From: Bacteroidales bacterium
GTDB taxonomy: Bacteria; Bacteroidota; Bacteroidia; Bacteroidales; UBA932
NCBI GenBank assembly: GCA_017445755.1
Contig: JAFSSE010000014.1
Location: 1-64,000, forward strand
Direction of reading: 5' to 3'
DNA length: 64,000 nt
The translations under genes and the position numbers were made by a program. Below are positions 1 through 64,000 of the stretch, one piece after another (the stretch's first letter is position 1; each line of letters begins with the position of its first letter). The notes beneath the pieces were generated by a model. The model had not been told where the DNA came from. It ran no database searches and was given only the letters and a program-made list of their open reading frames with translations.

Positions 1-1
1 C

Positions 2-478
2 CTCGTTTCTGCCGCCTGGCTGCTTGGGTGCTTCACGCTCATTGCCGGTATCTCCAAACTGGTATTCACCTTCAAGACGCAAGCGTTCTTGCCGAACAGC
101 GGAACCCGCGCCCTGAGTGCCCTGCTGGACATTTTCTTCGGCTGTTTCTTCCTGTTCAACGTCCTGGGGACGGCGGTCTCCCTTCCGGTCGTGTTTGCCA
201 TCTGGATCATGATTGAAGGCATAGTCATCGCCGTACAGAGCTTCGACTACAAGCGGGTTGGCTTCCCTATGTGGTGGGTGCTTCTTTGCCTTGGCATCGG
301 TGGCGCCGTACTGGGTTTCTTCGGATTGAGGAACCTGGATGTCACCGCAGGTGTGCTCTCCACCATCATCGGCCTGGGTATCATTGCCAATGGCCTTGCC
401 TATATCCTTGCCGTGGTTGGCGTGAACCGCTTCGAGAAGAGGATTGACAGCCTCGGACGCATCATAGACGAGCAGTAG
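2..478 (+). CDS. HdeD-like (DUF308) membrane protein, C-terminal part
   Basis: The reading frame is open from the left edge, so the N-terminus lies outside the window. The visible 158 residues are mostly hydrophobic and form about five membrane-spanning segments separated by short polar turns. They end in a charged cytoplasmic-type tail that closes with RIIDEQ. The repeated pattern of a glycine-rich helix followed by an aromatic or charged turn fits the DUF308/HdeD family of small inner-membrane proteins. HdeD itself is linked to acid resistance, but most family members have no known role. An internal TTG at 89 is a poor start because homologous-looking sequence continues upstream of it. A hairpin follows about 85 bases after the stop. 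The family call rests on general character, not on a diagnostic motif. Confidence 0.6.
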   Translation, partial: LVSAAWLLGCFTLIAGISKLVFTFKTQAFLPNSGTRALSALLDIFFGCFFLFNVLGTAVSLPVVFAIWIMIEGIVIAVQSFDYKRVGFPMWWVLLCLGIGGAVLGFFGLRNLDVTAGVLSTIIGLGIIANGLAYILAVVGVNRFEKRIDSLGRIIDEQ

Positions 479-560
479 GTGGAGTTGTAATTCACGGTGC
501 TGGGGCAGGTGCTTTACACGAAGCTGCCTGAAGAGAAATAACTGATTGAATAGATTTTAG

Positions 561-588
561 CCGGGTCCTCATTCATGTGGGGATCCGG
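561..588. terminator. Hairpin downstream of the DUF308 gene, possible terminator
   Basis: A 10-bp stem (561-570 with 579-588, two G-U pairs on the plus strand) closes an 8-base loop. There is no clear U-run after it, so termination is only a possibility. The rest of 479-738 holds no convincing gene. A 68-codon frame at 575-781 has no coding character. Confidence 0.35.
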
Positions 589-738
589 TGAAAGTGGCTT
601 AATCGATTCTCAGATGCTTTTGGTCCTTTCCCAGGTTTCTCCTTTCCTATGGCGGACGAAGCGGAAGTCGCAGCAGTCACCGCCCTGGCAGAGGGTCCGG
701 GTATGTTTTGGCGGGATAATGGATATTTGGTTATTTTT

Positions 739-769
739 TTTGTTTGTATTTATTTTTGCATTATATTTG
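739..769 (+). promoter_or_regulatory. Bacteroidetes-type promoter of the antitoxin gene
   Basis: TTTG at 739-742, a 19-base spacer, then TATATTTG at 762-769. This matches the Bacteroidetes sigma-ABfr consensus TTTG-N19-TAnnTTTG very well. The antitoxin ATG follows 25 bases later, leaving a leader of roughly 20 bases. Confidence 0.7.
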
Positions 770-794
770 CAATACAAATAAATACTATTGGATT

Positions 795-1082
795 ATGACT
801 TCGATGACAATAAGGGTGGACGAGCAGCTCAAGAAGAGCTTTGACGTCCTTTGTGACGAGTTTGGGCTCAGCAACAGTGCTGCGCTCAACCTCTTTATGA
901 AAGCAGTTGTACGTGAGCGCAAGATTCCATTCGAGATTAAAGCCGAATCGGAATCGGACATTCGCAGAAAAGGTTGGGACGCCTTCATGCGTATGCGAGA
1001 GTCGGCAATCGCTTCAGGCGCGGGCGACATGAGTTTAGAGGAGATAAATGAGGAGATAGCAGCCGTGAGAAATGGAGAATAA
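795..1082 (+). CDS. RelB/DinJ-family antitoxin
   Basis: A 95-residue protein. Its N-terminal 45 residues have the ribbon-helix-helix layout of RelB/DinJ antitoxins: a short basic strand (MTIRVDEQLK) followed by two helices ending in LFMKAVVRERKIPFE. The C-terminal half is acidic and helical, as expected for the toxin-wrapping segment. I chose the ATG at 795, not upstream frames, because the RHH strand begins there and a strong promoter ends 25 bases before it. The stop overlaps the start of a PIN-type toxin frame by 11 bases, the usual layout of a type II toxin-antitoxin pair. Such antitoxins normally repress their own promoter and neutralise the toxin. Here the toxin is broken, so this copy may be an orphan antitoxin. 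Confidence 0.8.
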   Translation: MTSMTIRVDEQLKKSFDVLCDEFGLSNSAALNLFMKAVVRERKIPFEIKAESESDIRRKGWDAFMRMRESAIASGAGDMSLEEINEEIAAVRNGE

Positions 1083-1349
1083 GGTTTATGCAGTTTTGGA
1101 CACGGATGTCATCTTAAGTCTGAGGACATTGAAGAAGCATTGGCGACTATCGTGGAAACAGTGATCAATCTTGCGCGGACTCCAGTCCAGGGAGAGGCCC
1201 TTCCTGATCCAAAAGACGTAATGTTTTATGAAGTCAAAATGAGCAAAGAGGATGCTTACCTGGTTACAGGTAATATCAAGCACTTTCCGAAAACGCCTTT
1301 AGTAGTGACTCCTCGCGAGATAGTGGAGATTCTCAATGAAAAGAAGTAG
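1072..1349 (+). pseudogene. PIN-domain toxin, internally deleted and frameshifted
   Basis: The ATG at 1072 opens a frame starting MENKVYAVLDTDVIL, which is the first strand and first metal-binding aspartate of a PIN-domain ribonuclease. After about 15 residues this frame turns into nonsense and stops near 1161. The same strand in another frame then gives the C-terminal part of a PIN toxin from about 1116: EDIEEALATIVETVINL, then DPKDVMFYEV, DAYLVTGNIKHFP and TPREIVEIL. Family members are about 135 residues, and the two pieces together give about 90. Roughly 45 central codons are therefore missing, and the deletion is not a multiple of three. The central acidic residues are lost, so nuclease activity is very unlikely. 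Confidence 0.75.
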
Positions 1350-1351
1350 AG

Positions 1352-1756
1352 ATGCGTTCATATAATGAGATCGAACGTCCGGATTTTACGCCGGAATTCA
1401 TCACGGAGCTAAAGTCGGATGAGGTCTTCGTATTCGGCAGCAACCTTGCCGGCATGCACGGCGGCGGAGCCGCGTGGGTGGCGTATCGGCAGTTTGGCGC
1501 GATACTGGGGCAGGGAGTTGGCCTGCAGGGCCAGAGCTATGCCATCCCTACGATGCAGGGCGGGGTTGAGACCATCAAGCCCTATGTGGATGATTTCATT
1601 GCCTTCGCCCATAAGCATCCGGAGCTTTTCTTCTATGTAACCCGAATCGGTTGCGGGATTGCCGGTTTCCAGGACAAAGAAATCGCCCCGCTGTTCGCTG
1701 AGGCGATTGGGCTGGAGAATGTCTGTTTGCCGGAATCTTTTGTGAAAGATTATTGA
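1352..1756 (+). CDS. Macro-domain-like protein (A1S_2505-type)
   Basis: A 134-residue protein beginning two bases after the toxin remnant. It contains VFVFGSNLAGMHGGGAA near residues 26-42, then YAIPTM and a TRIGCGIAGF segment near residue 97. This arrangement of a GSN-x-x-G-x-H-G-G-G-A loop, an IPT strand and a G-C-G-x-A-G-F loop resembles macro-domain-like proteins annotated as A1S_2505-family phage non-structural proteins. Macro domains bind ADP-ribose or related nucleotides, so a nucleotide-binding role is a reasonable inference. The stop (TGA 1754-1756) lies two bases before the ATG of the following exonuclease gene, so the two are probably co-transcribed. The substrate is unknown. Confidence 0.6.
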   Translation: MRSYNEIERPDFTPEFITELKSDEVFVFGSNLAGMHGGGAAWVAYRQFGAILGQGVGLQGQSYAIPTMQGGVETIKPYVDDFIAFAHKHPELFFYVTRIGCGIAGFQDKEIAPLFAEAIGLENVCLPESFVKDY

Positions 1757-1758
1757 TT

Positions 1759-2253
1759 ATGACTGATTTTGCAGCGATAGATTTTGAGACGGCCAACGAG
1801 CAGTCGTGCAGCGTGTGCAGCGTTGGCGTCGTGATTGTGCGCGGAGGGGAGGTAGTGGATACGTTCTATTCCCTGATTCACCCGGAGCCGGAGTATTATC
1901 AGTGGTTCTGCCAGCGGGTGCATGGACTGTCGGCCCAGGATACGGAAGATGCGCCGGTGTTTCCGAAGGTTTGGGCCAAGGTTGCACCCAATATCGAAGG
2001 CCTTCCGCTGGTGGCCCACAATGCCAGGTTCGACGAAGGATGTCTCAAGGCCGTTCACCGGGTATATCGGATGGACTACCCGGACTATGTGTTCTACGAT
2101 ACACTGGCGGTTTCGCGGCGCCATTTCGGATACCGCTTGCCGAATCACCAGCTTCAGACTGTCGCCGCCGCCTGCGGATACGACCTCACACGGCATCATC
2201 ATGCCCTTGCCGATGCCGAAGCGTGTGCTCATATTGCGATGAAGATTCTTTAG
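1759..2253 (+). CDS. DEDDh 3'-5' exonuclease (DnaQ/PolC-epsilon-like)
   Basis: A 164-residue single-domain exonuclease. The DEDDh motifs are complete: Exo I with D and E in AAIDFETAN near the N-terminus, Exo II with D in LVAHNARFD near residue 95, and Exo III with H and D in HHALADAEAC near residue 150. This is the size and fold of free-standing DnaQ-like exonucleases, which remove nucleotides from DNA or RNA 3' ends using two metal ions. I chose the ATG at 1759 over an in-frame TTG at 1753 because the upstream gene stops at 1756. It sits immediately after the macro-like gene. Whether it proofreads, degrades small RNA or acts in defence cannot be told from sequence. Confidence 0.85.
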   Translation: MTDFAAIDFETANEQSCSVCSVGVVIVRGGEVVDTFYSLIHPEPEYYQWFCQRVHGLSAQDTEDAPVFPKVWAKVAPNIEGLPLVAHNARFDEGCLKAVHRVYRMDYPDYVFYDTLAVSRRHFGYRLPNHQLQTVAAACGYDLTRHHHALADAEACAHIAMKIL

Positions 2254-2319
2254 AATCAAGTATTGTTGATAAAATATCTGTAAAGAAAGAAGCGCATAAA
2301 CTGACAAAAAGAATGCTGT

Positions 2320-2784
2320 TTAGCGAAATTTCACATTCGGGTCAGCTTTGCGCAGGAATGCTCCGTATTTCTTGATTTCGGCATTGCTGAGCATCCGTAC
2401 GCGACTCCCATCACGAACAGGGTGACCATCAACAATCTTAAAAAACTGTACGTGAACGACTCCTTTAGGATAAACCTTTCCCTTATTAGGGCCGCTATTA
2501 ACCGTATGGTTATGTCCCCAGTCAAAGTCCATGTAAGCCATTCGGTCTTTGTAAAACCGGAGCTGGTCAATGTGGTTTTTCCCGGTTCTGCCATCATGTT
2601 TCATCCCAAAATACATATCCGATGTGTTGGAATGAGCGGGTAAGCTATCGTGATAGTCTTTGGTTCCTTTCCTGTAAACTACTTTTGCAGACAGGTTTCC
2701 TTCTCGGATTGTATCACCTTCATTGTGCGTGTAAAGATACTGGGTGAAGCCACCGGAGGCGACATATTCTTTTTGATTTCCCAT
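2320..2784 (-). CDS. Unrecognised 154-residue protein, third gene of a small operon
   Basis: I do not recognise this family. The protein is polar and rich in glycine, histidine and lysine. Its best-conserved-looking stretch is HIDQLRFYKDR, followed by MDFDWGHNH and then KGVVHVQFFK. Clusters of histidine and aspartate in short strands like these occur in small catalytic domains at the ends of phage-associated and polymorphic-toxin proteins, but this is only resemblance. There is no signal peptide or membrane segment. It starts two bases after the stop of its upstream neighbour (2787-3179), so the two are translated together. It converges with the exonuclease gene, and the region is visibly more A+T-rich than the core genome. 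Confidence 0.6.
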   Translation of the reverse strand: MGNQKEYVASGGFTQYLYTHNEGDTIREGNLSAKVVYRKGTKDYHDSLPAHSNTSDMYFGMKHDGRTGKNHIDQLRFYKDRMAYMDFDWGHNHTVNSGPNKGKVYPKGVVHVQFFKIVDGHPVRDGSRVRMLSNAEIKKYGAFLRKADPNVKFR

Positions 2785-2786
2785 AG

Positions 2787-3179
2787 CTATCCCTCCCAGT
2801 TATCGTATTGAACACATTTGAAATCGTTCTTCCTGAGCCAATCAAGAAGCGTTATATGTTCATCAAGAACATACGCTCCTAAATCAACGGAGAGGATACC
2901 AAACAGGCCATTCGTGAATACTGGGTTGTCAGAAACTTTTTTCGAATAGCGGCCGACCTCAAAGTCGTCGTATCCTTCTCGATAAAGGTAGATTTCGTCT
3001 TCGTTGTTCTCATAACTGATGATAGTTTCGTTAACATCAGTGTACCGGGTCCGGATTTTTCTAAGCATGGTCTCAAAGAAATGCCTCTCGTTCTCTGTAG
3101 CATACTTGCCTTCCATTGCTTTGAACTGAGACATTTCGTACTCGCTGGGAGTGTATTCTGTTTTATAATTCTGGCTCAT
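2787..3179 (-). CDS. Unrecognised acidic 130-residue protein, second gene of a small operon
   Basis: A soluble acidic protein with no recognised domain. The N-terminal third is helical and charged (YEMSQFKAMEGKYATENER), the centre is rich in aspartate, glutamate and tyrosine (NNEDEIYLYREGYDDFE), and the C-terminus ends CVQYDNWEG. Its first four bases overlap the stop of the DUF4417 gene, and its stop lies two bases before the next gene, so all three are coupled. Small acidic partners beside an unusual basic protein are often immunity or antitoxin proteins. That reading is an inference from size and charge only. Confidence 0.55.
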   Translation of the reverse strand: MSQNYKTEYTPSEYEMSQFKAMEGKYATENERHFFETMLRKIRTRYTDVNETIISYENNEDEIYLYREGYDDFEVGRYSKKVSDNPVFTNGLFGILSVDLGAYVLDEHITLLDWLRKNDFKCVQYDNWEG

Positions 3180-4006
3180 AATGCTCTAAGTTTTTGAATG
3201 ACACCATTGATATGAAGCACTTCCACTCCGGGATTGAAATTGAGAGGGGCTCCATATATGACTAACTTTTTGGGATTCTTTCTGAGAATTAGCTCCTCCG
3301 TTCCCATTTGAAATAAGGTCTGCTGGGATTTGGTTTTGCCCTCCGCGGCATGCCCTATGGCAATGATGCTGTTTTCGGGAAGACCATCGAAGCAATAGGA
3401 GAAAGATTCTGCAGAGCCCCAACTGGCTGAGGGAATAACCCGGATGCCTTGTGATACCCAGAAGCAGGATACCCAACGGTTCCGGTAGAGGTTGGTTACG
3501 TTGATCGCCCGCGGTTGGTCTACCATTAACGAGAAATCCGGGGCGATGACACACGGGTATCGTTTCAGGGAATTGATTGGAGCTAGCGCATTTGACCATG
3601 TACATTGAATCCTATAGTCATATTCAAAACAATGTACTCCGGAGGAAAAGCTGCTGGAAGCGCTGCCGCGTTGTGTAAAAGGAATAAAAGTCTCTGGGAT
3701 AGGGCCTGTATACGCAGGGACCTTTGGCAACTCTTCGATACCTTCTACCTGAAAATCAGGATAGGACATGAGGTGCAGATTATTGAACCTCTTTTTATCC
3801 TTTTCGTAATTTATTTTGTTCTTGCTGGAGGCGCTAATTGTCACTGGCCCCCATTCAGGGAATAGTAACCCGTCGTAATAATCTTCCATAGTGCTTGCAA
3901 TATTAGAAGATTGGCAACACATTATTCGAAAGATCACTGGTGGCCAACCTGTGACTTCGATTGCGGGAACTGCGATGGGCACTTGCATTTTTGTCAAATA
4001 ATTCAC
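3176..4006 (-). CDS. DUF4417 protein
   Basis: The C-terminal two thirds carry the DUF4417 pattern: CVIAPDFSLMVDQPRA, a VTNLYRNRW segment, SQGIRVIPSASWG, YCFDGLPENS, and a final strand pair ending KLVIYGAP. DUF4417 proteins are common in phages and integrated elements, and their activity is not established. The frame opens with a GTG at 4006. ATG codons in frame at 3988 and further downstream are possible starts, so the N-terminus is uncertain by up to about 40 residues. It is the first gene of a three-gene operon, with its stop overlapping the next start by four bases. Its A+T-rich composition relative to neighbours suggests acquisition by transfer. Confidence 0.7.
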   Translation of the reverse strand: MNYLTKMQVPIAVPAIEVTGWPPVIFRIMCCQSSNIASTMEDYYDGLLFPEWGPVTISASSKNKINYEKDKKRFNNLHLMSYPDFQVEGIEELPKVPAYTGPIPETFIPFTQRGSASSSFSSGVHCFEYDYRIQCTWSNALAPINSLKRYPCVIAPDFSLMVDQPRAINVTNLYRNRWVSCFWVSQGIRVIPSASWGSAESFSYCFDGLPENSIIAIGHAAEGKTKSQQTLFQMGTEELILRKNPKKLVIYGAPLNFNPGVEVLHINGVIQKLRAL

Positions 4007-4179
4007 AAATTTGCAGAACGTAAATCAATCAACGGGGAGGCTGAACCCTCCATCGCAAGATTTCCCGGAGCCTCTCTTTTGCAGAAGATTGGCTCCATTT
4101 TTACTAGCCTCTCTAGTAATCTATCCCATAAAACCTTCTCTATTTAATAAATTACACATTCTACTAACTGTATTGGCAA

Positions 4180-4575
4180 CTAATCATCGCTTTCTTCTTT
4201 TTGCGCTTTGCCAAATCTTCTTTTCATTCTATACACGGGGCCTCCGAAGTCGTGGTCCATATCTTTCATACGTACAATATCGAACATAATCTTCTTCCCC
4301 ACGTAGTCATAATCCAAAGCATCAAATAGATACCTAGTAGGAAGGTAATAATAATTACCCGCCTTGCAGACCTGGAAGGCATCTTCATCCGCTTGCCTAA
4401 GAACGACCATATATAAGGTGTCCGGGGCCTCGTCATCTTCAGCAAGTTTAATCCAGGTAGGTTGATCAAGCTCAAACTCTTTAGCGGAGTTGTCTGTGAA
4501 CCCCAAGCGTCCGCTGGACTGAATCGTTGCCTTTAATGTCTTGCCATATTGCTTGGCACTTAGCAGTTTTATCAT
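4180..4575 (-). CDS. Conserved hypothetical protein of Bacteroidales type
   Basis: A 131-residue soluble protein beginning MIKLLSAKQYGKTLKATIQ and containing SGRLGFT near residue 22 and DEDAFQVCKAGNYYYLPTR near residue 63. I recall similar short proteins of unknown function in Bacteroides genomes, but I cannot name a domain. The start is supported by a promoter 24 to 55 bases upstream. It is not tightly linked to either neighbour: 173 bases separate it from the DUF4417 gene, which runs in the same direction. No catalytic motif is evident. Confidence 0.65.
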   Translation of the reverse strand: MIKLLSAKQYGKTLKATIQSSGRLGFTDNSAKEFELDQPTWIKLAEDDEAPDTLYMVVLRQADEDAFQVCKAGNYYYLPTRYLFDALDYDYVGKKIMFDIVRMKDMDHDFGGPVYRMKRRFGKAQKEESDD

Positions 4576-4598
4576 ATCTTGATGTATTGTGACGAGAG

Positions 4599-4630
4599 CA
4601 AAGTTAAGGATTATTTTCTGAAAAGTTCAA
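4599..4630 (-). promoter_or_regulatory. Promoter of the 131-residue hypothetical gene
   Basis: On the minus strand, TTG (4630-4628), a 21-base spacer and TAACTTTG (4606-4599) fit the Bacteroidetes consensus. The gene's ATG is 24 bases downstream. Confidence 0.5.
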
Positions 4631-4922
4631 GCAGTTTTTTTAAAAAGTTTTCAACATTTTCATCGCCAAATTGTGGATATATTATGTCCTATATTATATC
4701 AAATATTTTTCGTATATTTGCGGCTTTTTTGCCACCCCTAAAGTCTTAGGCAAATCTGCCTTAGAAATTGATGCGGCGTCGAAATTTGTATAATCGATAC
4801 AAACAATGCGAAAAATATGATACAAATAAATTTGAAAAGTTCTTGAATAATCTTTGACAAGATAAATTGATTTTTTTTGATGACAAACACTGGTATTTCA
4901 TGGAAAGATTGAAAAATAGCAG

Positions 4923-4930
4923 TACCTTTG
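4923..4930 (+). promoter_or_regulatory. Probable -7 box for the DUF4375 gene
   Basis: TACCTTTG matches TAnnTTTG and lies 46 bases before the ATG at 4977. No clear TTTG element is seen at the usual distance upstream, so the promoter is only partly supported. Confidence 0.4.
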
Positions 4931-4976
4931 TGTGGCATTTTAAACCATTGAGAGATGTTTTTCAAAACCTTTTGAT

Positions 4977-5750
4977 ATGAGTACGGATTTTATAATTATA
5001 GTGGCAACCGTAGCCGTAATCCTTCTTCTGTTGCGTAACAAAAAGACCAAGGAGGCCAAGATGGGGCAGGATTTTGAGAGTATGATGAAAGAAGGAGACT
5101 TCAGGGGGCTGAGGATTATGTTCGGAAAACAGTTTCTCATCTGGGGAATCATATTCTTGGTTGTGTTGATTCTTTCTGTCATACAGTTAATTCAGGGAGG
5201 AAGTATTAAAGGATGGACAGAGCTTATATTAGCCGGCGTTTTTGGCTATCGCGCATTCACGTTAGGACGGGCATACAAAACTTTCAGGAATGCCGAGAAA
5301 CACCTGTCCTACAGATTGTCAGATGAGGAGATAGAGGATTTTTGGAAAGAAGAGGATGACGAAGAACTGGTTTTCAAATTGTTTGATTACATACGTAAGA
5401 AGAGTTACAATTTTCTGAAAGAAGAAAATTTGAACGAAGTAGAGAAGAATATCATGATTCTCTATGACCTTGATTGCGAGGTTAATAACGGTGGATTCGA
5501 GCAGTTCTTCTTTAACTCCAAGGGGCAGTACAACAATTCCATTATCAAGGCATCAACTGCCGTGGGTGCTTCTGAAACGGCAGAGATATGCGCAAAAGCC
5601 CTGAACATCATTTCACGGGGATTATTGAAAGAGCAGGAGTCCGACCTGCTCGATGAAGAGTGCGATTCACCCTTTTATGATAAATCAGAGAACCTGATTT
5701 CCCTTATCGCCGAATACGCCAGAAATAACAGAGGGTTGCTTCTTACCTAA
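4977..5750 (+). CDS. Membrane-anchored DUF4375 (DMP19-like) protein
   Basis: A 257-residue protein in two parts. The first 110 residues contain a hydrophobic N-terminal helix (FIIIVATVAVILLLL), a charged stretch, and a second hydrophobic segment near residues 51-68 that continues toward residue 90. From about residue 120 the protein is soluble. Its segment LDCEVNNGGFEQFFFNSKG near residue 165 is the signature of DUF4375/DMP19, whose fold is known from a DNA-mimic protein that binds a repressor. Fusion of a DUF4375 domain to membrane segments suggests a membrane-tethered binding protein, with an unknown partner. It stands alone, converging with the phosphotransferase gene, at the edge of the A+T-rich stretch. 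Confidence 0.7.
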   Translation: MSTDFIIIVATVAVILLLLRNKKTKEAKMGQDFESMMKEGDFRGLRIMFGKQFLIWGIIFLVVLILSVIQLIQGGSIKGWTELILAGVFGYRAFTLGRAYKTFRNAEKHLSYRLSDEEIEDFWKEEDDEELVFKLFDYIRKKSYNFLKEENLNEVEKNIMILYDLDCEVNNGGFEQFFFNSKGQYNNSIIKASTAVGASETAEICAKALNIISRGLLKEQESDLLDEECDSPFYDKSENLISLIAEYARNNRGLLLT

Positions 5751-5837
5751 ACAGCCCTGTAAGTGTTCGTACAGGCCAAGCAGGTCACAAAAAATGCTGA
5801 GTACGGCTTGGGCGCAGTTGTGTGTGTTTCAGAAAAC

Positions 5838-6722
5838 TTACCAGATATTCTCGCCGTCAAAGAGCGGGACTACAAATTTCCGGATGATCTGCTCATTGAC
5901 GGGCTTGTGGTACGCGAGGTAAATCATGTAAGGCAGCCGGGAGGCAGCATAGGGATAAAGCGTGCGGACCCTGTCCTCTAGGTCCTTTCCATCGGCTTCA
6001 AAATAGGCCTTTGAAAATACTTGCCAATGCCGGGAAAGCTGGTCTGGAGACAGGTGAAACAGCTCCTGGCTGCGTTCTTCCCGGGTAATGCCGCTAATGC
6101 GCCAGGTAAAGCCCAGATCCCACTCGGGGGCGCCATAGCTGAACTGCCCCACGTCTATCCATAGGTCTCTGTTTCCAGAGCGGATAATGTTCCCTATCTG
6201 GAGGTCTCCATGAAGGCAATAGGGATACTCGGGGACCGACTGGATGAAATCCACAATCCTTCCCCGAATAAAGTCCGGAACCATCTCTCTGTCCTCATAG
6301 AATGACAGCAGGCGCTGTTTCATGGATGGGACGCGAGCAGTGTCGGCGGGCGTAGCGTGGATACCCCTCGCAAGCGTTGCAAATTCCAAGCTCAAAGCTT
6401 CCAGGCGTTCTGGATTTTCCGAAATGATGCGCGCAAAGGACTTTTTATTCTCTATGAGCTCATATTCGGCTCCGAATCGTTCCCCGTCTGTGACAAGGCG
6501 GAAAGGACGGGGAGTGGGAATACCCAGCTCATAGACGGCCTGGGAAGTCGAGAACTCCTTGGCCGCCATATCTGCGGCAAAGCCCGGCGAAAAGAGTTTC
6601 GCCAGGCGTTTCTCCTGCTTGTGGGTGTATGTCAGCGCCGTTCCACCAGCTCCGGAAAGAATGTAGTCATCCAGGTTTATTCGTTGATAATTCATATTAC
6701 TGAGCTTTATAGCAGTTTTCAA
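5838..6722 (-). CDS. Aminoglycoside-phosphotransferase-like kinase
   Basis: A 294-residue protein of the APH/choline-kinase superfamily. The catalytic loop is CLHGDLQIGNII near residue 192, giving the Brenner motif H-G-D-x-x-x-x-N. The metal-binding aspartate is in LWIDVGQF about 20 residues later. The N-terminus has the lysine strand (KRLAKLF) and a glutamate in the following helix. Family members phosphorylate small-molecule hydroxyls such as aminoglycosides, fructosamine or homoserine. The sequence does not define the substrate, and resistance should not be assumed. The ATG at 6722 overlaps the stop of the upstream Xre/DUF4097 gene as ATGA, so the two are translationally coupled. An alternative ATG lies at 6692. 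Confidence 0.8.
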   Translation of the reverse strand: MKTAIKLSNMNYQRINLDDYILSGAGGTALTYTHKQEKRLAKLFSPGFAADMAAKEFSTSQAVYELGIPTPRPFRLVTDGERFGAEYELIENKKSFARIISENPERLEALSLEFATLARGIHATPADTARVPSMKQRLLSFYEDREMVPDFIRGRIVDFIQSVPEYPYCLHGDLQIGNIIRSGNRDLWIDVGQFSYGAPEWDLGFTWRISGITREERSQELFHLSPDQLSRHWQVFSKAYFEADGKDLEDRVRTLYPYAASRLPYMIYLAYHKPVNEQIIRKFVVPLFDGENIW

Positions 6723-7453
6723 TCATTGTTTCCACCGCCGGAGAATACCAGCGTAAGTTCCGACTTGATACCGGCAAGTTCAATAAGGTCGGGAGATTCG
6801 GCCTTGATTGAGACGTCGGAATTCACATCCAGTTCCGTGTTTCCCTTGATTTCGGAAAGAAAGATCTCTTCGGCCTTGCCGCCGAATTCGAAGTTGTCAT
6901 ATTCCAGATGCCGGATGGAGAATCTTCCCGTGCGGGCGGCAACTTCCACTCTATGAACATAGCGCTGCGGGAGCAAAAGTTCTACGTGAAGCGCCTGGCG
7001 GCACAGGGTTTCCGTAATCCCGTCGCGAAGTTTCAGGTTAACATCTGCATTCCTGCCCTCGTCATCGACTTTAATTTTGACAAGACCGGAAAGGTCTGCA
7101 ATATCGTTGGAAGAACAGACAACCTCCAGCTTCTCACCATTGTTACCGCTCACCGTGACTTCCGCGGCACAGCCGATGTGGATATCGAAGTCCCTTGTTC
7201 TGTCAATGTCGCAGGTGATGCGACTTTCATATAGGAAGAGCTTTTCAGCAAGGGCTTTCTCCTCAGAAAGAAGATCGTCAATACTTATCTTGAACATGCG
7301 CGAGAGCACCAGAAGATTACCGATATCCGGCAGCCCTTCGCCGCTTTCCCATTTGGTGATCGCCTGACGTGAGACATTGAGTCTTGCCCCGAACTCTTCC
7401 TGGGACAGTCCTGCTCCTTTGCGGAGCGATTTGATTTTTTCTGACAGTTTCAT
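6719..7453 (-). CDS. Xre-family HTH protein with C-terminal DUF4097-like beta domain
   Basis: Residues 1-60 form a Cro/C1-type helix-turn-helix: MKLSEKIKSLRKGAGLSQEE, then LNVSRQAITKWESG, then LPDIGNLLVLSRMF. The remaining 180 residues are beta-strand rich with repeated D/N-V-x-x-K and I-x-x-S patterns, like the DUF4097 right-handed beta domain found behind HTH domains in signal-responsive regulators. I start it at the ATG 7453, not at an upstream alternative at 7492, because the HTH begins there and the promoter lies at 7471-7501. It is coupled to the phosphotransferase gene and likely regulates its own operon, perhaps in answer to a cell-surface or small-molecule cue. Confidence 0.75.
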   Translation of the reverse strand: MKLSEKIKSLRKGAGLSQEEFGARLNVSRQAITKWESGEGLPDIGNLLVLSRMFKISIDDLLSEEKALAEKLFLYESRITCDIDRTRDFDIHIGCAAEVTVSGNNGEKLEVVCSSNDIADLSGLVKIKVDDEGRNADVNLKLRDGITETLCRQALHVELLLPQRYVHRVEVAARTGRFSIRHLEYDNFEFGGKAEEIFLSEIKGNTELDVNSDVSIKAESPDLIELAGIKSELTLVFSGGGNND

Positions 7454-7470
7454 ACTTTGCGTTTTTTCGG

Positions 7471-7501
7471 CAAAGGTATAGCCCTGAGGCACTCATGTCA
7501 A
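7471..7501 (-). promoter_or_regulatory. Promoter of the Xre/DUF4097-phosphotransferase operon
   Basis: On the minus strand, TTG (7501-7499), a 20-base spacer and TACCTTTG (7478-7471). The ATG at 7453 follows 17 bases later, which gives a very short leader. Confidence 0.6.
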
Positions 7502-7576
7502 GCATCCTGACCTTACACTTCTCGGGCGAAATGCTACTTTTCGTGGCAATTCATGCAAATATAGCCATTTTCATGA

Positions 7577-8041
7577 CTATCCTTTGCCGCCGACGGAGTT
7601 TTTCGTATCAATGCAGATGGTGACGGGACCGTCGTTCACAAGGGCCACTTTCATGTCTGCACCGAATTCCCCGGTACCCGCCTGGCGGCCGATGGCGGCC
7701 GAAAGGGCAGCGCAGAACTGCTCATAAAGCGGGATGGCGAGCTCATGCCCGGCAGCGCCGGTGTAGGAGGGCCGGTTGCCCTTCCTGGTTGAGGCCATCA
7801 GGGTGAACTGGCTCACTACCAGCGCCTCACCGCCCACGTCCACCACGCTTCGGTTCATCACTCCAGCGTCATCATTGAAGATGCGAAGGCCGGAAATCTT
7901 CTTTACCAGCCAGGCGATATCCTCCTCCCCGTCCTCATGACCGATACCGAGGAGAATCAGCAGCCCCCCGCCGATTGCAGATTTAATGGCTCCGTCTATG
8001 GTGACGGACGCGGAGGAAACTCTTTGGATTACTGCACGCAT
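7577..8041 (-). CDS. dtd: D-aminoacyl-tRNA deacylase
   Basis: A 154-residue protein matching DTD along its whole length and at the usual size. It begins [13 protein letters not shown], carries the catalytic-site strand VSQFTLMAS near residue 78, and has the cross-subunit GPVT motif in [10 protein letters not shown] near residue 137. DTD is a homodimer that removes D-amino acids, and glycine from tRNA-Ala, from mischarged tRNAs. It acts in the cytoplasm and requires no partner. It is followed on the same strand by the Xre operon, which has its own promoter, so dtd is probably transcribed with or just after the upstream lipoprotein gene (34 bases apart). Confidence 0.95.
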
Positions 8042-8075
8042 ACTGTCTGCGATATTCCTGTGACATGGGCTTTCC

Positions 8076-8552
8076 CTATTCCCACAGGGGATTGAACCTG
8101 GTGTAAATATTTGTCAGATAAGTATTTGACGATACCTTTTCCTCCGAGGAAATGGTGTTGTCGTCCAGTATGTGGAAATAGTAAGTCTTTCCCTTCTCAT
8201 ACTGGTTGTCATCCTCTCCGAGCCCGCGGTTATTCTCCCATTCGGCATTGGTGAATATGGTCACGGCTGCCCGGTAGGTCTCATAATGCCAGCTGTCAAG
8301 CACGGCTCCGGATATGGTTTTGGTGTAGCCGATGCCTTTCTGGGCGAACTCCATTACGGATTCCGGGTTGCAAAGGTGAGTTTCGATGATTCCGGCGGTC
8401 TTGTATTGGACCTCGGTCAATACCCACGAACCCAGCAGGTTAATCTTTGCGCCGGAGAAGTCGTGGTAGTCGCCCGGCTCCATCTTTTCGCAGGTTGAGG
8501 CGCTGAATACTATGGCAGAAAGAGCCAATATGCAGGTAAATAAATGTCTCAT
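8076..8552 (-). CDS. Small lipoprotein, lipocalin-like
   Basis: The first 21 residues are a lipoprotein signal ending FSASTC, so the mature protein is lipid-anchored at the cysteine. The mature part (about 138 residues) is built of alternating strands, with [13 protein letters not shown] near its start. That LxGxW-x-L pattern is common in lipocalin-like or META-like small beta-barrels of Bacteroidetes. No catalytic residues are evident. It lies 20 bases after the MORN protein gene on the same strand, so the two may be co-transcribed and the lipoprotein could belong to the same system. Confidence 0.6.
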
Positions 8553-8572
8553 ATCGCTATGTTTGTGTGACT

Positions 8573-9802
8573 TTATTTGCAGTAGATTTCAATGGAATCT
8601 TCTATGGTATAGTCGTAATCGTCATCGTAGATGGTGGCGGTGGCTCTGTGGGAGTCTTCTGCAATAAGCGTTTCGCCTCGGCGGACCGTCACTTCGCGGG
8701 GCTGTCCGTCGGAGTAGAATACCCCGCGTATTTCAAGGGTTACGCTGTCTTTGGTGAGAGAGATAATATTCAGCCCGGAGCCGTTCATGTTGAAACTGGA
8801 GTCCTTGAAAAGGACGACAGCATCCTCATACAGTGCCATCCCCACCTTAGTTACGGGAAAGAGGAAGCGCCCGGTTTTATTGTAATCGAAGCCGCTGTGG
8901 TGCTCCTTTACCAGAAGAACAGGAGTTTCCATGGGCGGGTCCAGACGGAGGCTGTCTTCGACCAGGCGGTCATTGTCCCACTCTCCGCAAAGGCGCATGC
9001 CGTTTTTGAAGGTATATACCCCCGGGCCATGCTTGCGCTCATACCCGGCGAACCCGCCTTCGAAGCGGTCTCCGTTTGCAAGTTCCAGAACGCCCTTACC
9101 GACGGTCTTACCCTCCTTGAATTCGCCCTCGAAGCGGTCTTTACCGGAGGCGAAATTGCCGTCAAAACCATCCCTCACCACGACTCCGTGCCCATGGCGC
9201 TTTCCTTCCTTGAATCCGCCTGTATAGGTTTCGGAAACGGTGGAAAGATGGATACCGGTTTCATCGCTGTTTGTGGCTTCTCCTTCCCCGTGCTCCATGT
9301 CATTGAGCCACTCTCCCTGATAATCGTAGCTGTGGCGGGCACCTCCGCCGGAGGAAAATTTGTGGTAGCGGCCCTTCCCGCTTCGCTGCCCGTCCTTCCA
9401 CATTCCGTCGTAGCTGGCGTAGTATCCGTTCAGTTTATAGTCCATGTGGCCGCTTCCGTGTGGCTTTCCGTCCCTGTTGACATCACCGAAATAGCAGTCT
9501 CCGTTTTTGAACGTTATCTCTTTGGGCTTTTTCATCCGCTCTTCACTGTGATTGGCGTACAGCTGGGCACAGCGCTCGTCGCCTTCGTCCATTCCCTGTT
9601 TCCAGTAGTTCAGCGCTCCGTTTACGTCGGGGTTGCCGTCGGCGGTATAATTTCCATCATAAAGGAGCTGCCCGAGATATGCGTACGAGGCAGCGTCCCC
9701 AAGGTCAATCGCTTCCATGAATTCAAGGGCTGCCATAACCCAGTTGTAAGATTTCATTAGGACGATGCCTTTGTTCCTGTGAGTTATTTTTTCAGATGCC
9801 AT
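8573..9802 (-). CDS. Sel1/MORN-repeat protein
   Basis: A 409-residue soluble protein without a signal peptide. Residues 15-90 resemble a Sel1/TPR unit (ALEFMEAIDLGDAASYAYLGQLLYDG, then ALNYWKQGMDEGDERCAQLY). Residues about 95-275 hold a series of MORN-type repeats such as DCYFGDVNRDGKPHGSG, YDGMWKDGQRSGKGRY, YQGEWLNDMEHGEGEA, YTGGFKEGKRHGHG and FEGEFKEGKTVGKG. The last 120 residues form a separate beta-rich domain. MORN repeats serve as membrane- or protein-binding scaffolds. It is divergent from the signalling operon, with only 57 bases between the two start codons, and shares Sel1-type repeats with that operon's first gene, so I treat it as part of the same locus. A 397-codon frame opposite it is only a shadow. 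Confidence 0.8.
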   Translation of the reverse strand: MASEKITHRNKGIVLMKSYNWVMAALEFMEAIDLGDAASYAYLGQLLYDGNYTADGNPDVNGALNYWKQGMDEGDERCAQLYANHSEERMKKPKEITFKNGDCYFGDVNRDGKPHGSGHMDYKLNGYYASYDGMWKDGQRSGKGRYHKFSSGGGARHSYDYQGEWLNDMEHGEGEATNSDETGIHLSTVSETYTGGFKEGKRHGHGVVVRDGFDGNFASGKDRFEGEFKEGKTVGKGVLELANGDRFEGGFAGYERKHGPGVYTFKNGMRLCGEWDNDRLVEDSLRLDPPMETPVLLVKEHHSGFDYNKTGRFLFPVTKVGMALYEDAVVLFKDSSFNMNGSGLNIISLTKDSVTLEIRGVFYSDGQPREVTVRRGETLIAEDSHRATATIYDDDYDYTIEDSIEIYCK

Positions 9803-9821
9803 TTTTAGATAGTATGATTTC

Positions 9822-9854
9822 AGTTGCCAAAGTACGAAAAAAAACGTATCTTCG
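9822..9854 (+). promoter_or_regulatory. Likely promoter of the eleven-gene signalling operon
   Basis: TTG at 9822-9824 and TATCTTCG at 9847-9854 approximate the Bacteroidetes consensus, with one mismatch in the -7 box. The first ATG (9860) lies only five bases downstream, so the transcript would be nearly leaderless unless translation starts at the ATG 9869. Confidence 0.5.
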
Positions 9855-9859
9855 CAAAA

Positions 9860-11302
9860 ATGGACACAATGAAAACCTGGAACGCCCTAATAATCGATGT
9901 TGACTATTCTCCTTCCGACCCTGGAATCCGCCGGTGTTTTTGCGAACGGACACAGTACAGCAAGAAGGATCTGACCCCCGGGAAACTCCTTTCTTACGAA
10001 GACCCCGGAGGGCTCTTCGGAAGCATTGTGCTCAAGGAATGCGATGATGACAAGGTCGTCCTTACTTATGGCGGCCGGGATTTCGTTCTTCGTGAGGGCA
10101 GCAGCTGGGCCTGCCTTGGAAAAGACGGTCGGAACTACACCGACTTTGAGTTGAATGTATCCCTGCAGCTCGAATACCTGATAGTGAACACGCCGAAGTT
10201 TTTCCGTCAGTTCGGAACAAGGGAGCAGCTCGCCGCGCTTTCAGAGGACGATATCCGGCATTTCGAATCCTCCGATGACCCCTGCGCCAAATTTGTCCTT
10301 GGCCGCTGGCACTACCTGCTGATGCCCCGGGAAGACTCCGCTGTCCTGGCAGAGAAATATATCCGCGAGGCGGTTGAGGGAGGCGTTGCGGATGCTTATG
10401 AGACGCTTTCTTACATGTTTACGGTAGGCGATACCGCCGAGGACACGGTGGATCTTGAAAAAGCGGCACGCCTTAGGGATGAGGCAATTTCCCGTGGCAG
10501 CGAAGCAGCGCGCATGCGCTTTGCCCGTAACCGCATTGCAGGGATACTCCTTGCTCCTGAGGAGCCGGCGGAGGTGGCCCGGGAAATCGAAAAAATACTT
10601 TCGGAGGAGGAAGACCCGAATCCCGGCTGGTACTCGGTGCTGGCCTATGCGTACGAGGTCCTGGGGAAGGCCGAAGAAGCAAAAAAGACGTACGAAGAAG
10701 GCATTGCTCACGGAAGCAAACGCTGCTACTCGGAACTCGCATGCTGGTACAGGGAGCGGGGTATGGAGGAGGAATATGACAAGACGATGGAGGCGGGCAT
10801 CAAGGCCGGTTTCGGATTCTGCTATACCTTTCATGCAGACCTGGACGAGGAGGAGTATGAGAAAAAGACGCCGGAGCTCCAGCGGTATTTCACAAGATTC
10901 ATACGGGACAGGTTACTGCAGGGGCTGAAACGGGGAGACGGAGCATGTGCCTATTATCTCGGGCTGAATTATTTTTACGGGTATCTCGGATTCGAAGACG
11001 AAGAAAGGACAGAGGCGGGGAAATACCTTGAAAGAGGCATGCAGCTGGGAGATTCATGCTGCTATTCCCTTGTCGCTGACATCCTGGAAATGGGTACACC
11101 TTCCGACGAGGACAGGCGCGATGCCGCCCGCTTCCGCCTCAAGGCCCTGCGTCTTGGAAATGACACCGTGCTGAGCAAGGTAATCATTGCCTACAGGCGC
11201 GGCCTTCTGGACAAATACCAGGATGAAATAGAAAAATACTGGCTTCCGGAGGATTACGACGACTACGAAGAGGACGACGGCCGCTTTGATGCATACGTAT
11301 GA
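9860..11302 (+). CDS. Sel1/TPR-like repeat protein, first gene of the signalling operon
   Basis: A protein of about 480 residues with no signal peptide. The N-terminal 110 residues form a beta-rich domain I do not recognise. From about residue 125 the protein consists of helix-pair repeats of Sel1 type: LAEKYIREAVEGGVADAYE, AARLRDEAISRGSEAARMR, AKKTYEEGIAHGSKRCYSE, and GKYLERGMQLGDSCCYS near the end. Sel1 repeats form solenoids that bind partner proteins and often occur in signalling and secretion adaptors. The tail is very acidic. Start choice is between the ATGs at 9860 and 9869; either is close to the promoter. It opens the run of genes leading to the kinase, so an adaptor role in that complex is the natural inference. 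Confidence 0.75.
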   Translation: MDTMKTWNALIIDVDYSPSDPGIRRCFCERTQYSKKDLTPGKLLSYEDPGGLFGSIVLKECDDDKVVLTYGGRDFVLREGSSWACLGKDGRNYTDFELNVSLQLEYLIVNTPKFFRQFGTREQLAALSEDDIRHFESSDDPCAKFVLGRWHYLLMPREDSAVLAEKYIREAVEGGVADAYETLSYMFTVGDTAEDTVDLEKAARLRDEAISRGSEAARMRFARNRIAGILLAPEEPAEVAREIEKILSEEEDPNPGWYSVLAYAYEVLGKAEEAKKTYEEGIAHGSKRCYSELACWYRERGMEEEYDKTMEAGIKAGFGFCYTFHADLDEEEYEKKTPELQRYFTRFIRDRLLQGLKRGDGACAYYLGLNYFYGYLGFEDEERTEAGKYLERGMQLGDSCCYSLVADILEMGTPSDEDRRDAARFRLKALRLGNDTVLSKVIIAYRRGLLDKYQDEIEKYWLPEDYDDYEEDDGRFDAYV

Positions 11303-11324
11303 TAATTATAATAAAACCAATACC

Positions 11325-12125
11325 ATGAATGCTACAGTAAACACCATCATCGCAGTTTATCGCCTTTCCAAGCACTTCATTTTTGCCGACGGCGAAATGA
11401 CTGAAGCGGAAACCAATCCTCTATTCTGTTTCCTCCAGACCTTTCCGGCTATCGACAATGATATGTTCCAGAAGATTATGGCCGATTCCGACACGATGAC
11501 TGACGGTGAGGCGATATCTGAAATCAGGAGACTGGACGACGACGGCAAGCAGCAGATATCCAATCTTTTCGCAAGGATTATTTGCGCAGACGGGGAACTG
11601 ACCGAAGACGAAAGGAACCTTTTTTTCAAGGTGCGCGATCTCTGCGATCTGCCAGACCCCGAAGACGACAGCGAAGAAAAACCTGCCGAAGAGGCATCCT
11701 CGGAAGAAGACCGGATCATTCCTGCCTTCATCCTGGCCAATTTCTATGGAATCGCTTCTGTTCATCAGAGCGAGCACGAAGACTGGAACACCCTTGGCGA
11801 CGAAATCGCTTCCTGGATGGGTTGTGACCGGGTTGAGGTGGTCCGTTATACCCGGCCCCTCAATGCCCTTACCGAGGAGCTCCGTCTCAACGGCCGGCAC
11901 CTTGTGTTCATGGTCGCCCGCAATGGCTACGGCGACAAGACCGTGGGCGACAACATGACCGCGACCCTGCTCTACGGCGGCGGTTACCCGCTTTACGGCA
12001 ACATCGTGTTTGCACTCGAAACCGACCAGGGTTACGAAATCGAAGGATTCCAGACCAGGAGTCTTCTGAATGAGACATTTGAAAAGATAAATAACGCCGT
12101 GGACGGCCTTCTCAGAACGGAATAA
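11325..12125 (+). CDS. TerB-like domain protein with extra C-terminal domain
   Basis: Residues 1-110 resemble the TerB/DjlA-like all-helical fold, with two acidic repeats FADGEMTEAE (near 20) and CADGELTEDE (near 87). These are the paired metal- or ligand-binding loops expected of TerB. A very acidic linker (PEDDSEEKPAEEASSEED) leads into a C-terminal alpha/beta domain of about 140 residues that I do not recognise. TerB domains occur in tellurite-resistance and stress complexes at the inner membrane and are often linked to signalling and phage-response loci. I chose the ATG 11325 over the TTG 11286 because the helical domain starts there. The stop overlaps the next ATG by one base, implying coupled translation. 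Confidence 0.7.
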   Translation: MNATVNTIIAVYRLSKHFIFADGEMTEAETNPLFCFLQTFPAIDNDMFQKIMADSDTMTDGEAISEIRRLDDDGKQQISNLFARIICADGELTEDERNLFFKVRDLCDLPDPEDDSEEKPAEEASSEEDRIIPAFILANFYGIASVHQSEHEDWNTLGDEIASWMGCDRVEVVRYTRPLNALTEELRLNGRHLVFMVARNGYGDKTVGDNMTATLLYGGGYPLYGNIVFALETDQGYEIEGFQTRSLLNETFEKINNAVDGLLRTE

Positions 12126-13042
12126 TGGACGAAAACGTAAAAGTCCGGGAGAGAGTCCGGGAGAAGGTTGCCACGAAGGAGAAAAGCGTTCCTTCGCTGG
12201 AGGACAGCCCATTCGGGAAATGTCCCCATTGCGGAGCCGCGATTCATCCGGATTTTGAGATTTGTCCAGTCTGCGGAGGCAAACTGGTGGATTACTGCAC
12301 TTTCTGCGGTGCTCCCATGACTACGAACGACGTGGACTGCCCGGAATGCGGAATGCCGGCCGAGGGGGTGATGTGCCCGAGCTGCCATATCCGCAATTAC
12401 AGGCCCTTCTGCCGTCAGTGCTCGCAGCCCCTTTCCAAGGCGGCCCGCCGCGCGGTGGACAAGGCCAAGCAGGATCCGAAGGTTCAGGAGGCGGCACGGC
12501 TGCTTAAACAGGTGGCCGAGCTCCAGGCAGAGCTGGAAGGGGCAGTTCCGGACAACGAAGCGGAATACGAAGAACCGCAGGGTCCGACCGAAGGCGAACT
12601 GCGTCTTCAGGAGCTGATGTCGAAGGTGGGCTTCAAGCCCGCCGAAACCCCAAAGGCCACGACCCGCAGGATGGGCCGCACCCGCGAAGAGGTCATGGCG
12701 GAGTACCAGAAAGCTGTGGAAGAAGCCAACAAGGTGATGGAGGAGATGCTTCCGCCCGCCGGCTCCACTCCGCAGCAGCAGCGAAACTACTACACCGCCC
12801 GGAAGGTTGCCGTGATGGAGATAGTGGAGGAAAGGTGGTTCGGAATACCAATCGAGAAGACCATGGGCTGGGTCTGCAATCGCTGCCAGGTGCTCCACCG
12901 GAATCCGTCGGAATGCTCCGTGAGGGAATTCGGAGGCAAATGGATTACCTGCACGGACACCCGGATTGTTCCGGAAGGAACGCCCGGGGCCATTGAGTAC
13001 ACGGAAAGGGTTGAAAAAGGAATAGTTTACAAAAGAGAGTAA
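12125..13042 (+). CDS. Multi-zinc-ribbon protein
   Basis: A 305-residue cytoplasmic protein. Between residues 33 and 99 it carries three successive four-cysteine zinc ribbons: C33/C36 with C47/C50, C58/C61 with C72/C75, and C84/C87 with C96/C99. A helical coiled segment follows (residues about 105-135), then a basic linker (ATTRRMGRTREEV), and a C-terminal domain with one more Cys pair in WVCNRCQVLHRNPSEC. The ribbons resemble the double zinc ribbons that sit before kinases and FHA domains in bacterial signalling proteins. The same type of ribbon starts the AAA+ and FHA proteins encoded nearby, suggesting a shared adaptor surface. No enzymatic motif is visible. Its start overlaps the preceding stop, and the kinase gene follows after three bases. 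Confidence 0.75.
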   Translation: MDENVKVRERVREKVATKEKSVPSLEDSPFGKCPHCGAAIHPDFEICPVCGGKLVDYCTFCGAPMTTNDVDCPECGMPAEGVMCPSCHIRNYRPFCRQCSQPLSKAARRAVDKAKQDPKVQEAARLLKQVAELQAELEGAVPDNEAEYEEPQGPTEGELRLQELMSKVGFKPAETPKATTRRMGRTREEVMAEYQKAVEEANKVMEEMLPPAGSTPQQQRNYYTARKVAVMEIVEERWFGIPIEKTMGWVCNRCQVLHRNPSECSVREFGGKWITCTDTRIVPEGTPGAIEYTERVEKGIVYKRE

Positions 13043-13045
13043 GAT

Positions 13046-16000
13046 ATGCCATCGAACGACGACCTGATGAAAGATCTGAAGGATAAGAAAGCTGCTCCTC
13101 AGAAGACCGCTGTCGCTCCTCAGAAGACCGCCGCTGCACCGCAGAAGACCGCCGCTGCACCGCAGAAGACTGCAGCAGCGCCGCAGAAGACTGCGGCCGC
13201 ACCCCTTTATTCGTCAGCCCTGGATATCAAGCCGGCTGCCGGCGCCCATGCCCCCGGCGATACCGTGAAAGCCGGCGGCAAGAGCTACACAGTTGAAAAG
13301 CTCCTCGGTTCTGGCTCCGAGGGCGACATCTACCTCGTCTCCGACAAGCGCGGGCGCTATGCCCTGAAACTCTGCCATGGCGGATTCAAAACCAATGTAA
13401 AGGTACTTCAGCTGCTTGAAAAACTGAAGGGCAAGGGATATATCGCCGACGTTCTTGCCTACGATGAGACTTTCGAACTCTCGCAGTACTTCCCTGAGGG
13501 CGATGCCGCTCATGCCTCGCTGAAGGGGAACGCCGAAGCCATCCTTGCAATTGCGCTCAAAACAGCGATTACTCTCGATGCCATGCATTCGGCGGGTGTG
13601 CTGCACAAGGACGTGAAGCCCGCCAATATCCTCATAAAGAACCGCGCCAATTACGACAGCGTCCTCTGCGACTTTGGTATTGCGGACATTCTGGACGGGA
13701 AGGGCACCTGCGCTACCCTCCAGGTCCGTACCCCCGTCTATGCGGCTCCGGAGCTCTATACTGATACGGTCGAAATCGGAGGAGAGACCTATATCGAACT
13801 CAGTACAAAGGCGGACTTCTATTCGCTGGGCATGACAATACTCTCGCTCTGGATGGGGGAGGGCGCCTTTATGGCCCAGGAAAAAGCCATGGCCATCGAC
13901 AAGGTGAAAGGCCGTATAGCGGTTCCCGCCGACATGCCCGATCCGCTGGCGAGGATCTGCCGCGGCCTCCTCATCAAGGATCCGGCAAAACGCTGGAACC
14001 TCGATGAGATTGAGCGCACCATGAACGGGGAGGATGTTCTGGTGGACGAGGCCCTCAGGATTGAAGACCTCAAGATTACCTACAACGCCTCCAAACACCA
14101 GATTGCCAATACGCCGGAGGAGCTGGCCACCTTCATGGGCGAAGACCCTGACCTTGCGCTGAAATTCCTCTACAGGGGCCAGGTAGAGCGGTGGCTCAAG
14201 CCCTATCCGGAACTGGCGATGGAGATTCAGGACATCGTGGAGAAACGATATCCAAAGGATCAGACCGTCGGTACCTGGGCGGCCATCTATCTTCTTGACC
14301 CGGCATATACTTTCCCCCTGAACGGTTTTTCCAGGGAAACAGGAGAGGTTGTAAGCACAAGGGCCGTGACCCTCAAGGACGTAAGCAATTTCTTTAACGG
14401 CGCGATTCCCGACAGGGACACCGCGCTCCTTCTCGAAGGGGATATTTTCCGGGAATGGGTACGTGTCCGGAGCAAGGAGGTGGCCTCACGGCTCGCTCCC
14501 TCCGAAGAGTCTGCCGACGTATTCATGCTCCGGATCCAGACGATCGACCCGCTCTCGGACATCAACCTGATTAACGACCCCTCAGATCCCGACTATGCCA
14601 TGACGGGAGAGGGCCTTGGAAGGTTACTGAACAAGATATATCATATATTCTGGAATATCTTCGGCGGGGATGTATTCAAGGTTGCGGCCTACTGGAACGA
14701 AGAAAAATATGCCCCGCTTAACCGGAAGATTCCCGGCGCGACGATAATCTCCGTAGCCATGAACTTCCGCTCTCCGGAAGACTGCCACTATGTGACGGAG
14801 TCGATGGATACCAAGGGGCAGAGGTTTGAAAAGCAGCGCCAGTGGTTCGTGTACTGCACCGATCGCAATTCGGATGATTACCTGAAGAAGGCCGGTCCAA
14901 AGGACGATGTCTTCCGCCCCCAGGCCGCCTGGATGAAGGTCATCAAGGGCTTTGGCGTCACCCCGGAATATACCTTCCTGGACTCCGGGAAAACCTGTAC
15001 CAACCTGGACGAAGTGTTCTCGGAGAGCCGGGACGTTCTCAAGAAAGAGTACGACGAGCGTGGCCTGAGGGGCTTCCTCGCGGTGCATCACCAGGAAAAC
15101 CCCGACGCCGACCTGAGCGCACAGTTTGCCTACGAGGACCTGCTTTATGATTATGTGGAAGACCTTCGTTCAATAGATGCCGGCATCCCCTGCGTGAGTC
15201 GTTTCGACGAGGCCTGCGCCGAAGCGGCCGACATACTTTCGGACGGTAAGGCAAAGGTCGCCGGGTTAAGCATAAAGAGCGTACTTCAGAGGATAGGCAC
15301 CGTGATTTTCGCCTTCATTCCCATGCTGGTTCTCTTCGTGATGCTTGTCTTCTCCATAATAGACAATCCGGTGCTGGAGCCCGGGAAGGTGAGCATTGGT
15401 GGCTGGGTATGGCTGCTGGGCCTTGTGTTCGGTGCGGTTGCCTGGCTGTGGTTCGATTTCGACGGTTGCCTGATTCCTCTTATTATAGGCGTTGTCGCGG
15501 CGGTACTGCTGGAACTGCTTGTAAAACTGCTGGGTGCGTACATCGTGTATATTTTTGCGATAGTGGTCCTGGCCGCCCTGGTGTTCCTGAGCATCAAGAC
15601 CGTGTTCAACACCAGCCAATATGCCAGGAAGGCGCGCAAGTTCACCAAACCCGGCTTTGACGAGGAGGTACTGGAGCCCCTGTACTATGCTTTCAGCGAC
15701 GAGACTTCCTTCGATTCCTCCCTTAACGGGGCGTTCAACGACAATGAGATAGAAAACTGGAGGGATGACCTTAAGAGGCGCCGTTTCTTCATGTGGATTT
15801 TCATCGGTACGGCCTGGCTGCTTATCCTATTGAGCATCCTGGTGCCGAAGAGTCCGCGCTTTGAACGGCTCACAGCCCCGCTGACAGAGAAGATAGAAAA
15901 CCTGTTCTCCAGCAAAGCGCCCAAACTCATAGGGGCGTACAGCTTGAAGGAAGGGGACAGCGGGGAGGACGTGAAGGCCCTCCAGAGTTTCCTGAAAGCG

Positions 16001-16399
16001 GCGGGCTATACCAAGAACAAGCCCGACGGAAACTACGGTGCAGGTACCTCCAAGGCGGTGTCGGCTTTCCAGCTCTCGGCGGGACTCGACATCACGGGTG
16101 AAGCCGACCATAAGACTGTCCGGGCCATCAATCGGACGGATATTGCGAAGGGTCTTGTTGACGGCAGCTATAAGCCGGCCGAAGCCCCGGCCTCAAAGGC
16201 GGCTACCCCGGCTAAAAAGCCCGCAGCTTCTGCTTCAAAGGCAGCAACCCCTGCGGCCTCTAAAGCTTCAACGCCGGATACCCCGACCAGGAAGATGGCG
16301 GCCCCGAAGCCGGCGGTTCCGGAGGACTCCGGGCTCAGCATAACTGTGGAACAGTTGAAGGAAGTCGCTGCGTCAAAGAAAAAGAATGAAGAACAGTAA
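13046..16399 (+). CDS. Membrane Ser/Thr protein kinase with C-terminal peptidoglycan-binding domain
   Basis: An 1117-residue Hanks-type kinase. Residues 15-53 are a tandem repeat of the heptad APQKTAA. The kinase domain spans about 80-330 and looks fully active: glycine loop LGSGSEGDIYLV (87-98), lysine K108 in YALKLC, catalytic HKDVKPAN with D189 and N194, DFG at 209-211, and an APE-like AAPELY. Residues 350-745 are a large region I do not recognise. Five hydrophobic helices follow (about 750-855 and 915-935), then a PG_binding_1 domain at about 965-1030 and an Ala/Lys/Pro-rich tail. With the kinase inside, an odd number of helices puts the murein-binding domain in the periplasm, so the kinase could sense the cell wall. 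PP2C and FHA genes lie two genes downstream. Confidence 0.9.
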   Translation: MPSNDDLMKDLKDKKAAPQKTAVAPQKTAAAPQKTAAAPQKTAAAPQKTAAAPLYSSALDIKPAAGAHAPGDTVKAGGKSYTVEKLLGSGSEGDIYLVSDKRGRYALKLCHGGFKTNVKVLQLLEKLKGKGYIADVLAYDETFELSQYFPEGDAAHASLKGNAEAILAIALKTAITLDAMHSAGVLHKDVKPANILIKNRANYDSVLCDFGIADILDGKGTCATLQVRTPVYAAPELYTDTVEIGGETYIELSTKADFYSLGMTILSLWMGEGAFMAQEKAMAIDKVKGRIAVPADMPDPLARICRGLLIKDPAKRWNLDEIERTMNGEDVLVDEALRIEDLKITYNASKHQIANTPEELATFMGEDPDLALKFLYRGQVERWLKPYPELAMEIQDIVEKRYPKDQTVGTWAAIYLLDPAYTFPLNGFSRETGEVVSTRAVTLKDVSNFFNGAIPDRDTALLLEGDIFREWVRVRSKEVASRLAPSEESADVFMLRIQTIDPLSDINLINDPSDPDYAMTGEGLGRLLNKIYHIFWNIFGGDVFKVAAYWNEEKYAPLNRKIPGATIISVAMNFRSPEDCHYVTESMDTKGQRFEKQRQWFVYCTDRNSDDYLKKAGPKDDVFRPQAAWMKVIKGFGVTPEYTFLDSGKTCTNLDEVFSESRDVLKKEYDERGLRGFLAVHHQENPDADLSAQFAYEDLLYDYVEDLRSIDAGIPCVSRFDEACAEAADILSDGKAKVAGLSIKSVLQRIGTVIFAFIPMLVLFVMLVFSIIDNPVLEPGKVSIGGWVWLLGLVFGAVAWLWFDFDGCLIPLIIGVVAAVLLELLVKLLGAYIVYIFAIVVLAALVFLSIKTVFNTSQYARKARKFTKPGFDEEVLEPLYYAFSDETSFDSSLNGAFNDNEIENWRDDLKRRRFFMWIFIGTAWLLILLSILVPKSPRFERLTAPLTEKIENLFSSKAPKLIGAYSLKEGDSGEDVKALQSFLKAAGYTKNKPDGNYGAGTSKAVSAFQLSAGLDITGEADHKTVRAINRTDIAKGLVDGSYKPAEAPASKAATPAKKPAASASKAATPAASKASTPDTPTRKMAAPKPAVPEDSGLSITVEQLKEVAASKKKNEEQ
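13091..13203 (+). repeat. 21-bp in-frame tandem repeat in the kinase gene
   Basis: About five tandem copies of a 21-base unit encode the heptad APQKTAA near the kinase N-terminus. Copies differ mainly at third codon positions, so the array has been stable long enough to drift. Copy number could vary between strains. Confidence 0.85.
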
Positions 16400-16405
16400 A
16401 GAGAT

Positions 16406-19400
16406 ATGATCTGTAAGAATTGCGGAAAGGATAATCGCCAGGAGGCACGCTACTGCCGCTTTTGCGGGGCGGAGCTCGAAAAGGCATCTACCGGGAAGGG
16501 GCTGATCGCGAAAGATCAGATCCTCCAGGAGCTGGATGAGTTCGACAGAAAGCTCAAGGTGGCGAAAGAGCTTGCGGGCGGCACCCGTATCGGGCTGGAC
16601 TGCCTTATCCTTGGAGACTCCGGTTCCGGAAAGAGTTTCATCGCGCACCTTATAGCGGACAGAATTATGGCGGCAGGCGTTGTGAAACAGCCACTCAAGG
16701 AAGTGGACGCCGCCGACTGGGCGGAGTTCCTTGGCGACTTCGACAAGAAGATGTCCTCCCTGAAGGGCGGGCTCCTTCTCATAACCAACGCTCAGAAGCT
16801 CCTTCCCGCCACCAAGGCCTCGGATGTGAACCAGCTCGACAAGCTCTTTAAACACATGCGTAACACCGAGGGGGCGCCCATCGTGCTGCTCTGCGGTCTT
16901 AGGATAGATCTATCCCAGTTCCTGGAGAACAATAAGGACGTCCACCGTCTCTTCGAATTCGACTTCCAGCTGCCGGCCTTTACCCTGGACGACCTGACCC
17001 AGCTGACGCTCCTGCTTCTAAAGGAAAAATACAAGGCCGAAATTTCCGACGACCTACCAGCCAGGCTCGGCGCCCATTTCGCATGGTACATGCGCCAACA
17101 GGATGTCGGCCATACCAACGGGCATCTTGCCGAAAAGGTGGCGGAAGATATCTATGTGAGGTCCAAATACCGCGGCAGCAAGGTCGTGGAGGCCATGGAC
17201 ATCGACACCGCCGAGTGTTTCATTCCCAAGAGCGAAGAAGATATTCTTTCTGAACTCGACGCCTTCGTGGGCATGCAAAGCGTCAAGGATAAGCTGCGTG
17301 CCATCATAAAGAATATCCATGCGCGCAAGGAACATGGGGTGGGGGACAAGCTTCTCAAGGACCATTATATCTTTACCGGTAATCCCGGAACCGGAAAAAC
17401 CACCTTAGCCCGCAAGTTCGGCGAAGTGCTCAGCGCCATAGGCGCCCTGCCCACTGGCCAGTTCATAGAGATTTCCGGCAAGGACCTCATCGGCCAGTTC
17501 GTGGGCGACAGCGAAGCCAATGTGAAGCGCTATGTGAACAAGGCCATGGGAGGCGTCCTTTTCATCGACGAAGCATACGCCCTTAAAGGCAGCGGCGGCG
17601 AAAAGGGAAGTTATGGCATGGACGCCGTGAATACCCTTCTGACCCTGCTGGAGAACCGCAAGGGCGAGTTCGTCTGCATCATGGCGGGTTATACCAAGGA
17701 GATGGCGGACTTTGTTCGCATGAATCCCGGCATTCCGTCCCGCTGCAACGTCACCATCGAATTCCCGGACTACAACGCGCGGGAACTGGAGAGAATCTTC
17801 CTCCAGATGCTTAAGAAGAATGACGAGGGCGTAGTATATACCCTGGACGCCGATGCCGAGGAAATGCTTCCCAAGCTCTTCGACCGCATGTATTTGAAGC
17901 GCGGCGACACCTTTGGCAATGCCCGCGCAGTGAGAAATCTTTTCGACGAAACTCTCGAGCGCCATAATGCCAGGAGCAGCTCAGACACTATTCTCAGCTA
18001 CGCCGACATCGTGGGTGAAGACGCTAAGGGAGAGATTTCCGTGGAAGACATAATGAAAGAGTTCGACGACTTCGTTGGCATGGAGTCCGTGAAGGAAGCC
18101 ATGCGGCGGATCGTGAAGGAAGTGGCCGTTCAGAAAAAGCTCATCGAGATGGGAGAGGCCGCAGAGGGGCTCACCAAATACAATTTCATCCTCACCGGCA
18201 ATCCCGGAACGGGCAAGACCACGGTAGCTCGCATCTTCGGGCGGATCTTCAAGGCCCTGGGCGTGACGTCCACTGACCGTGTCACCGAGAAGGTGCCGGA
18301 CCAGATCCTTAGCCAGTATATGAACGAGTCGTCCAAGAACATGAACGACGCCATCAACGAGGCCATGGGCGGTGTGCTCTTCCTGGACGAGGCCTATGGC
18401 ATAGAGCCCATGGACGACGCCGGGCGCAGTACCAGCCCCGAAGGCCGGGATGCCATTAAACTCCTCATGACCCGCATGGAGAACGAGGCCGGCAAGTTCG
18501 TGGTGATTTGTGCCGGCTATCCCAGGGAGATGGAAACCTTCATGAATTCCAACCCGGGCCTGAGGCGCCGTTTTTCGCATACCATCCACATCGACGACTA
18601 CTCGGCCGAAGAGCTCCTCGAGATTTACGAGCGTGCAGCCAAGGCCAAGAAATATAATTTCTCCCTTGCCGACGACGCGGCCCGGACCAAGGCCCTGAAC
18701 ATGTTCCGGACCATGGTCGCGATGAAGGACGACAAGTTCGGAAACGCCGGCGAGGCCATGAAGAAGGTGGCCGAAACAAAGACCAACATCAACAACCGCA
18801 TCCAGCGGATACCCTATGACCAGTGGACGCCTGAGGTCCTCCAGACGGCCCGGTTGGCCTATGCGGAGGATATTCCCTACGAGGAACCGGAGAAGATTTC
18901 TGTCGAGGAGTGCCTTAAAGAACTGAACATGCTCGTGGGCCTTTCCGGAGTCAAGACCTCCCTCACCAAGCTGGCTCATACCATCAACAACGAAATTGAG
19001 GCGGCAAAGCTTGAGAATCGCCGCCCTGAGATTCCGCTGGGCCATTATCTCTTCCTCGGTAATCCCGGGACGGGAAAGACCACGGTGGCGCGCCTCATGG
19101 GGAAGATCCTCTATTCCATGGGAGCGCTTCCTACGCCTACGGTTGTCGAGGTGGACAAGAGCAAGCTGGTAGGCCGGCATATGGGTACCACTGAAGCCAT
19201 CACCTCGCATGTCATCGACACCGCCATGGGCGGCATCCTCTTCATCGACGAGGCCTACCAGCTCGCGCCGAACACCGCTTACGACGGGTACGAGAAAGAT
19301 GCGCTGGATACCCTCCTCAAGCGCCTTGAGGACGACCGGGGCAAGTTCGTGTGCATTGCGGCCGGATATACCTACGAGATGCAGGCCTTCATCCAGGCGA

Positions 19401-19714
19401 ACAGCGGTATAGAGTCCCGGTTCCCTCAGCGGAACTGGATTACATTCGAGGACTACACCCCCGGCGAGCTCTTCGACATTTTTATGATTTATGCCCGGAA
19501 GGGTGGATATACCCTGGATCCCATGGCTGAGAACGCCGTCCGCGGGAAGCTGACGATGATGTACAACAACCGCGGCCGCAGTTTCGGTAACGGACGTGAG
19601 GCCCGTAACCTCTTCGACGAGGTGAAGAGCAACCTCGCGGCCCGTCTCGCCGAGGACGGCAACCCCCATACTCCCGAAGAACGTAAGACCATAATGATGG
19701 AGGACGTGTTATGA
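16406..19714 (+). CDS. Zinc ribbon plus four-P-loop AAA+ ATPase (CbbX/SpoVK type)
   Basis: An 1102-residue protein. Residues 1-25 form a zinc ribbon (CKNCGKDN and CRFCGAE). Then come four nucleotide-binding modules. The first has Walker A GDSGSGKS at 70-77, but its Walker B strand reads GGLLLITNAQ with no acidic pair, so it may bind without hydrolysing. The other three, near residues 326, 598 and 885, carry the canonical GNPGTGKT followed by Walker B LFIDEAYAL, LFLDEAYGI and LFIDEAYQL. They match the CbxX/CfqX (CbbX, SpoVK) family of AAA+ remodelling ATPases. CbbX remodels Rubisco; other relatives act in sporulation and secretion. Three tandem copies make a large remodeller, whose substrate is probably a partner in this operon. 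The stop overlaps the FHA gene start by four bases. Confidence 0.9.
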   Translation: MICKNCGKDNRQEARYCRFCGAELEKASTGKGLIAKDQILQELDEFDRKLKVAKELAGGTRIGLDCLILGDSGSGKSFIAHLIADRIMAAGVVKQPLKEVDAADWAEFLGDFDKKMSSLKGGLLLITNAQKLLPATKASDVNQLDKLFKHMRNTEGAPIVLLCGLRIDLSQFLENNKDVHRLFEFDFQLPAFTLDDLTQLTLLLLKEKYKAEISDDLPARLGAHFAWYMRQQDVGHTNGHLAEKVAEDIYVRSKYRGSKVVEAMDIDTAECFIPKSEEDILSELDAFVGMQSVKDKLRAIIKNIHARKEHGVGDKLLKDHYIFTGNPGTGKTTLARKFGEVLSAIGALPTGQFIEISGKDLIGQFVGDSEANVKRYVNKAMGGVLFIDEAYALKGSGGEKGSYGMDAVNTLLTLLENRKGEFVCIMAGYTKEMADFVRMNPGIPSRCNVTIEFPDYNARELERIFLQMLKKNDEGVVYTLDADAEEMLPKLFDRMYLKRGDTFGNARAVRNLFDETLERHNARSSSDTILSYADIVGEDAKGEISVEDIMKEFDDFVGMESVKEAMRRIVKEVAVQKKLIEMGEAAEGLTKYNFILTGNPGTGKTTVARIFGRIFKALGVTSTDRVTEKVPDQILSQYMNESSKNMNDAINEAMGGVLFLDEAYGIEPMDDAGRSTSPEGRDAIKLLMTRMENEAGKFVVICAGYPREMETFMNSNPGLRRRFSHTIHIDDYSAEELLEIYERAAKAKKYNFSLADDAARTKALNMFRTMVAMKDDKFGNAGEAMKKVAETKTNINNRIQRIPYDQWTPEVLQTARLAYAEDIPYEEPEKISVEECLKELNMLVGLSGVKTSLTKLAHTINNEIEAAKLENRRPEIPLGHYLFLGNPGTGKTTVARLMGKILYSMGALPTPTVVEVDKSKLVGRHMGTTEAITSHVIDTAMGGILFIDEAYQLAPNTAYDGYEKDALDTLLKRLEDDRGKFVCIAAGYTYEMQAFIQANSGIESRFPQRNWITFEDYTPGELFDIFMIYARKGGYTLDPMAENAVRGKLTMMYNNRGRSFGNGREARNLFDEVKSNLAARLAEDGNPHTPEERKTIMMEDVL

Positions 19715-20175
19715 TACAGTGCCCAGAATGCAGGAGCATGATTCCCGATGACAGCGCCTTTTGCGACCAGTGCGGGAAGGAACTTAAGTGGTGTCCTGAG
19801 TGCGGACGCCCGAAACGCGGCGCTGAGTGCCCGGTCTGCGGGAGCGACCTTGTGCCCGGACGCAAATGGCTCGCCGGCGCTTCTGGGGGTACACCTCCTG
19901 CCTCTGCGCTGGTGGGAAACGGGTGGCGCATGACGCTGCAGCCCGGCCAGTTCGGGAGGGGAGGCGGCATCTGGCCTGAACTCGGCAGCTGCCCCTATGT
20001 ATCGGGCCTGCACGGACAGATCTCAGAAGGCCCCGGGGGCTGTTGGAACATCACCGACGTCGGCTCTACCAACGGAACCTTTGTGGACGGAATACGCCTT
20101 CAGAGCGGAGTCGCCACGCCCCTTAAGAAGGGCTCGAAAGTTCGAATTGCAACCCTTGATTTTATCGTAGAATGA
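19711..20175 (+). CDS. Double zinc-ribbon FHA-domain protein
   Basis: A 154-residue protein with two zinc ribbons (C4/C7 with C18/C21, and C28/C31 with C40/C43) followed by an FHA domain at about 72-154. The phosphothreonine-binding elements are present: GR in FGRGG (81-85), the S and H in YVSGLHG (96-102), and STNGT at 119-123. FHA domains read phosphothreonine, here presumably marks placed by the kinase encoded upstream. The ribbons resemble those of the AAA+ and zinc-ribbon proteins. The gene overlaps both the AAA+ and PP2C genes by four bases, so the phospho-reader, remodeller and phosphatase are made in a coupled way. Confidence 0.92.
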   Translation: MIQCPECRSMIPDDSAFCDQCGKELKWCPECGRPKRGAECPVCGSDLVPGRKWLAGASGGTPPASALVGNGWRMTLQPGQFGRGGGIWPELGSCPYVSGLHGQISEGPGGCWNITDVGSTNGTFVDGIRLQSGVATPLKKGSKVRIATLDFIVE

Positions 20176-20906
20176 AACTTGAAATCCAGGCGCTTTGCCA
20201 AAAAGGCCTTGTCCGGCAGAACAACGAAGATGCCCTTTCCGTAGGCGGGCTCTTCCTTCGCGATGATTCTACAGAAATCACCGTGAATACGCCCGAAGAC
20301 GGCTTTTTCTACCTTCTTGTCGCCGACGGTATGGGTGGACACGAAAACGGGGAGGAGGCGAGCAGCTTCGCCCTTGATGAAATCAAGGAGCAGCTGGTCA
20401 TGCACCAGGTCCAGCCGGATTCCTTCGAGGACGACATACGCGAGGCGGCCCGCTACATTGCCTTCAAGCTGAACCGCGCCGCAGCCGACCGCGGGCAGCA
20501 AAAGCCCATGGGCTGCACCCTGAGCGGAGTCATCTGGCACTACGGCCGCATCTGGCTCCTCAATGCCGGCGACAGCCGGACCTACCGCTTCCGGGAGGGC
20601 ATTCTCCGTCAGCTCACCACCGATGAGACCGAACGCGGCCTGACCGGCGACCCCGAAGGGAGCAAGCTGCTGCTGAACTGCCTCGGAGGCGGCTGCGAAG
20701 GCCGCCTTACGGTGGACGACCTGGAGGGGAAACTGCTCCCCGGAGATATCCTTCTCGTCTGCTCCGACGGCCTGACGGACATGGTCCCTGACGAAGAAAT
20801 CGAGACCGCCCTCGGCGAAGGGGCCGGAGCCGGCGACCTTTACCGTATGGCCTGCGAAGGCGGAGGAATGGACAACACTTCAATTATCCTTGCTAAAATA
20901 TTATAA
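20172..20906 (+). CDS. PP2C-family Ser/Thr protein phosphatase
   Basis: A 244-residue cytoplasmic phosphatase with all PP2C metal-binding motifs: RQNNEDA with E19 and D20, VADGMGGHENG with D52, GCTLSG near 114, NAGDSR at 131-136, CSDGLTDMV with D199, and MDNTS with D234. Length and motif order match stand-alone bacterial PP2C enzymes, which use two or three Mn/Mg ions to remove phosphate from Ser/Thr. It should oppose the kinase encoded by the same operon. There is no regulatory extension. The start overlaps the FHA gene stop (ATGA). Confidence 0.95.
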   Translation: MKLEIQALCQKGLVRQNNEDALSVGGLFLRDDSTEITVNTPEDGFFYLLVADGMGGHENGEEASSFALDEIKEQLVMHQVQPDSFEDDIREAARYIAFKLNRAAADRGQQKPMGCTLSGVIWHYGRIWLLNAGDSRTYRFREGILRQLTTDETERGLTGDPEGSKLLLNCLGGGCEGRLTVDDLEGKLLPGDILLVCSDGLTDMVPDEEIETALGEGAGAGDLYRMACEGGGMDNTSIILAKIL

Positions 20907-20916
20907 CCCAACCTAT

Positions 20917-21444
20917 ATGAAAAAATTACGAATAATTTTCCTGCTTTCCCTTGTGGCCCTGATGGGCTTCACGTCTTGTTCCAAGAGCAAGAAACGGGAG
21001 AAGATTACGGACCCCGTTCAGCAGGAAGCCCTGAGAACCCGAAATCAGGACATCCCTGTTGATTCCCTGTTTACGGCGACCGCTCTCCGCGAGATTGCCT
21101 CTCCCTTCAAGAAGATTTCCATCAAGAAACTCTTTACCGAAGTGAAGGCCTCCTGGAAGGTGTCGGCGGAAAATGCTACCCGCGAGAAGTATGCAAAAGA
21201 AAAGCTCGTAAGAAAGGACAAGATGAAGGAAGATGCTGCGAAAAAAGCCGCTGCAAAGGCCTCAGCCGAGGATATGGCGGAGTTTAAGGCATCTTTTACG
21301 GAACGTGTGTCCGTAACCTTCAGAGACCTCCCGGCCGAGGGCTACAGCCCCTCGCTCACCATCTATTTCCTTGTGGTACTCGTCGCCTTTGCGATTATCT
21401 TTACCATAAGGGTCATCAAGGCATTCTTCATCTCACCTAAATAA
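20917..21444 (+). CDS. Lipoprotein-type protein with C-terminal membrane helix
   Basis: A 175-residue protein. The N-terminus is basic then hydrophobic and ends in LMGFTSC, a good lipobox. The middle is helical, charged and lysine-rich (AKEKLVRKDKMKEDAAKKAAAKA). Near the C-terminus a clear membrane helix (IYFLVVLVAFAIIFTIRVI) is followed by a short basic tail. A lipid anchor at one end and a helix at the other would pin the central coil across or along the periplasmic face. I do not recognise the family. I start at the ATG 20917 because the signal sequence begins there. It separates the soluble phosphorylation genes from the membrane components, eleven bases after the PP2C stop. Confidence 0.7.
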   Translation: MKKLRIIFLLSLVALMGFTSCSKSKKREKITDPVQQEALRTRNQDIPVDSLFTATALREIASPFKKISIKKLFTEVKASWKVSAENATREKYAKEKLVRKDKMKEDAAKKAAAKASAEDMAEFKASFTERVSVTFRDLPAEGYSPSLTIYFLVVLVAFAIIFTIRVIKAFFISPK

Positions 21445-21454
21445 GAGCAAGGTT

Positions 21455-23134
21455 ATGTCGGAAAGATATTTAAGGCATCAGTCGCTTAATATCGACGATG
21501 CAGTCGTGGCTAAGGTAAAAAAGCTGATTAACGAATACGCCTCCCGCTCGAAGGGCCATCCTTTCGGAAAATATGGTGACGAGATCGTGCTCCAGAAATA
21601 CGAGCTCGACCCGATTTATGTGGAGCACCTCCATTCCCAGTATGACAAGCGTCAGGTGGAGAATAAGCAGTATCCCTACAAGGGAGGACAAATCTATACC
21701 CGCAGGTTTTACAAACCTTCCGATGTGGATGTGTGGAGCTTTAACCTGCTCACTACAGAGAAGTTCGTTCATAATGGAAAGTCCTTCGAGGTCACCGGTT
21801 CCCACCATGTGGAGACCTGCCCCAGGTGCGAAGGCAGTGGAAGGATGGTCTGTCCTTCCTGCGGCGGCAGCGGCAGGCAGTCTTGCTCCAGCTGTAACGG
21901 GAACGGGCAAATCAAGAGGACACGTCAGGAGCGTCAGCACACGGCTGATAAGGTTTATTCGGACGGCCATCGTGAAGCAGTTTACAGCTATGTTGACGTG
22001 ACTTATTACGAGACATGCCGAAACTGCGGCGGGTCAGGCACTGTGAACTGTTACAAGTGCGGCGGAGACACAAAGGTTACCTGCAGTCTCTGCGAAGGAT
22101 ACGGGAGGAATGTACACTGCTTCGAAATTAACCAGAAACTTGATGATCATATTTCCTCGCACTATTTCTATACGGAAAATGTGTCTAAGGTGCAGGAACT
22201 TGTGGACATCAAGCGGAGTTATCAGGGCAGTCATCTTTTCCATGAACGTCAGACGGCCATCCGAAAGGGAGTCTTCACCGAAGATACCCAGATAGGCACG
22301 CAGCTCGACAGCTTTATAGGAGAGCATGCCAGGGAGACCAGTCCAATCTGCCATATCCTTTTCCAGGAGGCCGACATCTACAGGGTTGATGCCTGGTTTG
22401 TGCAGTACACCTACAAGGGCCGCACTTACTACGGCTGCATCTCCGCGGCCGATGGAGAGGAACGATTCTACGACGGAGTCTCTCCCATCAGCGAACTGGC
22501 GGACAAGTGGCTCAAGGAAGCCAACAAGAAGGTAGGAGGCGTAGGCACCATAAAGGCCCGCAAACTGCTCGAACAGGTCGAGAAGCTGAATGTCTATGGC
22601 AGGACCGGCGTAAAGGCCGGAATCGAGGGCAAGGTCAACACCCATCTAAATACCCTTTATAATCTGGGTAACGACCTGATGTTCTGGCTCATAGCCCTGC
22701 TTGGCACCCCCTTCATCTATAACTTCTGCCATGAACTGAATCCGGTGCTGCGCTATGCCCACTTCCTGAACGATCCGGCGTGGAAGCCATATGGCCTGAT
22801 TCCCGTGGCGACGTGCATCGTGTTCCTGGGACTGCTATGGTTTGCCAAATTTATGATAAATGAATCCGACCACAGCAAGGCCAGGCATGCCACGGTTTTC
22901 GGCTTCGTATTGTCCGGAATGGGCCTCTACCTTCTCATTGCCGTAGGCATCCTCGCCGTCCTCCTGGGTCTTAACTACCTCGGCCTTCCGATCCTGACGG
23001 CCGGTGTGCTATGGCTTATCCTGCAGATTCTGAAGATAATCTTTATCATCCTGGTCTATATCATCATGATAGCGTACTCGCTCATCAGGTGGCTTGGAAA
23101 ACTACTCGTCAAACTCTGGCATTTCATATTCTAA
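21455..23134 (+). CDS. Membrane protein with DnaJ-type CxxCxGxG zinc repeats
   Basis: A 559-residue protein. Residues about 122-215 contain six CxxC units, most in the DnaJ cysteine-rich pattern CxxCxGxG: CPRCEGSG, CPSCGGSG, CSSCNGNG, CRNCGGSG, CYKCGG and CSLCEGYG. There is no J domain, so it cannot recruit DnaK the usual way; the zinc repeats may bind unfolded or partner proteins. Residues 220-400 are soluble. From about 407 to the end there are five hydrophobic helices, giving a membrane-anchored C-terminus. Such J-less zinc-repeat membrane proteins are poorly described. Its position inside the kinase operon, ten bases after the lipoprotein gene, suggests it is a membrane partner of the complex. 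Confidence 0.75.
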   Translation: MSERYLRHQSLNIDDAVVAKVKKLINEYASRSKGHPFGKYGDEIVLQKYELDPIYVEHLHSQYDKRQVENKQYPYKGGQIYTRRFYKPSDVDVWSFNLLTTEKFVHNGKSFEVTGSHHVETCPRCEGSGRMVCPSCGGSGRQSCSSCNGNGQIKRTRQERQHTADKVYSDGHREAVYSYVDVTYYETCRNCGGSGTVNCYKCGGDTKVTCSLCEGYGRNVHCFEINQKLDDHISSHYFYTENVSKVQELVDIKRSYQGSHLFHERQTAIRKGVFTEDTQIGTQLDSFIGEHARETSPICHILFQEADIYRVDAWFVQYTYKGRTYYGCISAADGEERFYDGVSPISELADKWLKEANKKVGGVGTIKARKLLEQVEKLNVYGRTGVKAGIEGKVNTHLNTLYNLGNDLMFWLIALLGTPFIYNFCHELNPVLRYAHFLNDPAWKPYGLIPVATCIVFLGLLWFAKFMINESDHSKARHATVFGFVLSGMGLYLLIAVGILAVLLGLNYLGLPILTAGVLWLILQILKIIFIILVYIIMIAYSLIRWLGKLLVKLWHFIF

Positions 23135-23146
23135 TCATTCTGCAAC

Positions 23147-26100
23147 ATGGAAAACTCTTGCTGGCGCCGATATAATATCTTCATCTCCTCGACTTTCAAG
23201 GACATGGATTTCGAGCGGGATGTCATCAAGTTCAAGGTCATCCCCGCCCTTAACCGCCGGTTCAGGGATCGGAGGGTGGAGCTCCAGGCGATAGACCTTC
23301 GCCTCGGGGTGAACACCTCGAAGATGTCGGAGGAAGAGAGTGAACGCAAGGTTCTTTCCGTCTGCACGAGCTGCATCGACAGCGCCCGGCCCTTTTTCAT
23401 CGGGCTCATCGGGAGGCGCTATGGCTGGATTCCGCCAGTGGAGCGCTGGAAGGAGTTCACCCTCCGCCTGAGCCCCGAGGAGAAGGAACTCCTTTCGGGC
23501 ACTGCCGGCTGCTCCGTCACGGAAATGGAAATCGTTTACGGGGCGCTTTCGCAGGGCAGTTTCGATACCTCCCATGTGCTGTTCTTCCTTCGTGACGAGG
23601 AGTCCTATGACGGGATGCCGGAGGACCTGCTACCCACTTTCTGCGACTCCGACCCCGAAAACCTCCTGAAGCTGGAAGCCCTGAAGGGAAAGGTCCGCCG
23701 GCTCTTTGGAGAGCGCGGCGGTGAGGATGATCGCTGCCTGCCATACCATCTGAACTGGACGGACGGCGGCTTTTCGTCCGATGAGTTCGAGAAGATGGTG
23801 GAAGAGCAGCTCGCCGCCCAGATTGAGGCGGAAACGGCGCGAGAGGAGAAAGAAGGAGCAGATTCGTGGTGGGCCCAGGAAAAGGAACTCGAGGAATCAA
23901 CCCTTCTTCGGCTTCTACCCGGGTCGATCGAACTGGACATTTACGACGACGAGGACGCTTCCGAGGATGAGGAAACATCCTCGTCGGACGTTGCCATCTG
24001 GTATGTGCAGGGCTTTGGAGCCAGTACCCGCATGGCCCAGGACTATGTTCGGTGGGACGAAGATACGGACGTTATACGCCTTCTTGGCGTCTTCGGCCTC
24101 TCCGAGTACAGCTCTTCGATGCGTCCCGTCCTTGCCCGCTGGATCCATGAAATAGCAGAAAAAACCGGCCGGGAAAAGCTTCCGGATGATGAGCTTCTGC
24201 TTGGGAAAATGCCGGAAACGGAGCTTTACAGACTCTTCGAGGAGGTGGTGAATGAGGCCGCGGGGAACTTCTATCTCTACATTTATCTTGATGATGTCGA
24301 GGCGCTTGAGACGTCTTCGCCAAAGGACCTCTACATGACCTGGCTGGACCATGTCAAGGACAGGGTGAATGTCATAATCAACCTTCAGGACGGCTCCGAA
24401 GCGCGCGGGAAGTTCTTCCAGCAGCATACCTACCTTTCGAAAAAGCTCATGCTCGGGGTGATGAACGACCGAGAAGCGGCCGGGCATCTTATTGAAAACT
24501 ACGAGAAAACCTATTTCCTCGAGCTTCCTGAAAAGATCAAAAAGGAAATGCTCCGGATAATCGACAGGGGAAAAGTGCTTCCTACTCTGAAGATTCACAG
24601 CGTTTTCCGCGTCTTTGAATCCCTGACCCAGGAGGATTTCGCTGAGATCCGGGGACGACGGGGCAGCCAGATAGATGCCATCAATGCCTATCTTGAAGAG
24701 ATTTGGAAGAAAATGCCCGAAGCCCCGTATGATGTCATGACCTTCATGGTGAATGCGATCTTGAAGAACCTCCGCCTCGGAGAGGGGATGCGGGAGGCCG
24801 TATGGACCATAGCTGCGGCCCCGGGAGGCCTCCGCGAGAGGGACATCGCCCACTTTGCGGGAGACGACTGGGACGAGGTGCAGTTCTACCGCGCCATGAA
24901 TTTCCTCCATGATTTCTTCTACGAAGACCGCGCCCGGCACCTCTGGAGGTCCAAATACATCACCCGTGTTGAGGATGGACTTGGAGGAAGGCAAAAGACC
25001 ATCTCCGAATATGTCATGACCCTTGACCCGAGGGATTCGCTCCGCGAGACGATGGGCCTCTACTATGCCCTCGGTGGCTGCGTGCCCTCGCATTTTGCCG
25101 CCTATATGGTTGAGGGGGACTACCTCCATGGCCAGCAGATGAAGGACCTTACCCGGCTCCACGGCCCCCAGATCAGGCAGCTGCTGAGGGAGGGCTTCCT
25201 GGACAGCAAAGACTTTGAAAACTACTGCAAGGCACTGCCCACAGGGCAGCGGCTCCAGCTCATGATGGATATCATCACGGCCCTTGCCGACCTCGAGGAG
25301 GACCGTAGGCGAATCCATTCGAAAATGGCCCTCTGGCTCTCAGACATCAATCCGGAAGGGCTCTCGGGCGTTGATGCATTCACCCTTGCGAGCGTCCTTT
25401 CCGGACAGAACGAAGACGAAAAGCTGATGGAAAAGGCGCTGGAAGCGGCCCGCCGGTGCAGGGACCTCGAATTCGAGACTTCGGAGCAGCTTCTGACCAT
25501 GGTTTCCAGCATCCTGATGATGATATATCAGAAGAAGGGTCGGGAGGATAAACTCCGGAAACTTCAGGAGGTTATGGCCTCCGGGCAGAAAGAGGAGGGC
25601 GCAAAAGAGCGGTTTACGGCCCTCTACCCCCTGGTGGCCCAGTCCATGGGAAAAACGCCCGAGGAGCGTAAAAGCATTCTGAGCTCCTTCTTCAAGCAGT
25701 ACTACGAAATCGTTGAGGACCTCGAAGTGAATACCGAGAACTTCAAGGCACGTTTTTCATCGTCCAAAGTGATTCTCGGCGCCTTCATGCTGCTTGAGCA
25801 GGATAAGCGCTACGAGTGGCTCATCATCGCACTGATGGACTTCATGCCCTCGATGCGTCTCTTCTACAGAGCAGGGAATTTCTTTTCCTATCCCGAGGCC
25901 CTCGAACTTCACGTCCGCTTCCACATTATGCTGGTGATGGCCTGCTATAACTATCTGGAGGAAAAAGGGCTTTTCAAGGACTGGGACGAAGAGGAACTCC
26001 ACCCGCTTCAGCGGATCCAGGCCCTTTCGACCATCGCTACGGCCGAAGGAGGAGAACTCCTGAAGGATGCCGATCCGGACAATCCGCTCGTCGGGCAGCT

Positions 26101-26236
26101 TCGAACTCAGCTCTCCAATCTTGTCAGCGGGACTGACAACCTTCGTAAGGAGTTCCTGAACGAAGAGACAGACATAAAAGACATAGACAAAAGGATAACG
26201 GATATATACGATGAATTCCTTGAAACGCAGAATTGA
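23147..26236 (+). CDS. DUF4062 protein with degenerate STAND-like NTPase
   Basis: A 1029-residue protein. Residues 7-95 are a clear DUF4062 domain: NIFISSTFKDMDFERD, then AIDLRLGV, then FFIGLIGRRYGWIPP. In NPHP3, TEP1 and many bacterial STAND proteins this domain stands before a NACHT-like NTPase. Here the corresponding P-loop near residue 285 reads QGFGASTRMA, without the GK-S/T that binds phosphate, while a Walker B-like strand YIYLDDVEAL remains near 378. The NTPase therefore looks inactive or altered. The long C-terminal half is helical with repeat-like helix pairs, as in STAND sensor arms. The last 26 bases overlap the RCK-RyR gene. A scaffold or sensor role in the operon's complex is likely; effector activity cannot be claimed. 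Confidence 0.85.
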   Translation: MENSCWRRYNIFISSTFKDMDFERDVIKFKVIPALNRRFRDRRVELQAIDLRLGVNTSKMSEEESERKVLSVCTSCIDSARPFFIGLIGRRYGWIPPVERWKEFTLRLSPEEKELLSGTAGCSVTEMEIVYGALSQGSFDTSHVLFFLRDEESYDGMPEDLLPTFCDSDPENLLKLEALKGKVRRLFGERGGEDDRCLPYHLNWTDGGFSSDEFEKMVEEQLAAQIEAETAREEKEGADSWWAQEKELEESTLLRLLPGSIELDIYDDEDASEDEETSSSDVAIWYVQGFGASTRMAQDYVRWDEDTDVIRLLGVFGLSEYSSSMRPVLARWIHEIAEKTGREKLPDDELLLGKMPETELYRLFEEVVNEAAGNFYLYIYLDDVEALETSSPKDLYMTWLDHVKDRVNVIINLQDGSEARGKFFQQHTYLSKKLMLGVMNDREAAGHLIENYEKTYFLELPEKIKKEMLRIIDRGKVLPTLKIHSVFRVFESLTQEDFAEIRGRRGSQIDAINAYLEEIWKKMPEAPYDVMTFMVNAILKNLRLGEGMREAVWTIAAAPGGLRERDIAHFAGDDWDEVQFYRAMNFLHDFFYEDRARHLWRSKYITRVEDGLGGRQKTISEYVMTLDPRDSLRETMGLYYALGGCVPSHFAAYMVEGDYLHGQQMKDLTRLHGPQIRQLLREGFLDSKDFENYCKALPTGQRLQLMMDIITALADLEEDRRRIHSKMALWLSDINPEGLSGVDAFTLASVLSGQNEDEKLMEKALEAARRCRDLEFETSEQLLTMVSSILMMIYQKKGREDKLRKLQEVMASGQKEEGAKERFTALYPLVAQSMGKTPEERKSILSSFFKQYYEIVEDLEVNTENFKARFSSSKVILGAFMLLEQDKRYEWLIIALMDFMPSMRLFYRAGNFFSYPEALELHVRFHIMLVMACYNYLEEKGLFKDWDEEELHPLQRIQALSTIATAEGGELLKDADPDNPLVGQLRTQLSNLVSGTDNLRKEFLNEETDIKDIDKRITDIYDEFLETQN

Positions 26237-28055
26237 CCGCATCCTCTCCGAGGGAGAGGGTAAACAGCTTGCATGGCTTGCCGGCATCGCCCTGGCGCTG
26301 TTTCTCGTACTGGCTCTTCTTGGCGGCCTCTGGGCCCTTGGCTGGACGGAAGTCCTAAACCTGTATCTTGATCCGGGCGGCTTCCCTTTGGAGGCCAGGA
26401 AAGGCAGTCAGGGGGCGCTAAATATTTTCAGCATAGTGATTTCCTTCGGCGGCGTCCTGGTGCTCAATGCACTGACCGTCTCCGCCTTTTCCAATGTTTT
26501 TGACAATATTTCTGAAAAATACCGCCGGGGCGAGCGGCGTTATAAGCTCAGGGACCATGTGCTGATCCTCGGTGGAGGACAGCACCTCGTGGATATGCTC
26601 CTGGCCCTTCGAGATGGAAGCGATTTCGACGGAAAGGACATCGTAGTGATGACCTCGGCCGACGTGGAGACGCTCCGGGGCGAAGTCGAGACTGCGCTCG
26701 GCGATCCCCGCTTCTCGTCTCGCATCATCTGGTATCGCGGAGAAAGGGATAACCGGGAGCAGCTCGAAAGCGCCTGCGCGGCAGCTGCGTCCATTATCTA
26801 TGTCATCGGAGAAGACGGCGAGAGAGTCCATGATTCAGTCTCCGTCGCTGCCCTTGACTACCTAAGGGATATCTGCGCGGGCGAAGGACCGGCTCTTCCC
26901 TGTTATGTTACCCTGGACATGCACACCAGTCTCGACGTGCTGTCCTATCTTCCGAAGGACACCTCTTCCCGTCTTCAGGTTGAGCTGCTGAATACCAACG
27001 ACTACCTTGCCGAGCAGATTCTTGTCGGGTCGCCCTTCCTGCCTGTCCCGGGAGCGGGGGAGACGCTTCACATCGTGATTGCGGGCATGACCAGTATCGC
27101 CCGGTCAATTGCCACAGTGGCCGCCCAGATCTGCCATTTCCCGGCCGATCCTGCCCTTCCGAGAAAAACCGTAATATCCTTCGTCGGGGATAATATCCGC
27201 GAGGAGGCCGATATTTTTATCGCCAACCACCGGAACCTCTTCGAGTTGTCGCACTATAGCTTCATTGTTCCCGGAACCCCTGTCGAGGACCATGCTCCCG
27301 ACAAGGCCTTCGGAGATTTTCTGGATATAGAGTGGCGGTTCATCGACAGCCATACCTCTTCTCCCTTTGTAAGGGACATGCTGCTGGACCTTGCCGGAGA
27401 CCCTTCGAAAAAGCTCGCAGTTCTCTTCTGTTACGACAGCGACGATGCCAATATTTCGGCCTCTCTGCATCTTCCTGTTGAAGTTTATGAGGCGGGAATA
27501 CCGGTTGCCGTATATCAGAGGAGCCGTGACGAAATCCTCCGGAAGGCCGCCATTTGCGGGCAGTTCAACTCAGTTACCGTTTTCGGTGAGGCCCTCGAAG
27601 GGACGGATGCCCTCTTTCTCAACCGGTCGCTGAGGGGGAAACGAGTCAACTATCTCTATGCCCTCCAGTACAATGATCCCAAGCCCGCCTCGGAAGACGA
27701 GGCCTGGAACGGACTCTCCCACGCCCATAAGCTTTCAAGCATAGCGAGCGCGGCCTCCATCCCCATGAAGCTTCGGGCCTTCGGCCTTGATCCAACCCGG
27801 GAGTCAGTCGCTTCGCTTAGCCCTGAGGCGCTGGAGTCCTTATCGGAGGTCGAACACCGCCGCTGGATGGTTTCGGCCCTTCTCATGGGCTACCGCGCCA
27901 TGCCTCTTCCCGGGCGTTCCGACCGAAGCCGCTTCAAAGAGCTGAAGAACGAGAAGTTCATCCACCTTGACATAGCCCCATACGAAGAACTGGATCGCCA
28001 CGAAGCCGGTAAAGACACCACCATCGTGACCAATATTCCGTACATTCTTTCCTAA
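26211..28055 (+). CDS. Membrane RCK/TrkA-N protein with C-terminal RyR domain
   Basis: A 614-residue protein. Two hydrophobic helices (about 20-45 and 68-95) flank a short loop. From about 113 a Rossmann-type RCK/TrkA-N domain begins with HVLILGGGQHLVDML; a second nucleotide-binding-like unit starts near 283 (LHIVIAGMTSIARSI). The C-terminus, about 535-605, matches the RyR domain: SEVEHRRWMVSALLMGYRAM, then a charged helix and FIHLDIAPYEEL. A tract before it (HAHKLSSIASAASIPMKLRAFG) is typical of the linker preceding prokaryotic RyR domains. The layout recalls RCK-gated ion channels but lacks an evident pore loop. RyR domains are thought to bind small ligands, so it may be the ligand sensor or effector of the operon. 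Confidence 0.85.
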   Translation: MNSLKRRIDRILSEGEGKQLAWLAGIALALFLVLALLGGLWALGWTEVLNLYLDPGGFPLEARKGSQGALNIFSIVISFGGVLVLNALTVSAFSNVFDNISEKYRRGERRYKLRDHVLILGGGQHLVDMLLALRDGSDFDGKDIVVMTSADVETLRGEVETALGDPRFSSRIIWYRGERDNREQLESACAAAASIIYVIGEDGERVHDSVSVAALDYLRDICAGEGPALPCYVTLDMHTSLDVLSYLPKDTSSRLQVELLNTNDYLAEQILVGSPFLPVPGAGETLHIVIAGMTSIARSIATVAAQICHFPADPALPRKTVISFVGDNIREEADIFIANHRNLFELSHYSFIVPGTPVEDHAPDKAFGDFLDIEWRFIDSHTSSPFVRDMLLDLAGDPSKKLAVLFCYDSDDANISASLHLPVEVYEAGIPVAVYQRSRDEILRKAAICGQFNSVTVFGEALEGTDALFLNRSLRGKRVNYLYALQYNDPKPASEDEAWNGLSHAHKLSSIASAASIPMKLRAFGLDPTRESVASLSPEALESLSEVEHRRWMVSALLMGYRAMPLPGRSDRSRFKELKNEKFIHLDIAPYEELDRHEAGKDTTIVTNIPYILS

Positions 28056-28066
28056 TTTTGTAAAAT

Positions 28067-29494
28067 ATGAATACAGAGCAGGATATCGAGAGCAAAATCC
28101 GCGGGACAGTGGAAGCCCAGCGGGCCTTTTTCGGAACCGGGACGACCCTTCCTGTAAAATGGAGGATAGCACAGCTTAAACGGCTCAGGGATGCGGTAAT
28201 AGCCCATGAGCAGGAGTTTGAGGAGGCCCTTTCGAAGGACCTTGGAAGAAGCCGCGTGGAAGCGTACCTCTGCGATATCGGCCCCGTGATAACGGAGGTG
28301 AACGAGATTATCCATGGACTTCGCCGCTGGGCCCGCCCGGAGCGCCATTTCAGCGGGCTTATGTGTTTTCCGAGTACTCTGACAAAGGTATATAAGATGC
28401 CCTATGGCGTGACACTCGTGATAAGTCCTTTCAATTTCCCCATACTCCTTACTCTGGGCGTTGTCGCCGCGGCAATGAGCGGAGGCAATACGGTCGTCAT
28501 CAAGGCGAGTTCCAAGTCGTCCTACTGTACGGCAGCTCTGAAAAAATTCTGTGCCGAAGTCTTCCCCCCGGAATATGTTACTCTGATAGACGGCGGCCAT
28601 GACGTTGCCGATATGTGCCTGGCACAAAGATTCGACAAGATTTTTTACACCGGTTCACCCTCTGTCGGCAAGCACGTAATGGCCGAGGCGGCGAAGAACC
28701 TGACACCGGTGGCATTGGAACTTGGTGGAGAAACCGGAAACTGGGCGGTTGTCCGCAAAGATGCGGATTTGAAAGATACCGCCAGGAAGATTGCCTTTTT
28801 CAAGCTGCTCAATGCCGGACAGGTTTGCATCAACATCAACCAGGTTGCCGTTGCAGAAGAGGTTGCAGAACCATTTCTGGAGGAGCTTAAAAAGAGTTTT
28901 GCTTCCCAGATAGGGGAGCGTGCGGAGGAGAATCCGGAGTATCCGAAACTCATTAACGGAAGGGCTTGGGAGAATTGCGCCTCCATCGCCGACGCTTACA
29001 GGGACCGCATAGTCTACGGCGGGACAGGGAACCGGGACTCGCTACGATATTCTCCTACAGTTATTTATCCTGTGAATAAGGACGAGGAAATAGTCATGAA
29101 GGAGCTTTTCTGTCCTCTTCTTCCTGTGGTTCCGTTCAAGGACAACGAGGCGGATGCCCTTATGGATACGATTGAAGGGAGGGAGCACCCGCTGGCGATG
29201 TATCTTTTCACAAAAGACATGAAGTGGGCGAACCGGGTGATGAGAACCCGGCAGTTCGGCGGTGGATGTATAAACGAGGTCTGCGTGCATATGATGGTGA
29301 AGGGAGTCCCCTTCAACGGCACCGGGCACTCCGGTATGGGCGCCTACCATGGCGAATGGGGATTTCGGGAGTTCACCCATCCCCAGACCGTGCTTAAGGG
29401 CAGGACCTTCTTCAACCTCTCCCTGAGGGAACACCCCTACGGCGGCAGAAAAGAAAAGGCGAAGCTTAGAATTCTTCGCCTTATGGAGCGCTGA
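28067..29494 (+). CDS. Aldehyde dehydrogenase
   Basis: A 475-residue NAD(P)-dependent aldehyde dehydrogenase. Cofactor and catalytic motifs are intact: ISPFNFPILL near 124, FYTGSPSVGKHV near 193, the general base E218 in LELGGETGN, and the nucleophile C254 in NAGQVC. It oxidises an aldehyde to the acid in the cytoplasm; the substrate is not evident. It begins 11 bases after the RyR gene, so it is probably transcribed with the signalling operon, though its function looks metabolic and it may be an unrelated passenger. A hairpin with a 9-bp stem (29456-29464 with 29474-29482) lies inside its last codons. Confidence 0.9.
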   Translation: MNTEQDIESKIRGTVEAQRAFFGTGTTLPVKWRIAQLKRLRDAVIAHEQEFEEALSKDLGRSRVEAYLCDIGPVITEVNEIIHGLRRWARPERHFSGLMCFPSTLTKVYKMPYGVTLVISPFNFPILLTLGVVAAAMSGGNTVVIKASSKSSYCTAALKKFCAEVFPPEYVTLIDGGHDVADMCLAQRFDKIFYTGSPSVGKHVMAEAAKNLTPVALELGGETGNWAVVRKDADLKDTARKIAFFKLLNAGQVCININQVAVAEEVAEPFLEELKKSFASQIGERAEENPEYPKLINGRAWENCASIADAYRDRIVYGGTGNRDSLRYSPTVIYPVNKDEEIVMKELFCPLLPVVPFKDNEADALMDTIEGREHPLAMYLFTKDMKWANRVMRTRQFGGGCINEVCVHMMVKGVPFNGTGHSGMGAYHGEWGFREFTHPQTVLKGRTFFNLSLREHPYGGRKEKAKLRILRLMER

Positions 29495-29495
29495 T

Positions 29496-29525
29496 TTTGT
29501 TTTTCGATTTTTATTTTTACCTTTG
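29496..29525 (+). promoter_or_regulatory. Promoter without a downstream gene, for a candidate small RNA
   Basis: TTTG at 29496-29499, an 18-base spacer and TACCTTTG at 29518-29525 fit the Bacteroidetes consensus closely. No reading frame follows on this strand before a strong terminator hairpin at 29597-29624. Confidence 0.65.
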
Positions 29526-29529
29526 CAGT

Positions 29530-29624
29530 GGAAGGATGAGGGGCGATAGTAAAAGGGATAGCACTTCTGTCGCCATAACCAAAAATATTTCTTCTAAAAA
29601 CCACTCGGCTACCCGGGTGGTTTT
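29530..29624 (+). ncRNA. Candidate structured small RNA
   Basis: About 95 bases lie between a good promoter and an intrinsic terminator. Within them an 8-bp stem pairs 29542-29549 with 29567-29574 (one G-U) around a 17-base purine-rich loop. A single-stranded A/U-rich linker leads to the terminator stem. The next gene is on the other strand, so this is not a leader of a visible gene. The 5' end is approximate. I do not recognise a known RNA family. The opposite strand also has a weaker promoter-like element, so the direction is not fully settled. Confidence 0.5.
29597..29624. terminator. Bidirectional intrinsic terminator
   Basis: A 12-bp stem with a 4-base loop (29597-29608 with 29613-29624) has A-runs on its left and T-runs on its right. 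It can therefore end transcripts from either direction, including read-through from the aldehyde dehydrogenase gene. Confidence 0.75.
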
Positions 29625-29732
29625 AATATCAGCTTTTCAAGAATTCTTTCGAGTTTCATAAGAGGACTTATTTAGTTGTTAGTCACAAGCAATAGTTTCT
29701 ATTGCTCACAAATATAGCAAAAAATAATTGGC

Positions 29733-29758
29733 GCGACAAGGAGCAAAACTATTGTCGC
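29733..29758 (-). terminator. Hairpin after the glycosyltransferase gene
   Basis: A 7-bp stem (29733-29739 with 29752-29758) lies 13 bases beyond the stop of the minus-strand glycosyltransferase gene. On that strand it is followed by a U-rich stretch a few bases later, so it is a plausible but weak terminator. Confidence 0.4.
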
Positions 29759-29770
29759 TGGTAGATACTA

Positions 29771-30934
29771 TCACCCCATTTCGGAACACATCCGGACGTA
29801 GTCCTTATAGACATCCCGGACGACATCGTCCCAGCTGAGGTAGAGGTCCCTGAAGGCGGCTCCGGCAACACGTTCGTAGGCCTCCTTGTCGGAGAGTATT
29901 TCCATAATCAGGCGAGCGTAGTCGCTTTCTGAAGCCTTGCAGATGTATCCGTTCACCCGGTCGCTGACAGTTGCGGCCGTTCTGGCGCCCTCCAGGAATA
30001 CCGTCGGAGTGCCCTGGCAGGCGGCTTCAATCTGAACGAGGGAGTTGGCGTCGTACAGGGACGGGAACAGGAAGAGTTTCGCCCTGGAATAGAGATTCTG
30101 GAGCATTTCCCTGTCGGAGACCAGGCCGCACATTACGACTTCTTCTGTCAGTGAGTACTCTTTTACAAGGGAGGCGAGCTTTTCCTCATCCTGGCCTTTG
30201 CCGACAAAAAGCATACGGAAGTTCCTGAGGCCCATTTCCTTGGCCTTGGCCAGGGATCTGACAGTAAAGTCGATGTTCTTTATGAAGTTGATGCGGCCGA
30301 CAAAGAGGAAGACGGTTGCGTCGGAAGGTATGCCGTAGCTTTCATTGACCAGCCGGGCCGCTTCTTCCGGATTTGCAACAGGGACGTGGTCTGTCGCGTT
30401 CAGACGGACCTTGCACGGGACAGTGAGCCCGTATTCGTTGACGTACAGATCCTTGATTCCTTCATTTACGGCCCAGCACTCGTCACAGGAGTTGAAAACG
30501 CGCATTACAGCGCTCATGGCGACCTGGACCGCCGGTTTGAATTTCAACGGTTTCTCGAAATCCTGTTTGTACTGAGAGTGGAGTGTTGCGATAATGGGAA
30601 GCCGGTGGAGTTTGGCATAGAGGACTCCTGCCATGCTGACGGAAAAAGGGGAGTGGATATGGACGAGGTCGATGCCGCTCCGGAGGAGTTTGGCGTCGAA
30701 GACAGGGTCAATTGCGGCCGGAATGTCATAGTCGGATTTCAGAAGCGGAATCGAGGGACAGCGGATGACCCGGTAGGGGTAATCTTCTTCATCAAAGTCC
30801 CCGGCTCCTCTTGTTTCCGGGCAGAATACAGTTACGTCACAGTATTTTGCCAGCCGTCTGGCATAGTTGTCCACAACTTTGATGACCCCATCCACCATGG
30901 GGTACCATGTGTCTATAAAGAGTCCTACTTTCAT
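29771..30934 (-). CDS. GT4-family glycosyltransferase
   Basis: A 387-residue retaining glycosyltransferase with the GT-B fold. The N-terminal domain starts VGLFIDTWYPMVDGV and contains DLVHIHSPF near 90; the C-terminal nucleotide-sugar domain has FLFVGRINFIKNID near 210 and the E-x7-E type region in FPSLYDANSLVQIEAACQG near 300. The usual E-x7-E first glutamate appears replaced (FPSLYDANS for FPS-x-x-E), so the donor site may be atypical. Close relatives make glycolipids or mannosides at the membrane. It is the last gene of a minus-strand operon, 16 bases after the dipeptide epimerase, so a cell-envelope role is likely. No signal peptide or membrane helix is present. Confidence 0.85.
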   Translation of the reverse strand: MKVGLFIDTWYPMVDGVIKVVDNYARRLAKYCDVTVFCPETRGAGDFDEEDYPYRVIRCPSIPLLKSDYDIPAAIDPVFDAKLLRSGIDLVHIHSPFSVSMAGVLYAKLHRLPIIATLHSQYKQDFEKPLKFKPAVQVAMSAVMRVFNSCDECWAVNEGIKDLYVNEYGLTVPCKVRLNATDHVPVANPEEAARLVNESYGIPSDATVFLFVGRINFIKNIDFTVRSLAKAKEMGLRNFRMLFVGKGQDEEKLASLVKEYSLTEEVVMCGLVSDREMLQNLYSRAKLFLFPSLYDANSLVQIEAACQGTPTVFLEGARTAATVSDRVNGYICKASESDYARLIMEILSDKEAYERVAGAAFRDLYLSWDDVVRDVYKDYVRMCSEMG

Positions 30935-30950
30935 CCAGATTCCTTATTGA

Positions 30951-32096
30951 CTACAGAAGTTCTACCCCGATTCCGGGTCGATCCGGCAGGGTCAGTTTAC
31001 CTCCGACTACCTTGACGCCGTCGAAGCGGTCGTTGGCAATCAGGAGGTTCCCGTCCAGGTCGGCGAAGTCAACCTCCGGGGAGAACTGGGCGGCTGCGGA
31101 GACGGCGCAGGAGGTCTCGGTCATGCAACCGACCATGACCTTCATTCCCAGCCCCCGGGCGAACTCGAGCATCCGGTGGCCTTCCCGCATGCCGGTACAT
31201 TTCATCAGCTTGATGTTGATTCCGGAAAATGCACCCTTCAGGGACTGGATATCCCTGAGCCGCTGGATGGATTCATCGGCGAAGACCGGAAGGGGACTGT
31301 GCTCGGTCACCCAGGCGATGTCGTCGAGCTGCTCCTTCGGCATCGGCTGCTCGACCATTACGATGCCATGCTCCTTGAGCCAGAATATCATGTCGAGGGC
31401 CTTCGAGCGGTCTTTCCAGCCCTGGTTGGCATCGACAGCGATGGGGAGGTCGGTTATTTCCCGGATAGTCTCTATCATCTCCTTGTCGTTGTCCAGCCCG
31501 ACTTTGACCTTCAGGATATTGAACTTGTCGGCGCATTCCTTCGTCTTTTCCCGTACGACGTCGGCAGTATCGATGCCGATGGTAAAGGTCGTGTCCGGCG
31601 CCTTTGCGGGATCATAGCCCCAGATGCGGTACCACGGGGCTCCGAGAATCTTTCCGACAAGGTCGTGGAGGGCGATGTCTATGGCCGCCTTGGCCGCCGC
31701 GTCCCCGTCCGAGAGAGAGTCCACGTAGGTCAGGATTTCCTCCAGCTTTGTAGGGTCATGGAACTGGGTGAGGTCCACCTTCTGGAGGAACTTTGTCACA
31801 GTTTCCACGCTCTGGCCGAGGTAAGGGGGCATGGAGGCCTCCCCGTAGCCCGTCAGTCCTTCGTATTCGAGTTTCAGCTGGACATCGGGGGTCGTCGTCC
31901 TGGAATAGGAAGCTACGGTAAAGGTGTGGCGGAGCTTCAGTTCATATGGCTCGTAGCTCATTTTCAGGGTTCCGGACCCGAGTCGGTTGATATTGAATCG
32001 TTCCGGCTTTCCGGCTATCTGGCCGCAGCCGGCGAGGAGTCCGGTTCCTAAGGCGGCGGCGCCTGCGGTCTTCAGGAAGTCTCTTCTGTTCTGCAT
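30951..32096 (-). CDS. L-Ala-D/L-Glu epimerase (dipeptide epimerase), exported
   Basis: A 381-residue enolase-superfamily enzyme. The catalytic set is visible: K-x-K in LKVKVG, metal ligands D in AVDANQGW, E in VEQPM and D in FADES, and the second lysine in NIKLMKC. These residues and the barrel order match L-Ala-D/L-Glu epimerases, which convert murein-derived L-Ala-D-Glu to L-Ala-L-Glu. The N-terminus carries a twin-arginine signal (RRDFLK) followed by a hydrophobic stretch and LLAGC, so the enzyme appears to be a Tat-exported lipoprotein. It lies six bases after an NlpC/P60 hydrolase gene. That pairing is known for murein-peptide recycling in Bacteroides and Bacillus. Confidence 0.85.
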   Translation of the reverse strand: MQNRRDFLKTAGAAALGTGLLAGCGQIAGKPERFNINRLGSGTLKMSYEPYELKLRHTFTVASYSRTTTPDVQLKLEYEGLTGYGEASMPPYLGQSVETVTKFLQKVDLTQFHDPTKLEEILTYVDSLSDGDAAAKAAIDIALHDLVGKILGAPWYRIWGYDPAKAPDTTFTIGIDTADVVREKTKECADKFNILKVKVGLDNDKEMIETIREITDLPIAVDANQGWKDRSKALDMIFWLKEHGIVMVEQPMPKEQLDDIAWVTEHSPLPVFADESIQRLRDIQSLKGAFSGINIKLMKCTGMREGHRMLEFARGLGMKVMVGCMTETSCAVSAAAQFSPEVDFADLDGNLLIANDRFDGVKVVGGKLTLPDRPGIGVELL

Positions 32097-32102
32097 GGGG
32101 GA

Positions 32103-33122
32103 CTATTCGTTATAGAATGGATTGGTTCTGGTTGTGTTGAGCCCGTCCTGGCGGTCGATAAACGGCAGGATGCGGCTCGCGTAGAGAAGACGCTTATGGT
32201 CGCTTTCATCATAGTCCGGGTCGGAAGGGACAAGACTTGCCTCCTGGACGCGGCCGAGGGAATGGATGAATCGGCCTCCGCCTATGCTCAGGGCAACATG
32301 GGAGACTCGGTCCTTCTGGCCGTCAACGCCTTTCCTTCCGAAGAAGATGAGGTCTCCCGGGAGGAGATTGGAAAAGTCGTCGGCGATTATGATGCGCTCC
32401 CCGGTCGGGGCCTGCTGCGAAGCGTCGCGGGGGATGATTATGTCATGGAGATAGAGGACCGTACGGACAAAACCGCTGCAGTCCATCCCTTTCGGGGACA
32501 TGCCGGCCCACAGGTAAGGGAAGCCGTTCATGGACCTCGCCGTCGCTATTATGGCTTCGGCACTCTGGTCCAGGCGGGCCCTCCAGGCGGATTCTTTCAT
32601 GGCTTCCTTTCCGGAAACATAACCCGTTCTGCCGTCGGGGAAGGCGACCTTCAGCCAGGAGCCCTTCTTTCCGAGAAGCCGGAGCCGGTCTCCTCCAGCG
32701 AGGTCGGAAACAGTCGCCGCCTTTTCAGACGCTTTTTCTCGGACTGTACCGGAAAGGGCTGTCACAACAACCTTTTCGGAAGCGTTCCATGCGCTGTATT
32801 CCTCCTTCGAAAGAAGGCGGATTCCTACCGGATGGACCCAGCCGCGGTATCCGTCAGGGGTCTCGATTTCAGCCCAATAGTCTTTCTGGAGGACATGGAC
32901 AGGCGTTCCGAGAAGGGCCTGGGTGACCATTTCGGCATCGAAATCGGGAGTCCGCCGCATGTTTGCGACCGAGAGGTTGACTACGGCGTAGCAGCTGCTG
33001 TCATTGGGCTCGGTTACCGCTTCAGGACGTGCTGCGGGCTCTTCAGAAGATTTGGCCGTACATCCGGCAAAAAGGCAGAGGGCGGTTGCAAGAAGGACGG
33101 CAAGATTCTTTCTGATAATCAT
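32103..33122 (-). CDS. SH3b-NlpC/P60 murein peptidase, lipoprotein
   Basis: A 339-residue lipoprotein with signal ending LCLFAGC. Two SH3b domains occupy about residues 45-185 (VNLSVANMRRTPDFDAEM in the first, VTALSGTVREKASEKAATV in the second). The C-terminal NlpC/P60 domain holds the catalytic cysteine in MDCSGFVRTV near 217 and the histidine in RVSHVALSIGG near 275. The architecture matches YkfC-type gamma-D-glutamyl-L-diamino acid endopeptidases, which cut murein tripeptides to give L-Ala-D-Glu for the epimerase encoded next. The start overlaps the stop of the upstream small membrane gene by four bases. Confidence 0.9.
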   Translation of the reverse strand: MIIRKNLAVLLATALCLFAGCTAKSSEEPAARPEAVTEPNDSSCYAVVNLSVANMRRTPDFDAEMVTQALLGTPVHVLQKDYWAEIETPDGYRGWVHPVGIRLLSKEEYSAWNASEKVVVTALSGTVREKASEKAATVSDLAGGDRLRLLGKKGSWLKVAFPDGRTGYVSGKEAMKESAWRARLDQSAEAIIATARSMNGFPYLWAGMSPKGMDCSGFVRTVLYLHDIIIPRDASQQAPTGERIIIADDFSNLLPGDLIFFGRKGVDGQKDRVSHVALSIGGGRFIHSLGRVQEASLVPSDPDYDESDHKRLLYASRILPFIDRQDGLNTTRTNPFYNE

Positions 33123-33301
33123 TTGAACCAGTCAGTGAGGTGGTCTTTGGCGTAGAGGAAATAGACGGCGAGGCCAATCCAGCTTGTTGCGAGGACCAGT
33201 ACGGCGCTGATGATTTTTCCGATTAGGGAGATGGGTTTTTTGAGAATGTCAAGCACTGCAATGATGCTGAGTACGACACCGATAAGATAAATAATGCTCA
33301 T
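33119..33301 (-). CDS. Small two-helix membrane protein (PLDc_N-like)
   Basis: A 60-residue protein with two hydrophobic segments (IIYLIGVVLSIIAVLDIL and a second ending GLAVYFLYA). The pattern resembles the short PLDc_N membrane domain found as free-standing proteins in Bacteroidetes. I chose the ATG 33301 because everything upstream is polar and unlike the family. It is coupled by a four-base overlap to the NlpC/P60 gene and heads the murein-recycling operon. Its function is unknown. Confidence 0.65.
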   Translation of the reverse strand: MSIIYLIGVVLSIIAVLDILKKPISLIGKIISAVLVLATSWIGLAVYFLYAKDHLTDWFK

Positions 33302-33330
33302 GGTTTGTAATTGTGAATTGTTATTTCTGT

Positions 33331-33359
33331 CAAAAATAGTATTTTTTTTCGTAAGTTTG
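33331..33359. promoter_or_regulatory. Divergent -7 boxes between the recycling operon and lipoprotein-rpiB-truB
   Basis: Minus-strand TATTTTTG at 33338-33331 serves the small membrane protein gene, and plus-strand TAAGTTTG at 33352-33359 serves the lipoprotein gene. Both match TAnnTTTG, but neither has a convincing upstream TTTG element. Confidence 0.4.
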
Positions 33360-33383
33360 CATGACAATCCTTAAAACCCCTGT

Positions 33384-34343
33384 ATGAAGTTTAAGTTTTT
33401 CCTGTTTACCCTTGTTTCCGTCCTCCTTGTTTCCGCATGTTCGGGAAAGGGCGGAGAGACAACTACTGTTAAACATGAAACAGAGGAATCCATTCTCTGG
33501 AAGGACTATACCCTCCGTAACGCCACTTTTATCGGGAACGGCGTCGTTCAGATCGGAGTTGACCTGACAAGGGGTGGCGGAATCTGCCACTTCTCAGATT
33601 CCCTGAAAAAGACGAACCTCCTGAACCATTACGACACTGGCCGTTTCGTCCAGCAGTCGTTCTATGGAGATGCTGACGGAAGTGACTGGAACGGAACGTC
33701 CTGGAACTACAATCCTGTCCAGGGTGGCGGCTGGAAGGGAAATGCGGCGAAGATAGTTACCCAGTCGATCAGCGATACGAAAATCATGGTCCAGACAGAG
33801 CCGGTCCATTGGGCGAGTTGTGAACCTCTTCCGGAGTGCCTTATGACGGAAAACATCGTGCTCGAGGATAACTACGCCAAGATTGAATTCCGCTTTACCT
33901 ATTCAGGAGGGAAGACCCACAAGGCGCGCCATCAGGAGATGCCCGCGATGTTTGTGGACTGGGGTTTCAACCATCTTGTCTATTACGCCGGTTCTTCGCC
34001 ATGGACCGGAGGCGCCCTGACCGACCTCAATGTAGAGGCGCAGAGCATGTCCTCCATAAAGAATCTCTATCTCGGGACCTCCAAGCCCCTTTCTGAGCCC
34101 TGGTATGCATGGACTGACGACAGCGGGTACGGCATAGGTATCTATACGCCCGGAACGACCATGTGCACCTATTACAGGGTCGGAAGCGGCCCCGGTGGAG
34201 CGAACAGCGCTTCATGTTCCTATGTGGCCCCGATCCGTACCCTTGCCCTTCCCTCGGCTATCTCTTATACGGTGTATCTGACTACCGGGACTGTGGATGA
34301 AATTCGGGCGACTTTTGACAAAATCAGGAAGAATAATTTATAA
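33384..34343 (+). CDS. Secreted lipoprotein of unknown function, possibly carbohydrate-related
   Basis: A 319-residue lipoprotein (signal ending LLVSAC). The mature part is a beta-rich protein with many Trp, Gly, Tyr and Asn residues, for example VQQSFYGDADGSDWNG and YNPVQGGGWKGN. These resemble the sugar-facing loops of large beta-sandwich domains in Bacteroidetes carbohydrate-active proteins. I cannot assign a glycoside hydrolase or lyase family and see no certain catalytic pair. Its stop overlaps the rpiB start by one base, so it is co-transcribed with a sugar-phosphate isomerase gene and truB. Confidence 0.6.
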   Translation: MKFKFFLFTLVSVLLVSACSGKGGETTTVKHETEESILWKDYTLRNATFIGNGVVQIGVDLTRGGGICHFSDSLKKTNLLNHYDTGRFVQQSFYGDADGSDWNGTSWNYNPVQGGGWKGNAAKIVTQSISDTKIMVQTEPVHWASCEPLPECLMTENIVLEDNYAKIEFRFTYSGGKTHKARHQEMPAMFVDWGFNHLVYYAGSSPWTGGALTDLNVEAQSMSSIKNLYLGTSKPLSEPWYAWTDDSGYGIGIYTPGTTMCTYYRVGSGPGGANSASCSYVAPIRTLALPSAISYTVYLTTGTVDEIRATFDKIRKNNL

Positions 34344-34777
34344 TGAAAATCGGTATTTGTAACGATCATGCGGGATACGGGTATAAGGTGAAACTCCTTG
34401 CCCTCCTCGGCTCGAAAGGATATGAAACGGTGGACTTCGGGACCGATTCGGAGGTCAGCGTCGACTATCCGGATTATGCCCATAAGCTCGCCGCTGCCGT
34501 AGAAAGCGGCGCGGTGGATGCCGGAATAGCCCTCTGCGGCACTGGAAACGGCATGGCAATTACCCTCAACAAGCATCAGGGAATCCGTGCCGGACTTGCC
34601 TGGAACAGCGAAATCGGACGTCTCGTGAAGGCCCATAACAAGGCCAATGTACTCGTCCTTCCGGCGAGGTTCATCTCGTATCAGATGGCAACCCGTATCG
34701 TCGGCACCTGGCTTTCGACCCCCTTTGAGGGAGGCCGTCATGAGAGGCGGATTTCGAAGATCCCCTGCAAGCAGTGA
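34343..34777 (+). CDS. rpiB: Ribose-5-phosphate isomerase B
   Basis: A 144-residue RpiB/LacAB-family isomerase of normal length. Motifs include the substrate-binding NDHAG at 7-11, SVDYPDYAHK near 45, the catalytic cysteine in ALCGTGNGM near 73, and the arginine-bearing GIRAGLAW near 90. RpiB interconverts ribose-5-phosphate and ribulose-5-phosphate in the non-oxidative pentose phosphate pathway; some relatives act on allose-6-phosphate. The catalytic cysteine and histidine are in the expected places. The gene overlaps both neighbours, starting on the lipoprotein stop and ending in GTGA shared with truB. Confidence 0.9.
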   Translation: MKIGICNDHAGYGYKVKLLALLGSKGYETVDFGTDSEVSVDYPDYAHKLAAAVESGAVDAGIALCGTGNGMAITLNKHQGIRAGLAWNSEIGRLVKAHNKANVLVLPARFISYQMATRIVGTWLSTPFEGGRHERRISKIPCKQ

Positions 34778-35613
34778 CCCCGCTCCTCAATACCGGGCCC
34801 CTGTCCCATTCAATTGACGATTACCCCTCGGGAATCGTCCTCCCCATCGACAAACCGTACCGCTGGACCTCGGCTGACGTTATCCGGAAGATAAAGTATG
34901 CCGCAATCCGCCATTTCGGAAAAAAGAACCTGAAAGTTGGCCATGCCGGTACCCTGGATCCTCTCGCAACGGGGATTCTCATTGTCTGTATAGGGAATGC
35001 GACAAAGCGCGCCCAGGAGCTCCAGGACAGCGATAAGGAATACGTTGCCGGAATTGCCTTCGGTGCGACTACGCCTTCTTATGACAGGGAAAAGGAAATC
35101 GACGCCCGCTTTCCCCTCGACGGTGTTTCTGAAGAGGCCCTTCGCTCCGTCCTCCCGTCTTTTCTCGGGGAACAGGACCAGGTCGCCCCTCTTTTTTCCG
35201 CAAAGTCGGTGGATGGGATCCGCGCCTATGAAAGGGCCAGGAAGCTGTATAAGGCCGGTAAGCCGCTCTCTGAAGCCGAGGGACTCCTCAATACTTCGAG
35301 AATAAAGATTTCCGAGCTGGAACTGCTTTCCTTCGACCCCCTTGCCCTTTCCGGGAAACCGACCCGGGAAGATCTTCCCGCTTCAGCCGCTTCTTCCAGA
35401 ATCAATGTAATTGAGACCTCCGGGGAGGGGCTTCCTGTTGCAAAAGTCCGGATTGCCTGCTCCAAGGGAACATATATCCGTGCCTTTGCACGGGACCTTG
35501 GCGAAGCCCTTGGCTCCGGCGCCTTCCTTGACTCCCTCTGCCGGACCCGGAGCGGAAACTATATAATTGAGGACGCCCTCTCTCTGGAAGACGCCCTCAA
35601 ACTCTTTGTCTGA
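34774..35613 (+). CDS. truB: tRNA pseudouridine-55 synthase
   Basis: A 279-residue TruB. The catalytic aspartate is in KVGHAGTLDPLATGIL near residue 62. Other family elements are LPIDKPYRWTSADV near 24, KEYVAGIAFGATTPSYD near 89, VAPLFSAKSVDGIRAYERAR, and KGTYIRAFARDLGEALG near the end. It isomerises U55 in the T loop of tRNAs. The GTG start overlaps the rpiB stop, which marks translational coupling. The C-terminal PUA domain of E. coli TruB is short or absent, common in Bacteroidetes. Its stop is only four bases from the stop of the convergent gltX. Confidence 0.95.
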   Translation: MTPLLNTGPLSHSIDDYPSGIVLPIDKPYRWTSADVIRKIKYAAIRHFGKKNLKVGHAGTLDPLATGILIVCIGNATKRAQELQDSDKEYVAGIAFGATTPSYDREKEIDARFPLDGVSEEALRSVLPSFLGEQDQVAPLFSAKSVDGIRAYERARKLYKAGKPLSEAEGLLNTSRIKISELELLSFDPLALSGKPTREDLPASAASSRINVIETSGEGLPVAKVRIACSKGTYIRAFARDLGEALGSGAFLDSLCRTRSGNYIIEDALSLEDALKLFV

Positions 35614-35617
35614 TTGA

Positions 35618-37294
35618 TTACTGGCGGTTCTGCTCCGCAGGCGGGGTTGGGACCCCGCGGCCGAGACGCTCGGCGGCAAAGGCCATGCGCTCTGCAAAGG
35701 CGCGCCTTCCGATGAAGGAGAGGATGTCGGCTATGCCGAGGCCGCTGGAAGCACCGGCGAGGGCGAGGCGAAGGCAGTTCATGACTTTACCCATAGGGTA
35801 TTCCCTCATCCTGATATATCCTTCCAGTTGCTCTGCTATCGCGGCGGCGTCCATCGGGCCGCTGTAGTACGGGTCGATGTCGTCAAAGCCGAATTCCACT
35901 CCTGTGAGCCACTGGCAGATTTCGAAGCATTTTTCGTAATTGTCCGTCTTCCAGAATTTCTCGGCGTCCTTTTCGAGGAAGGGCTCTTCCCTGACACCGT
36001 ATTTTCCGAACTCCGAAGGAGCTATGAAAAGGTAGGGGGCCACAGTCCAGAAATCGGCAACGAAAGTGGCTCTTTCCTTAACGAGATCCACAACGCGGGA
36101 AACGTATTCCCGGGTGACAACACCGTCTTCCCCGACCTTTATTCCGTGGCTCTCAAGCACCGGAATAAAGAGGTCTGTCAGTTCTTCGACGGGTTTCATC
36201 CTCAGGTATTCCTTGTTGTACCACTTTGCCTTTTCGGGATTGAATTTGGCGCCTGCTTTCTGGACTTTGTCCATGGAAAAAGCTTCCACAAGTTCCCCAA
36301 GGGAGAAGATTTCCTGCTCCGAGCCGGGGTTCCAACCAAGCATGGCGAGCATGTTCACGAAGGCCTCGGGGAAGTATCCGTCCTCACGATATCCGCGGGA
36401 GGTCTCTCCCTCGGAGTTTGTCCAAGCGAGCGGGAATACCGGGAAGCCGAGTTTGTCCCCGTCCCGTTTGCTGAGTTTTCCGTTTCCGACTGGCTTCAGC
36501 AACAGCGACAGATGGGCGAAGCGGGGCATGCTCTCTTCCCATCCGAAGGCCTTGTAGAGGAGGTAATGGAGGGGGAGGGAGGGGAGCCACTCCTCGCCGC
36601 GGATAACCTCGGTAATTTCCATCAGGTGGTCGTCCACGATGTTTGCGAGGTGATAGGTCGGAAGCTCGTCGGCGCGTTTCCAGAGGACCTTGTCGTCAAG
36701 GGTGTCGGTGTTCACTTCGATATGGCCCCGGATAAGGTCGTCCATCTTTACGATAGTGTCCTCCGGCATCTTGAAACGTATGGTCCAGTCCGTCCGCTCG
36801 TCGAGGAGGTGGCGGACCTCCTCCTTGGAAAGGGTCAGTGAGTTTCGGAGTTCCTTCCGGGTCTTCTGGTTGTAGATAAAGGTCATACCCTCCGTCTCGG
36901 CCGCTTTCCGCCTCTTGTCAAGTTCCTCAGCCGAATCGAAGGCGTAATAGGCCCAGCCGGCGGCAACCAGCTGTTCCGCATACTGGCGGTAAATAGCCCT
37001 TCTCTGGCTCTGCCTGTAGGGAGCGTGGGGATGACGTTCTGAAGGGACCTCTACGACCCTGCCGTTTTCATCCACTCCTTCATTCGGGAAGATGCCGCAC
37101 CAGCGCAGGGCTTCGATTATGTATTCTTCCGCTCCGGGGACGAAGCGGTGGGAGTCGGTATCCTCGATTCGGAGTATGAAGTCTCCTCCGTTCTGTTTGG
37201 CATAGAGATAGTTATACAGCGCAGTCCGTACACCGCCCATATGGAGCGGGCCTGTCGGTGACGGAGCGAATCTTACCCTGGTCTTTTTATCCAT
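35618..37294 (-). CDS. gltX: Glutamyl-tRNA synthetase
   Basis: A 558-residue class I aminoacyl-tRNA synthetase. It has the HIGH-type motif in SPTGPLHMGGVRTALYN near residue 18 and the KMSKS-type motif KLSKRDG near 275, with FILRIEDTD between them. The extra length over typical enzymes comes from insertions common in this phylum. It charges tRNA-Glu in the cytoplasm. The gene is last in the minus-strand dcw run, 17 bases after the lipoprotein gene, and converges with truB. Confidence 0.95.
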   Translation of the reverse strand: MDKKTRVRFAPSPTGPLHMGGVRTALYNYLYAKQNGGDFILRIEDTDSHRFVPGAEEYIIEALRWCGIFPNEGVDENGRVVEVPSERHPHAPYRQSQRRAIYRQYAEQLVAAGWAYYAFDSAEELDKRRKAAETEGMTFIYNQKTRKELRNSLTLSKEEVRHLLDERTDWTIRFKMPEDTIVKMDDLIRGHIEVNTDTLDDKVLWKRADELPTYHLANIVDDHLMEITEVIRGEEWLPSLPLHYLLYKAFGWEESMPRFAHLSLLLKPVGNGKLSKRDGDKLGFPVFPLAWTNSEGETSRGYREDGYFPEAFVNMLAMLGWNPGSEQEIFSLGELVEAFSMDKVQKAGAKFNPEKAKWYNKEYLRMKPVEELTDLFIPVLESHGIKVGEDGVVTREYVSRVVDLVKERATFVADFWTVAPYLFIAPSEFGKYGVREEPFLEKDAEKFWKTDNYEKCFEICQWLTGVEFGFDDIDPYYSGPMDAAAIAEQLEGYIRMREYPMGKVMNCLRLALAGASSGLGIADILSFIGRRAFAERMAFAAERLGRGVPTPPAEQNRQ

Positions 37295-37311
37295 AACAAT
37301 TTATCTTATAT

Positions 37312-37998
37312 CTACTTCCTTGGGAACTTTTTCATGAGTTTTTCGACTTGGGATGAGAGTACATTCCAATCCATGGGGTTCCGTTCTACGGGCTTTATTT
37401 TGTTGTAATACACAACCTTGTTGTTCCTGGTGTCGATGACCATTGCATAAATGGAGGATCCGTACTGCCATCCGGGGGTAATGTAACCTACCGCCGCTAT
37501 ACCGGTGACTCCGCCTACTACTCCGCCGACAAACGCGGAGACGAGACCTGAGACTATTGCACCTGTTACTTCCCTCTTATACAGGTCTCTGTCCTTTAAA
37601 AAGCCGTCGGAATAAATAATCAGTCCGTATTCTGAGCCGTGTTCGTCCAGCAGTTCATCGAGCGGACCGTCAGTACTGAGCTGGTCTAATTCCCGTACAT
37701 TAATATTGGGAAGGAATGATATTGCAGCATCAAGGTACTGCTGATTATCCAATCCAGCGACACTTATCGTATCTTTTATCGGAAGGTCTGACGACAATAG
37801 AATGGAAGTCAGCATTTTCTGTTGCTCCAGTGAGTTCTCTTCGTCATATTTCTCGCCTCCCTTTTCTACATACCAGACGTTGCTGTAGGGGATTACGAGA
37901 GTCAGATTGTCTATGGCGGGGTAGTCGGCGGCCACATATCGGGATGAAGAACATGATACGGCCAGAAGAAGTCCCAGAAGTATTGCAATTCGTTTCAT
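37312..37998 (-). CDS. Lipoprotein with a glycine-zipper segment
   Basis: A 228-residue lipoprotein (signal ending LLAVSC). The mature region is alpha/beta with no recognised domain until a glycine-zipper-like stretch near residue 145 (GLVSAFVGGVVGGVTGIAA), which could insert into a membrane. After it come strands with YAMVIDTRNNKVVYYNK. It sits five bases after ftsZ and 17 bases before gltX, so it is probably transcribed with the division genes, but nothing in the sequence shows a division role. Confidence 0.65.
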   Translation of the reverse strand: MKRIAILLGLLLAVSCSSSRYVAADYPAIDNLTLVIPYSNVWYVEKGGEKYDEENSLEQQKMLTSILLSSDLPIKDTISVAGLDNQQYLDAAISFLPNINVRELDQLSTDGPLDELLDEHGSEYGLIIYSDGFLKDRDLYKREVTGAIVSGLVSAFVGGVVGGVTGIAAVGYITPGWQYGSSIYAMVIDTRNNKVVYYNKIKPVERNPMDWNVLSSQVEKLMKKFPRK

Positions 37999-38003
37999 AG
38001 CAA

Positions 38004-39239
38004 TTATTTCTTACGCCGTATGGCAGGGGTGTTCTCAAGTTCGCTGAGGTCTTCGCCCGGACGGACGGCGAGGGCGGGGCGGGCGAGGGAGTCGTAGAAG
38101 AATTTACCGGTGGTGTCTGCGGAATTGAATCCGATACGGGTGACCTGTCCGGGCTCCGGGAGTGGTATTTCTTCTCCGGGGCGGGCGCTGACGGGGGTAT
38201 AGGTGAAATCCGGGTCGAGGATAATGAGGTTTCCGAGGTTGACGTCGGTTATGTCCCCGAGCTTGCCCATGGCAAAGCCGGTTGCAATGGCTGTAATCTT
38301 GACGCGGTCCCCGACCTCTGGGTCGTCGTCATAAATGATGCCCCGCTTGAACTTGTTGGCGTTTCCTGTATACTCGCTGATCAGTTCGTTTATCCGGCTG
38401 AGTTCCTGCATGGTAAGGCCCTTTTCGTTGCGCCCGACAGTGATGTTTATAAGGACGTTCTTTGCGGTCTTGAGGTCGAAGTCGTTGAGGAGCGGGGATT
38501 CGAAAGCACCCTTGACGGCATCTTCAATCCTGTTGCTACCGCTCCCGGACCCGCAACCCATCAGTGCCATTCCGCTGCCGCGCATCATGTTCGTCACGTC
38601 TTTGAAGTCGACATTGATATATCCCGGCTTCGAGATGATTTCGATGATGCCCCGGACGGCGGTTGCGAGGACCTCGTCGGCTTTCGGGAAGGCGTCCTGG
38701 ACGAGTTCTGCGCCGAAGAACTCGTAGAGTTTCTCGTTATTGATGATTATCAGGGAGTCGACGTTCTTTTCCAGTTCACGGATGCCGTCGATGGCCTTGG
38801 AAAGGGATTCGTTGCCTTCGTTCGAGAACGGGAGGGTAACTACGGCGACTGTGAGTATCCCGCGGTCCTTCGCCATTTTCGCGATGACCGGGGAGGCGCC
38901 TGTGCCGGTACCTCCGCCCATACCGGCGGTTATGAAGAGCATCTTCGTCCCGTTGTCGAGGGCGATCTTCGCAATCTGGTCCTGGGATTCCAGGGCTGCG
39001 TTGCGGCCTCCTGTCGGGTCAGTTCCGGCTCCGAGGCCTTCTCCGAGCTGGATTTTGACGGGAACATTGCTCTTTCCGAGGGCCTGGGCGTCCGTATTGC
39101 AGACGATGAAACTGCATCCCTCGATTTTTTCGTTGTACATGTAGGTAACGGCATTGCATCCGCCGCCGCCCACTCCGATCACCTTGATGATGGAGTTCTC
39201 CGGAATCCAATCCGGGGGAAGTATCATATCGATAGCCAT
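38004..39239 (-). CDS. ftsZ: Cell division GTPase FtsZ
   Basis: A 411-residue FtsZ. GTP-binding loops are intact: GVGGGGCNAV near residue 25 and the tubulin signature GGGTGTGASPVIA near 108. The catalytic T7-loop region has NVDFKDV near 210. The C-terminus ends with a conserved-looking tail SELENTPAIRRKK, the expected FtsA-binding peptide. FtsZ polymerises into the Z-ring at mid-cell. It follows ftsA by four bases at the usual end of the dcw cluster. Confidence 0.97.
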   Translation of the reverse strand: MAIDMILPPDWIPENSIIKVIGVGGGGCNAVTYMYNEKIEGCSFIVCNTDAQALGKSNVPVKIQLGEGLGAGTDPTGGRNAALESQDQIAKIALDNGTKMLFITAGMGGGTGTGASPVIAKMAKDRGILTVAVVTLPFSNEGNESLSKAIDGIRELEKNVDSLIIINNEKLYEFFGAELVQDAFPKADEVLATAVRGIIEIISKPGYINVDFKDVTNMMRGSGMALMGCGSGSGSNRIEDAVKGAFESPLLNDFDLKTAKNVLINITVGRNEKGLTMQELSRINELISEYTGNANKFKRGIIYDDDPEVGDRVKITAIATGFAMGKLGDITDVNLGNLIILDPDFTYTPVSARPGEEIPLPEPGQVTRIGFNSADTTGKFFYDSLARPALAVRPGEDLSELENTPAIRRKK

Positions 39240-39243
39240 GGTG

Positions 39244-40683
39244 TTAAATCTTGTCGTCGGTTATGGTTTTGTATACATTGTCCATTGCGCGGGTGACCTT
39301 GTTCCAGAAGAAGCTTTTGCCTCCGGAGGTCTGTACGCGGACTTTCTTCTTCTGCTTTTTGGGCTGCGGCTGTTCGAATCCGGGCAGGTTTCCAGTTTCG
39401 CCGTGGAGGTAGTCCTCGTCACTCATCTGGACGACCGGGACTTCCTCGAGCACTTCTTCAGTCAGTTCGACTTTCGGTTTTTCAATTTCCTTTGGCGCTT
39501 CGACACATTCCGGGAGGTTGTCGTCCTTGGCGCAGTAGAGCATGCCGATGGCCGACGTGGCGGCAGGGGAGGAGGCCCCGTTGCAGCCGGATGCGACAAC
39601 CAGGCGCCTCGGAGTACCGATCCGGACATTGTAACCGCTCATGTCGGAGATGAGACCCTTCAGGTTGGCGAGCGAGGCGCCGCCGCCGGTCAGGACTACT
39701 CCGCTCCGGAGCAGCTTCTGCATTCCACTCTCCTGGATTGAATAGAGGATAGCGTCGATGATTTCCCTGGCGCGGGCGTCGATGACTTCTGAGAGATATT
39801 TGACGGGGATTTCCTTGAACGGGGCGTCCTCGTAGCGGACCTGGATGATTTTTTCGCTCAGATTCGCGAGCTTGCCGGGAAGGCAGGCGCCGTAGGCGAG
39901 TTTGAGGTTCTCGGCAAGGTGTTCTGAAATTGAACATTCGGTCCGGATATCATTGGTGATGGTCCTGCCGCCGAAGGGAATCGCGGCATAGTGGCGCATA
40001 ATCCCACCGTAGTAGATAGCCACGGAAGTGACCCCTGCGCCGAAGTCGATAAGGGCGACTCCGTTCTGGCGTTCCTCCTCACTCAGGACGCAGCGTGCGG
40101 CGACGTCTGGGAGGAAATACTTCTTCGCGATTGCAACGCCGAGCGTGTTGAAAATCTTGTCCACGGCCGTAGTCGCCCTTCTGTTTCCTATAAAGATCTT
40201 GAAGTTGCCCTCCAGCGTGCTTGAGAGGGCTCCTACAACCTCTTTCTCGACCTGCTGGATCTCGTCATCGGTTGAGAACGACTGGGCGACGGCTCCGTAG
40301 ATAATCTGGTTGTTCACGTCGTCGAGGGGGTAGGACTCGAGGGCCATTGACTTCAGGGTCTCGACCTCTTCCTCGGTGATGTAGTCGTCGGGGTCGGTTC
40401 TTTCGATGCTTCCTGTCGCCATTTCTTCCCGCACGCTGTAGCGGGGGAGTCCGACAACGACCTGGAGAATCTTGATCATGAGTTCCTCTTCCGCCTCGCG
40501 GATGGCCTTTTTGAGCGGAATGGAGGCCCGCTTCGGGTTGGACAGGACGCTGCTCCGGATGCCGTCCGCCTCATGTTCGCGGTAGTAAACGACCTGGACG
40601 TCCTCTCCCTTGACCTTCGCCACCGCGAGGGCGAACTTGGAGGTACCGAGGTCGATCGCTGCTATGTATTTCTCGTCAACCAT
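39244..40683 (-). CDS. ftsA: Cell division protein FtsA
   Basis: A 479-residue actin-fold protein. Phosphate-1 motif IAAIDLGTSKFALAVAK is at the N-terminus, phosphate-2 is ALIDFGAGVTSVAIY near 205, and the adenosine motif is VVLTGGGASL near 330. The 1C subdomain of FtsA lies between. The C-terminal extension beyond residue 390 is acidic then basic (KKQKKKVRVQ) and ends near a possible amphipathic helix (FFWNKVTRAMDNVYK) for membrane binding. FtsA tethers FtsZ to the membrane. Six bases separate it from ftsQ. Confidence 0.95.
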   Translation of the reverse strand: MVDEKYIAAIDLGTSKFALAVAKVKGEDVQVVYYREHEADGIRSSVLSNPKRASIPLKKAIREAEEELMIKILQVVVGLPRYSVREEMATGSIERTDPDDYITEEEVETLKSMALESYPLDDVNNQIIYGAVAQSFSTDDEIQQVEKEVVGALSSTLEGNFKIFIGNRRATTAVDKIFNTLGVAIAKKYFLPDVAARCVLSEEERQNGVALIDFGAGVTSVAIYYGGIMRHYAAIPFGGRTITNDIRTECSISEHLAENLKLAYGACLPGKLANLSEKIIQVRYEDAPFKEIPVKYLSEVIDARAREIIDAILYSIQESGMQKLLRSGVVLTGGGASLANLKGLISDMSGYNVRIGTPRRLVVASGCNGASSPAATSAIGMLYCAKDDNLPECVEAPKEIEKPKVELTEEVLEEVPVVQMSDEDYLHGETGNLPGFEQPQPKKQKKKVRVQTSGGKSFFWNKVTRAMDNVYKTITDDKI

Positions 40684-40689
40684 ATTGTA

Positions 40690-41469
40690 TTATTTTTTAC
40701 ATATTATCTGTCCGTCATATTTCACGTTCACGCTGCCATAGTAACCGTCTTCCCTGGACGGGGCGACGCAAAGGTAATAGTCCCGGATCCTTCCGAGTTT
40801 CGCGTCGGCATTTCCCGCGGTTCCGAAAATGAACCTTTCCCTGCCTTCCCTGGGGATCAGCACAAGGTCCCCTCCGGGGGCTACTGTAATCTGGCTGAAA
40901 GTATCCTTGAACTGCTTTGATTTCGATATCTTTGAAGTAAGGTCAAGGATGCCGGAGAGCCATGCCTGCTGTTCCGCGGTTGAGGGTCTTCCCTTGTAAC
41001 CCCTCGGAATGTCGAGGGGGACGGCCCCGTCCACAATCGGAACCCTCGAGGTCCAGTTTCTCTGGAGCGGGAAGATGAATCCTTCCGTGTCGGCATAGTA
41101 GCCGTTCCCGTCCTTTTGGAAGCGGACGGCGGGGGTCCTCTGGGTTATAAGGACATGGAGCATCCCGTCCTCGGTCACATAGGCGTCGCTGCGGCGTATG
41201 GCGCTTCTTTCTCCGAGTATCTTTTCTATTTTCTTGAGGTTCACGCTGTCGAGCCGCTGTCCGAGAAAGTCGCCGTATTCTGCCAGATATCCCTTTACAT
41301 CGCCCGGCAGGACGAAGGAGAGACGGGCGCTGTCGGCTATTTCCACCTCGAGTCCCGTACAGGTCTTCTCATGGCGCTGCCTGGCGCTGCCTCCCATCGC
41401 AATCAGATACAGGGCGAGGAGAAGCACCGTGAATACAAGCAGAATCCATGTCCGGGTTTTTTCTTTCAT
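40690..41469 (-). CDS. ftsQ: Cell division protein FtsQ/DivIB
   Basis: A 259-residue bitopic membrane protein. A single membrane helix near residues 8-25 (WILLVFTVLLLALYLIAMG) is followed by a periplasmic POTRA-like region with LRKIEKILGE-type spacing (LKKIEKILGERSAIRRSDAYV) and then the FtsQ beta domain. Position between murC and ftsA and topology identify it; sequence conservation in this family is low. FtsQ links FtsB/FtsL to the divisome. The start overlaps murC by four bases. Confidence 0.85.
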   Translation of the reverse strand: MKEKTRTWILLVFTVLLLALYLIAMGGSARQRHEKTCTGLEVEIADSARLSFVLPGDVKGYLAEYGDFLGQRLDSVNLKKIEKILGERSAIRRSDAYVTEDGMLHVLITQRTPAVRFQKDGNGYYADTEGFIFPLQRNWTSRVPIVDGAVPLDIPRGYKGRPSTAEQQAWLSGILDLTSKISKSKQFKDTFSQITVAPGGDLVLIPREGRERFIFGTAGNADAKLGRIRDYYLCVAPSREDGYYGSVNVKYDGQIICKK

Positions 41470-42806
41470 TTGAGAAGCTGCGTAATCGGTTCAACAAAGC
41501 GGTCTATGTTACCTGCTCCGAAGGTTATCAGAACGTCCGCGGGCTCGTTGCGTAGCAGGTCCATGAGTTCTTCCTTTTTTATCATGACTTTCTCGGGAGA
41601 GGTTACATCCTTGAAAATAATCTCCGACGTGACTCCCGGGATGGGCTCTTCGCGTGCGGGGTAGATGTCCAGGAGGATGAGCTTGTCGACACCGCTCAGG
41701 GCCTTTGCAAACTCCGGAGCGAAATCCCTTGTCCTGGAATACAGGTGCGGCTGGAAAACTGCGGTTATTTTCCTTCCCGGGAAAACCTCCCGGATGGAGG
41801 AGATAGCCGCCTCGAGTTCTGCCGGATGGTGGGCATAATCGTCGATATAGGTGCATCCGGGGCGGTTGACATGGACCTCCAGGCGGCGTTTTGCCCCGTG
41901 GAAGGTTCCGATTGCCGCCTTGACCTCAGATGGGGAGACGCCCTTTGTGAGGGCTATCGCCGCCGCCGCAATGCTGTTTTCGGCGTTGACCCGGCCGATC
42001 GTCCCTACGCGGATTCCTTCAATAATTCCTCCGGGATAGTGAAGGTCGTAGATAAAGTGGCCGAAGCCATCCGAGCGGGCGTTCCGGGCATGGAAATCCG
42101 CCCTGGGGTCGTTATATGAATAGGTCCGGATCTCCGCCCCCGTGTCGGACGGAGAAATATCCAGCCCATACTTTTTGATTACGGTTCCGCTCACCTGCGA
42201 GGCGAACTCTTTGAAGGCCTCGATGACGTGGGCATGGTCCCCGTATATGTCCAAATGGTCGGCATCCATGGCCGTTATGACCGCCTCCTCCGGGTGGAGC
42301 TGGAGGAAGGACCGGTCGAATTCGTCCGCTTCCACGACCACCGTCGGGGTGTGGCTCATCAGGAGATTGGTGCCGTAGTTTACGGATATGCCGCCGAGAA
42401 AGGCGGAACAGCCGGCCCCGCTTTCCGTAAAGATATGGGCCGTCAGGGTCGATGTGGTGGTCTTTCCGTGGGTTCCGGCGACCGCAAGGCAGGACTGTCC
42501 TTCGGTTATTTCCCCGAGGATACGGGAACGCTTTAGGGTGCGGTATCCCTTTTCACGGACATAAACCAGTTCCCCGAAGTCCTGGGGAATCGCCGGCGTA
42601 TAGACTACGAGAGTTTCCTCTACGTCCTCCGGAATAAGGTCGCAGCGGTCCTCATAATGGACGTCGATGCCTTCTTTTTCGAGGGCGAGAGTCAGATCTG
42701 AAGGCGTCCTGTCATAGCCGGACACCCTGTAGCCCTTGAAGGCGAAATAGCGGGCTATGGCACTCATGCCTATTCCGCCGATTCCTATGAAATAAACGTT
42801 CTTCAT
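41466..42806 (-). CDS. murC: UDP-N-acetylmuramate-L-alanine ligase
   Basis: A 446-residue Mur ligase. It starts with the UDP-binding loop FIGIGGIGMSAIAR. The ATP loop is AVAGTHGKTTTSTLTAH near 112, and the central motif VVEADEFDRSFL near 174 and YIDDYAHHPAE near 325 follow in order. MurC adds L-alanine to UDP-MurNAc in the cytoplasm. Four-base overlaps with murG upstream and ftsQ downstream show coupled translation. Confidence 0.96.
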   Translation of the reverse strand: MKNVYFIGIGGIGMSAIARYFAFKGYRVSGYDRTPSDLTLALEKEGIDVHYEDRCDLIPEDVEETLVVYTPAIPQDFGELVYVREKGYRTLKRSRILGEITEGQSCLAVAGTHGKTTTSTLTAHIFTESGAGCSAFLGGISVNYGTNLLMSHTPTVVVEADEFDRSFLQLHPEEAVITAMDADHLDIYGDHAHVIEAFKEFASQVSGTVIKKYGLDISPSDTGAEIRTYSYNDPRADFHARNARSDGFGHFIYDLHYPGGIIEGIRVGTIGRVNAENSIAAAAIALTKGVSPSEVKAAIGTFHGAKRRLEVHVNRPGCTYIDDYAHHPAELEAAISSIREVFPGRKITAVFQPHLYSRTRDFAPEFAKALSGVDKLILLDIYPAREEPIPGVTSEIIFKDVTSPEKVMIKKEELMDLLRNEPADVLITFGAGNIDRFVEPITQLLK

Positions 42807-43933
42807 CTGATTATCCTGTATGCTTCGTCTGCAATTACCTGTGCGGCATCGCGGAGGGCCATTTTTTCGATGTTCTTTTCAAGGGTAGCCATCCTCTCGC
42901 TGTCGGCGAGAAGCCCGAGAGCCGTCTCCATCAGTTTTTCTTCCGCCTCGGCGTCCTTTACGATGAGGGCGGCGTCCTTCCTGACAAGGGCCATCGCGTT
43001 GTGGGTCTGGTGGTCTTCAGCGACGTTGGGGGAAGGGACGAAGATTGAGCACTTGCCCATCGCGCAGAGCTCCGAAACCGTGCTGGCGCCGCTTCTGGAT
43101 ATGACCACGTCGCTCGCGGCATAGGCGAGGTCCATCCGGGCTATGAAATCGGAGTACTGGATATTCGGGAGGTTCCGCCCGGCCATGAACTCGTCGATAC
43201 CTTTCTTATAATATTTTCCGCACTGCCAGATTATCTCGGCGTTCTCCCCTCCGGGGCAGCCGTCGTTTATCCATTTTTTCATCGCGCGGTTGAGGGTTCC
43301 GCTGCCGAGAGAGCCCCCGACGATGAATAGATGCTTCTTGGTGGGGTCCAGCTTGTAGTATTCCATGGCCTCTTCCCTCATCTCGGCGGTGGCGGGGAAG
43401 CAGACCTCCTTCCGGATGGGGTTTCCGCTCATTACGATTCTGTCCGAAGGGAAGAATTTTTCCATGCCCTCATATGCGACGCAGATTGACTGCACCCGTT
43501 TTCCGAGCATCTTGTTGGTGAGCCCTGCAAAGCCGTTCTGCTCCTGGATCAGGGCGGGAATCTTCATTCCTGTCGCGGCCCACAGAAGCGGGGCGCTGGC
43601 ATAGCCGCCTACGCCGATGGCAAGGTCCGGGGCGAATTCCTTCAGCGTCTTTCTGGCAAGGCGGACGCTCCTGAGGATCTTGAAGGGAACTTTCAGGGCG
43701 TTTATTATGTTTTTTACATTCAGTTGCCTCTGGAGCCCGACAATCGGGAGCCCGATTATCCGGTATCCCGCTGCAGGAACTTTTTCCATCTCCATCTTGC
43801 CTTCGGCACCGACAAAGAGGATTTCCGTCTCGTTGTTGAGTTCTTTAAGCTTGTTGGCAATCGAGATGGCCGGGAAGATATGTCCTCCTGTGCCGCCTCC
43901 GCTGATGATGACCCTGAGTGCTTTGTATTCCAT
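42803..43933 (-). CDS. murG: Lipid II synthase MurG
   Basis: A 376-residue GT28 glycosyltransferase. The donor loop GGGTGGHIFPA is at the N-terminus, FVGAEGKMEMEKVP follows, and the acceptor/donor signature region with VVISRSGASTVSEL is near residue 280. MurG transfers GlcNAc onto lipid I at the inner face of the membrane. I prefer the ATG 43933 over 43948 because an AGGAAA lies six bases before it and the conserved protein begins soon after. It starts one base after the ftsW stop. Confidence 0.95.
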   Translation of the reverse strand: MEYKALRVIISGGGTGGHIFPAISIANKLKELNNETEILFVGAEGKMEMEKVPAAGYRIIGLPIVGLQRQLNVKNIINALKVPFKILRSVRLARKTLKEFAPDLAIGVGGYASAPLLWAATGMKIPALIQEQNGFAGLTNKMLGKRVQSICVAYEGMEKFFPSDRIVMSGNPIRKEVCFPATAEMREEAMEYYKLDPTKKHLFIVGGSLGSGTLNRAMKKWINDGCPGGENAEIIWQCGKYYKKGIDEFMAGRNLPNIQYSDFIARMDLAYAASDVVISRSGASTVSELCAMGKCSIFVPSPNVAEDHQTHNAMALVRKDAALIVKDAEAEEKLMETALGLLADSERMATLEKNIEKMALRDAAQVIADEAYRIIR

Positions 43934-43934
43934 A

Positions 43935-45332
43935 TCAGATTTCCTCATTTATTTCTTCCGACTCCAGTGCGTCGAGGTCGTCGAGACCGTCCCTCACTTC
44001 GTCGGGGGTGTGTACTATTATGGGTTCGGCTTTGTCCAGCTGCTTCTGAACCTTGACATGAATCATCCGGCTGATGGAGAGAATGATGCCGAAGGCGATG
44101 CTGAAGGCGAGGAACGACGAGGCCCCATGGCTTATCAGCGGCAGGGTCTGACCGGTCTGGGGGACCAGATGGACATTGATGGCCATGTGCATGAAGGCCT
44201 GAAGGGAGATCATCAGGACCAGTCCCGCAAGGACGACCTTTGCGAAATAATTGTCGCAGTTCTTCGCCAGTAGGGCTCCCCTTGCGAGGAGACTTGCGAA
44301 GAGGATTATGATGATCAGGGCACCCCAGAGCCCGTATTCTTCTACTATGAAGCTGAACATGTAATCTCCGAAGAGAACCGGGACCACGTAGCGCTGCGTG
44401 CTGTTTCCGGGACCTTTTCCGAGGACTCCGCCCTCCTTTATGGCGAGGAGGGCGCTGACCGGCTGCTTAAGGGCGTCGGCCGCATCCTGGAACTCCTTGG
44501 TATTGGGTGTGGAATGGAGGAGGGTCTCCATGTCCTTGTCGTCGTCGTTTCCGAGACGTCCCATCATGGTCGGGATGCGGTCCGAAAGGACGACCTTGTG
44601 GTCCGTGGCCTTGTAGAGGAAGATTCCGAGCATTACATAAAGTATTGCTACGGCTCCGAGGGCCGCGATTTCCTTGAGGTTGACCCCGCCGATATAGATG
44701 GTAAGGACCATGATTCCCCCTATGAAAAGGGCCGAGGAAGTGCCTCCCTTGAGGATCAGGGCCGTGGTAATCAAGACCGGCAGATAAATTGCCACCATCT
44801 TCTTCCAGAACGGGGTACCAAGGAAGGCGAAGCTCTCGTTTTTCGCGGCTATCCGGTTAATCCACTTGAAATTGTCTTCCTTGAAGGCGTTTACCGCCCA
44901 GGCGAGGTACATGACCATCGCTACCTTGACGACTTCGTAAACATGGATCTGGAGCCCGAAGAATTTCAGGATTCTCCATGCTCCGTTGATTTCGGCGGCC
45001 TTGAGGAATGGGGTCCGTATTTTAAGGACCATCCAGAGCAGAAGTACGAGGGAGAAGACAAAACCGTATTTGGAAAGGGCCTCGAAGACCTTTATGTTCC
45101 GTATAAAGTAGCATGCGGCTATGAGGATGAGCCCTGCGCCGACTATGAAGAATTGCTCCTTCACGATGCTGAGACGGTTGGTGTCGGTCTCTTGGGCGAG
45201 GAGGGAGGTGGATGAGAACACGGCGAGGAGGGAGAACACCATCAGCAGGAGGACGATCATCAGTATGACCCGGTCCCCCTGGAAGGTCTCCACAAAATTC
45301 CAGAATCCTGTCTCTTTCTTCTTCCTTGCCAT
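43935..45332 (-). CDS. ftsW: SEDS glycosyltransferase FtsW
   Basis: A 465-residue SEDS-family membrane protein with about ten hydrophobic helices. It begins with a basic stretch (MARKKKE), has LAVFSSTS at the end of the first helix, and shows family elements such as VAMVMYLAWA near 137, LLAIKEGGVLGKGPGNS near 295, DYMFSFIVEEYG near 324, and PLISHGASS near 405. FtsW polymerises septal glycan strands together with FtsI. It lies between murD and murG, as expected. Confidence 0.95.
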   Translation of the reverse strand: MARKKKETGFWNFVETFQGDRVILMIVLLLMVFSLLAVFSSTSLLAQETDTNRLSIVKEQFFIVGAGLILIAACYFIRNIKVFEALSKYGFVFSLVLLLWMVLKIRTPFLKAAEINGAWRILKFFGLQIHVYEVVKVAMVMYLAWAVNAFKEDNFKWINRIAAKNESFAFLGTPFWKKMVAIYLPVLITTALILKGGTSSALFIGGIMVLTIYIGGVNLKEIAALGAVAILYVMLGIFLYKATDHKVVLSDRIPTMMGRLGNDDDKDMETLLHSTPNTKEFQDAADALKQPVSALLAIKEGGVLGKGPGNSTQRYVVPVLFGDYMFSFIVEEYGLWGALIIIILFASLLARGALLAKNCDNYFAKVVLAGLVLMISLQAFMHMAINVHLVPQTGQTLPLISHGASSFLAFSIAFGIILSISRMIHVKVQKQLDKAEPIIVHTPDEVRDGLDDLDALESEEINEEI

Positions 45333-45336
45333 GGTC

Positions 45337-46670
45337 TTAGAGGTTTCTTACGGCTTCCTTGAATTTCTTTCCGCGGTCTTCATAGCTCGTGAAGAGGTCG
45401 AAGCTGGCGCAGCAGGGGCTGAGGAGCACCACGTCGCCCCTTTCAGCAAGGCCTGCGGCGGCCTTTACCGCCTCTTCCGCGGAGGATGTATCGACAATCG
45501 TTCCGACCATTCCCTCGAAGGCGGCATGAATCTTCGTATTGTCAACACCAAGGCAGACGATTGCCTTGACTTTTTCACGCACGAGCTCGTTCAGGACGCT
45601 GTAGTCATTGCCCTTGTCCTTCCCGCCGACAATCCACACCACCGGCTTTTCTGGCACTCGAGAGCGTACCATGCGGCATCTACATTTGTCGCCTTGGAGT
45701 CGTTTATATAGAGGACGTCCTTGATGCTCAGGACGGGTTCGAGACGGTGCTCGACGCTCTGGAAGGTCGAGAGGGAGTTTCGGATCACGTCGCTGTCGAT
45801 GCCGGTTGCCTTGGCCGCCAGGGCCGCTGCCATGGAGTTGTAGATATTGTGCTTCCCTCCGAGGGCCAGCTCCTTGAGGTAGATGTCATCCTCGTCCTCC
45901 TCATATCTGACTACGATGCGGTCGTCCTTCAGGAAGGCGCCCTGCTTCACTTCCTTCTTCTGGGTGAAGGGGAGCATCTTGCAGCGGAGCACTATATTGT
46001 CGAGGTGGCCGACGGTGATGTCGTCGTCGGAATCGAAGATGAAGCAATCGTCGGGGGTCAGGTTCCGGGTGATGCGGAACTTGGCGGCGATATAGTTTTC
46101 GAACTTATGGTCGTAGCGGTCGAGATGGTCCGGGGTGATATTCGTTATGATGGCGATGTCCGGCTTGAATTCATATACATCATCGAGCTGGAAACTGCTG
46201 ATTTCCAGAACGTAATAGTCGAAGTGCTCGGTTGCTACCTGGTAGGCGTAGGATTTCCCGATATTTCCTCCGAGGCCGACGTTCAGCCCTGCGTTCCGGA
46301 GGAGGTAATAGATAAGGGACGTCGTGGTAGTCTTGCCGTTCGATCCGGTTACACAGATCTTCTTCGCGGTGTCATAGCGTCCTGCAAATTCGATTTCGGA
46401 GACGACGCTCGTGCCCTGGTCGCGAAGCTTTACGACAAGGGGAGCGGCCGAAGGAATTCCGGGGCTCTTTACGACCTCGTCCGCGTTCAGGATCAGGTCC
46501 TCGGTATGATGTCCCTCCTCGAACGGGATATTCCATTCGGTAAGGGTCTTTATGTATTTTTCATCAATCTTCCCACAGTCGGAGAGGAATACGTCCATTC
46601 CTTTTTTCTTTGCGAGTACGGCAGCGCCTACACCGCTCTCAGCTCCTCCGAGTACAACCAGTCTTGACAT
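45337..46670 (-). CDS. murD: UDP-N-acetylmuramoylalanine-D-glutamate ligase, interrupted by a -1 frameshift
   Basis: The frame from 46670 encodes the N-terminal and central domains of MurD: LVVLGGAESGVGAAV, ATP loop VTGSNGKTTTTSLIYYL, and YINDSKATNVDAAWYALE near 333. It then runs into unrelated residues and stops at 45591. A second frame on the same strand resumes with KPVVWIVGGKDKGNDY and continues to 45337 with the C-terminal domain. The switch lies at the CAGAAAAGCC sequence around 45645-45653 on the minus strand, where one extra A would restore a single frame of about 445 residues. The gene is essential in a walled bacterium, so a sequencing or assembly error in the A-run is the simplest explanation. 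No classical slippery heptamer is present. Confidence 0.9.
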
Positions 46671-46696
46671 ATCTTAAGTTCTTTATATTTAATGTT

Positions 46697-48001
46697 TTAT
46701 CTAATCTTTAACAGGGCCAGGGTGGCAACGGCAAGGATGATTCCCACAATCCAGAAGCGGGCTGTGATCTTGGCCTCATGGTGGGGCGGGACCGGCTTGT
46801 GGATGAGGACATGCCCTGGAAGTTCCTTCTTGTCCTGGTAGTGGTGGTGGAGCGGGGTCATGCTCCAGATTCTCCGGCCTTCGCCGTAGCGTTTCTTCGT
46901 AGTCCTGAAATAGGCCCGCTGCAGAAGCACTGATGCGCTCTCAACGAGGAAGATTCCGCAGAGGAGGGGGAGAAGCAGCTCCTTCCGGAGAAGGACTGCG
47001 CTGACTCCGATGATTCCGCCGATTGTGAGCGATCCGGTGTCGCCCATGAATACCTGGGCGGGATATGAATTGTACCACAGGAAACCGATCAAGGCGCCGG
47101 CGAAGGCGGACATGAAGATTGCAATCTCGCCGGTTCCCGGCAGGTACATGATATTGAGATAATTGGAGTCGATAAGGTTGCCGCTCAGCCAGGCGAGGAT
47201 ACCGAGTACCACGCCTACGATCGCCGAGGTCCCTGCTGCCAAGCCGTCAAGCCCGTCGGTGAGGTTGGTTCCGTTGGAGCAGGCGGTGATGACGAGGACA
47301 ATCATAAGTACGTAGATGGCCCATTTGGCGTACCAGCCCCAGACTCCCTTGAAGGGGGAGAGCCACCGGTAATCGAATTCATGGTTCTTGACAAAGGGAA
47401 TTGTCGTCTTGGTGCTCTTGACTACGTTCTCTTCCTTGTAGCTGCTGTTCTCGACCAGGACCTCCGCTTCAACTGTTTTCTCGGCGGAGGAGACGATGGT
47501 AACATCATCGGCTACTTTCTCGCGGACTACGATGTCCGGGCTCTGCCATACGGCGATACCGACAATAAGGCCGAGAAGCATCTGTGCGATGAGTTTTCCT
47601 TTCTCGCTGAGTCCTTCCTTGTTGTGGCGGAAGACCTTGATATAATCGTCCGTGAAGCCGAGAGCCCCGCACCAGAGGGTGCTCAGGATAAGGAGGAGGA
47701 CATAGATGTTGGTAAGGTCGCAGAACAGGATTACGCCGGAGAGGATGGACAGGATGATTATGATACCGCCCATAGTCGGGGTGCCCTTCTTTTCGATCTG
47801 GCCCTGGAGACCAAGGTCGCGGACCGTTTCCCCGATCTGCTTTTTCTGGAGCAGGCGGATGATGCGCTTACCCGCGAGGAGGGCGACGAGGATGGCGGTG
47901 ACGCTGGCCATCATGGCCCGGAAGGACAGATAGTGCATCAGTCCCATTCCGGGGAGGTCGATTCCGGCCTTGTCGAAATATTGGAAGAGATGGTAGATCA
48001 T
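46697..48001 (-). CDS. mraY: Phospho-MurNAc-pentapeptide transferase
   Basis: A 434-residue polytopic enzyme. The conserved cytoplasmic aspartates are in FTDDYIKVFRHNKEGLS near residue 117 and NGTNLTDGLDGLA near 245, with the later FMGDTGSL near 320 and histidine-rich TPLHHHYQ near 380. An insertion of about 60 residues near 170-225 (rich in Glu, Val and Lys) lies between membrane segments; similar insertions are common in Bacteroidetes MraY. It makes lipid I. It overlaps murE by one base; 26 bases separate it from murD. Confidence 0.95.
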   Translation of the reverse strand: MIYHLFQYFDKAGIDLPGMGLMHYLSFRAMMASVTAILVALLAGKRIIRLLQKKQIGETVRDLGLQGQIEKKGTPTMGGIIIILSILSGVILFCDLTNIYVLLLILSTLWCGALGFTDDYIKVFRHNKEGLSEKGKLIAQMLLGLIVGIAVWQSPDIVVREKVADDVTIVSSAEKTVEAEVLVENSSYKEENVVKSTKTTIPFVKNHEFDYRWLSPFKGVWGWYAKWAIYVLMIVLVITACSNGTNLTDGLDGLAAGTSAIVGVVLGILAWLSGNLIDSNYLNIMYLPGTGEIAIFMSAFAGALIGFLWYNSYPAQVFMGDTGSLTIGGIIGVSAVLLRKELLLPLLCGIFLVESASVLLQRAYFRTTKKRYGEGRRIWSMTPLHHHYQDKKELPGHVLIHKPVPPHHEAKITARFWIVGIILAVATLALLKIR

Positions 48002-49452
48002 TATGCGAGGAGGTTAAAGGTTTGAGTAACGATTTCTTTTTCGTTGAAGGCAATCTTTTCGTGTCCGATTACCTGGTAGTCTTCATGGCCCTTTCCGGCA
48101 AGGAGAATGGTCGAGCCGGGTTCTGCGGTAAGGATGGCCGTCTTGATGGCCTCACGGCGGTCAGCCACGGAAATCACCTTCCGGAGCCCCTTTGCTGAGA
48201 ATCCGGTCTGGATTTCGGCAATGATGGAGTTGGGATCTTCGGTGCGGGGATTGTCGGAAGTGACGACGACGCGGGTTGCGTATTTTTCGGCGATTTCAGC
48301 CATTTCGGGCCGCTTTGTCCTGTCGCGGTCGCCGCCGCAGCCGAAGAGGCAGACGAGCGGTTTCCCGGGGCAGATGTCCCTGAGGGTTTTCAGAACATTC
48401 TCGAGGGCGTCCGGAGTGTGGGCGTAGTCTATTACGACGGTGATTCCGTTCGGGCCGGGAATGTTCTCGAGTCGTCCGGGAGCCGAAGAGAGGGTACTCA
48501 GGGCTACGAGAACCTCGTCTTCCCTGGCTCCGAGGCAGATGGCTGTCGTATAGATGGCGAGTACATTGTAGCAGTTGTGGACCCCGATAAGGCGTGTCCA
48601 GACCTCCTTCCCGTCGAGTCGGAGGAGCATGCCTTCCATACTTTCCTCTACAATCCGGGCACTATGGTCGGCCATGGCGCGCACGGCGTATGAAACGACT
48701 TTCGCCCTGGTGTTCTGGACCATAACGGCCCCGTTCCTGTCGTCGAGATTGATTATCGCGAAGGCGTCCTCCGGGAGGGCGTCGAAGAAGAGTTTCTTGC
48801 AGCGGAGATACTCGGCGAAGGTCTTGTGGTAGTCGAGATGGTCATGGGTCAGGTTCGAGAAGATACCCGCCTTGAAGCGCAGGCCCCCGATCCTCTCCTG
48901 TTCGGCACCGATGGAGCTGACTTCCATGAAACAGTATTCGCAGCCCTCTTCCACCATCTCTGCGAGGAGCCGGTTGATGGTGATAGGGTCGGAGGTGGTA
49001 TTGTTGGTTTCGCTGCGCCTGCTTCCGACGTAATTGGCAATGGTCGAGAGAAGTCCGCAGTGGTATCCAAGGGCGGTGAAAAGACGGTAAAGGAGGGTCA
49101 CGGTCGTGGTTTTCCCGTTGGTTCCGGTAATACCTGCAAGGGTCAGCTTCGAGGAGGGATTTCCATAGAAGTTTGTCGCCGCCATTGCGACTGCATGGCG
49201 TGAATTCTCAACCCTCACAAAGGTAACTCCTTCCACCTCTGAAGGAATATCCTCGCAGATGACCGCAACGGCTCCTCCTTTGACTGCGGAGGCGATATAG
49301 TCGTGTCCGTCCGAAGCGTATCCCCGGACCGCGATGAAAAGTGATCCTTCCCGGGCCTGCCTGGAGTCGCTTGTTATATCCCTGATTTCGAGGGAGGAAT
49401 CTCCGAGTATCTCGATGACTCCGGTGTTCCTTATAATATCTTCAAGTCTCAT
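48001..49452 (-). CDS. murE: UDP-MurNAc-tripeptide synthetase, diaminopimelate type
   Basis: A 483-residue Mur ligase. ATP loop GITGTNGKTTTVTLLYRL is near 107; the carbamylated lysine region FKAGIFSNLTHDHLDYH is near 203; and the amino-acid selecting motif DNPR is near residue 400 (VTSDNPRTEDP). DNPR indicates meso-diaminopimelate as the added residue. It follows ftsI with a four-base overlap. No murF lies between murE and mraY, which is the usual Bacteroidetes layout. Confidence 0.96.
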   Translation of the reverse strand: MRLEDIIRNTGVIEILGDSSLEIRDITSDSRQAREGSLFIAVRGYASDGHDYIASAVKGGAVAVICEDIPSEVEGVTFVRVENSRHAVAMAATNFYGNPSSKLTLAGITGTNGKTTTVTLLYRLFTALGYHCGLLSTIANYVGSRRSETNNTTSDPITINRLLAEMVEEGCEYCFMEVSSIGAEQERIGGLRFKAGIFSNLTHDHLDYHKTFAEYLRCKKLFFDALPEDAFAIINLDDRNGAVMVQNTRAKVVSYAVRAMADHSARIVEESMEGMLLRLDGKEVWTRLIGVHNCYNVLAIYTTAICLGAREDEVLVALSTLSSAPGRLENIPGPNGITVVIDYAHTPDALENVLKTLRDICPGKPLVCLFGCGGDRDRTKRPEMAEIAEKYATRVVVTSDNPRTEDPNSIIAEIQTGFSAKGLRKVISVADRREAIKTAILTAEPGSTILLAGKGHEDYQVIGHEKIAFNEKEIVTQTFNLLA

Positions 49453-51563
49453 TTCAAAACCAATTTTACTGTTTCACCTTTCTTCACCTTCGTCCCGGGG
49501 AGGGGAGTCTGGCTCTTTACATGGCCGCTGCCCTCGTAGTTGCAGCGGTATCCGCCGTTTTCAATCGCGTAGATTGCGTCGATAAGGCCGAAGCCGCGTA
49601 CGTCCGGGACCGTTCCTTCTTCCTCTACGGCATCCTTTATCTCCATCCGGGGCATCATGGCCGCCCGTCCGACCTGCGGAGCCCAGTCGCCCCTTATGGC
49701 GTAAAGTCCGTCGACTATTTCCTTGACGGTCATTGCCGGGAGGGTTCCTCCGTAGAAACTCGCCAGGGAAAGCTTTGAATAGACAGTCACGAGGATCGAG
49801 TACTTCGGGTTGTCGACCGGGAAGAAGCCGACGAAGGTGCCCTGGTTCTTTTTCCGCCCCTGGATATCATGGTAGGCGTCATGCGGCCTCGGGTGTTCGG
49901 ACGGCTGGAGGGCGACCTGAGCGGTGCCGGTCTTACCTGCGACCGGGAGCTTCGCGTTTTTCAGCCGGGTCGCCGTACCTTCCTCCGTAACGGCCTTGAG
50001 GGCCCTTTTGAGAGTGTCCGCAGTGGCGGGGGAGCACACGCTTCCGAGGATGGACGGTCCATGTTTCCTGAGGATTCTTCCATTCCTCTCAATATCCTCC
50101 ACCAGGTATGGTTTCATCATCTTCCCGCGGTTCGCGATGGCGTTGTAGAAGGTCACGAGATGGAGCGGGGAAACCGCCGCGGAGTAGCCGTAAGCCGTAG
50201 TACCGAGGGTCGTGCGGCTCCAGGTGGGGGATTTCGGACCGGTAATCTGCGGAGTTCCGAGACCGTCGATGTCGAAGTCGAATTTCTCGCCCAGCTTATA
50301 GGTATAGAGCTTGTCAAAGAAGTTCTGCGGCTGGTCTCCGTAGTATTTTGTCGCGAGGTGGGCGAAGACGTAGTTCGAGGAAATCTCAAAGCCGTGCTTG
50401 ACGGTAATCTCTTTCCGGCCGGTCTCGCGCTCATAGTCGAGGATGTGGACATCCTGGCGGTATCCGCCGGGGACGACTCCGTGGTTCGTCGGCAGGGTCT
50501 CATCGAGGGACTTGACGTATCCGTCCTCGAGAAGTGAGGTCAGGGTCACCGTCTTGAAGACGGATCCCGGCTCCCCGACCTGGGAAATAGCGAGGTTGAA
50601 CCGCTCCTGGAGCGGACTTCCCTCGGTAGAGTCACGCTGCAGGTTTACCATGGCCCTGATGGCTCCGGTCTCAACCTCCATTATGATGACACAGGCGCCG
50701 CTGACGCGGTTTTCTTCCGTAATCTGCTTCCTGAGGGCCCGGTCGGCAAGGTCCTGGATGTCGATATCGATGGTGGTCCGGACATCGTCTCCGTCCACGG
50801 CCTTGACTGAAGTGCTGTCGTAGCTGTGGACCTTCCGGCTCATCTCCGTCTTACGGAGCCACTCGTACCCGTCTTTGCCATGGAGGACATAGTCATAACG
50901 ACCTTCGATACCGATATGGGTGTTTCCGTAGGTCTGGTTGTCCTTTACATAGCCGATGGTCCTTCTTGCGAGCGAGCCGTAGGGGTACTGGCGGGAGTCG
51001 AACTGCTCTATGATGAGCCCGCTGATATTCCTCGTCCGGTTGAAAAGCGGCAGGGCCTTAACCCTCTGGAGGGTCTCATGGTCGATTTTTCCGCCGATTT
51101 TTACATATCTCCGGTTTTTCTCCCGGCTTGAGATGATTAGGTCATAGTACTCCGCCGCGGTCTTGTCCCGGTAGATGTCGCTAAGCCCGGCGGAAAGTTC
51201 CCTCGCCTCGCTGCGCCATTTCTCCTCTTTTTCCTTTCCCTTCTTCTCATCCTGGGCGAAGACGCCTTTCTGGACGGCGCAGTCCATGTAAACCTGATAA
51301 AGCGGGGTCGATATGGCGATTATGCGTCCGTCCGCAGCGAGGATGGATCCCCGGACCGGAGTCTCGGTGCGTTTTGTAGCCGTCGGGCGGAAAAGGCGCT
51401 CTACGGAAGGATCGACCTTGTAGGTCAGCTGGATATGGACAAGCCGGACGAAGATAACTATGGACAGCAGGAAGACAAGCGCATAGAAGAGGTCCAGGAT
51501 GAATCCCACCCTGTCCCTTCCCCTGAGGACTTTGTCTTTTATGCGCTTTTCCGTCTTCATCAT
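49449..51563 (-). CDS. ftsI: Septal penicillin-binding protein (FtsI/PBP3) with PASTA domain
   Basis: A 704-residue transpeptidase. A single N-terminal membrane helix (FILDLFYALVFLLSIVIFV) leads to the dimerisation domain and then the transpeptidase domain, with the active-site serine in PGSVFKTV near residue 333, SSN in EISSNYVFA near 397, and KTG in VAGKTGTAQ near 545. Residues about 640-704 form one PASTA domain (GTVPDVRGFGLIDAIY to the end), frequent in Bacteroidetes FtsI. It cross-links septal murein with FtsW. Overlaps of four bases with the ftsL-like gene and murE. Confidence 0.95.
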   Translation of the reverse strand: MMKTEKRIKDKVLRGRDRVGFILDLFYALVFLLSIVIFVRLVHIQLTYKVDPSVERLFRPTATKRTETPVRGSILAADGRIIAISTPLYQVYMDCAVQKGVFAQDEKKGKEKEEKWRSEARELSAGLSDIYRDKTAAEYYDLIISSREKNRRYVKIGGKIDHETLQRVKALPLFNRTRNISGLIIEQFDSRQYPYGSLARRTIGYVKDNQTYGNTHIGIEGRYDYVLHGKDGYEWLRKTEMSRKVHSYDSTSVKAVDGDDVRTTIDIDIQDLADRALRKQITEENRVSGACVIIMEVETGAIRAMVNLQRDSTEGSPLQERFNLAISQVGEPGSVFKTVTLTSLLEDGYVKSLDETLPTNHGVVPGGYRQDVHILDYERETGRKEITVKHGFEISSNYVFAHLATKYYGDQPQNFFDKLYTYKLGEKFDFDIDGLGTPQITGPKSPTWSRTTLGTTAYGYSAAVSPLHLVTFYNAIANRGKMMKPYLVEDIERNGRILRKHGPSILGSVCSPATADTLKRALKAVTEEGTATRLKNAKLPVAGKTGTAQVALQPSEHPRPHDAYHDIQGRKKNQGTFVGFFPVDNPKYSILVTVYSKLSLASFYGGTLPAMTVKEIVDGLYAIRGDWAPQVGRAAMMPRMEIKDAVEEEGTVPDVRGFGLIDAIYAIENGGYRCNYEGSGHVKSQTPLPGTKVKKGETVKLVLK

Positions 51564-51898
51564 TTGACGATTTTTGTTGCGGGCTTCTCTGCAACCCTGA
51601 GGTCGGACCCCAGCCGTTCAAGGTTTTCCTGCACGGTCGAAATCCGGTTCAGCTCTACAAGCCGTCCGGTCATCTCGGCGTGGTAAATCCTTTCGTCGCC
51701 CAGGATTTTCTTGTTCTTTTCCACCTCCATGAGGGTATTGTCCACCGTGTAGCTCACCCAGATTGTAATCATCATGAGCATGAAGGCGTAGAGGATGTGG
51801 ATGAAGTATTTGTCTGCTCCGATCCGAAGGAGAAACTCTCCTTTGAACATGGCCCTGAGCGCCTCAATCGCGCCTTTTCCTATATTCTTCCAGTTCAT
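51560..51898 (-). CDS. ftsL: FtsL-like division protein
   Basis: A 112-residue protein between rsmH and ftsI. It has a cytoplasmic N-terminus, one membrane helix (FIHILYAFMLMMITIWVSY, near 31-49) and a periplasmic helical segment that can form a coiled coil (ENLERLGSDLRV). The topology and position match FtsL, which has little sequence conservation. FtsL joins FtsQ and FtsB and regulates FtsWI. It overlaps both neighbours by four bases. Confidence 0.75.
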   Translation of the reverse strand: MNWKNIGKGAIEALRAMFKGEFLLRIGADKYFIHILYAFMLMMITIWVSYTVDNTLMEVEKNKKILGDERIYHAEMTGRLVELNRISTVQENLERLGSDLRVAEKPATKIVK

Positions 51899-52812
51899 CT
51901 TCCTTCCTCCTCATTCTTTTCGGCGATACGCAGCTTTGCGCTCCTTGCCCTTGTGTTCGAGGCAATCTCGCTCTCCTGCGGCAGCAGCGGTTTGCGGTTC
52001 ACCGCCCTCAGCGGAGCGGAGACATTGCCGTAGATATCCTTGTTTTCCCTTCCTTCCACATTCCCGGTCCGGATGAAGTTCTTTACCATCCGGTCTTCGA
52101 TGCTGTGGTAGGTTATGACGACGAGCCGCCCGCCCGGTAACAGGGCGTCCACTGTCCCTTCAAGGAACTTTTCGAGGGAACGCATTTCGTCATTGACCAC
52201 AATCCGAAGGGCTTGATAGACTTTCGCAAGAACCTTGTGCTCAGCGACTTTAGGGAGCATCCGGGCGATGGCGTCATGAAGGTCACCGGTAGTGCGGATC
52301 TCTTTCTGAGCCCTTGCCATGACAATCATTTTTGCCATGCGGCCGGCTCCTTCAACCTCTCCGTAGAGCCGGAGTATCCGCTCGAGGTCTTCCTCCGTGC
52401 TTCCGTTCACAATGTCGGCTGCGGACAGCCGGGCTTCCCGGTTCATCCTCATGTCGAGCGGCGCGTCATAGCGGAAGGAGAATCCCCGCTCTGCCGTGTC
52501 AAACTGGTGGGAAGACACGCCGAGGTCCGCAAGAATACCGTCGAAACCCTCGATGCCGAGGTACAGACGGTAGTTTTCTATAAAACGGAAGTTATTGTGA
52601 ATCAATGTCAGACGGGGGTCGTCCGGCTTATTCTGAAAAGCATCGATGTCACGATCGAAGGCGATGACGCGTCCGCCATCGTGTAAGCGTGAAAGTATTC
52701 CAGCGGTGTGCCCACCGCCTCCGAAAGTGGCATCTGCGTATATTCCTTCGGGATTCGTCACGAGAGCTGAAACGCTCTCTTGAAGCATTACAGGACTATG
52801 ATACTCTGACAT
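51895..52812 (-). CDS. rsmH: 16S rRNA (cytosine-1402-N4) methyltransferase
   Basis: A 305-residue SAM-dependent methyltransferase. It starts EYHSPVMLQESVSAL, has the SAM loop DATFGGGGHTAGIL near residue 27, DLGVSSHQFDTAERGFSFR near 96 and the substrate-side VITYHSIEDRMVKNF near 233. RsmH (MraW) methylates C1402 in the decoding centre of 16S rRNA. It is 15 bases after mraZ, at its usual place. Confidence 0.96.
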   Translation of the reverse strand: MSEYHSPVMLQESVSALVTNPEGIYADATFGGGGHTAGILSRLHDGGRVIAFDRDIDAFQNKPDDPRLTLIHNNFRFIENYRLYLGIEGFDGILADLGVSSHQFDTAERGFSFRYDAPLDMRMNREARLSAADIVNGSTEEDLERILRLYGEVEGAGRMAKMIVMARAQKEIRTTGDLHDAIARMLPKVAEHKVLAKVYQALRIVVNDEMRSLEKFLEGTVDALLPGGRLVVITYHSIEDRMVKNFIRTGNVEGRENKDIYGNVSAPLRAVNRKPLLPQESEIASNTRARSAKLRIAEKNEEEGR

Positions 52813-52827
52813 AAAGCGGACCTCCTG

Positions 52828-53292
52828 TTACTGCTTCTTTTCGGATAGTCCTGCTGCTGTCTTCTTGAAATCGGATTCGGAAATCAGAGATGCTTCACGC
52901 CTTTCCCTGTCCCAGATCTCAATCTTGTAACCGACACCTGCAAATACTACCTCCTTGGTTAAACCTGTGGCCTTGAGGAGAACTTCCGGGATGTTGATAC
53001 GACCGAGTTTTCCGTCAGGGACGACCTGATAGACCTCGTCGTTGAACTTCGACCAGAAGGCAGCGTGCTCGGGATTGAGTTCCGTATCCAGAGTTTCCAT
53101 GACCTTGTCGGACCGTTTCACCCACTCGTCGAGGGTATAGAGGTCGAGGCAGTTGCCATGGACGCTTTTCTTGATGATGAGCGTTGTGTCGGATTCTCCG
53201 CTGCGGGTCATGGCATCGCGGAAGACGGCAGGGAACACTACGCGTCCCTTGTCGTCCAGCTTTCCGCCCGTTTTTCCGTAGAATCTGACCAT
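52828..53292 (-). CDS. mraZ: Transcriptional regulator MraZ
   Basis: A 154-residue protein with two SpoVT/AbrB-like halves. The first has YGKTGGKLDDKGRVVFPAVFRDA and the second VPDGKLGRINIPEVLLKATGL, each with the basic DKGR or KLGR DNA-binding loop. MraZ binds tandem repeats in its own promoter and controls the dcw operon. Candidate boxes lie at 53345-53405. It is the first gene of the long minus-strand run. Confidence 0.95.
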   Translation of the reverse strand: MVRFYGKTGGKLDDKGRVVFPAVFRDAMTRSGESDTTLIIKKSVHGNCLDLYTLDEWVKRSDKVMETLDTELNPEHAAFWSKFNDEVYQVVPDGKLGRINIPEVLLKATGLTKEVVFAGVGYKIEIWDRERREASLISESDFKKTAAGLSEKKQ

Positions 53293-53329
53293 TGCTCTGG
53301 GTTAAACTTAAACTTTCACGCTACGGGTA

Positions 53330-53337
53330 CAAAGGTA
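53330..53337 (-). promoter_or_regulatory. -7 box of the mraZ/dcw promoter
   Basis: TACCTTTG on the minus strand lies 37 bases before the mraZ ATG. No TTTG element is seen at the usual distance; instead that region is filled by the repeats taken as MraZ boxes. Confidence 0.6.
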
Positions 53338-53344
53338 CGGAAAA

Positions 53345-53405
53345 TTTTTCCATTTTCTACCATTTTCTTACAATTTTTTCCACAATTTTTTTGAACTTTT
53401 CCACA
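53345..53405 (-). promoter_or_regulatory. Candidate MraZ operator repeats
   Basis: On the minus strand a unit of the type TGTGGAAAA or TGG(T)AGAAAA recurs about five times, three of them at exact 10-base steps (53372-53363, 53362-53353, 53352-53343). Tandem boxes at one-turn spacing just upstream of mraZ are how MraZ recognises its operator in other bacteria. They cover the -33 region, consistent with repression by occlusion. Confidence 0.5.
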
Positions 53406-53447
53406 ATTTGCCGTTACGCGCCCTTCCGGCATTGCCTGGTCTCCGGG

Positions 53448-53643
53448 CAGCCAGCCCCTGGCGGACGTGTCCACCCCCGGACCCGGGCAGGGGGTGGGGC
53501 CCGCAAGATACGAGTTCCGCGTTCTGCGGGACGAAGGAGATTGTGGGAGGGGCCGAAGTGAGCGAAGCGAACGGAGTTCCGCCAGGGGCTGGCTGTCAGG
53601 ACGACGTGTCCACCCCCGGACACGGGCTGGGGGTGGGGCTCGC
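53448..53643. repeat. GC-rich composite repeat cluster
   Basis: Two 41-base direct repeats (53464-53504 and 53603-53643) differ at only three positions. A perfect 17-base inverted repeat (53448-53464 with 53579-53595) interleaves with them. Each direct repeat contains a C-run and a G-run (CCACCCCC and GGGGGTGGGG) able to fold into a hairpin or G-quadruplex. The part between carries AGTGAGCGAAGCGAACGGAG. No protein is encoded here. It resembles intergenic REP-like elements. Confidence 0.7.
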
Positions 53644-53673
53644 TGCCAGGTGCCTCGGTCCGGGATATGAAAA

Positions 53674-53714
53674 AGGAGGTGACCGAAAGTCTCCCGACTT
53701 TTTGGTCACCTCCT
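53674..53714 (-). terminator. Intrinsic terminator of upp
   Basis: An 11-bp perfect stem (53674-53684 with 53704-53714) encloses a nested AAAGTC/GACTTT stem, and on the minus strand it is followed by TTTTT. It lies 46 bases beyond the upp stop. The stem sequence GGTCACCTCCT resembles the anti-Shine-Dalgarno end of 16S rRNA. Confidence 0.75.
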
Positions 53715-53759
53715 CCTAAGGTTCCGGCCGGCTTGCCGGTGTGGATGCTGAGAGCGTTT

Positions 53760-54413
53760 CTAAATCTTCCCGCCGAAGGCGAGGTCGCCGGCGTCGCCGA
53801 TGCCGGGGACGATGTAGCTGTGGCCGGTCAGCTCTTCGTCGATTGCTGCGGTCCAGAGGGTTACGTTGTCGGCGAGATGCTTCTGGAGATACTCCACGGC
53901 GTATGCACTGGCAATCGGGCAGACAAAGTGGGTCTTTTGAGGGGTACCTCCTTCCTCAATCAGGGTATTGTAAACCAATTCGATGGATGCGCCTGTAGCC
54001 AGCATCGTATCGGAGAGGATCAGGGTCTTTCCGGTGATGTCGGGGCAGATGCAGTAGTCGGTGCGGAGCTCGAAATAGTCTCCCTTGCCGTATTTGCGGT
54101 AGGCGGCGACAAAGGCCGTCTCGGCGCGGTCGAAGCAGTCCAGGATGCCTTTCTGGAGGGGAAGGCCGGAGCGCAGGATGGATGCTATGACAAGAGGGGT
54201 GTCCGGTGTGGAGACAGTCGCTATTCCAAGCGGGGTGGTTACTTCCTTTACGGAGTAATCGAGTGTCCTTGAGATTTCATAAGCGAAAACCCGACCTACC
54301 CTTTCGAGGTTGGTCCGGAAGCGGAGACGGTCTTTCTGGATATTGATATCCCGCATTTCCGCAATATAGCTGTTGAGAACGGAATTGCTTTCTCCTAAAT
54401 TGAGGACATTCAT
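53760..54413 (-). CDS. upp: Uracil phosphoribosyltransferase
   Basis: A 217-residue type I phosphoribosyltransferase. The PRPP-binding region reads CPDITGKTLILSDTMLATGASIEL near residue 130, and the C-terminal uracil-binding segment IVPGIGDAGDLAFG is intact. The enzyme makes UMP from uracil and PRPP for pyrimidine salvage. I take the ATG 54413 over an upstream frame at 54443 because a strong promoter ends at 54441. It is a single-gene unit with its own promoter and terminator. Confidence 0.95.
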   Translation of the reverse strand: MNVLNLGESNSVLNSYIAEMRDINIQKDRLRFRTNLERVGRVFAYEISRTLDYSVKEVTTPLGIATVSTPDTPLVIASILRSGLPLQKGILDCFDRAETAFVAAYRKYGKGDYFELRTDYCICPDITGKTLILSDTMLATGASIELVYNTLIEEGGTPQKTHFVCPIASAYAVEYLQKHLADNVTLWTAAIDEELTGHSYIVPGIGDAGDLAFGGKI

Positions 54414-54440
54414 GGCTTGTGGTCTGCTTGGTTCTGGAAG

Positions 54441-54472
54441 CAAAGATAGTTTTTTTATTGTGAAATATCAAA
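54441..54472 (-). promoter_or_regulatory. upp promoter
   Basis: Minus-strand TTTG (54472-54469), a 20-base spacer and TATCTTTG (54448-54441), a near-perfect Bacteroidetes promoter 27 bases before the upp ATG. Confidence 0.75.
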
Positions 54473-54478
54473 GCCACG

Positions 54479-55168
54479 TTACTTATATAAAGCCACTTTA
54501 CTCTCCGAAAAGCTGAAATAAGAATCTTCAGATATTATTATGTGGTCGATAAGGGGGCAGCCGATACTGCTGACAGCGCGGCGAATCTGGTCTGTAAACC
54601 GGATATCCGCTTCGCCCGGATGGGGGTTGCCTGCGGGGTGGTTGTGAAAAAGGATGACCGAAGAGGCCTCTTTTTCGATAATGCGTTTCAGAATCCTGAT
54701 GTCACCGGGAGATGTCGATGAAGGACCGCCGCTGCTTATCTTCTCCATCCCGATAATGTAGTGGGAGCGGTTGAGAAGGAGCAGCCAGCACTCCTCGTGG
54801 TCCAGTCCCTTCAGCTTTGAAAGCATTGCTTTAGCGGCTGCACCGGGACTTGTAACCGGGATTTTGTCCGGGACGGAGACCTCTGCGAAGGCCCTTCGGC
54901 CGAGTTCCATGGCCGCGGCGATGGCAAGCGCCTTGCCGGTACCTACTCCCTTGATTCTGCAGAGCCGCTCTATGCTCATTCCGGAAAGGACTGAGAGTTT
55001 CCCGTCCACCGAGGACAGTATCAACTGGGCCAGGTCGGCGGCGCTTGTTCCGGGTACTCCGGTCCGGAGCAGAATGGCGAGAAGGTCTCCCGAGCTGGTT
55101 GCCCTGGCACCTGAGTGGAGCATCTTTTCCCTCGGCCTTTCGGAGGGACAGAGGTCTTTCATCTTCAT
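54479..55168 (-). CDS. radC: RadC-family JAB-domain protein
   Basis: A 229-residue protein. The N-terminal third has a helix-hairpin-helix region (IERLCRIKGVGTGKALAIAAAMELGRR). The C-terminal JAB/MPN domain carries the metal motif HNHPAGNPHPGEADIRFTD near 165-185 with an upstream glutamate in LDHEECWLLLLN. RadC proteins were once linked to DNA repair, but their real role is unclear. Start codon choice is between ATGs at 55168 and 55162. A terminator sits directly upstream, so expression is probably low or from a promoter I cannot see. Confidence 0.9.
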   Translation of the reverse strand: MKMKDLCPSERPREKMLHSGARATSSGDLLAILLRTGVPGTSAADLAQLILSSVDGKLSVLSGMSIERLCRIKGVGTGKALAIAAAMELGRRAFAEVSVPDKIPVTSPGAAAKAMLSKLKGLDHEECWLLLLNRSHYIIGMEKISSGGPSSTSPGDIRILKRIIEKEASSVILFHNHPAGNPHPGEADIRFTDQIRRAVSSIGCPLIDHIIISEDSYFSFSESKVALYK

Positions 55169-55171
55169 GGC

Positions 55172-55211
55172 AAAAAAACTTTCCGGCCGGAATTTAGGGA
55201 ATTCCGACCGG
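55172..55211 (-). terminator. Intrinsic terminator after the HAD phosphatase gene
   Basis: On the minus strand a 10-bp stem (55211-55202 with 55192-55183, one G-U pair) is followed after four bases by seven T residues (55178-55172). It ends the transporter-sulfatase-phosphatase transcript just before the radC ATG at 55168. Confidence 0.75.
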
Positions 55212-55256
55212 AGAAGTGTCTTGAAAACGGATAATGTTTCCGGAGAAATCGTGGTT

Positions 55257-56147
55257 TCAGCCCTTTTTGGCCTCCAGAATCAGTTCTCCGAGTTCCTCTA
55301 TGTCGCGGACGATAATGTCCGGCGGATAGAATTCCGGATTGGGGTTTGTCCTGGCATCCTCAGCCACCTTTTCGGCAGTTTCGAGGGTCGTTTCACCGGA
55401 GAGGACGAGGACACCGACAGCCCCGGCGTTATGGGCCATGGCCGTATCGGTGTAGATCCTGTCGCCGACCATTGCAATCTCCTCGCTCCTGAGTCCGTGG
55501 CGGTCCATTATGCCCTGGAGCATCGTGGGATCGGGTTTTCCGAGAACGATGTCCGGGCGGCGGCCCGTGGCGTGCTCGATACATTTCTGCAGGGAACCGC
55601 AGTCTACGAGGACGACCCTCTGGTCCGTCGGGCAGACCCTGTCGGGATTGGTCGCGACATAGGGAATCCCCTGCGAAGCCCACCAGGCGGCGCGGCAGAG
55701 GCGGGGGTAGACGAGGGTGGTGTCAAAGGCGACGACAAGTACGTCCGGAACGTCGTCCGGATCGTCGGCGCACTGCTCGAAACCGGCTTTTTCAAACTGG
55801 GAAACCATGCTCGGCGTTCCGAGCATGAAGAGCCGCTTCGCCTCGGGATGGGTCTTTTTGATGTAGTCGATGGCGGCAAGGGAGGTGGTGTACATGTTGT
55901 CCTCCGTAGCCGGGATCCCCATCGCTTCCAGCTTGTGGATATAGTCGGCGACCGATTTTGTCGGATTGTTGGTCAGGAATGAGTGGCCGACTCCGGCCGC
56001 TTCGGTGCTGTTGAGGAAATCTACGGTGAAGGGGAAAAGACGGCTCCCGAGGTAGATGGTTCCGTCCATATCCAGGGCCAGGTGGCGAATCTTCGAAAGC
56101 TTCGCCCTGAGTTCCGGGGTGAGGGTCTTGTTATGGTTTTCTTTCAT
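55257..56147 (-). CDS. HAD-IIA (NagD-like) phosphatase
   Basis: A 296-residue HAD-superfamily phosphatase. Motif I is LALDMDGTIYLG near residue 27 (nucleophile and acid D-x-D), motif II follows in SFLTNNPTKS near 57, and the late motifs KPDPTML and MVGDRIYTDTAMAHNAG near 205-240 are intact. The cap type and order match NagD/pNPPase-like enzymes, which dephosphorylate small phosphates such as glycerol phosphate, phosphoglycolate or nucleotides. It follows a sulfatase gene and an organophosphate-type transporter gene, hinting at processing of an imported phosphorylated compound. Confidence 0.85.
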   Translation of the reverse strand: MKENHNKTLTPELRAKLSKIRHLALDMDGTIYLGSRLFPFTVDFLNSTEAAGVGHSFLTNNPTKSVADYIHKLEAMGIPATEDNMYTTSLAAIDYIKKTHPEAKRLFMLGTPSMVSQFEKAGFEQCADDPDDVPDVLVVAFDTTLVYPRLCRAAWWASQGIPYVATNPDRVCPTDQRVVLVDCGSLQKCIEHATGRRPDIVLGKPDPTMLQGIMDRHGLRSEEIAMVGDRIYTDTAMAHNAGAVGVLVLSGETTLETAEKVAEDARTNPNPEFYPPDIIVRDIEELGELILEAKKG

Positions 56148-56158
56148 GAATCAATGGG

Positions 56159-57784
56159 TTAATCCGCCGGTGCGACAGCGTCAATGTCCATAATATATGC
56201 CGGATTTCCGGAAGGTACGGGGGCATGGGCTTCCTTTACGATTTCCCACATCTTCGAGGTGATTTCGGGGTGCTCGGCTGCGATATCCTTCCCCTCGCGG
56301 GGGTCGGTGGAGAGGTCGAAGAGGGAGAACTCCCCGACACCTTCCTTAACTCCCTTGATAAAGCCCTTCCAGTTACCGTAACGAACTCCTACCCAGCCCT
56401 TTCCGCCGGGGAATTCCCAGTAGAGATACTCGTGCTCCTTCTGCTTCTTTCCGAGAATGGTCGGAAGGAAGGAGATGCCGTCGGTCTGGGGACATTTCGC
56501 GCCGGCGAGTTCCGCAAGGGTAGGCATCACATCGGTGAACTGTGCGACGTGGCCGGTAATCCTGCCGCCTTCCGGCAGCGGGAACGGGGTCTGCTGGACT
56601 CCGGTGCCCTTGAGGTAGTCGCCCATGGCGACGATGAACGGCATGCGTATTCCGCCTTCATGGAGCGAGGACTTGCCCCATCCCTTGCGGCATTTGAACG
56701 GACCGCCGCTCTCGAAATACTCCATGGGGGAGTTGGTATTGTTGGCGGGACCGTTGTCCGAGGTAATGACGATAAGGGTGTTGTCATAGAGCCCGAGCCG
56801 CTTGAGCTGTTCCACAATCTTCCCGATCTGGGTATCGATGTGGGTAATCATTGCGGCGTAGGTGGCGTGGGGATATCTGTTTGAATAGTAGTTCTTTCCG
56901 TTGACCGGCTCCTCGTCTCCGAGCTTGTTGACATAGTAGAGGACCTCGTCTTCCGGGGCCTGGACCGAGCTGTGGGGAACGGTTGTCGTATACATCAGGA
57001 AGAAGGGGGTCTTCGTGGCCGCGACAGAGTCGATATAACAGGTGATTTTGTCGAACATCAGGTCCGGACTGTATTTCGCCTGGGTATACTTGTCGTAGCT
57101 CCTCGGGTCGTAGGGGTCTGCGCCCTCGTCGAGGGGAGTCTCCGGAGGAAGGAGTTCGTTACCTTCTATATAAACGCGGTGGCTGTTCTCCCAGAGGAAG
57201 GGAGGATAGTAGACATGGGCCTGCCGCTGGCAGTTGTAACCGTAGAAATAGTCAAAGCCCATCTTGTTTGGGGCGCCCTCGGAAAGGGGAGCGCCGACGC
57301 CCCATTTCCCGATCATGGCGGTCGAGTAACCGGCGCTTTTCATCATGGTCCCGAGCGTCTGGGTGCCTGCGGCAAGCGGGAACTGGCCTTCCAGGGCAGG
57401 GTCTGCGAGCATCGCTGCGTGGTCCCATACGTTGCCGCGCCAGGTCATCTCGTCGTTGGCACGGATTTGGGCATGGCCGGCATGCTGTCCGGTAAGGAGA
57501 CCGCAACGGGAGGGCGACGAAAGCGGAGCCATGCTGTACATGTCCGAGAAGCGGATTCCACGGAGGGCGATTGCGTCGATATTCGGGGTCTCGATTTTCT
57601 TTTGTCCGTAGCAGCCGAAATCTCCGTACCCGGCGTCGTCCATCATTATGAAAATAACGTTCGGACGGGAGTTCTTGGAAAGGGGTTTCGCTTCCGAGCA
57701 GGAAGCGGCTCCGGCGATTGCAAGGGCGGGCAGGGCTACGGCGGCAATTGCCGGCACTGCGGAAGGGTTCTTTTTCATTTTCAT
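56159..57784 (-). CDS. Arylsulfatase-type sulfatase, serine class, lipoprotein
   Basis: A 541-residue S1-family sulfatase. The signal ends in AGAASC, so it is a lipoprotein. The metal site begins FIMMDDAGYGDFGCYG, and the catalytic consensus is SSPSRCGLLTG near residue 92, where the modified residue is serine; it must be turned into formylglycine by an anaerobic sulfatase-maturing enzyme, which is not in this window. Later elements include IGKWGVG near 160 and VITSDNGPAN near 345. The sulfated substrate is unknown. The ATG overlaps the transporter stop by four bases. Confidence 0.9.
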   Translation of the reverse strand: MKMKKNPSAVPAIAAVALPALAIAGAASCSEAKPLSKNSRPNVIFIMMDDAGYGDFGCYGQKKIETPNIDAIALRGIRFSDMYSMAPLSSPSRCGLLTGQHAGHAQIRANDEMTWRGNVWDHAAMLADPALEGQFPLAAGTQTLGTMMKSAGYSTAMIGKWGVGAPLSEGAPNKMGFDYFYGYNCQRQAHVYYPPFLWENSHRVYIEGNELLPPETPLDEGADPYDPRSYDKYTQAKYSPDLMFDKITCYIDSVAATKTPFFLMYTTTVPHSSVQAPEDEVLYYVNKLGDEEPVNGKNYYSNRYPHATYAAMITHIDTQIGKIVEQLKRLGLYDNTLIVITSDNGPANNTNSPMEYFESGGPFKCRKGWGKSSLHEGGIRMPFIVAMGDYLKGTGVQQTPFPLPEGGRITGHVAQFTDVMPTLAELAGAKCPQTDGISFLPTILGKKQKEHEYLYWEFPGGKGWVGVRYGNWKGFIKGVKEGVGEFSLFDLSTDPREGKDIAAEHPEITSKMWEIVKEAHAPVPSGNPAYIMDIDAVAPAD

Positions 57785-59283
57785 GCTTTTTTCGCGTCTG
57801 CTTCTTCGAGTTCCTTCATGATTTTGTCGGCCTTTTCATAGCCGTTTGCCGGTGCACCCCACATCGTCATAAGCACGAGGATGGAGATTACGGCGACAAC
57901 GACCACGGTAATATAGGCCCCGTTCCAGCCGTAGTGCTGGGCGATGTAGCCGAAGCCGACGCCGGAGACTATGGTACTCATGTATCCGAAGATGCCGAGA
58001 ATGCCGTTAGCCGTAGCTGAGGCGCGGTTGGTGGCATGCTGGGCGGCGCAGATACCGAGGAGGGCCTGGGGACCGTAGATGAAGAAGCCGAGGAAGAAGA
58101 ACGGGATCATGAACACCCACCATGCGGCGCTGGAAGGAAGCCGCCAGAAGAGGAGGGCGCAGAGGACTACTCCGACCATGCAGACAGTGCTCGTGTGGTG
58201 GGCCTTGCTCTTGAAGATATGGTCGGTTGCCCAGCCCCAGAAGAGCATTCCGAGGTTTCCGCCGACGAGTTCGAAGATAAGGCAGGTCGTCGTCGCCTGG
58301 GCCATGGTCATGCCCTTGGACTCGGTCAGGATGGTAGGACCCCAGTCGAGGAAGGCGAAGCGGACTATGTATACGAAGAAGTTGGTGACGGCCAGGGTCC
58401 AGATAATCCGGTTGCCGTAAACCTGCCTCTTCACGAAGGCGTTGTGGCGGGCGGACTCTTCGGGAGTGGTCACAATGGCCTTTTTCTCACCCACTACTTC
58501 GGGAAGTCCTACGTCGGAAGGGGAGTCCTTGAGGTTGAAGAAGAGCCAGATGGATCCGAGGAGGGCGACTCCGGCGGGAATGAGGAAGCACCATCTCCAG
58601 GCGCCGAAATGGGCGGCGAATGTGGCGACCTTCGGGTCGGAAATATCGACTCCGAGGTTGTTGGCGATGGAGGTCATGGTGGCCATGTCAGCGGTCATGT
58701 CGGTGCCGAGGTGCGGCATCACGAGATAGCCGCAGAGGGCCATTGCGAGGCCGGCGCCGATGGAGTGGGACATGTTCCAGATGCTCATCTTGGTGGCGAG
58801 CTCATTGGGCCTGATCCATTGGGTAATGGTCTTTGTGCAGGGCGGAACACCCATACCCTGGAGGAAGCCGTTGATAAGCCACAGCACGCCCATGACATAG
58901 GCGAGCACGGTGGCCATTGCCGCCGCATCTCCGGCTTTTCCGGCGATTCCGAGGACCCAGCCGGTCAGAAGATCGGAGGTCCCGAAGAGGATATTTACGA
59001 TGGCACAGAGCATGAGCCCGAGGGACATGACGATGCGGGCGCTGTTACGGTCCGTTATGATTCCGACGACATAGCGGGAAAGCCCGTAGATTACGCCGTG
59101 GAGGGTCAGAAAGAGGCCCAGCTGGGTTTTGGAAATCCCAAAGTCAGCCCCGAGGCCGGGCATCGAGAAGGAGAAATTCTTTCTGACGAGATAGAAAATC
59201 GCATAACCAATCATCGTTACGATGATCATGCGCCAGGACCAGTATTTGTAACTTTTCCCGTTAGTTGCTTTTGGTTCTTCCAT
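57781..59283 (-). CDS. Organophosphate:phosphate antiporter-type MFS transporter (GlpT/UhpT family)
   Basis: A 500-residue MFS transporter with about twelve hydrophobic helices. Family features are the N-terminal RMIIVTMIGYAIFYLVRKNFSFSMPGL, the SRYVVGIITDRNSAR loop after helix 2-3 and FFLGFFIYGPQALLGICAAQ near helix 10. These match the OPA family, whose members exchange glycerol-3-phosphate or hexose phosphates for phosphate. I chose the ATG 59283 over an upstream frame at 59367, since the latter overlaps the promoter. It is the first gene of an operon with a sulfatase and a HAD phosphatase. Confidence 0.85.
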   Translation of the reverse strand: MEEPKATNGKSYKYWSWRMIIVTMIGYAIFYLVRKNFSFSMPGLGADFGISKTQLGLFLTLHGVIYGLSRYVVGIITDRNSARIVMSLGLMLCAIVNILFGTSDLLTGWVLGIAGKAGDAAAMATVLAYVMGVLWLINGFLQGMGVPPCTKTITQWIRPNELATKMSIWNMSHSIGAGLAMALCGYLVMPHLGTDMTADMATMTSIANNLGVDISDPKVATFAAHFGAWRWCFLIPAGVALLGSIWLFFNLKDSPSDVGLPEVVGEKKAIVTTPEESARHNAFVKRQVYGNRIIWTLAVTNFFVYIVRFAFLDWGPTILTESKGMTMAQATTTCLIFELVGGNLGMLFWGWATDHIFKSKAHHTSTVCMVGVVLCALLFWRLPSSAAWWVFMIPFFFLGFFIYGPQALLGICAAQHATNRASATANGILGIFGYMSTIVSGVGFGYIAQHYGWNGAYITVVVVAVISILVLMTMWGAPANGYEKADKIMKELEEADAKKA

Positions 59284-59322
59284 ATAATTGGTTTGATTGT
59301 TTTCAGTTTCAGTATCGGTTGA

Positions 59323-59351
59323 CAAAGATAACAATATTTTGACTATCTTTG
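59323..59351. promoter_or_regulatory. Divergent overlapping promoters of the two sulfatase operons
   Basis: TATCTTTG occurs once on each strand: minus 59330-59323 for the transporter operon and plus 59344-59351 for the carboxyltransferase operon. The two boxes are only 13 bases apart, so the operons probably compete for, or share control at, one site. Confidence 0.6.
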
Positions 59352-59375
59352 CACATACGTAGTTCAAGATTTTTT

Positions 59376-61163
59376 ATGGCAAAGCGTGAAATAAAATTCT
59401 CCCTGGTTTACAGGGATATGTGGCAGTCGTCCGGAAAATACGTTCCGAGGGTGGATCAACTGGAAGAGGTGGCCCCCGCCATTATAGACATGGGCTGTTT
59501 CGACCGCGTCGAGACGAACGGAGGCGCTTTCGAGCAGGTAAACCTCCTTTTCGGGGAGAATCCGAATGTCGCTGTCCGCCGCTGGACCGCCCCTTTCCAT
59601 AAGGCAGGAATTGAAACCCATATGCTCGAGCGGGGACTCAACGCCTTGAGAATGAATCCGGTACCAGCCGATGTCAGGGAGCTCATGTTCCAGGTGAAAC
59701 ATAAACAGGGGACGGATATCGCCCGCTCCTTCTGCGGGCTCAATGACCACCGCAACCTCCGGCTAAGCGTGGAGTATGCGAAGAAGGCGGGAATGACTTC
59801 CCAGGTCGCTCTTTCGATAACCAATTCCCCGGTCCATACCGTTGAATACTATATGGGTGTCGTCGACAAGGTCGTGGAATACGGCTGCGACGAAATCTGC
59901 CTCAAGGACATGGCCGGAATCGGCCGTCCGACCTTCCTCGCCTCCCTCGTCTCGGAGATAAAGAGAAAATATCCCCACATCAAGGTCCAGTACCATGGCC
60001 ATACCGGCCCCGGTTTCTCCCCGGCTTCCATGCTGGAAGTCGCCCGTGCGGGAGCCGACTATCTCGACGTAGCCGTGGAACCCCTGTCCTGGGGGAAAGT
60101 CCATCCGGATGTCATCACGATCCGCGAAATGATGCGCGCGGACGGTTTTGCGGTCAAGGACCTGAATATGGACGCTTACATGGAAGTCAGGCGCCTTACC
60201 CAGAAATTCATCGACGATTTCCTCGGATACTGGATAAACCCGTCCAATGCGAAGATGACCTCCCTCCTTGTCGGCTGCGGCCTCCCGGGAGGCATGATGG
60301 GATCCATGATGGCCGACCTGAAGGGCTTCCAGGGCGCAATTAACGCTGCCCAGAGGGCCCATGGCCGTCCGGAGATGTCCCTTGACACCCTCATGGTGAA
60401 GCTCTTCGAAGAGGTCGAGTACGTATGGCCCCGCCTCGGCTACCCGCCGCTCGTGACCCCGTTCAGCCAGTATGTGAAGAATACCGCCCTGATGAATCTC
60501 TTCAACATGCTTAACGACAAGCCGCGCTGGACAACCATAGACAAGGATACCTGGGGCATGATCCTCGGGGACATGGGAAAGCTCCCCGGACCTCTGGCCC
60601 CGGAAATCATAGAACTCGCCAAGTCCAAGGGACTCAGTTTCTACGACGGCGTTCCGCAGGACAATTATCCCGACGAACTCCCGAAATTCCGCCAGATGAT
60701 GAAGGAAGAGGGCTGGGACGAAGGGGAGGACAGCGAGGAACTCTTCGAGTTCGCCATGCATGAGCGCCAGTACCGCGATTATAAGAGCGGTGTCGCCAAG
60801 CAGCAGTTCAACAAGGAACTCGCTGACTTCCGTGCGAAGGCCGGAGCCCCGATAATTGTGAAGCGTCCTGTGGTTGAGATGCCGAAGTTCGACGTCAGGG
60901 AATATGCGGAAAAATATCCCCACGCCGTCCCGGTCCAGGCAAAGGCCAAGGGCCAGCTGCTGTGGGAGGTTGATGTAGACGCCCCCTCTGCCGCTCCGAT
61001 TGCAGGTGCCCCGGTCGAGAAGGGAAAGCCGATGGGCTATGTCCAGACCTGGTACGGGATGGAAGAACTCATCCCTGCCGTTACCGGAAGGGTAGTCGCC
61101 GTACTTGGAAAGCAGGGCGACGAAGTGGAAAAGGGCGAAATAGTCGCTTTTATCCAGGAATAA
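59376..61163 (+). CDS. Oxaloacetate decarboxylase alpha / pyruvate carboxylase B-like protein without the biotin lysine
   Basis: A 595-residue carboxyltransferase. The N-terminal TIM barrel starts KFSLVYRDMWQSSGKYVPRVDQ, where the usual RDAHQS is RDMWQS but the metal aspartate is kept. The catalytic lysine is in EICLKDMAGIGRP near 185 and the metal histidines in QYHGHTGPGFSP near 210. The PYC_OADA region follows, with YPPLVTPFSQYVKNTALMN. The last 70 residues look like a biotinyl domain, but the position of the biotinylated lysine in the AMKM loop reads TWYG, so a tyrosine stands there. It either acts with a separate carrier or has another role. Start at ATG 59376. First gene of a plus-strand operon with a sulfatase and a lyase. 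Confidence 0.85.
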   Translation: MAKREIKFSLVYRDMWQSSGKYVPRVDQLEEVAPAIIDMGCFDRVETNGGAFEQVNLLFGENPNVAVRRWTAPFHKAGIETHMLERGLNALRMNPVPADVRELMFQVKHKQGTDIARSFCGLNDHRNLRLSVEYAKKAGMTSQVALSITNSPVHTVEYYMGVVDKVVEYGCDEICLKDMAGIGRPTFLASLVSEIKRKYPHIKVQYHGHTGPGFSPASMLEVARAGADYLDVAVEPLSWGKVHPDVITIREMMRADGFAVKDLNMDAYMEVRRLTQKFIDDFLGYWINPSNAKMTSLLVGCGLPGGMMGSMMADLKGFQGAINAAQRAHGRPEMSLDTLMVKLFEEVEYVWPRLGYPPLVTPFSQYVKNTALMNLFNMLNDKPRWTTIDKDTWGMILGDMGKLPGPLAPEIIELAKSKGLSFYDGVPQDNYPDELPKFRQMMKEEGWDEGEDSEELFEFAMHERQYRDYKSGVAKQQFNKELADFRAKAGAPIIVKRPVVEMPKFDVREYAEKYPHAVPVQAKAKGQLLWEVDVDAPSAAPIAGAPVEKGKPMGYVQTWYGMEELIPAVTGRVVAVLGKQGDEVEKGEIVAFIQE

Positions 61164-61194
61164 GCCCTTTTATTCCATATAAAACTGATAACCG

Positions 61195-62883
61195 ATGAAG
61201 CTGAGAAAAGCCGCGTTTCTGGCTGTTGTCGCGGGGGCCCAGGGGGTGCCTGCGCTTTGCCGCCAGAAGCCCAATATCATTTTCTTCCTGATTGACGACT
61301 ACGGCTGGGTTGACAGCAGCGTCCCTTACGGGGAGGAGGTCTATCCGATGAACCGGAACTTCATCACTCCGAATATGGAGCGGCTTGCCGAAAAGGGGGT
61401 CATTTTCACCAATGCCTATGCCTGCCCCGTTTCGACCCCGACCCGGACTTCGATGATGTCCGGGATGAATGCGGCCCATACCGGGATCACGAACTGGACG
61501 GCCACGCTGCGGGATGAGCCCTCGGATGCAGTGGACGGCGGTTTCGACCTCCGGAAATACACCGACGAAGGGAAGGACGGCCTGCTCCGTCCCGACTGGA
61601 ATGTGAACGGGCTGAGCCCTGTGGAGGGTATCTCCCATGCCCAGTATGCAACCCCCTTTGTCAGGCACCTCCGGGACAACGGTTATTATACCGTCCACAT
61701 CGGGAAGGCGCACTGGGCGACGGCCGGGACTCACGGGGCGTCCCCGTACAACATGGGCTTCCTGGTCAACGTTTCCGGCTCAATCAACGGCATGCCTCGG
61801 AGCTACTACGGCAGCGAGAACTTCGGCAACCGGCCGGAGCAGTGGAACTACATGGCCCCGCAGAACCTCGCCGAATACTATGGCCAGGACATTTACCTGA
61901 CGGAAGCCCTGACGCTCGAGGCGCTGAAGGCCCTGGAATACCCCATTTCGAAGGGACAGCCCTTCTACCTTTACATGTCCCATTACGCCACGCATCTTCC
62001 CGTCATGAAGGATCCGCGCTTTGTGGACCAGTACATTGAGATGGGCCAGGACAAGGGCCAGGCGGGTTATGCCTCGATGGTCGCGGGTGTGGACAAGTCG
62101 CTCGGCGACCTTATGGACTTCCTCGAGGAGAAGGGGATTGCGGACAATACGGTAATCGTTTTCATGGCCGACAACGGCGGCAATGCCAATACCCGGGACA
62201 AGGGCGGGGAACCCCATATGCAGAATGCCCCGCTCCGGGAGGGGAAGGGCTCGTGCTACCTCGGAGGAATCCGGGTCCCGATGATGGTATACATCCCCGG
62301 GAAGACCGCCCCCGGAACCCGCATCAACACCCCTGTCCTCCCGGAGGACATCTATCCTACCATGATGGAGCTCGCGGGTATCCGGAATTATGACCATGTC
62401 CAGCCAATTGACGGAAAATCAATTGTTTCCCTTGCGGTAAAGGGCTCCCGCCTGGCGGCAAAAGCGGCCCGGAAGGGTGAAATCAGCTCCCAGAAAGAGG
62501 CCAATGCCTTTGTCGTTCCGGAGTCCGTCTCCGGCATAGACCCCAACCGGGAGGTCATAATGCATTATCCCCACCAGTGGAAGCCGAAATACAAGGAAGA
62601 GATCGATTTCCTCTCCACCATAATCGTCGGGGACTGGAAACTGGTCTATGTGATGATGAACACGGTCCCCGGCTGGAGCGTCGCCGACGGAAAGGTCTTC
62701 GAACTCTATAACATCCGGGAGGATATCAGCGAGAAGCACAACCTCGCCGACGAGTATCCGGAGAAGGTGAAGGAGCTTGCGGTCGCGCTCGGAAAGCGGT
62801 TCCGGGAGTGGAACACCCCCATGCCAAGGTATAAGTCAACGGGTAAGACGGTTCCTTACCCAGATGAAATAGCAGAGAGATGA
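61195..62883 (+). CDS. Sulfatase, serine class, exported
   Basis: A 562-residue S1-family sulfatase. An N-terminal signal (KAAFLAVVAGAQGVPALC) is followed by the metal site NIIFFLIDDYGWVDSS. The catalytic consensus is VSTPTRTSMMSG near residue 80, with serine as the residue to be modified to formylglycine. Further elements are HIGKAHWA near 168 and VFMADNGGNANTRD near 322. It is clearly different from the sulfatase at 56159-57784, so it likely has another substrate. It lies 31 bases after the carboxyltransferase and overlaps the lyase start by four bases. Confidence 0.9.
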   Translation: MKLRKAAFLAVVAGAQGVPALCRQKPNIIFFLIDDYGWVDSSVPYGEEVYPMNRNFITPNMERLAEKGVIFTNAYACPVSTPTRTSMMSGMNAAHTGITNWTATLRDEPSDAVDGGFDLRKYTDEGKDGLLRPDWNVNGLSPVEGISHAQYATPFVRHLRDNGYYTVHIGKAHWATAGTHGASPYNMGFLVNVSGSINGMPRSYYGSENFGNRPEQWNYMAPQNLAEYYGQDIYLTEALTLEALKALEYPISKGQPFYLYMSHYATHLPVMKDPRFVDQYIEMGQDKGQAGYASMVAGVDKSLGDLMDFLEEKGIADNTVIVFMADNGGNANTRDKGGEPHMQNAPLREGKGSCYLGGIRVPMMVYIPGKTAPGTRINTPVLPEDIYPTMMELAGIRNYDHVQPIDGKSIVSLAVKGSRLAAKAARKGEISSQKEANAFVVPESVSGIDPNREVIMHYPHQWKPKYKEEIDFLSTIIVGDWKLVYVMMNTVPGWSVADGKVFELYNIREDISEKHNLADEYPEKVKELAVALGKRFREWNTPMPRYKSTGKTVPYPDEIAER

Positions 62884-64000
62884 AATACGATTTTGACACT
62901 CTTACCGACCGCCGGGGGACGGAGTCGGTAAAATGGGATGAATTCTCCCCCGAAGCCCTTCCAATGTGGGTCGCTGACATGGATTTCAAGGTTGCACCCG
63001 CCATCCGGGAGGCCCTCCAGAGGCGCCTGGACCACGGTATCTTCGGCTACGAGTTGGTGCCACAGGATTATTTCGACGCAGTCTCAAGTTGGTTCTCCCG
63101 CCGCCACGGCTGGGAGGGAATCCGCCGGGAGAACGTAATCCCGACAACCGGTGTGATTCCCGCCTATTCCGCCTGTATCAAGGCATTTACTTCTCCAGGT
63201 GACAAGGTGATAGTCCAGACGCCCTGCTATAACGCTTTCTTCCCGGCAATCCGGAACAACAGGTGCGAGGAGAGCGTCAATGCCCTGATTTACAGGGACG
63301 GGCAGTACAGTATCGACTTCAATGACCTGGAGCGAAAGGCGGCCGATCCGCGGGCGACGGTCCTCCTCCTTTGCAATCCTCAGAATCCTGCCGGACGGGT
63401 CTGGAAGAGGGAGGAGCTTCTTCGAATCGCAGAAATCTGCCTCCGCAACGGGGTCTTTGTCATCTCCGACGAAATCCACTGCGAACTGACCTATCCCGGC
63501 CACGACTATACTCCTTACGGGACCCTTCCTGAGGAATATGTCCTTCGGAGCGCCACCTGCTGTTCCCCGACCAAGGCATTCAACATCGCTGGAATCCAGA
63601 TAGCGAATATCATCGCAAAGGATCCGGATGTAGTCCGGAAAATAGACCGCGCCATCAACGACAACGAGTGTTGTGACGTAAATGTCTTCGGCGTCGCGGC
63701 CCTTAAGGCCGCTTACAATGAAAGCGTGGAGTGGCTGGATGAGCTCCGCGCTTATCTTTTTGATAATTACCTTATGCTCAAGGATTTCCTCTCGAGGGAA
63801 CTGCCCGCCGTGAGCTGTCTTCCTCTCGAGGGGACCTATCTCGTCTGGCTGGACTGCAGTTCATACCGTCGGAAAGGTGAGCCGGCGGAGGGTTTCTCGG
63901 AGCGGCTGAACGCCCACCTTCGCGACCGCGCGGGCCTTGTCCTAAGCTGTGGAACCATTTACGGCGCCGCCGGAGAAGGTTTCCAGAGGATGAATATCGC
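62880..64000 (+). CDS. PatB/MalY-type PLP aminotransferase / C-S lyase, partial
   Basis: The gene runs off the right edge after about 373 residues, so it has no visible stop. It begins MKYDFDTLTDRRGTESVKWD, has PMWVADMDF near residue 30 and a GYE motif near 55, and the aspartate/asparagine cofactor site NPQNPAG near 165. The PLP lysine is in SPTKAFNIAGIQ near 230. These are the features of PatB/MalY-family cystathionine beta-lyases, which cleave C-S bonds in cystathionine or cysteine conjugates. The ATG overlaps the sulfatase stop (ATGA). A sulfur-metabolism role beside a sulfatase is suggestive only. Confidence 0.85.
   Translation, partial: MKYDFDTLTDRRGTESVKWDEFSPEALPMWVADMDFKVAPAIREALQRRLDHGIFGYELVPQDYFDAVSSWFSRRHGWEGIRRENVIPTTGVIPAYSACIKAFTSPGDKVIVQTPCYNAFFPAIRNNRCEESVNALIYRDGQYSIDFNDLERKAADPRATVLLLCNPQNPAGRVWKREELLRIAEICLRNGVFVISDEIHCELTYPGHDYTPYGTLPEEYVLRSATCCSPTKAFNIAGIQIANIIAKDPDVVRKIDRAINDNECCDVNVFGVAALKAAYNESVEWLDELRAYLFDNYLMLKDFLSRELPAVSCLPLEGTYLVWLDCSSYRRKGEPAEGFSERLNAHLRDRAGLVLSCGTIYGAAGEGFQRMNI

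What the first reader, a model, noticed from the sequence alone, without database searches (positions are those of the whole stretch)
9860..28055. Eleven-gene membrane-linked phospho-signalling cluster with kinase, PP2C, FHA, AAA+, TerB, DUF4062 and RyR proteins
Seen: eleven tightly packed plus-strand genes, many overlapping by 1-26 bases. They encode a Sel1 protein, a TerB-like protein, a zinc-ribbon protein, a Ser/Thr kinase, a four-P-loop AAA+ protein, an FHA protein, PP2C, an anchored lipoprotein, a CxxCxGxG membrane protein, a DUF4062 protein and an RCK-RyR protein. Known: kinase, FHA and PP2C are writer, reader and eraser of Ser/Thr phosphorylation; TerB, DUF4062 and RyR domains are frequent in bacterial stress and conflict loci. 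Inference: one complex that senses a cell-wall or small-molecule cue and remodels a partner at the membrane. I know no named system with this gene set.
Basis: partly seen in the sequence, partly recalled or inferred. Interest (0 to 1): 0.92.

Follow-up and report, generated by a model that had tools for sequence, protein, structure and literature searches.

The report
Kinase cassette beside NADase–channel pair
In gut Bacteroidales, a compact protein-phosphorylation gene set lies next to a gene pair that looks like an NAD-cutting immune enzyme and a membrane channel carrying the domain that reads NAD-derived messengers, which would be a bacterial counterpart of NAD-to-channel signalling in animal cells.

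Summary
The eleven plus-strand genes at 9860-28055 are real and tightly packed (junctions -26 to +25 bases). Two conserved modules lie inside. Module 1, g3-g7 (zinc ribbon, 5-TM Ser/Thr kinase, four-P-loop SpoVK/EccA-like AAA+, zinc-ribbon FHA, PP2C), recurs in the same order in other families of the order without the other six genes. Module 2 is the g10-g11 pair. g10's DUF4062 domain is a TIR-like NADase by homology to human TEP1 (solved structure, E 2e-20), with the catalytic Glu kept (E128; 14 of 14 sequences compared). g11 is a two-helix, pore-loop, RCK protein related to CASTOR/DMI1 channels, with a divergent C-terminal RyR domain that keeps the four residues with which a phage RyR protein holds cyclic ADP-ribose. 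Elsewhere in the order, 14 of 30 RCK-RyR loci have a TIR or DUF4062 gene within 5 kb (22 of 30 counting separate RyR genes), against 0 of 13 CASTOR-like loci lacking RyR. Best reading: the NADase makes an ADP-ribose signal, the RyR-RCK channel answers, and the phospho cassette sets the trigger. The pair is well supported; its wiring to the cassette is inferred.

The parts
9860..11302 (+). g1: repeat (TPR/Sel1-like) protein, accessory
   Evidence: orthologues at the head of the cluster in L036, L149, L153, L154
11328..12125 (+). g2: TerB-like protein, accessory
   Evidence: Pfam TerB 1.9e-5; orthologue upstream of g3, directly or with one or two genes between, in ten other loci: L036, L104, L111, L149, L150, L153, L154, L155, L156, L157
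12125..13042 (+). g3: double zinc-ribbon protein, first gene of the five-gene core
   Evidence: Pfam DZR 5e-10; conserved order
13046..16399 (+). g4: Ser/Thr kinase (catalytic domain 13286-14011), about five TM helices by hydropathy (15305-15844), PG_binding_1 domain (15959-16129)
16406..19714 (+). g5: zinc ribbon plus four P-loop motifs, SpoVK/EccA/CbbX-like AAA+
19711..20175 (+). g6: double zinc ribbon plus FHA
20172..20906 (+). g7: PP2C phosphatase, last gene of the core
20917..21444 (+). g8: lipoprotein-like with C-terminal TM helix, accessory
   Evidence: lipobox-like FTSC and hydropathy; orthologues in L026, L031, L033, L104, L149, L151, L153, L154
21455..23134 (+). g9: CxxCxGxG zinc-binding membrane protein, accessory
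23147..26236 (+). g10: DUF4062 TIR-like NADase domain (23159-23704; catalytic Glu codon 23528-23530), degenerate STAND-like region (about 23999-24556), helical remainder
   Evidence: Pfam DUF4062 2e-9; TEP1 TIR-like domain 11gz 2e-20; residue conservation; coordinates
26211..28055 (+). g11: two-TM channel-like RCK protein; pore-like LDPG 26367-26378, RCK about 26547-27020, RyR domain 27792-28049
   Evidence: CASTOR/DMI1 hits, profile comparisons, iterated RyR profile; coordinates
8573..9802 (-). divergent MORN-repeat gene; a homologue also lies beside the cluster in L150, L156, L157
   Evidence: Pfam MORN 1e-21

Best explanation
A two-part membrane signalling locus. Part 1 (g3-g7) is a reversible Ser/Thr phosphorylation cassette: a transmembrane kinase writes, the FHA protein reads, PP2C erases, and a SpoVK/EccA-like AAA+ machine remodels what the FHA protein brings. 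Zinc ribbons on g3, g5 and g6 probably hold the parts together. Part 2 (g10-g11) is an output pair: g10, a TIR-like NADase, turns NAD+ into ADP-ribose or a relative of it when triggered; g11, a CASTOR-like RCK channel, binds that product through its RyR domain and opens, arresting the cell. In this clade the cassette is placed beside the pair to set the trigger (envelope damage or phage attack). Shown by sequence: gene order, domains, catalytic and ligand residues, association of the RCK-RyR family with TIR/DUF4062/RyR genes. Inferred: the ligand's identity, channel activity, control of g10 by the cassette, and the physiological trigger.
For: g10 matches the TEP1 TIR-like domain at 2e-20. TEP1 E1008, R976, R954 and R908 (PMC13174449) fall on E128, R91, K68 and K18; E128 and R91 are the same in 14 of 14 sequences compared, window included. 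DUF4062 proteins are NADases and some act against phages (same paper). g11: the family profile's best solved-structure hits are CASTOR (1e-8) and DMI1 (3e-7), over the RCK part. Profile-profile probability to CASTOR-like proteins of other Bacteroidota: 99.0 whole, 96.7 TM/pore part alone, 96.2 first RCK alone; the kinase and g9 membrane families gave at most 2.7. D54, P55, G56 of the pore-like loop are kept in 20, 20 and 23 of 23. RyR: 97.2 against separate RyR proteins and 2e-5 in an iterated search with no decoy. H549, W552, H585, D602 are kept in 19/21, 21/21, 21/21, 20/20 ungapped rows, at the places of H75, W78, H100, D117 of the cADPR-binding phage RyR protein (PMC13232231). Association: TIR or DUF4062 gene near 14 of 30 RCK-RyR loci versus 0 of 13 CASTOR-like loci without RyR (p 0.003); 22 of 30 versus 0 of 13 with separate RyR genes (p 6e-6). 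Among 15 window-type g11 loci (L022-L034, L036, L113) DUF4062 is adjacent in 14. Linkage to the cassette: of 14 genomes with a close g5, g10/g11 lie on the same contig in 9, on other contigs that end near by in 3, and are not found in 2, in two arrangements (same strand, or convergent).
Against: The cassette exists without g10-g11 in other families and in G009 and G089, and the pair or its parts exist without the cassette, so neither needs the other. 9 of the 14 linked-count genomes were found only through g11, which inflates linkage, and most are close relatives. DUF4062 proteins tested in the paper gave plain ADP-ribose, whereas phage RyR proteins were tested on cyclic ADPR, so the ligand match is not settled. 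One window-type g11 (L034) has no DUF4062 beside it; 16 of 30 RCK-RyR loci have no TIR or DUF4062 gene near by and 8 of 30 have none of the three. Pfam's RyR model does not reach g11 in the window; only 3 of 23 family members match it at E 0.5 or better, best 0.043. The second Rossmann-like region of g11 did not match CASTOR (0.1), and PF06241 has no match in this genome. Beyond CASTOR and DMI1 the structure hits are weak (E 0.05 or worse, an unrelated SMC1A entry among them). No PADLOC model matches g10 or g11; among ten upstream flanking proteins PADLOC gave only an exonuclease-type candidate model and HTH matches; the downstream flank was not scanned.
Confidence: 0.45

Rival explanations
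1. Two independent neighbours. The phospho cassette does its own (perhaps envelope) job; g10-g11 is a separate NAD-signalling pair that has settled beside it in one clade.
For: Core alone in G110, G632, G722, G021 and G009, G089; pair or g11 without the cassette beside it in L029, L034, L042. G021 has both, on different contigs.
Against: They stay adjacent through a strand inversion (L022-L025 and L150 convergent; window, L031, L036, L153 co-directional). Co-occurrence holds in relatives without the window genome (4 of 10 core genomes also have a g11 relative, 14 of 149 overall; p 0.008), though this counts related genomes.
Confidence: 0.3
2. g10 is a NAD+-depleting effector on its own (Swarozyc-like) and g11's RyR domain is a safety device that binds or cleaves the signal, not a channel gate.
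For: The DUF4062 protein tested in E. coli kills by NAD+ loss (PMC13174449); phage RyR proteins degrade or sequester cyclic ADPR (PMC13232231); equivalents of the catalytic dyad, H549 and D602, are present in g11.
Against: A sponge or glycosidase needs no TM helices, pore-like loop or RCK; those are conserved and CASTOR-related. Separate RyR genes, which would suit that role, occur beside g11-like genes.
Confidence: 0.12
3. Housekeeping envelope or division signalling without any defence role; in the window and in G009 the cluster sits near division and cell-wall genes.
For: Window 34-53 kb and L104 15-20 kb hold genes that I read by eye (no family search) as gltX, ftsZ, ftsA and mur genes; PG_binding_1 on the kinase; the only kinase match of the Pfam model in the genome.
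Against: Patchy: kinase middle region in 6 of 386 genomes of the order, kinase in 11 of 150 relatives, window genome included in both; PG_binding_1 on 4 of 11 kinases; other genomes carry the cluster beside different genes. A NADase is an odd housekeeping part.
Confidence: 0.13

Closest known systems
Swarozyc and TEP1 (DUF4062 TIR-like NADases; PMC13174449, parts 1-2 of 6 and searched passages read)
   Same: DUF4062 domain, catalytic Glu and active-site basic residues; as in TEP1, a NACHT/STAND-like region follows
   Different: The Klebsiella protein acts alone, with a small winged auxiliary domain that binds phage portal. g10 has a STAND-like region without the P-loop lysine, a long further part, and a channel-like partner gene
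Thoeris (TIR signal maker plus ADPR-signal-activated effector; starts of abstracts in search listings seen)
   Same: Two-gene logic: NAD-consuming TIR-type enzyme beside a protein with an ADPR-type sensor domain; several partners of g11-like genes match Pfam ThsB_TIR
   Different: No SIR2, SLOG or Macro effector seen; the sensor is RyR, the effector looks like an RCK channel; the enzyme here is DUF4062
CASTOR/DMI1 (POLLUX) ion channels
   Same: TM helix, DPG pore-like loop, TM helix, linker, RCK
   Different: PF06241 mid region not found in the genome; g11 carries a C-terminal RyR domain
Phage RyDEP and animal RyR R12 domains (PMC13232231, parts 1-2 of 6 and searched passages read)
   Same: RyR domain family and the four ligand residues
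   Different: RyDEP is a free phage protein that removes the signal; here the domain is fused to a membrane RCK protein in a bacterium
T6SS threonine-phosphorylation cascade (PpkA/PppA/Fha/ClpV; recalled)
   Same: kinase, PP2C, FHA and AAA+ logic
   Different: no T6SS sheath gene (PF05943) found in the genome; AAA+ is SpoVK/EccA type
Ter / TerY-P stress systems (recalled) and the kinase-zinc ribbon-PP2C-vWA theme of GAP1-N2 systems (PMC7159879, searched passages)
   Same: TerB, PP2C, kinase, zinc ribbon
   Different: no TerD in the genome; no vWA among the listed matches of the cluster

Membership tests
DUF4062 TIR-like NADase | DUF4062 domain with catalytic Glu | tested here: met
   Pfam 2e-9, 11gz 2e-20, E128 in 14 of 14 sequences
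DUF4062 TIR-like NADase | NAD(P)+ hydrolysis | not testable with these tools
   needs protein
Swarozyc | winged portal-binding auxiliary domain after DUF4062 | tested here: inconclusive
Thoeris | ThsA-type effector (SIR2, SLOG or Macro) | tested here: not met
   no such match listed for the cluster's proteins (one search left out g8, one search left out g6; g5 lists were cut at 25)
CASTOR/DMI1 channel family | TM pair with pore-like loop plus RCK related to CASTOR | tested here: met
CASTOR/DMI1 channel family | Castor_Poll_mid (PF06241) region | tested here: not met
   no match in G000
RyR domain (PF02026) | sequence match to the domain | tested here: met
   not by Pfam's own model; by profile-profile 97.2 and iterated search 2e-5, no decoys
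RyR domain (PF02026) | ADPR-ligand residues His, Trp, His, Asp | tested here: met
   H549, W552, H585, D602
Ter system | TerD-family protein in the genome | tested here: not met
   genome about 83% complete
T6SS phospho-cascade | T6SS sheath gene in the genome | tested here: not met
   genome about 83% complete
PknB/PASTA kinase | extracellular PASTA repeats | tested here: not met
   no PASTA match for g4; PG_binding_1 instead

The most novel reading that the evidence does not exclude
Bacteria have a two-gene NAD-to-channel pathway: a TIR-type NADase (canonical TIR or DUF4062) makes an ADP-ribose signal that opens a CASTOR-like RCK channel through a fused RyR domain, the arrangement animals use with NAD-derived messengers and RyR/TRPM2 channels; in some Bacteroidales this pathway has been placed under a kinase/FHA/PP2C/AAA+ cassette.
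Probability: 0.35. Interest if true: 0.93.

Novelty: new variant of a known kind. Interest (0 to 1): 0.8.

Why it matters
If true, it adds a channel effector with a ryanodine-receptor-type sensor to NAD-based bacterial immunity, and makes testable the question of where the RyR ligand-reading domain of animal calcium channels came from. It also names a five-gene phospho-signalling cassette, conserved in order across families of one bacterial order, for which the papers searched gave no description.

Tried and rejected
Single eleven-gene system: rejected as too strong, because the five-gene core and the g10-g11 pair each occur without the other. Ter system and T6SS cascade: marker genes not found. 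Known defence system: no PADLOC model for g10 or g11; PADLOC matches of the kinase and AAA+ look generic. Mobile element: no tRNA in the window; cluster GC 0.54-0.59, like the downstream flank (0.51-0.58), above the upstream flank (0.41-0.53); no plasmid match of g11, one partial 29.5% phage-record match, two plasmid matches limited to the DUF4062 end of g10. Bacteroides-type promoter scan (recalled consensus): 13 matches against 8.9 expected, not informative. Pfam RyR search of the own genome: silent, and silent in all 14 controls, so uninformative. A first TIR count included a false hit in L206, which Pfam reads as a kinase; the count was cut from 15 to 14 of 30. The MEM600 gene beside g10 in L022-L024, L026, L030, L149, L151, L153 has a RyR end (Pfam 1.5e-6 in L024); it matches g11 only in the C-terminal part (94.5), not in the membrane part (2.4).

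Limits of the counts. Genes in fetched loci came from a home-made codon-usage ORF picker that missed some small or overlapping genes (FHA above all); tblastn and family profiles were used beside it. Dropped before the 30-locus count: L039 (same place as L194), L047/G125 (5-kb contig), G760 (not fetched), the window genome and the window-type loci (L022-L036, L113). Flanks were unequal and some contigs short. 13 of the 14 CASTOR-like loci were fetched. The TIR and RyR profiles were seeded from 7 of the 30 loci; without these the counts are 9 of 23 and 15 of 23 (p 0.014 and 9e-5). The CASTOR-like set used 11 of the 19 loci looked at, since one search kept only + strand ORFs. The two order draws may not hold the same genomes.
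Full report
What is there. The eleven genes lie at 9860-28055 on the + strand of a Bacteroidales-type genome (2.18 Mb, 83% complete; relatives found by g11 are Bacteroidales MAGs, several with rumen in the title). Junctions run from a 26-base overlap to a 25-base gap.

Module 1, the phospho cassette. g3 (zinc ribbons), g4 (kinase, about five TM helices by hydropathy), g5 (zinc ribbon and four P-loop motifs, SpoVK/EccA/CbbX type), g6 (zinc ribbon and FHA) and g7 (PP2C) recur in this order in G632, G722 and G021, and in G110 with one short AAA-like ORF between g5 and g6. G110, G632 and G722 belong to other families of the order. G696 and G101 (two more families) show the first part on short contigs, in G101 with another ORF between g4 and g5; in G017 the kinase sits at the other end. 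No match to g1, g2, g8, g9, g10 or g11 profiles lies beside the core in L233, L235 or L108. A profile of the kinase's middle region finds it in 6 of 386 genomes of the order, the window's included: ordered but rare. Kinase, PP2C and FHA motifs are intact. The peptidoglycan-binding end is on 4 of the 11 kinases examined, so it is a variable part. In the window's clade the core gathers accessory genes: g1, g2, g8, g9, a DUF1963 protein and an M48-peptidase/TerB-like protein that the window itself lacks, and a divergent MORN gene. DUF1963 also follows the core in G110 and G009, where g10-g11 are not beside it.

Module 2, the pair. g10 begins with DUF4062. The only convincing solved relative is the TIR-like domain of human TEP1 (11gz, 2e-20). 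The numbering fits: if the 220-residue chain starts at residue 894, chain positions 15, 61, 83 and 115 are Arg, Arg, Arg and Glu, as R908, R954, R976 and E1008 of the paper require, and they align with K18, K68, R91 and E128 of g10. E128 and R91 are the same in all 14 sequences compared; K18 is Lys or Arg in 13, K68 is Lys in 11. PMC13174449 (parts 1-2 of 6 and searched passages) reports that DUF4062 domains hydrolyse NAD+ and that some protect bacteria from phages. After the domain comes a STAND-like region. Its P-loop lysine is alanine in the 9 close sequences (window included), lysine in L042 and L046, and Ile, Ser or Thr in L113, L116 and L117. So NTP control of the enzyme looks lost here, which would leave room for another trigger such as the cassette (inference).

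g11 has two TM helices separated by a loop with LDPG, then an RCK domain, a second Rossmann-like region, and a RyR end. Against solved structures the family profile hits CASTOR and DMI1 channels (1e-8, 3e-7), over the RCK part; all further hits are weak, E 0.05 or worse. The CASTOR family model matched 21 of 296 genomes of the phylum; 11 sequences from the 19 loci looked at were aligned. Profile comparison with g11 gave 99.0, the membrane part alone 96.7 with the DPG loops aligned, the first RCK alone 96.2, the second Rossmann-like part 0.1; kinase and g9 families gave at most 2.7. The RyR end is below Pfam's reach in g11 itself. It is supported by profile comparison with separate RyR proteins and MEM600 ends (97.2; three separate RyR proteins match Pfam at 4e-34 to 1e-37) and by iterated search: window residues 537-608 appear at 2e-5 in the second round, with no reversed decoy at E up to 10. 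PMC13232231 (parts 1-2 of 6 and searched passages; [quoted passage not shown] by motif spacing these are H549, W552, H585 and D602 here.

Independent association. In 393 genomes of the order the g11 profile found two kinds of relative: RCK-RyR proteins, and CASTOR-like proteins matching only about the first 260 positions. I fetched up to about 9 kb on each side and added nine loci. A TIR or DUF4062 gene lies within 5 kb of the RCK-RyR gene in 14 of 30 loci; counting separate RyR genes, 22 of 30. None of 13 CASTOR-like loci has any of the three. Of ten new partner calls checked by Pfam nine were confirmed, several also by the Thoeris ThsB model, and one was false and removed. One locus, L042, holds TIR, two separate RyR genes, RCK-RyR, DUF4062, a PrsW protein and an ADP-ribosylglycohydrolase together. 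This supports an NAD/ADPR role for the family apart from the window cluster.

Are the modules linked? Of 14 genomes with a close g5 orthologue (5, 9), the kinase is directly upstream in 13; in G006 it is on another contig. g10/g11 are on the same contig as the core in 9, on other contigs in 3 (G448, G453, G454, whose core contigs end in or near genes that neighbour g10-g11 elsewhere), and not found in 2 (G009, G089). Nine of the 14 were found only through g11. Two arrangements exist: co-directional (window, L031, L036, L153) and convergent (L022-L025, L150). Of 12 genomes fetched through g11, 9 have a close g5, against 7 of 150 relatives with over 1000 bits (p 1e-8), but these genomes are related. 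Genome-level co-occurrence without the window genome: 4 of 10 core genomes also have a g11 relative, 14 of 149 overall (p 0.008), and 2 of 5, 22 of 385 overall, in the order draws (p 0.03). So: a real but not obligatory partnership.

Novelty. Paper searches listed no description of a RyR-RCK channel partnered with TIR or DUF4062 enzymes, nor of the five-gene cassette; lists were capped and the library lacks many subscription papers. I recall that comparative-genomics work from the Aravind group proposed RyR domains as sensors in nucleotide-centred conflict systems, but that paper is not held.

Noticed in passing
L042:204-12022: One island with a TIR-hexapeptide protein, two separate RyR genes, RCK-RyR, DUF4062, a PrsW protease and an ADP-ribosylglycohydrolase: a dense ADPR-signalling locus.
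   Followed up: partly
L024:817-2787; also L022, L023, L026, L030, L149, L151, L153: A second membrane protein with a RyR end (MEM600) beside g10, in several loci on the opposite strand; its middle looks Rossmann-like by eye, its TM part is unlike g11's.
   Followed up: partly
L036:18762-19391, L104:14150-14779, L108:18930-19574: A DUF1963 protein accompanies the cassette in more than one family of the order; role unknown.
   Followed up: partly
L037:2474-15504: RCK-RyR gene with a TIR gene upstream and, downstream, a tubulin-like protein and a papain-family protease protein.
   Followed up: no
L024:8359-9582, L150:10572-11777, L152:138-1373: An M48 metallopeptidase with a sub-threshold TerB match follows PP2C in the convergent arrangement.
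   Followed up: no
window 34343-53292: Genes read by eye as gltX, ftsA/ftsZ and mur genes lie downstream of the cluster; G009 (L104) has a similar neighbourhood.
   Followed up: no
L029:2469-7001: A bacterial alpha-2-macroglobulin gene directly upstream of a g10-g11 pair in a genome without a close g5.
   Followed up: no
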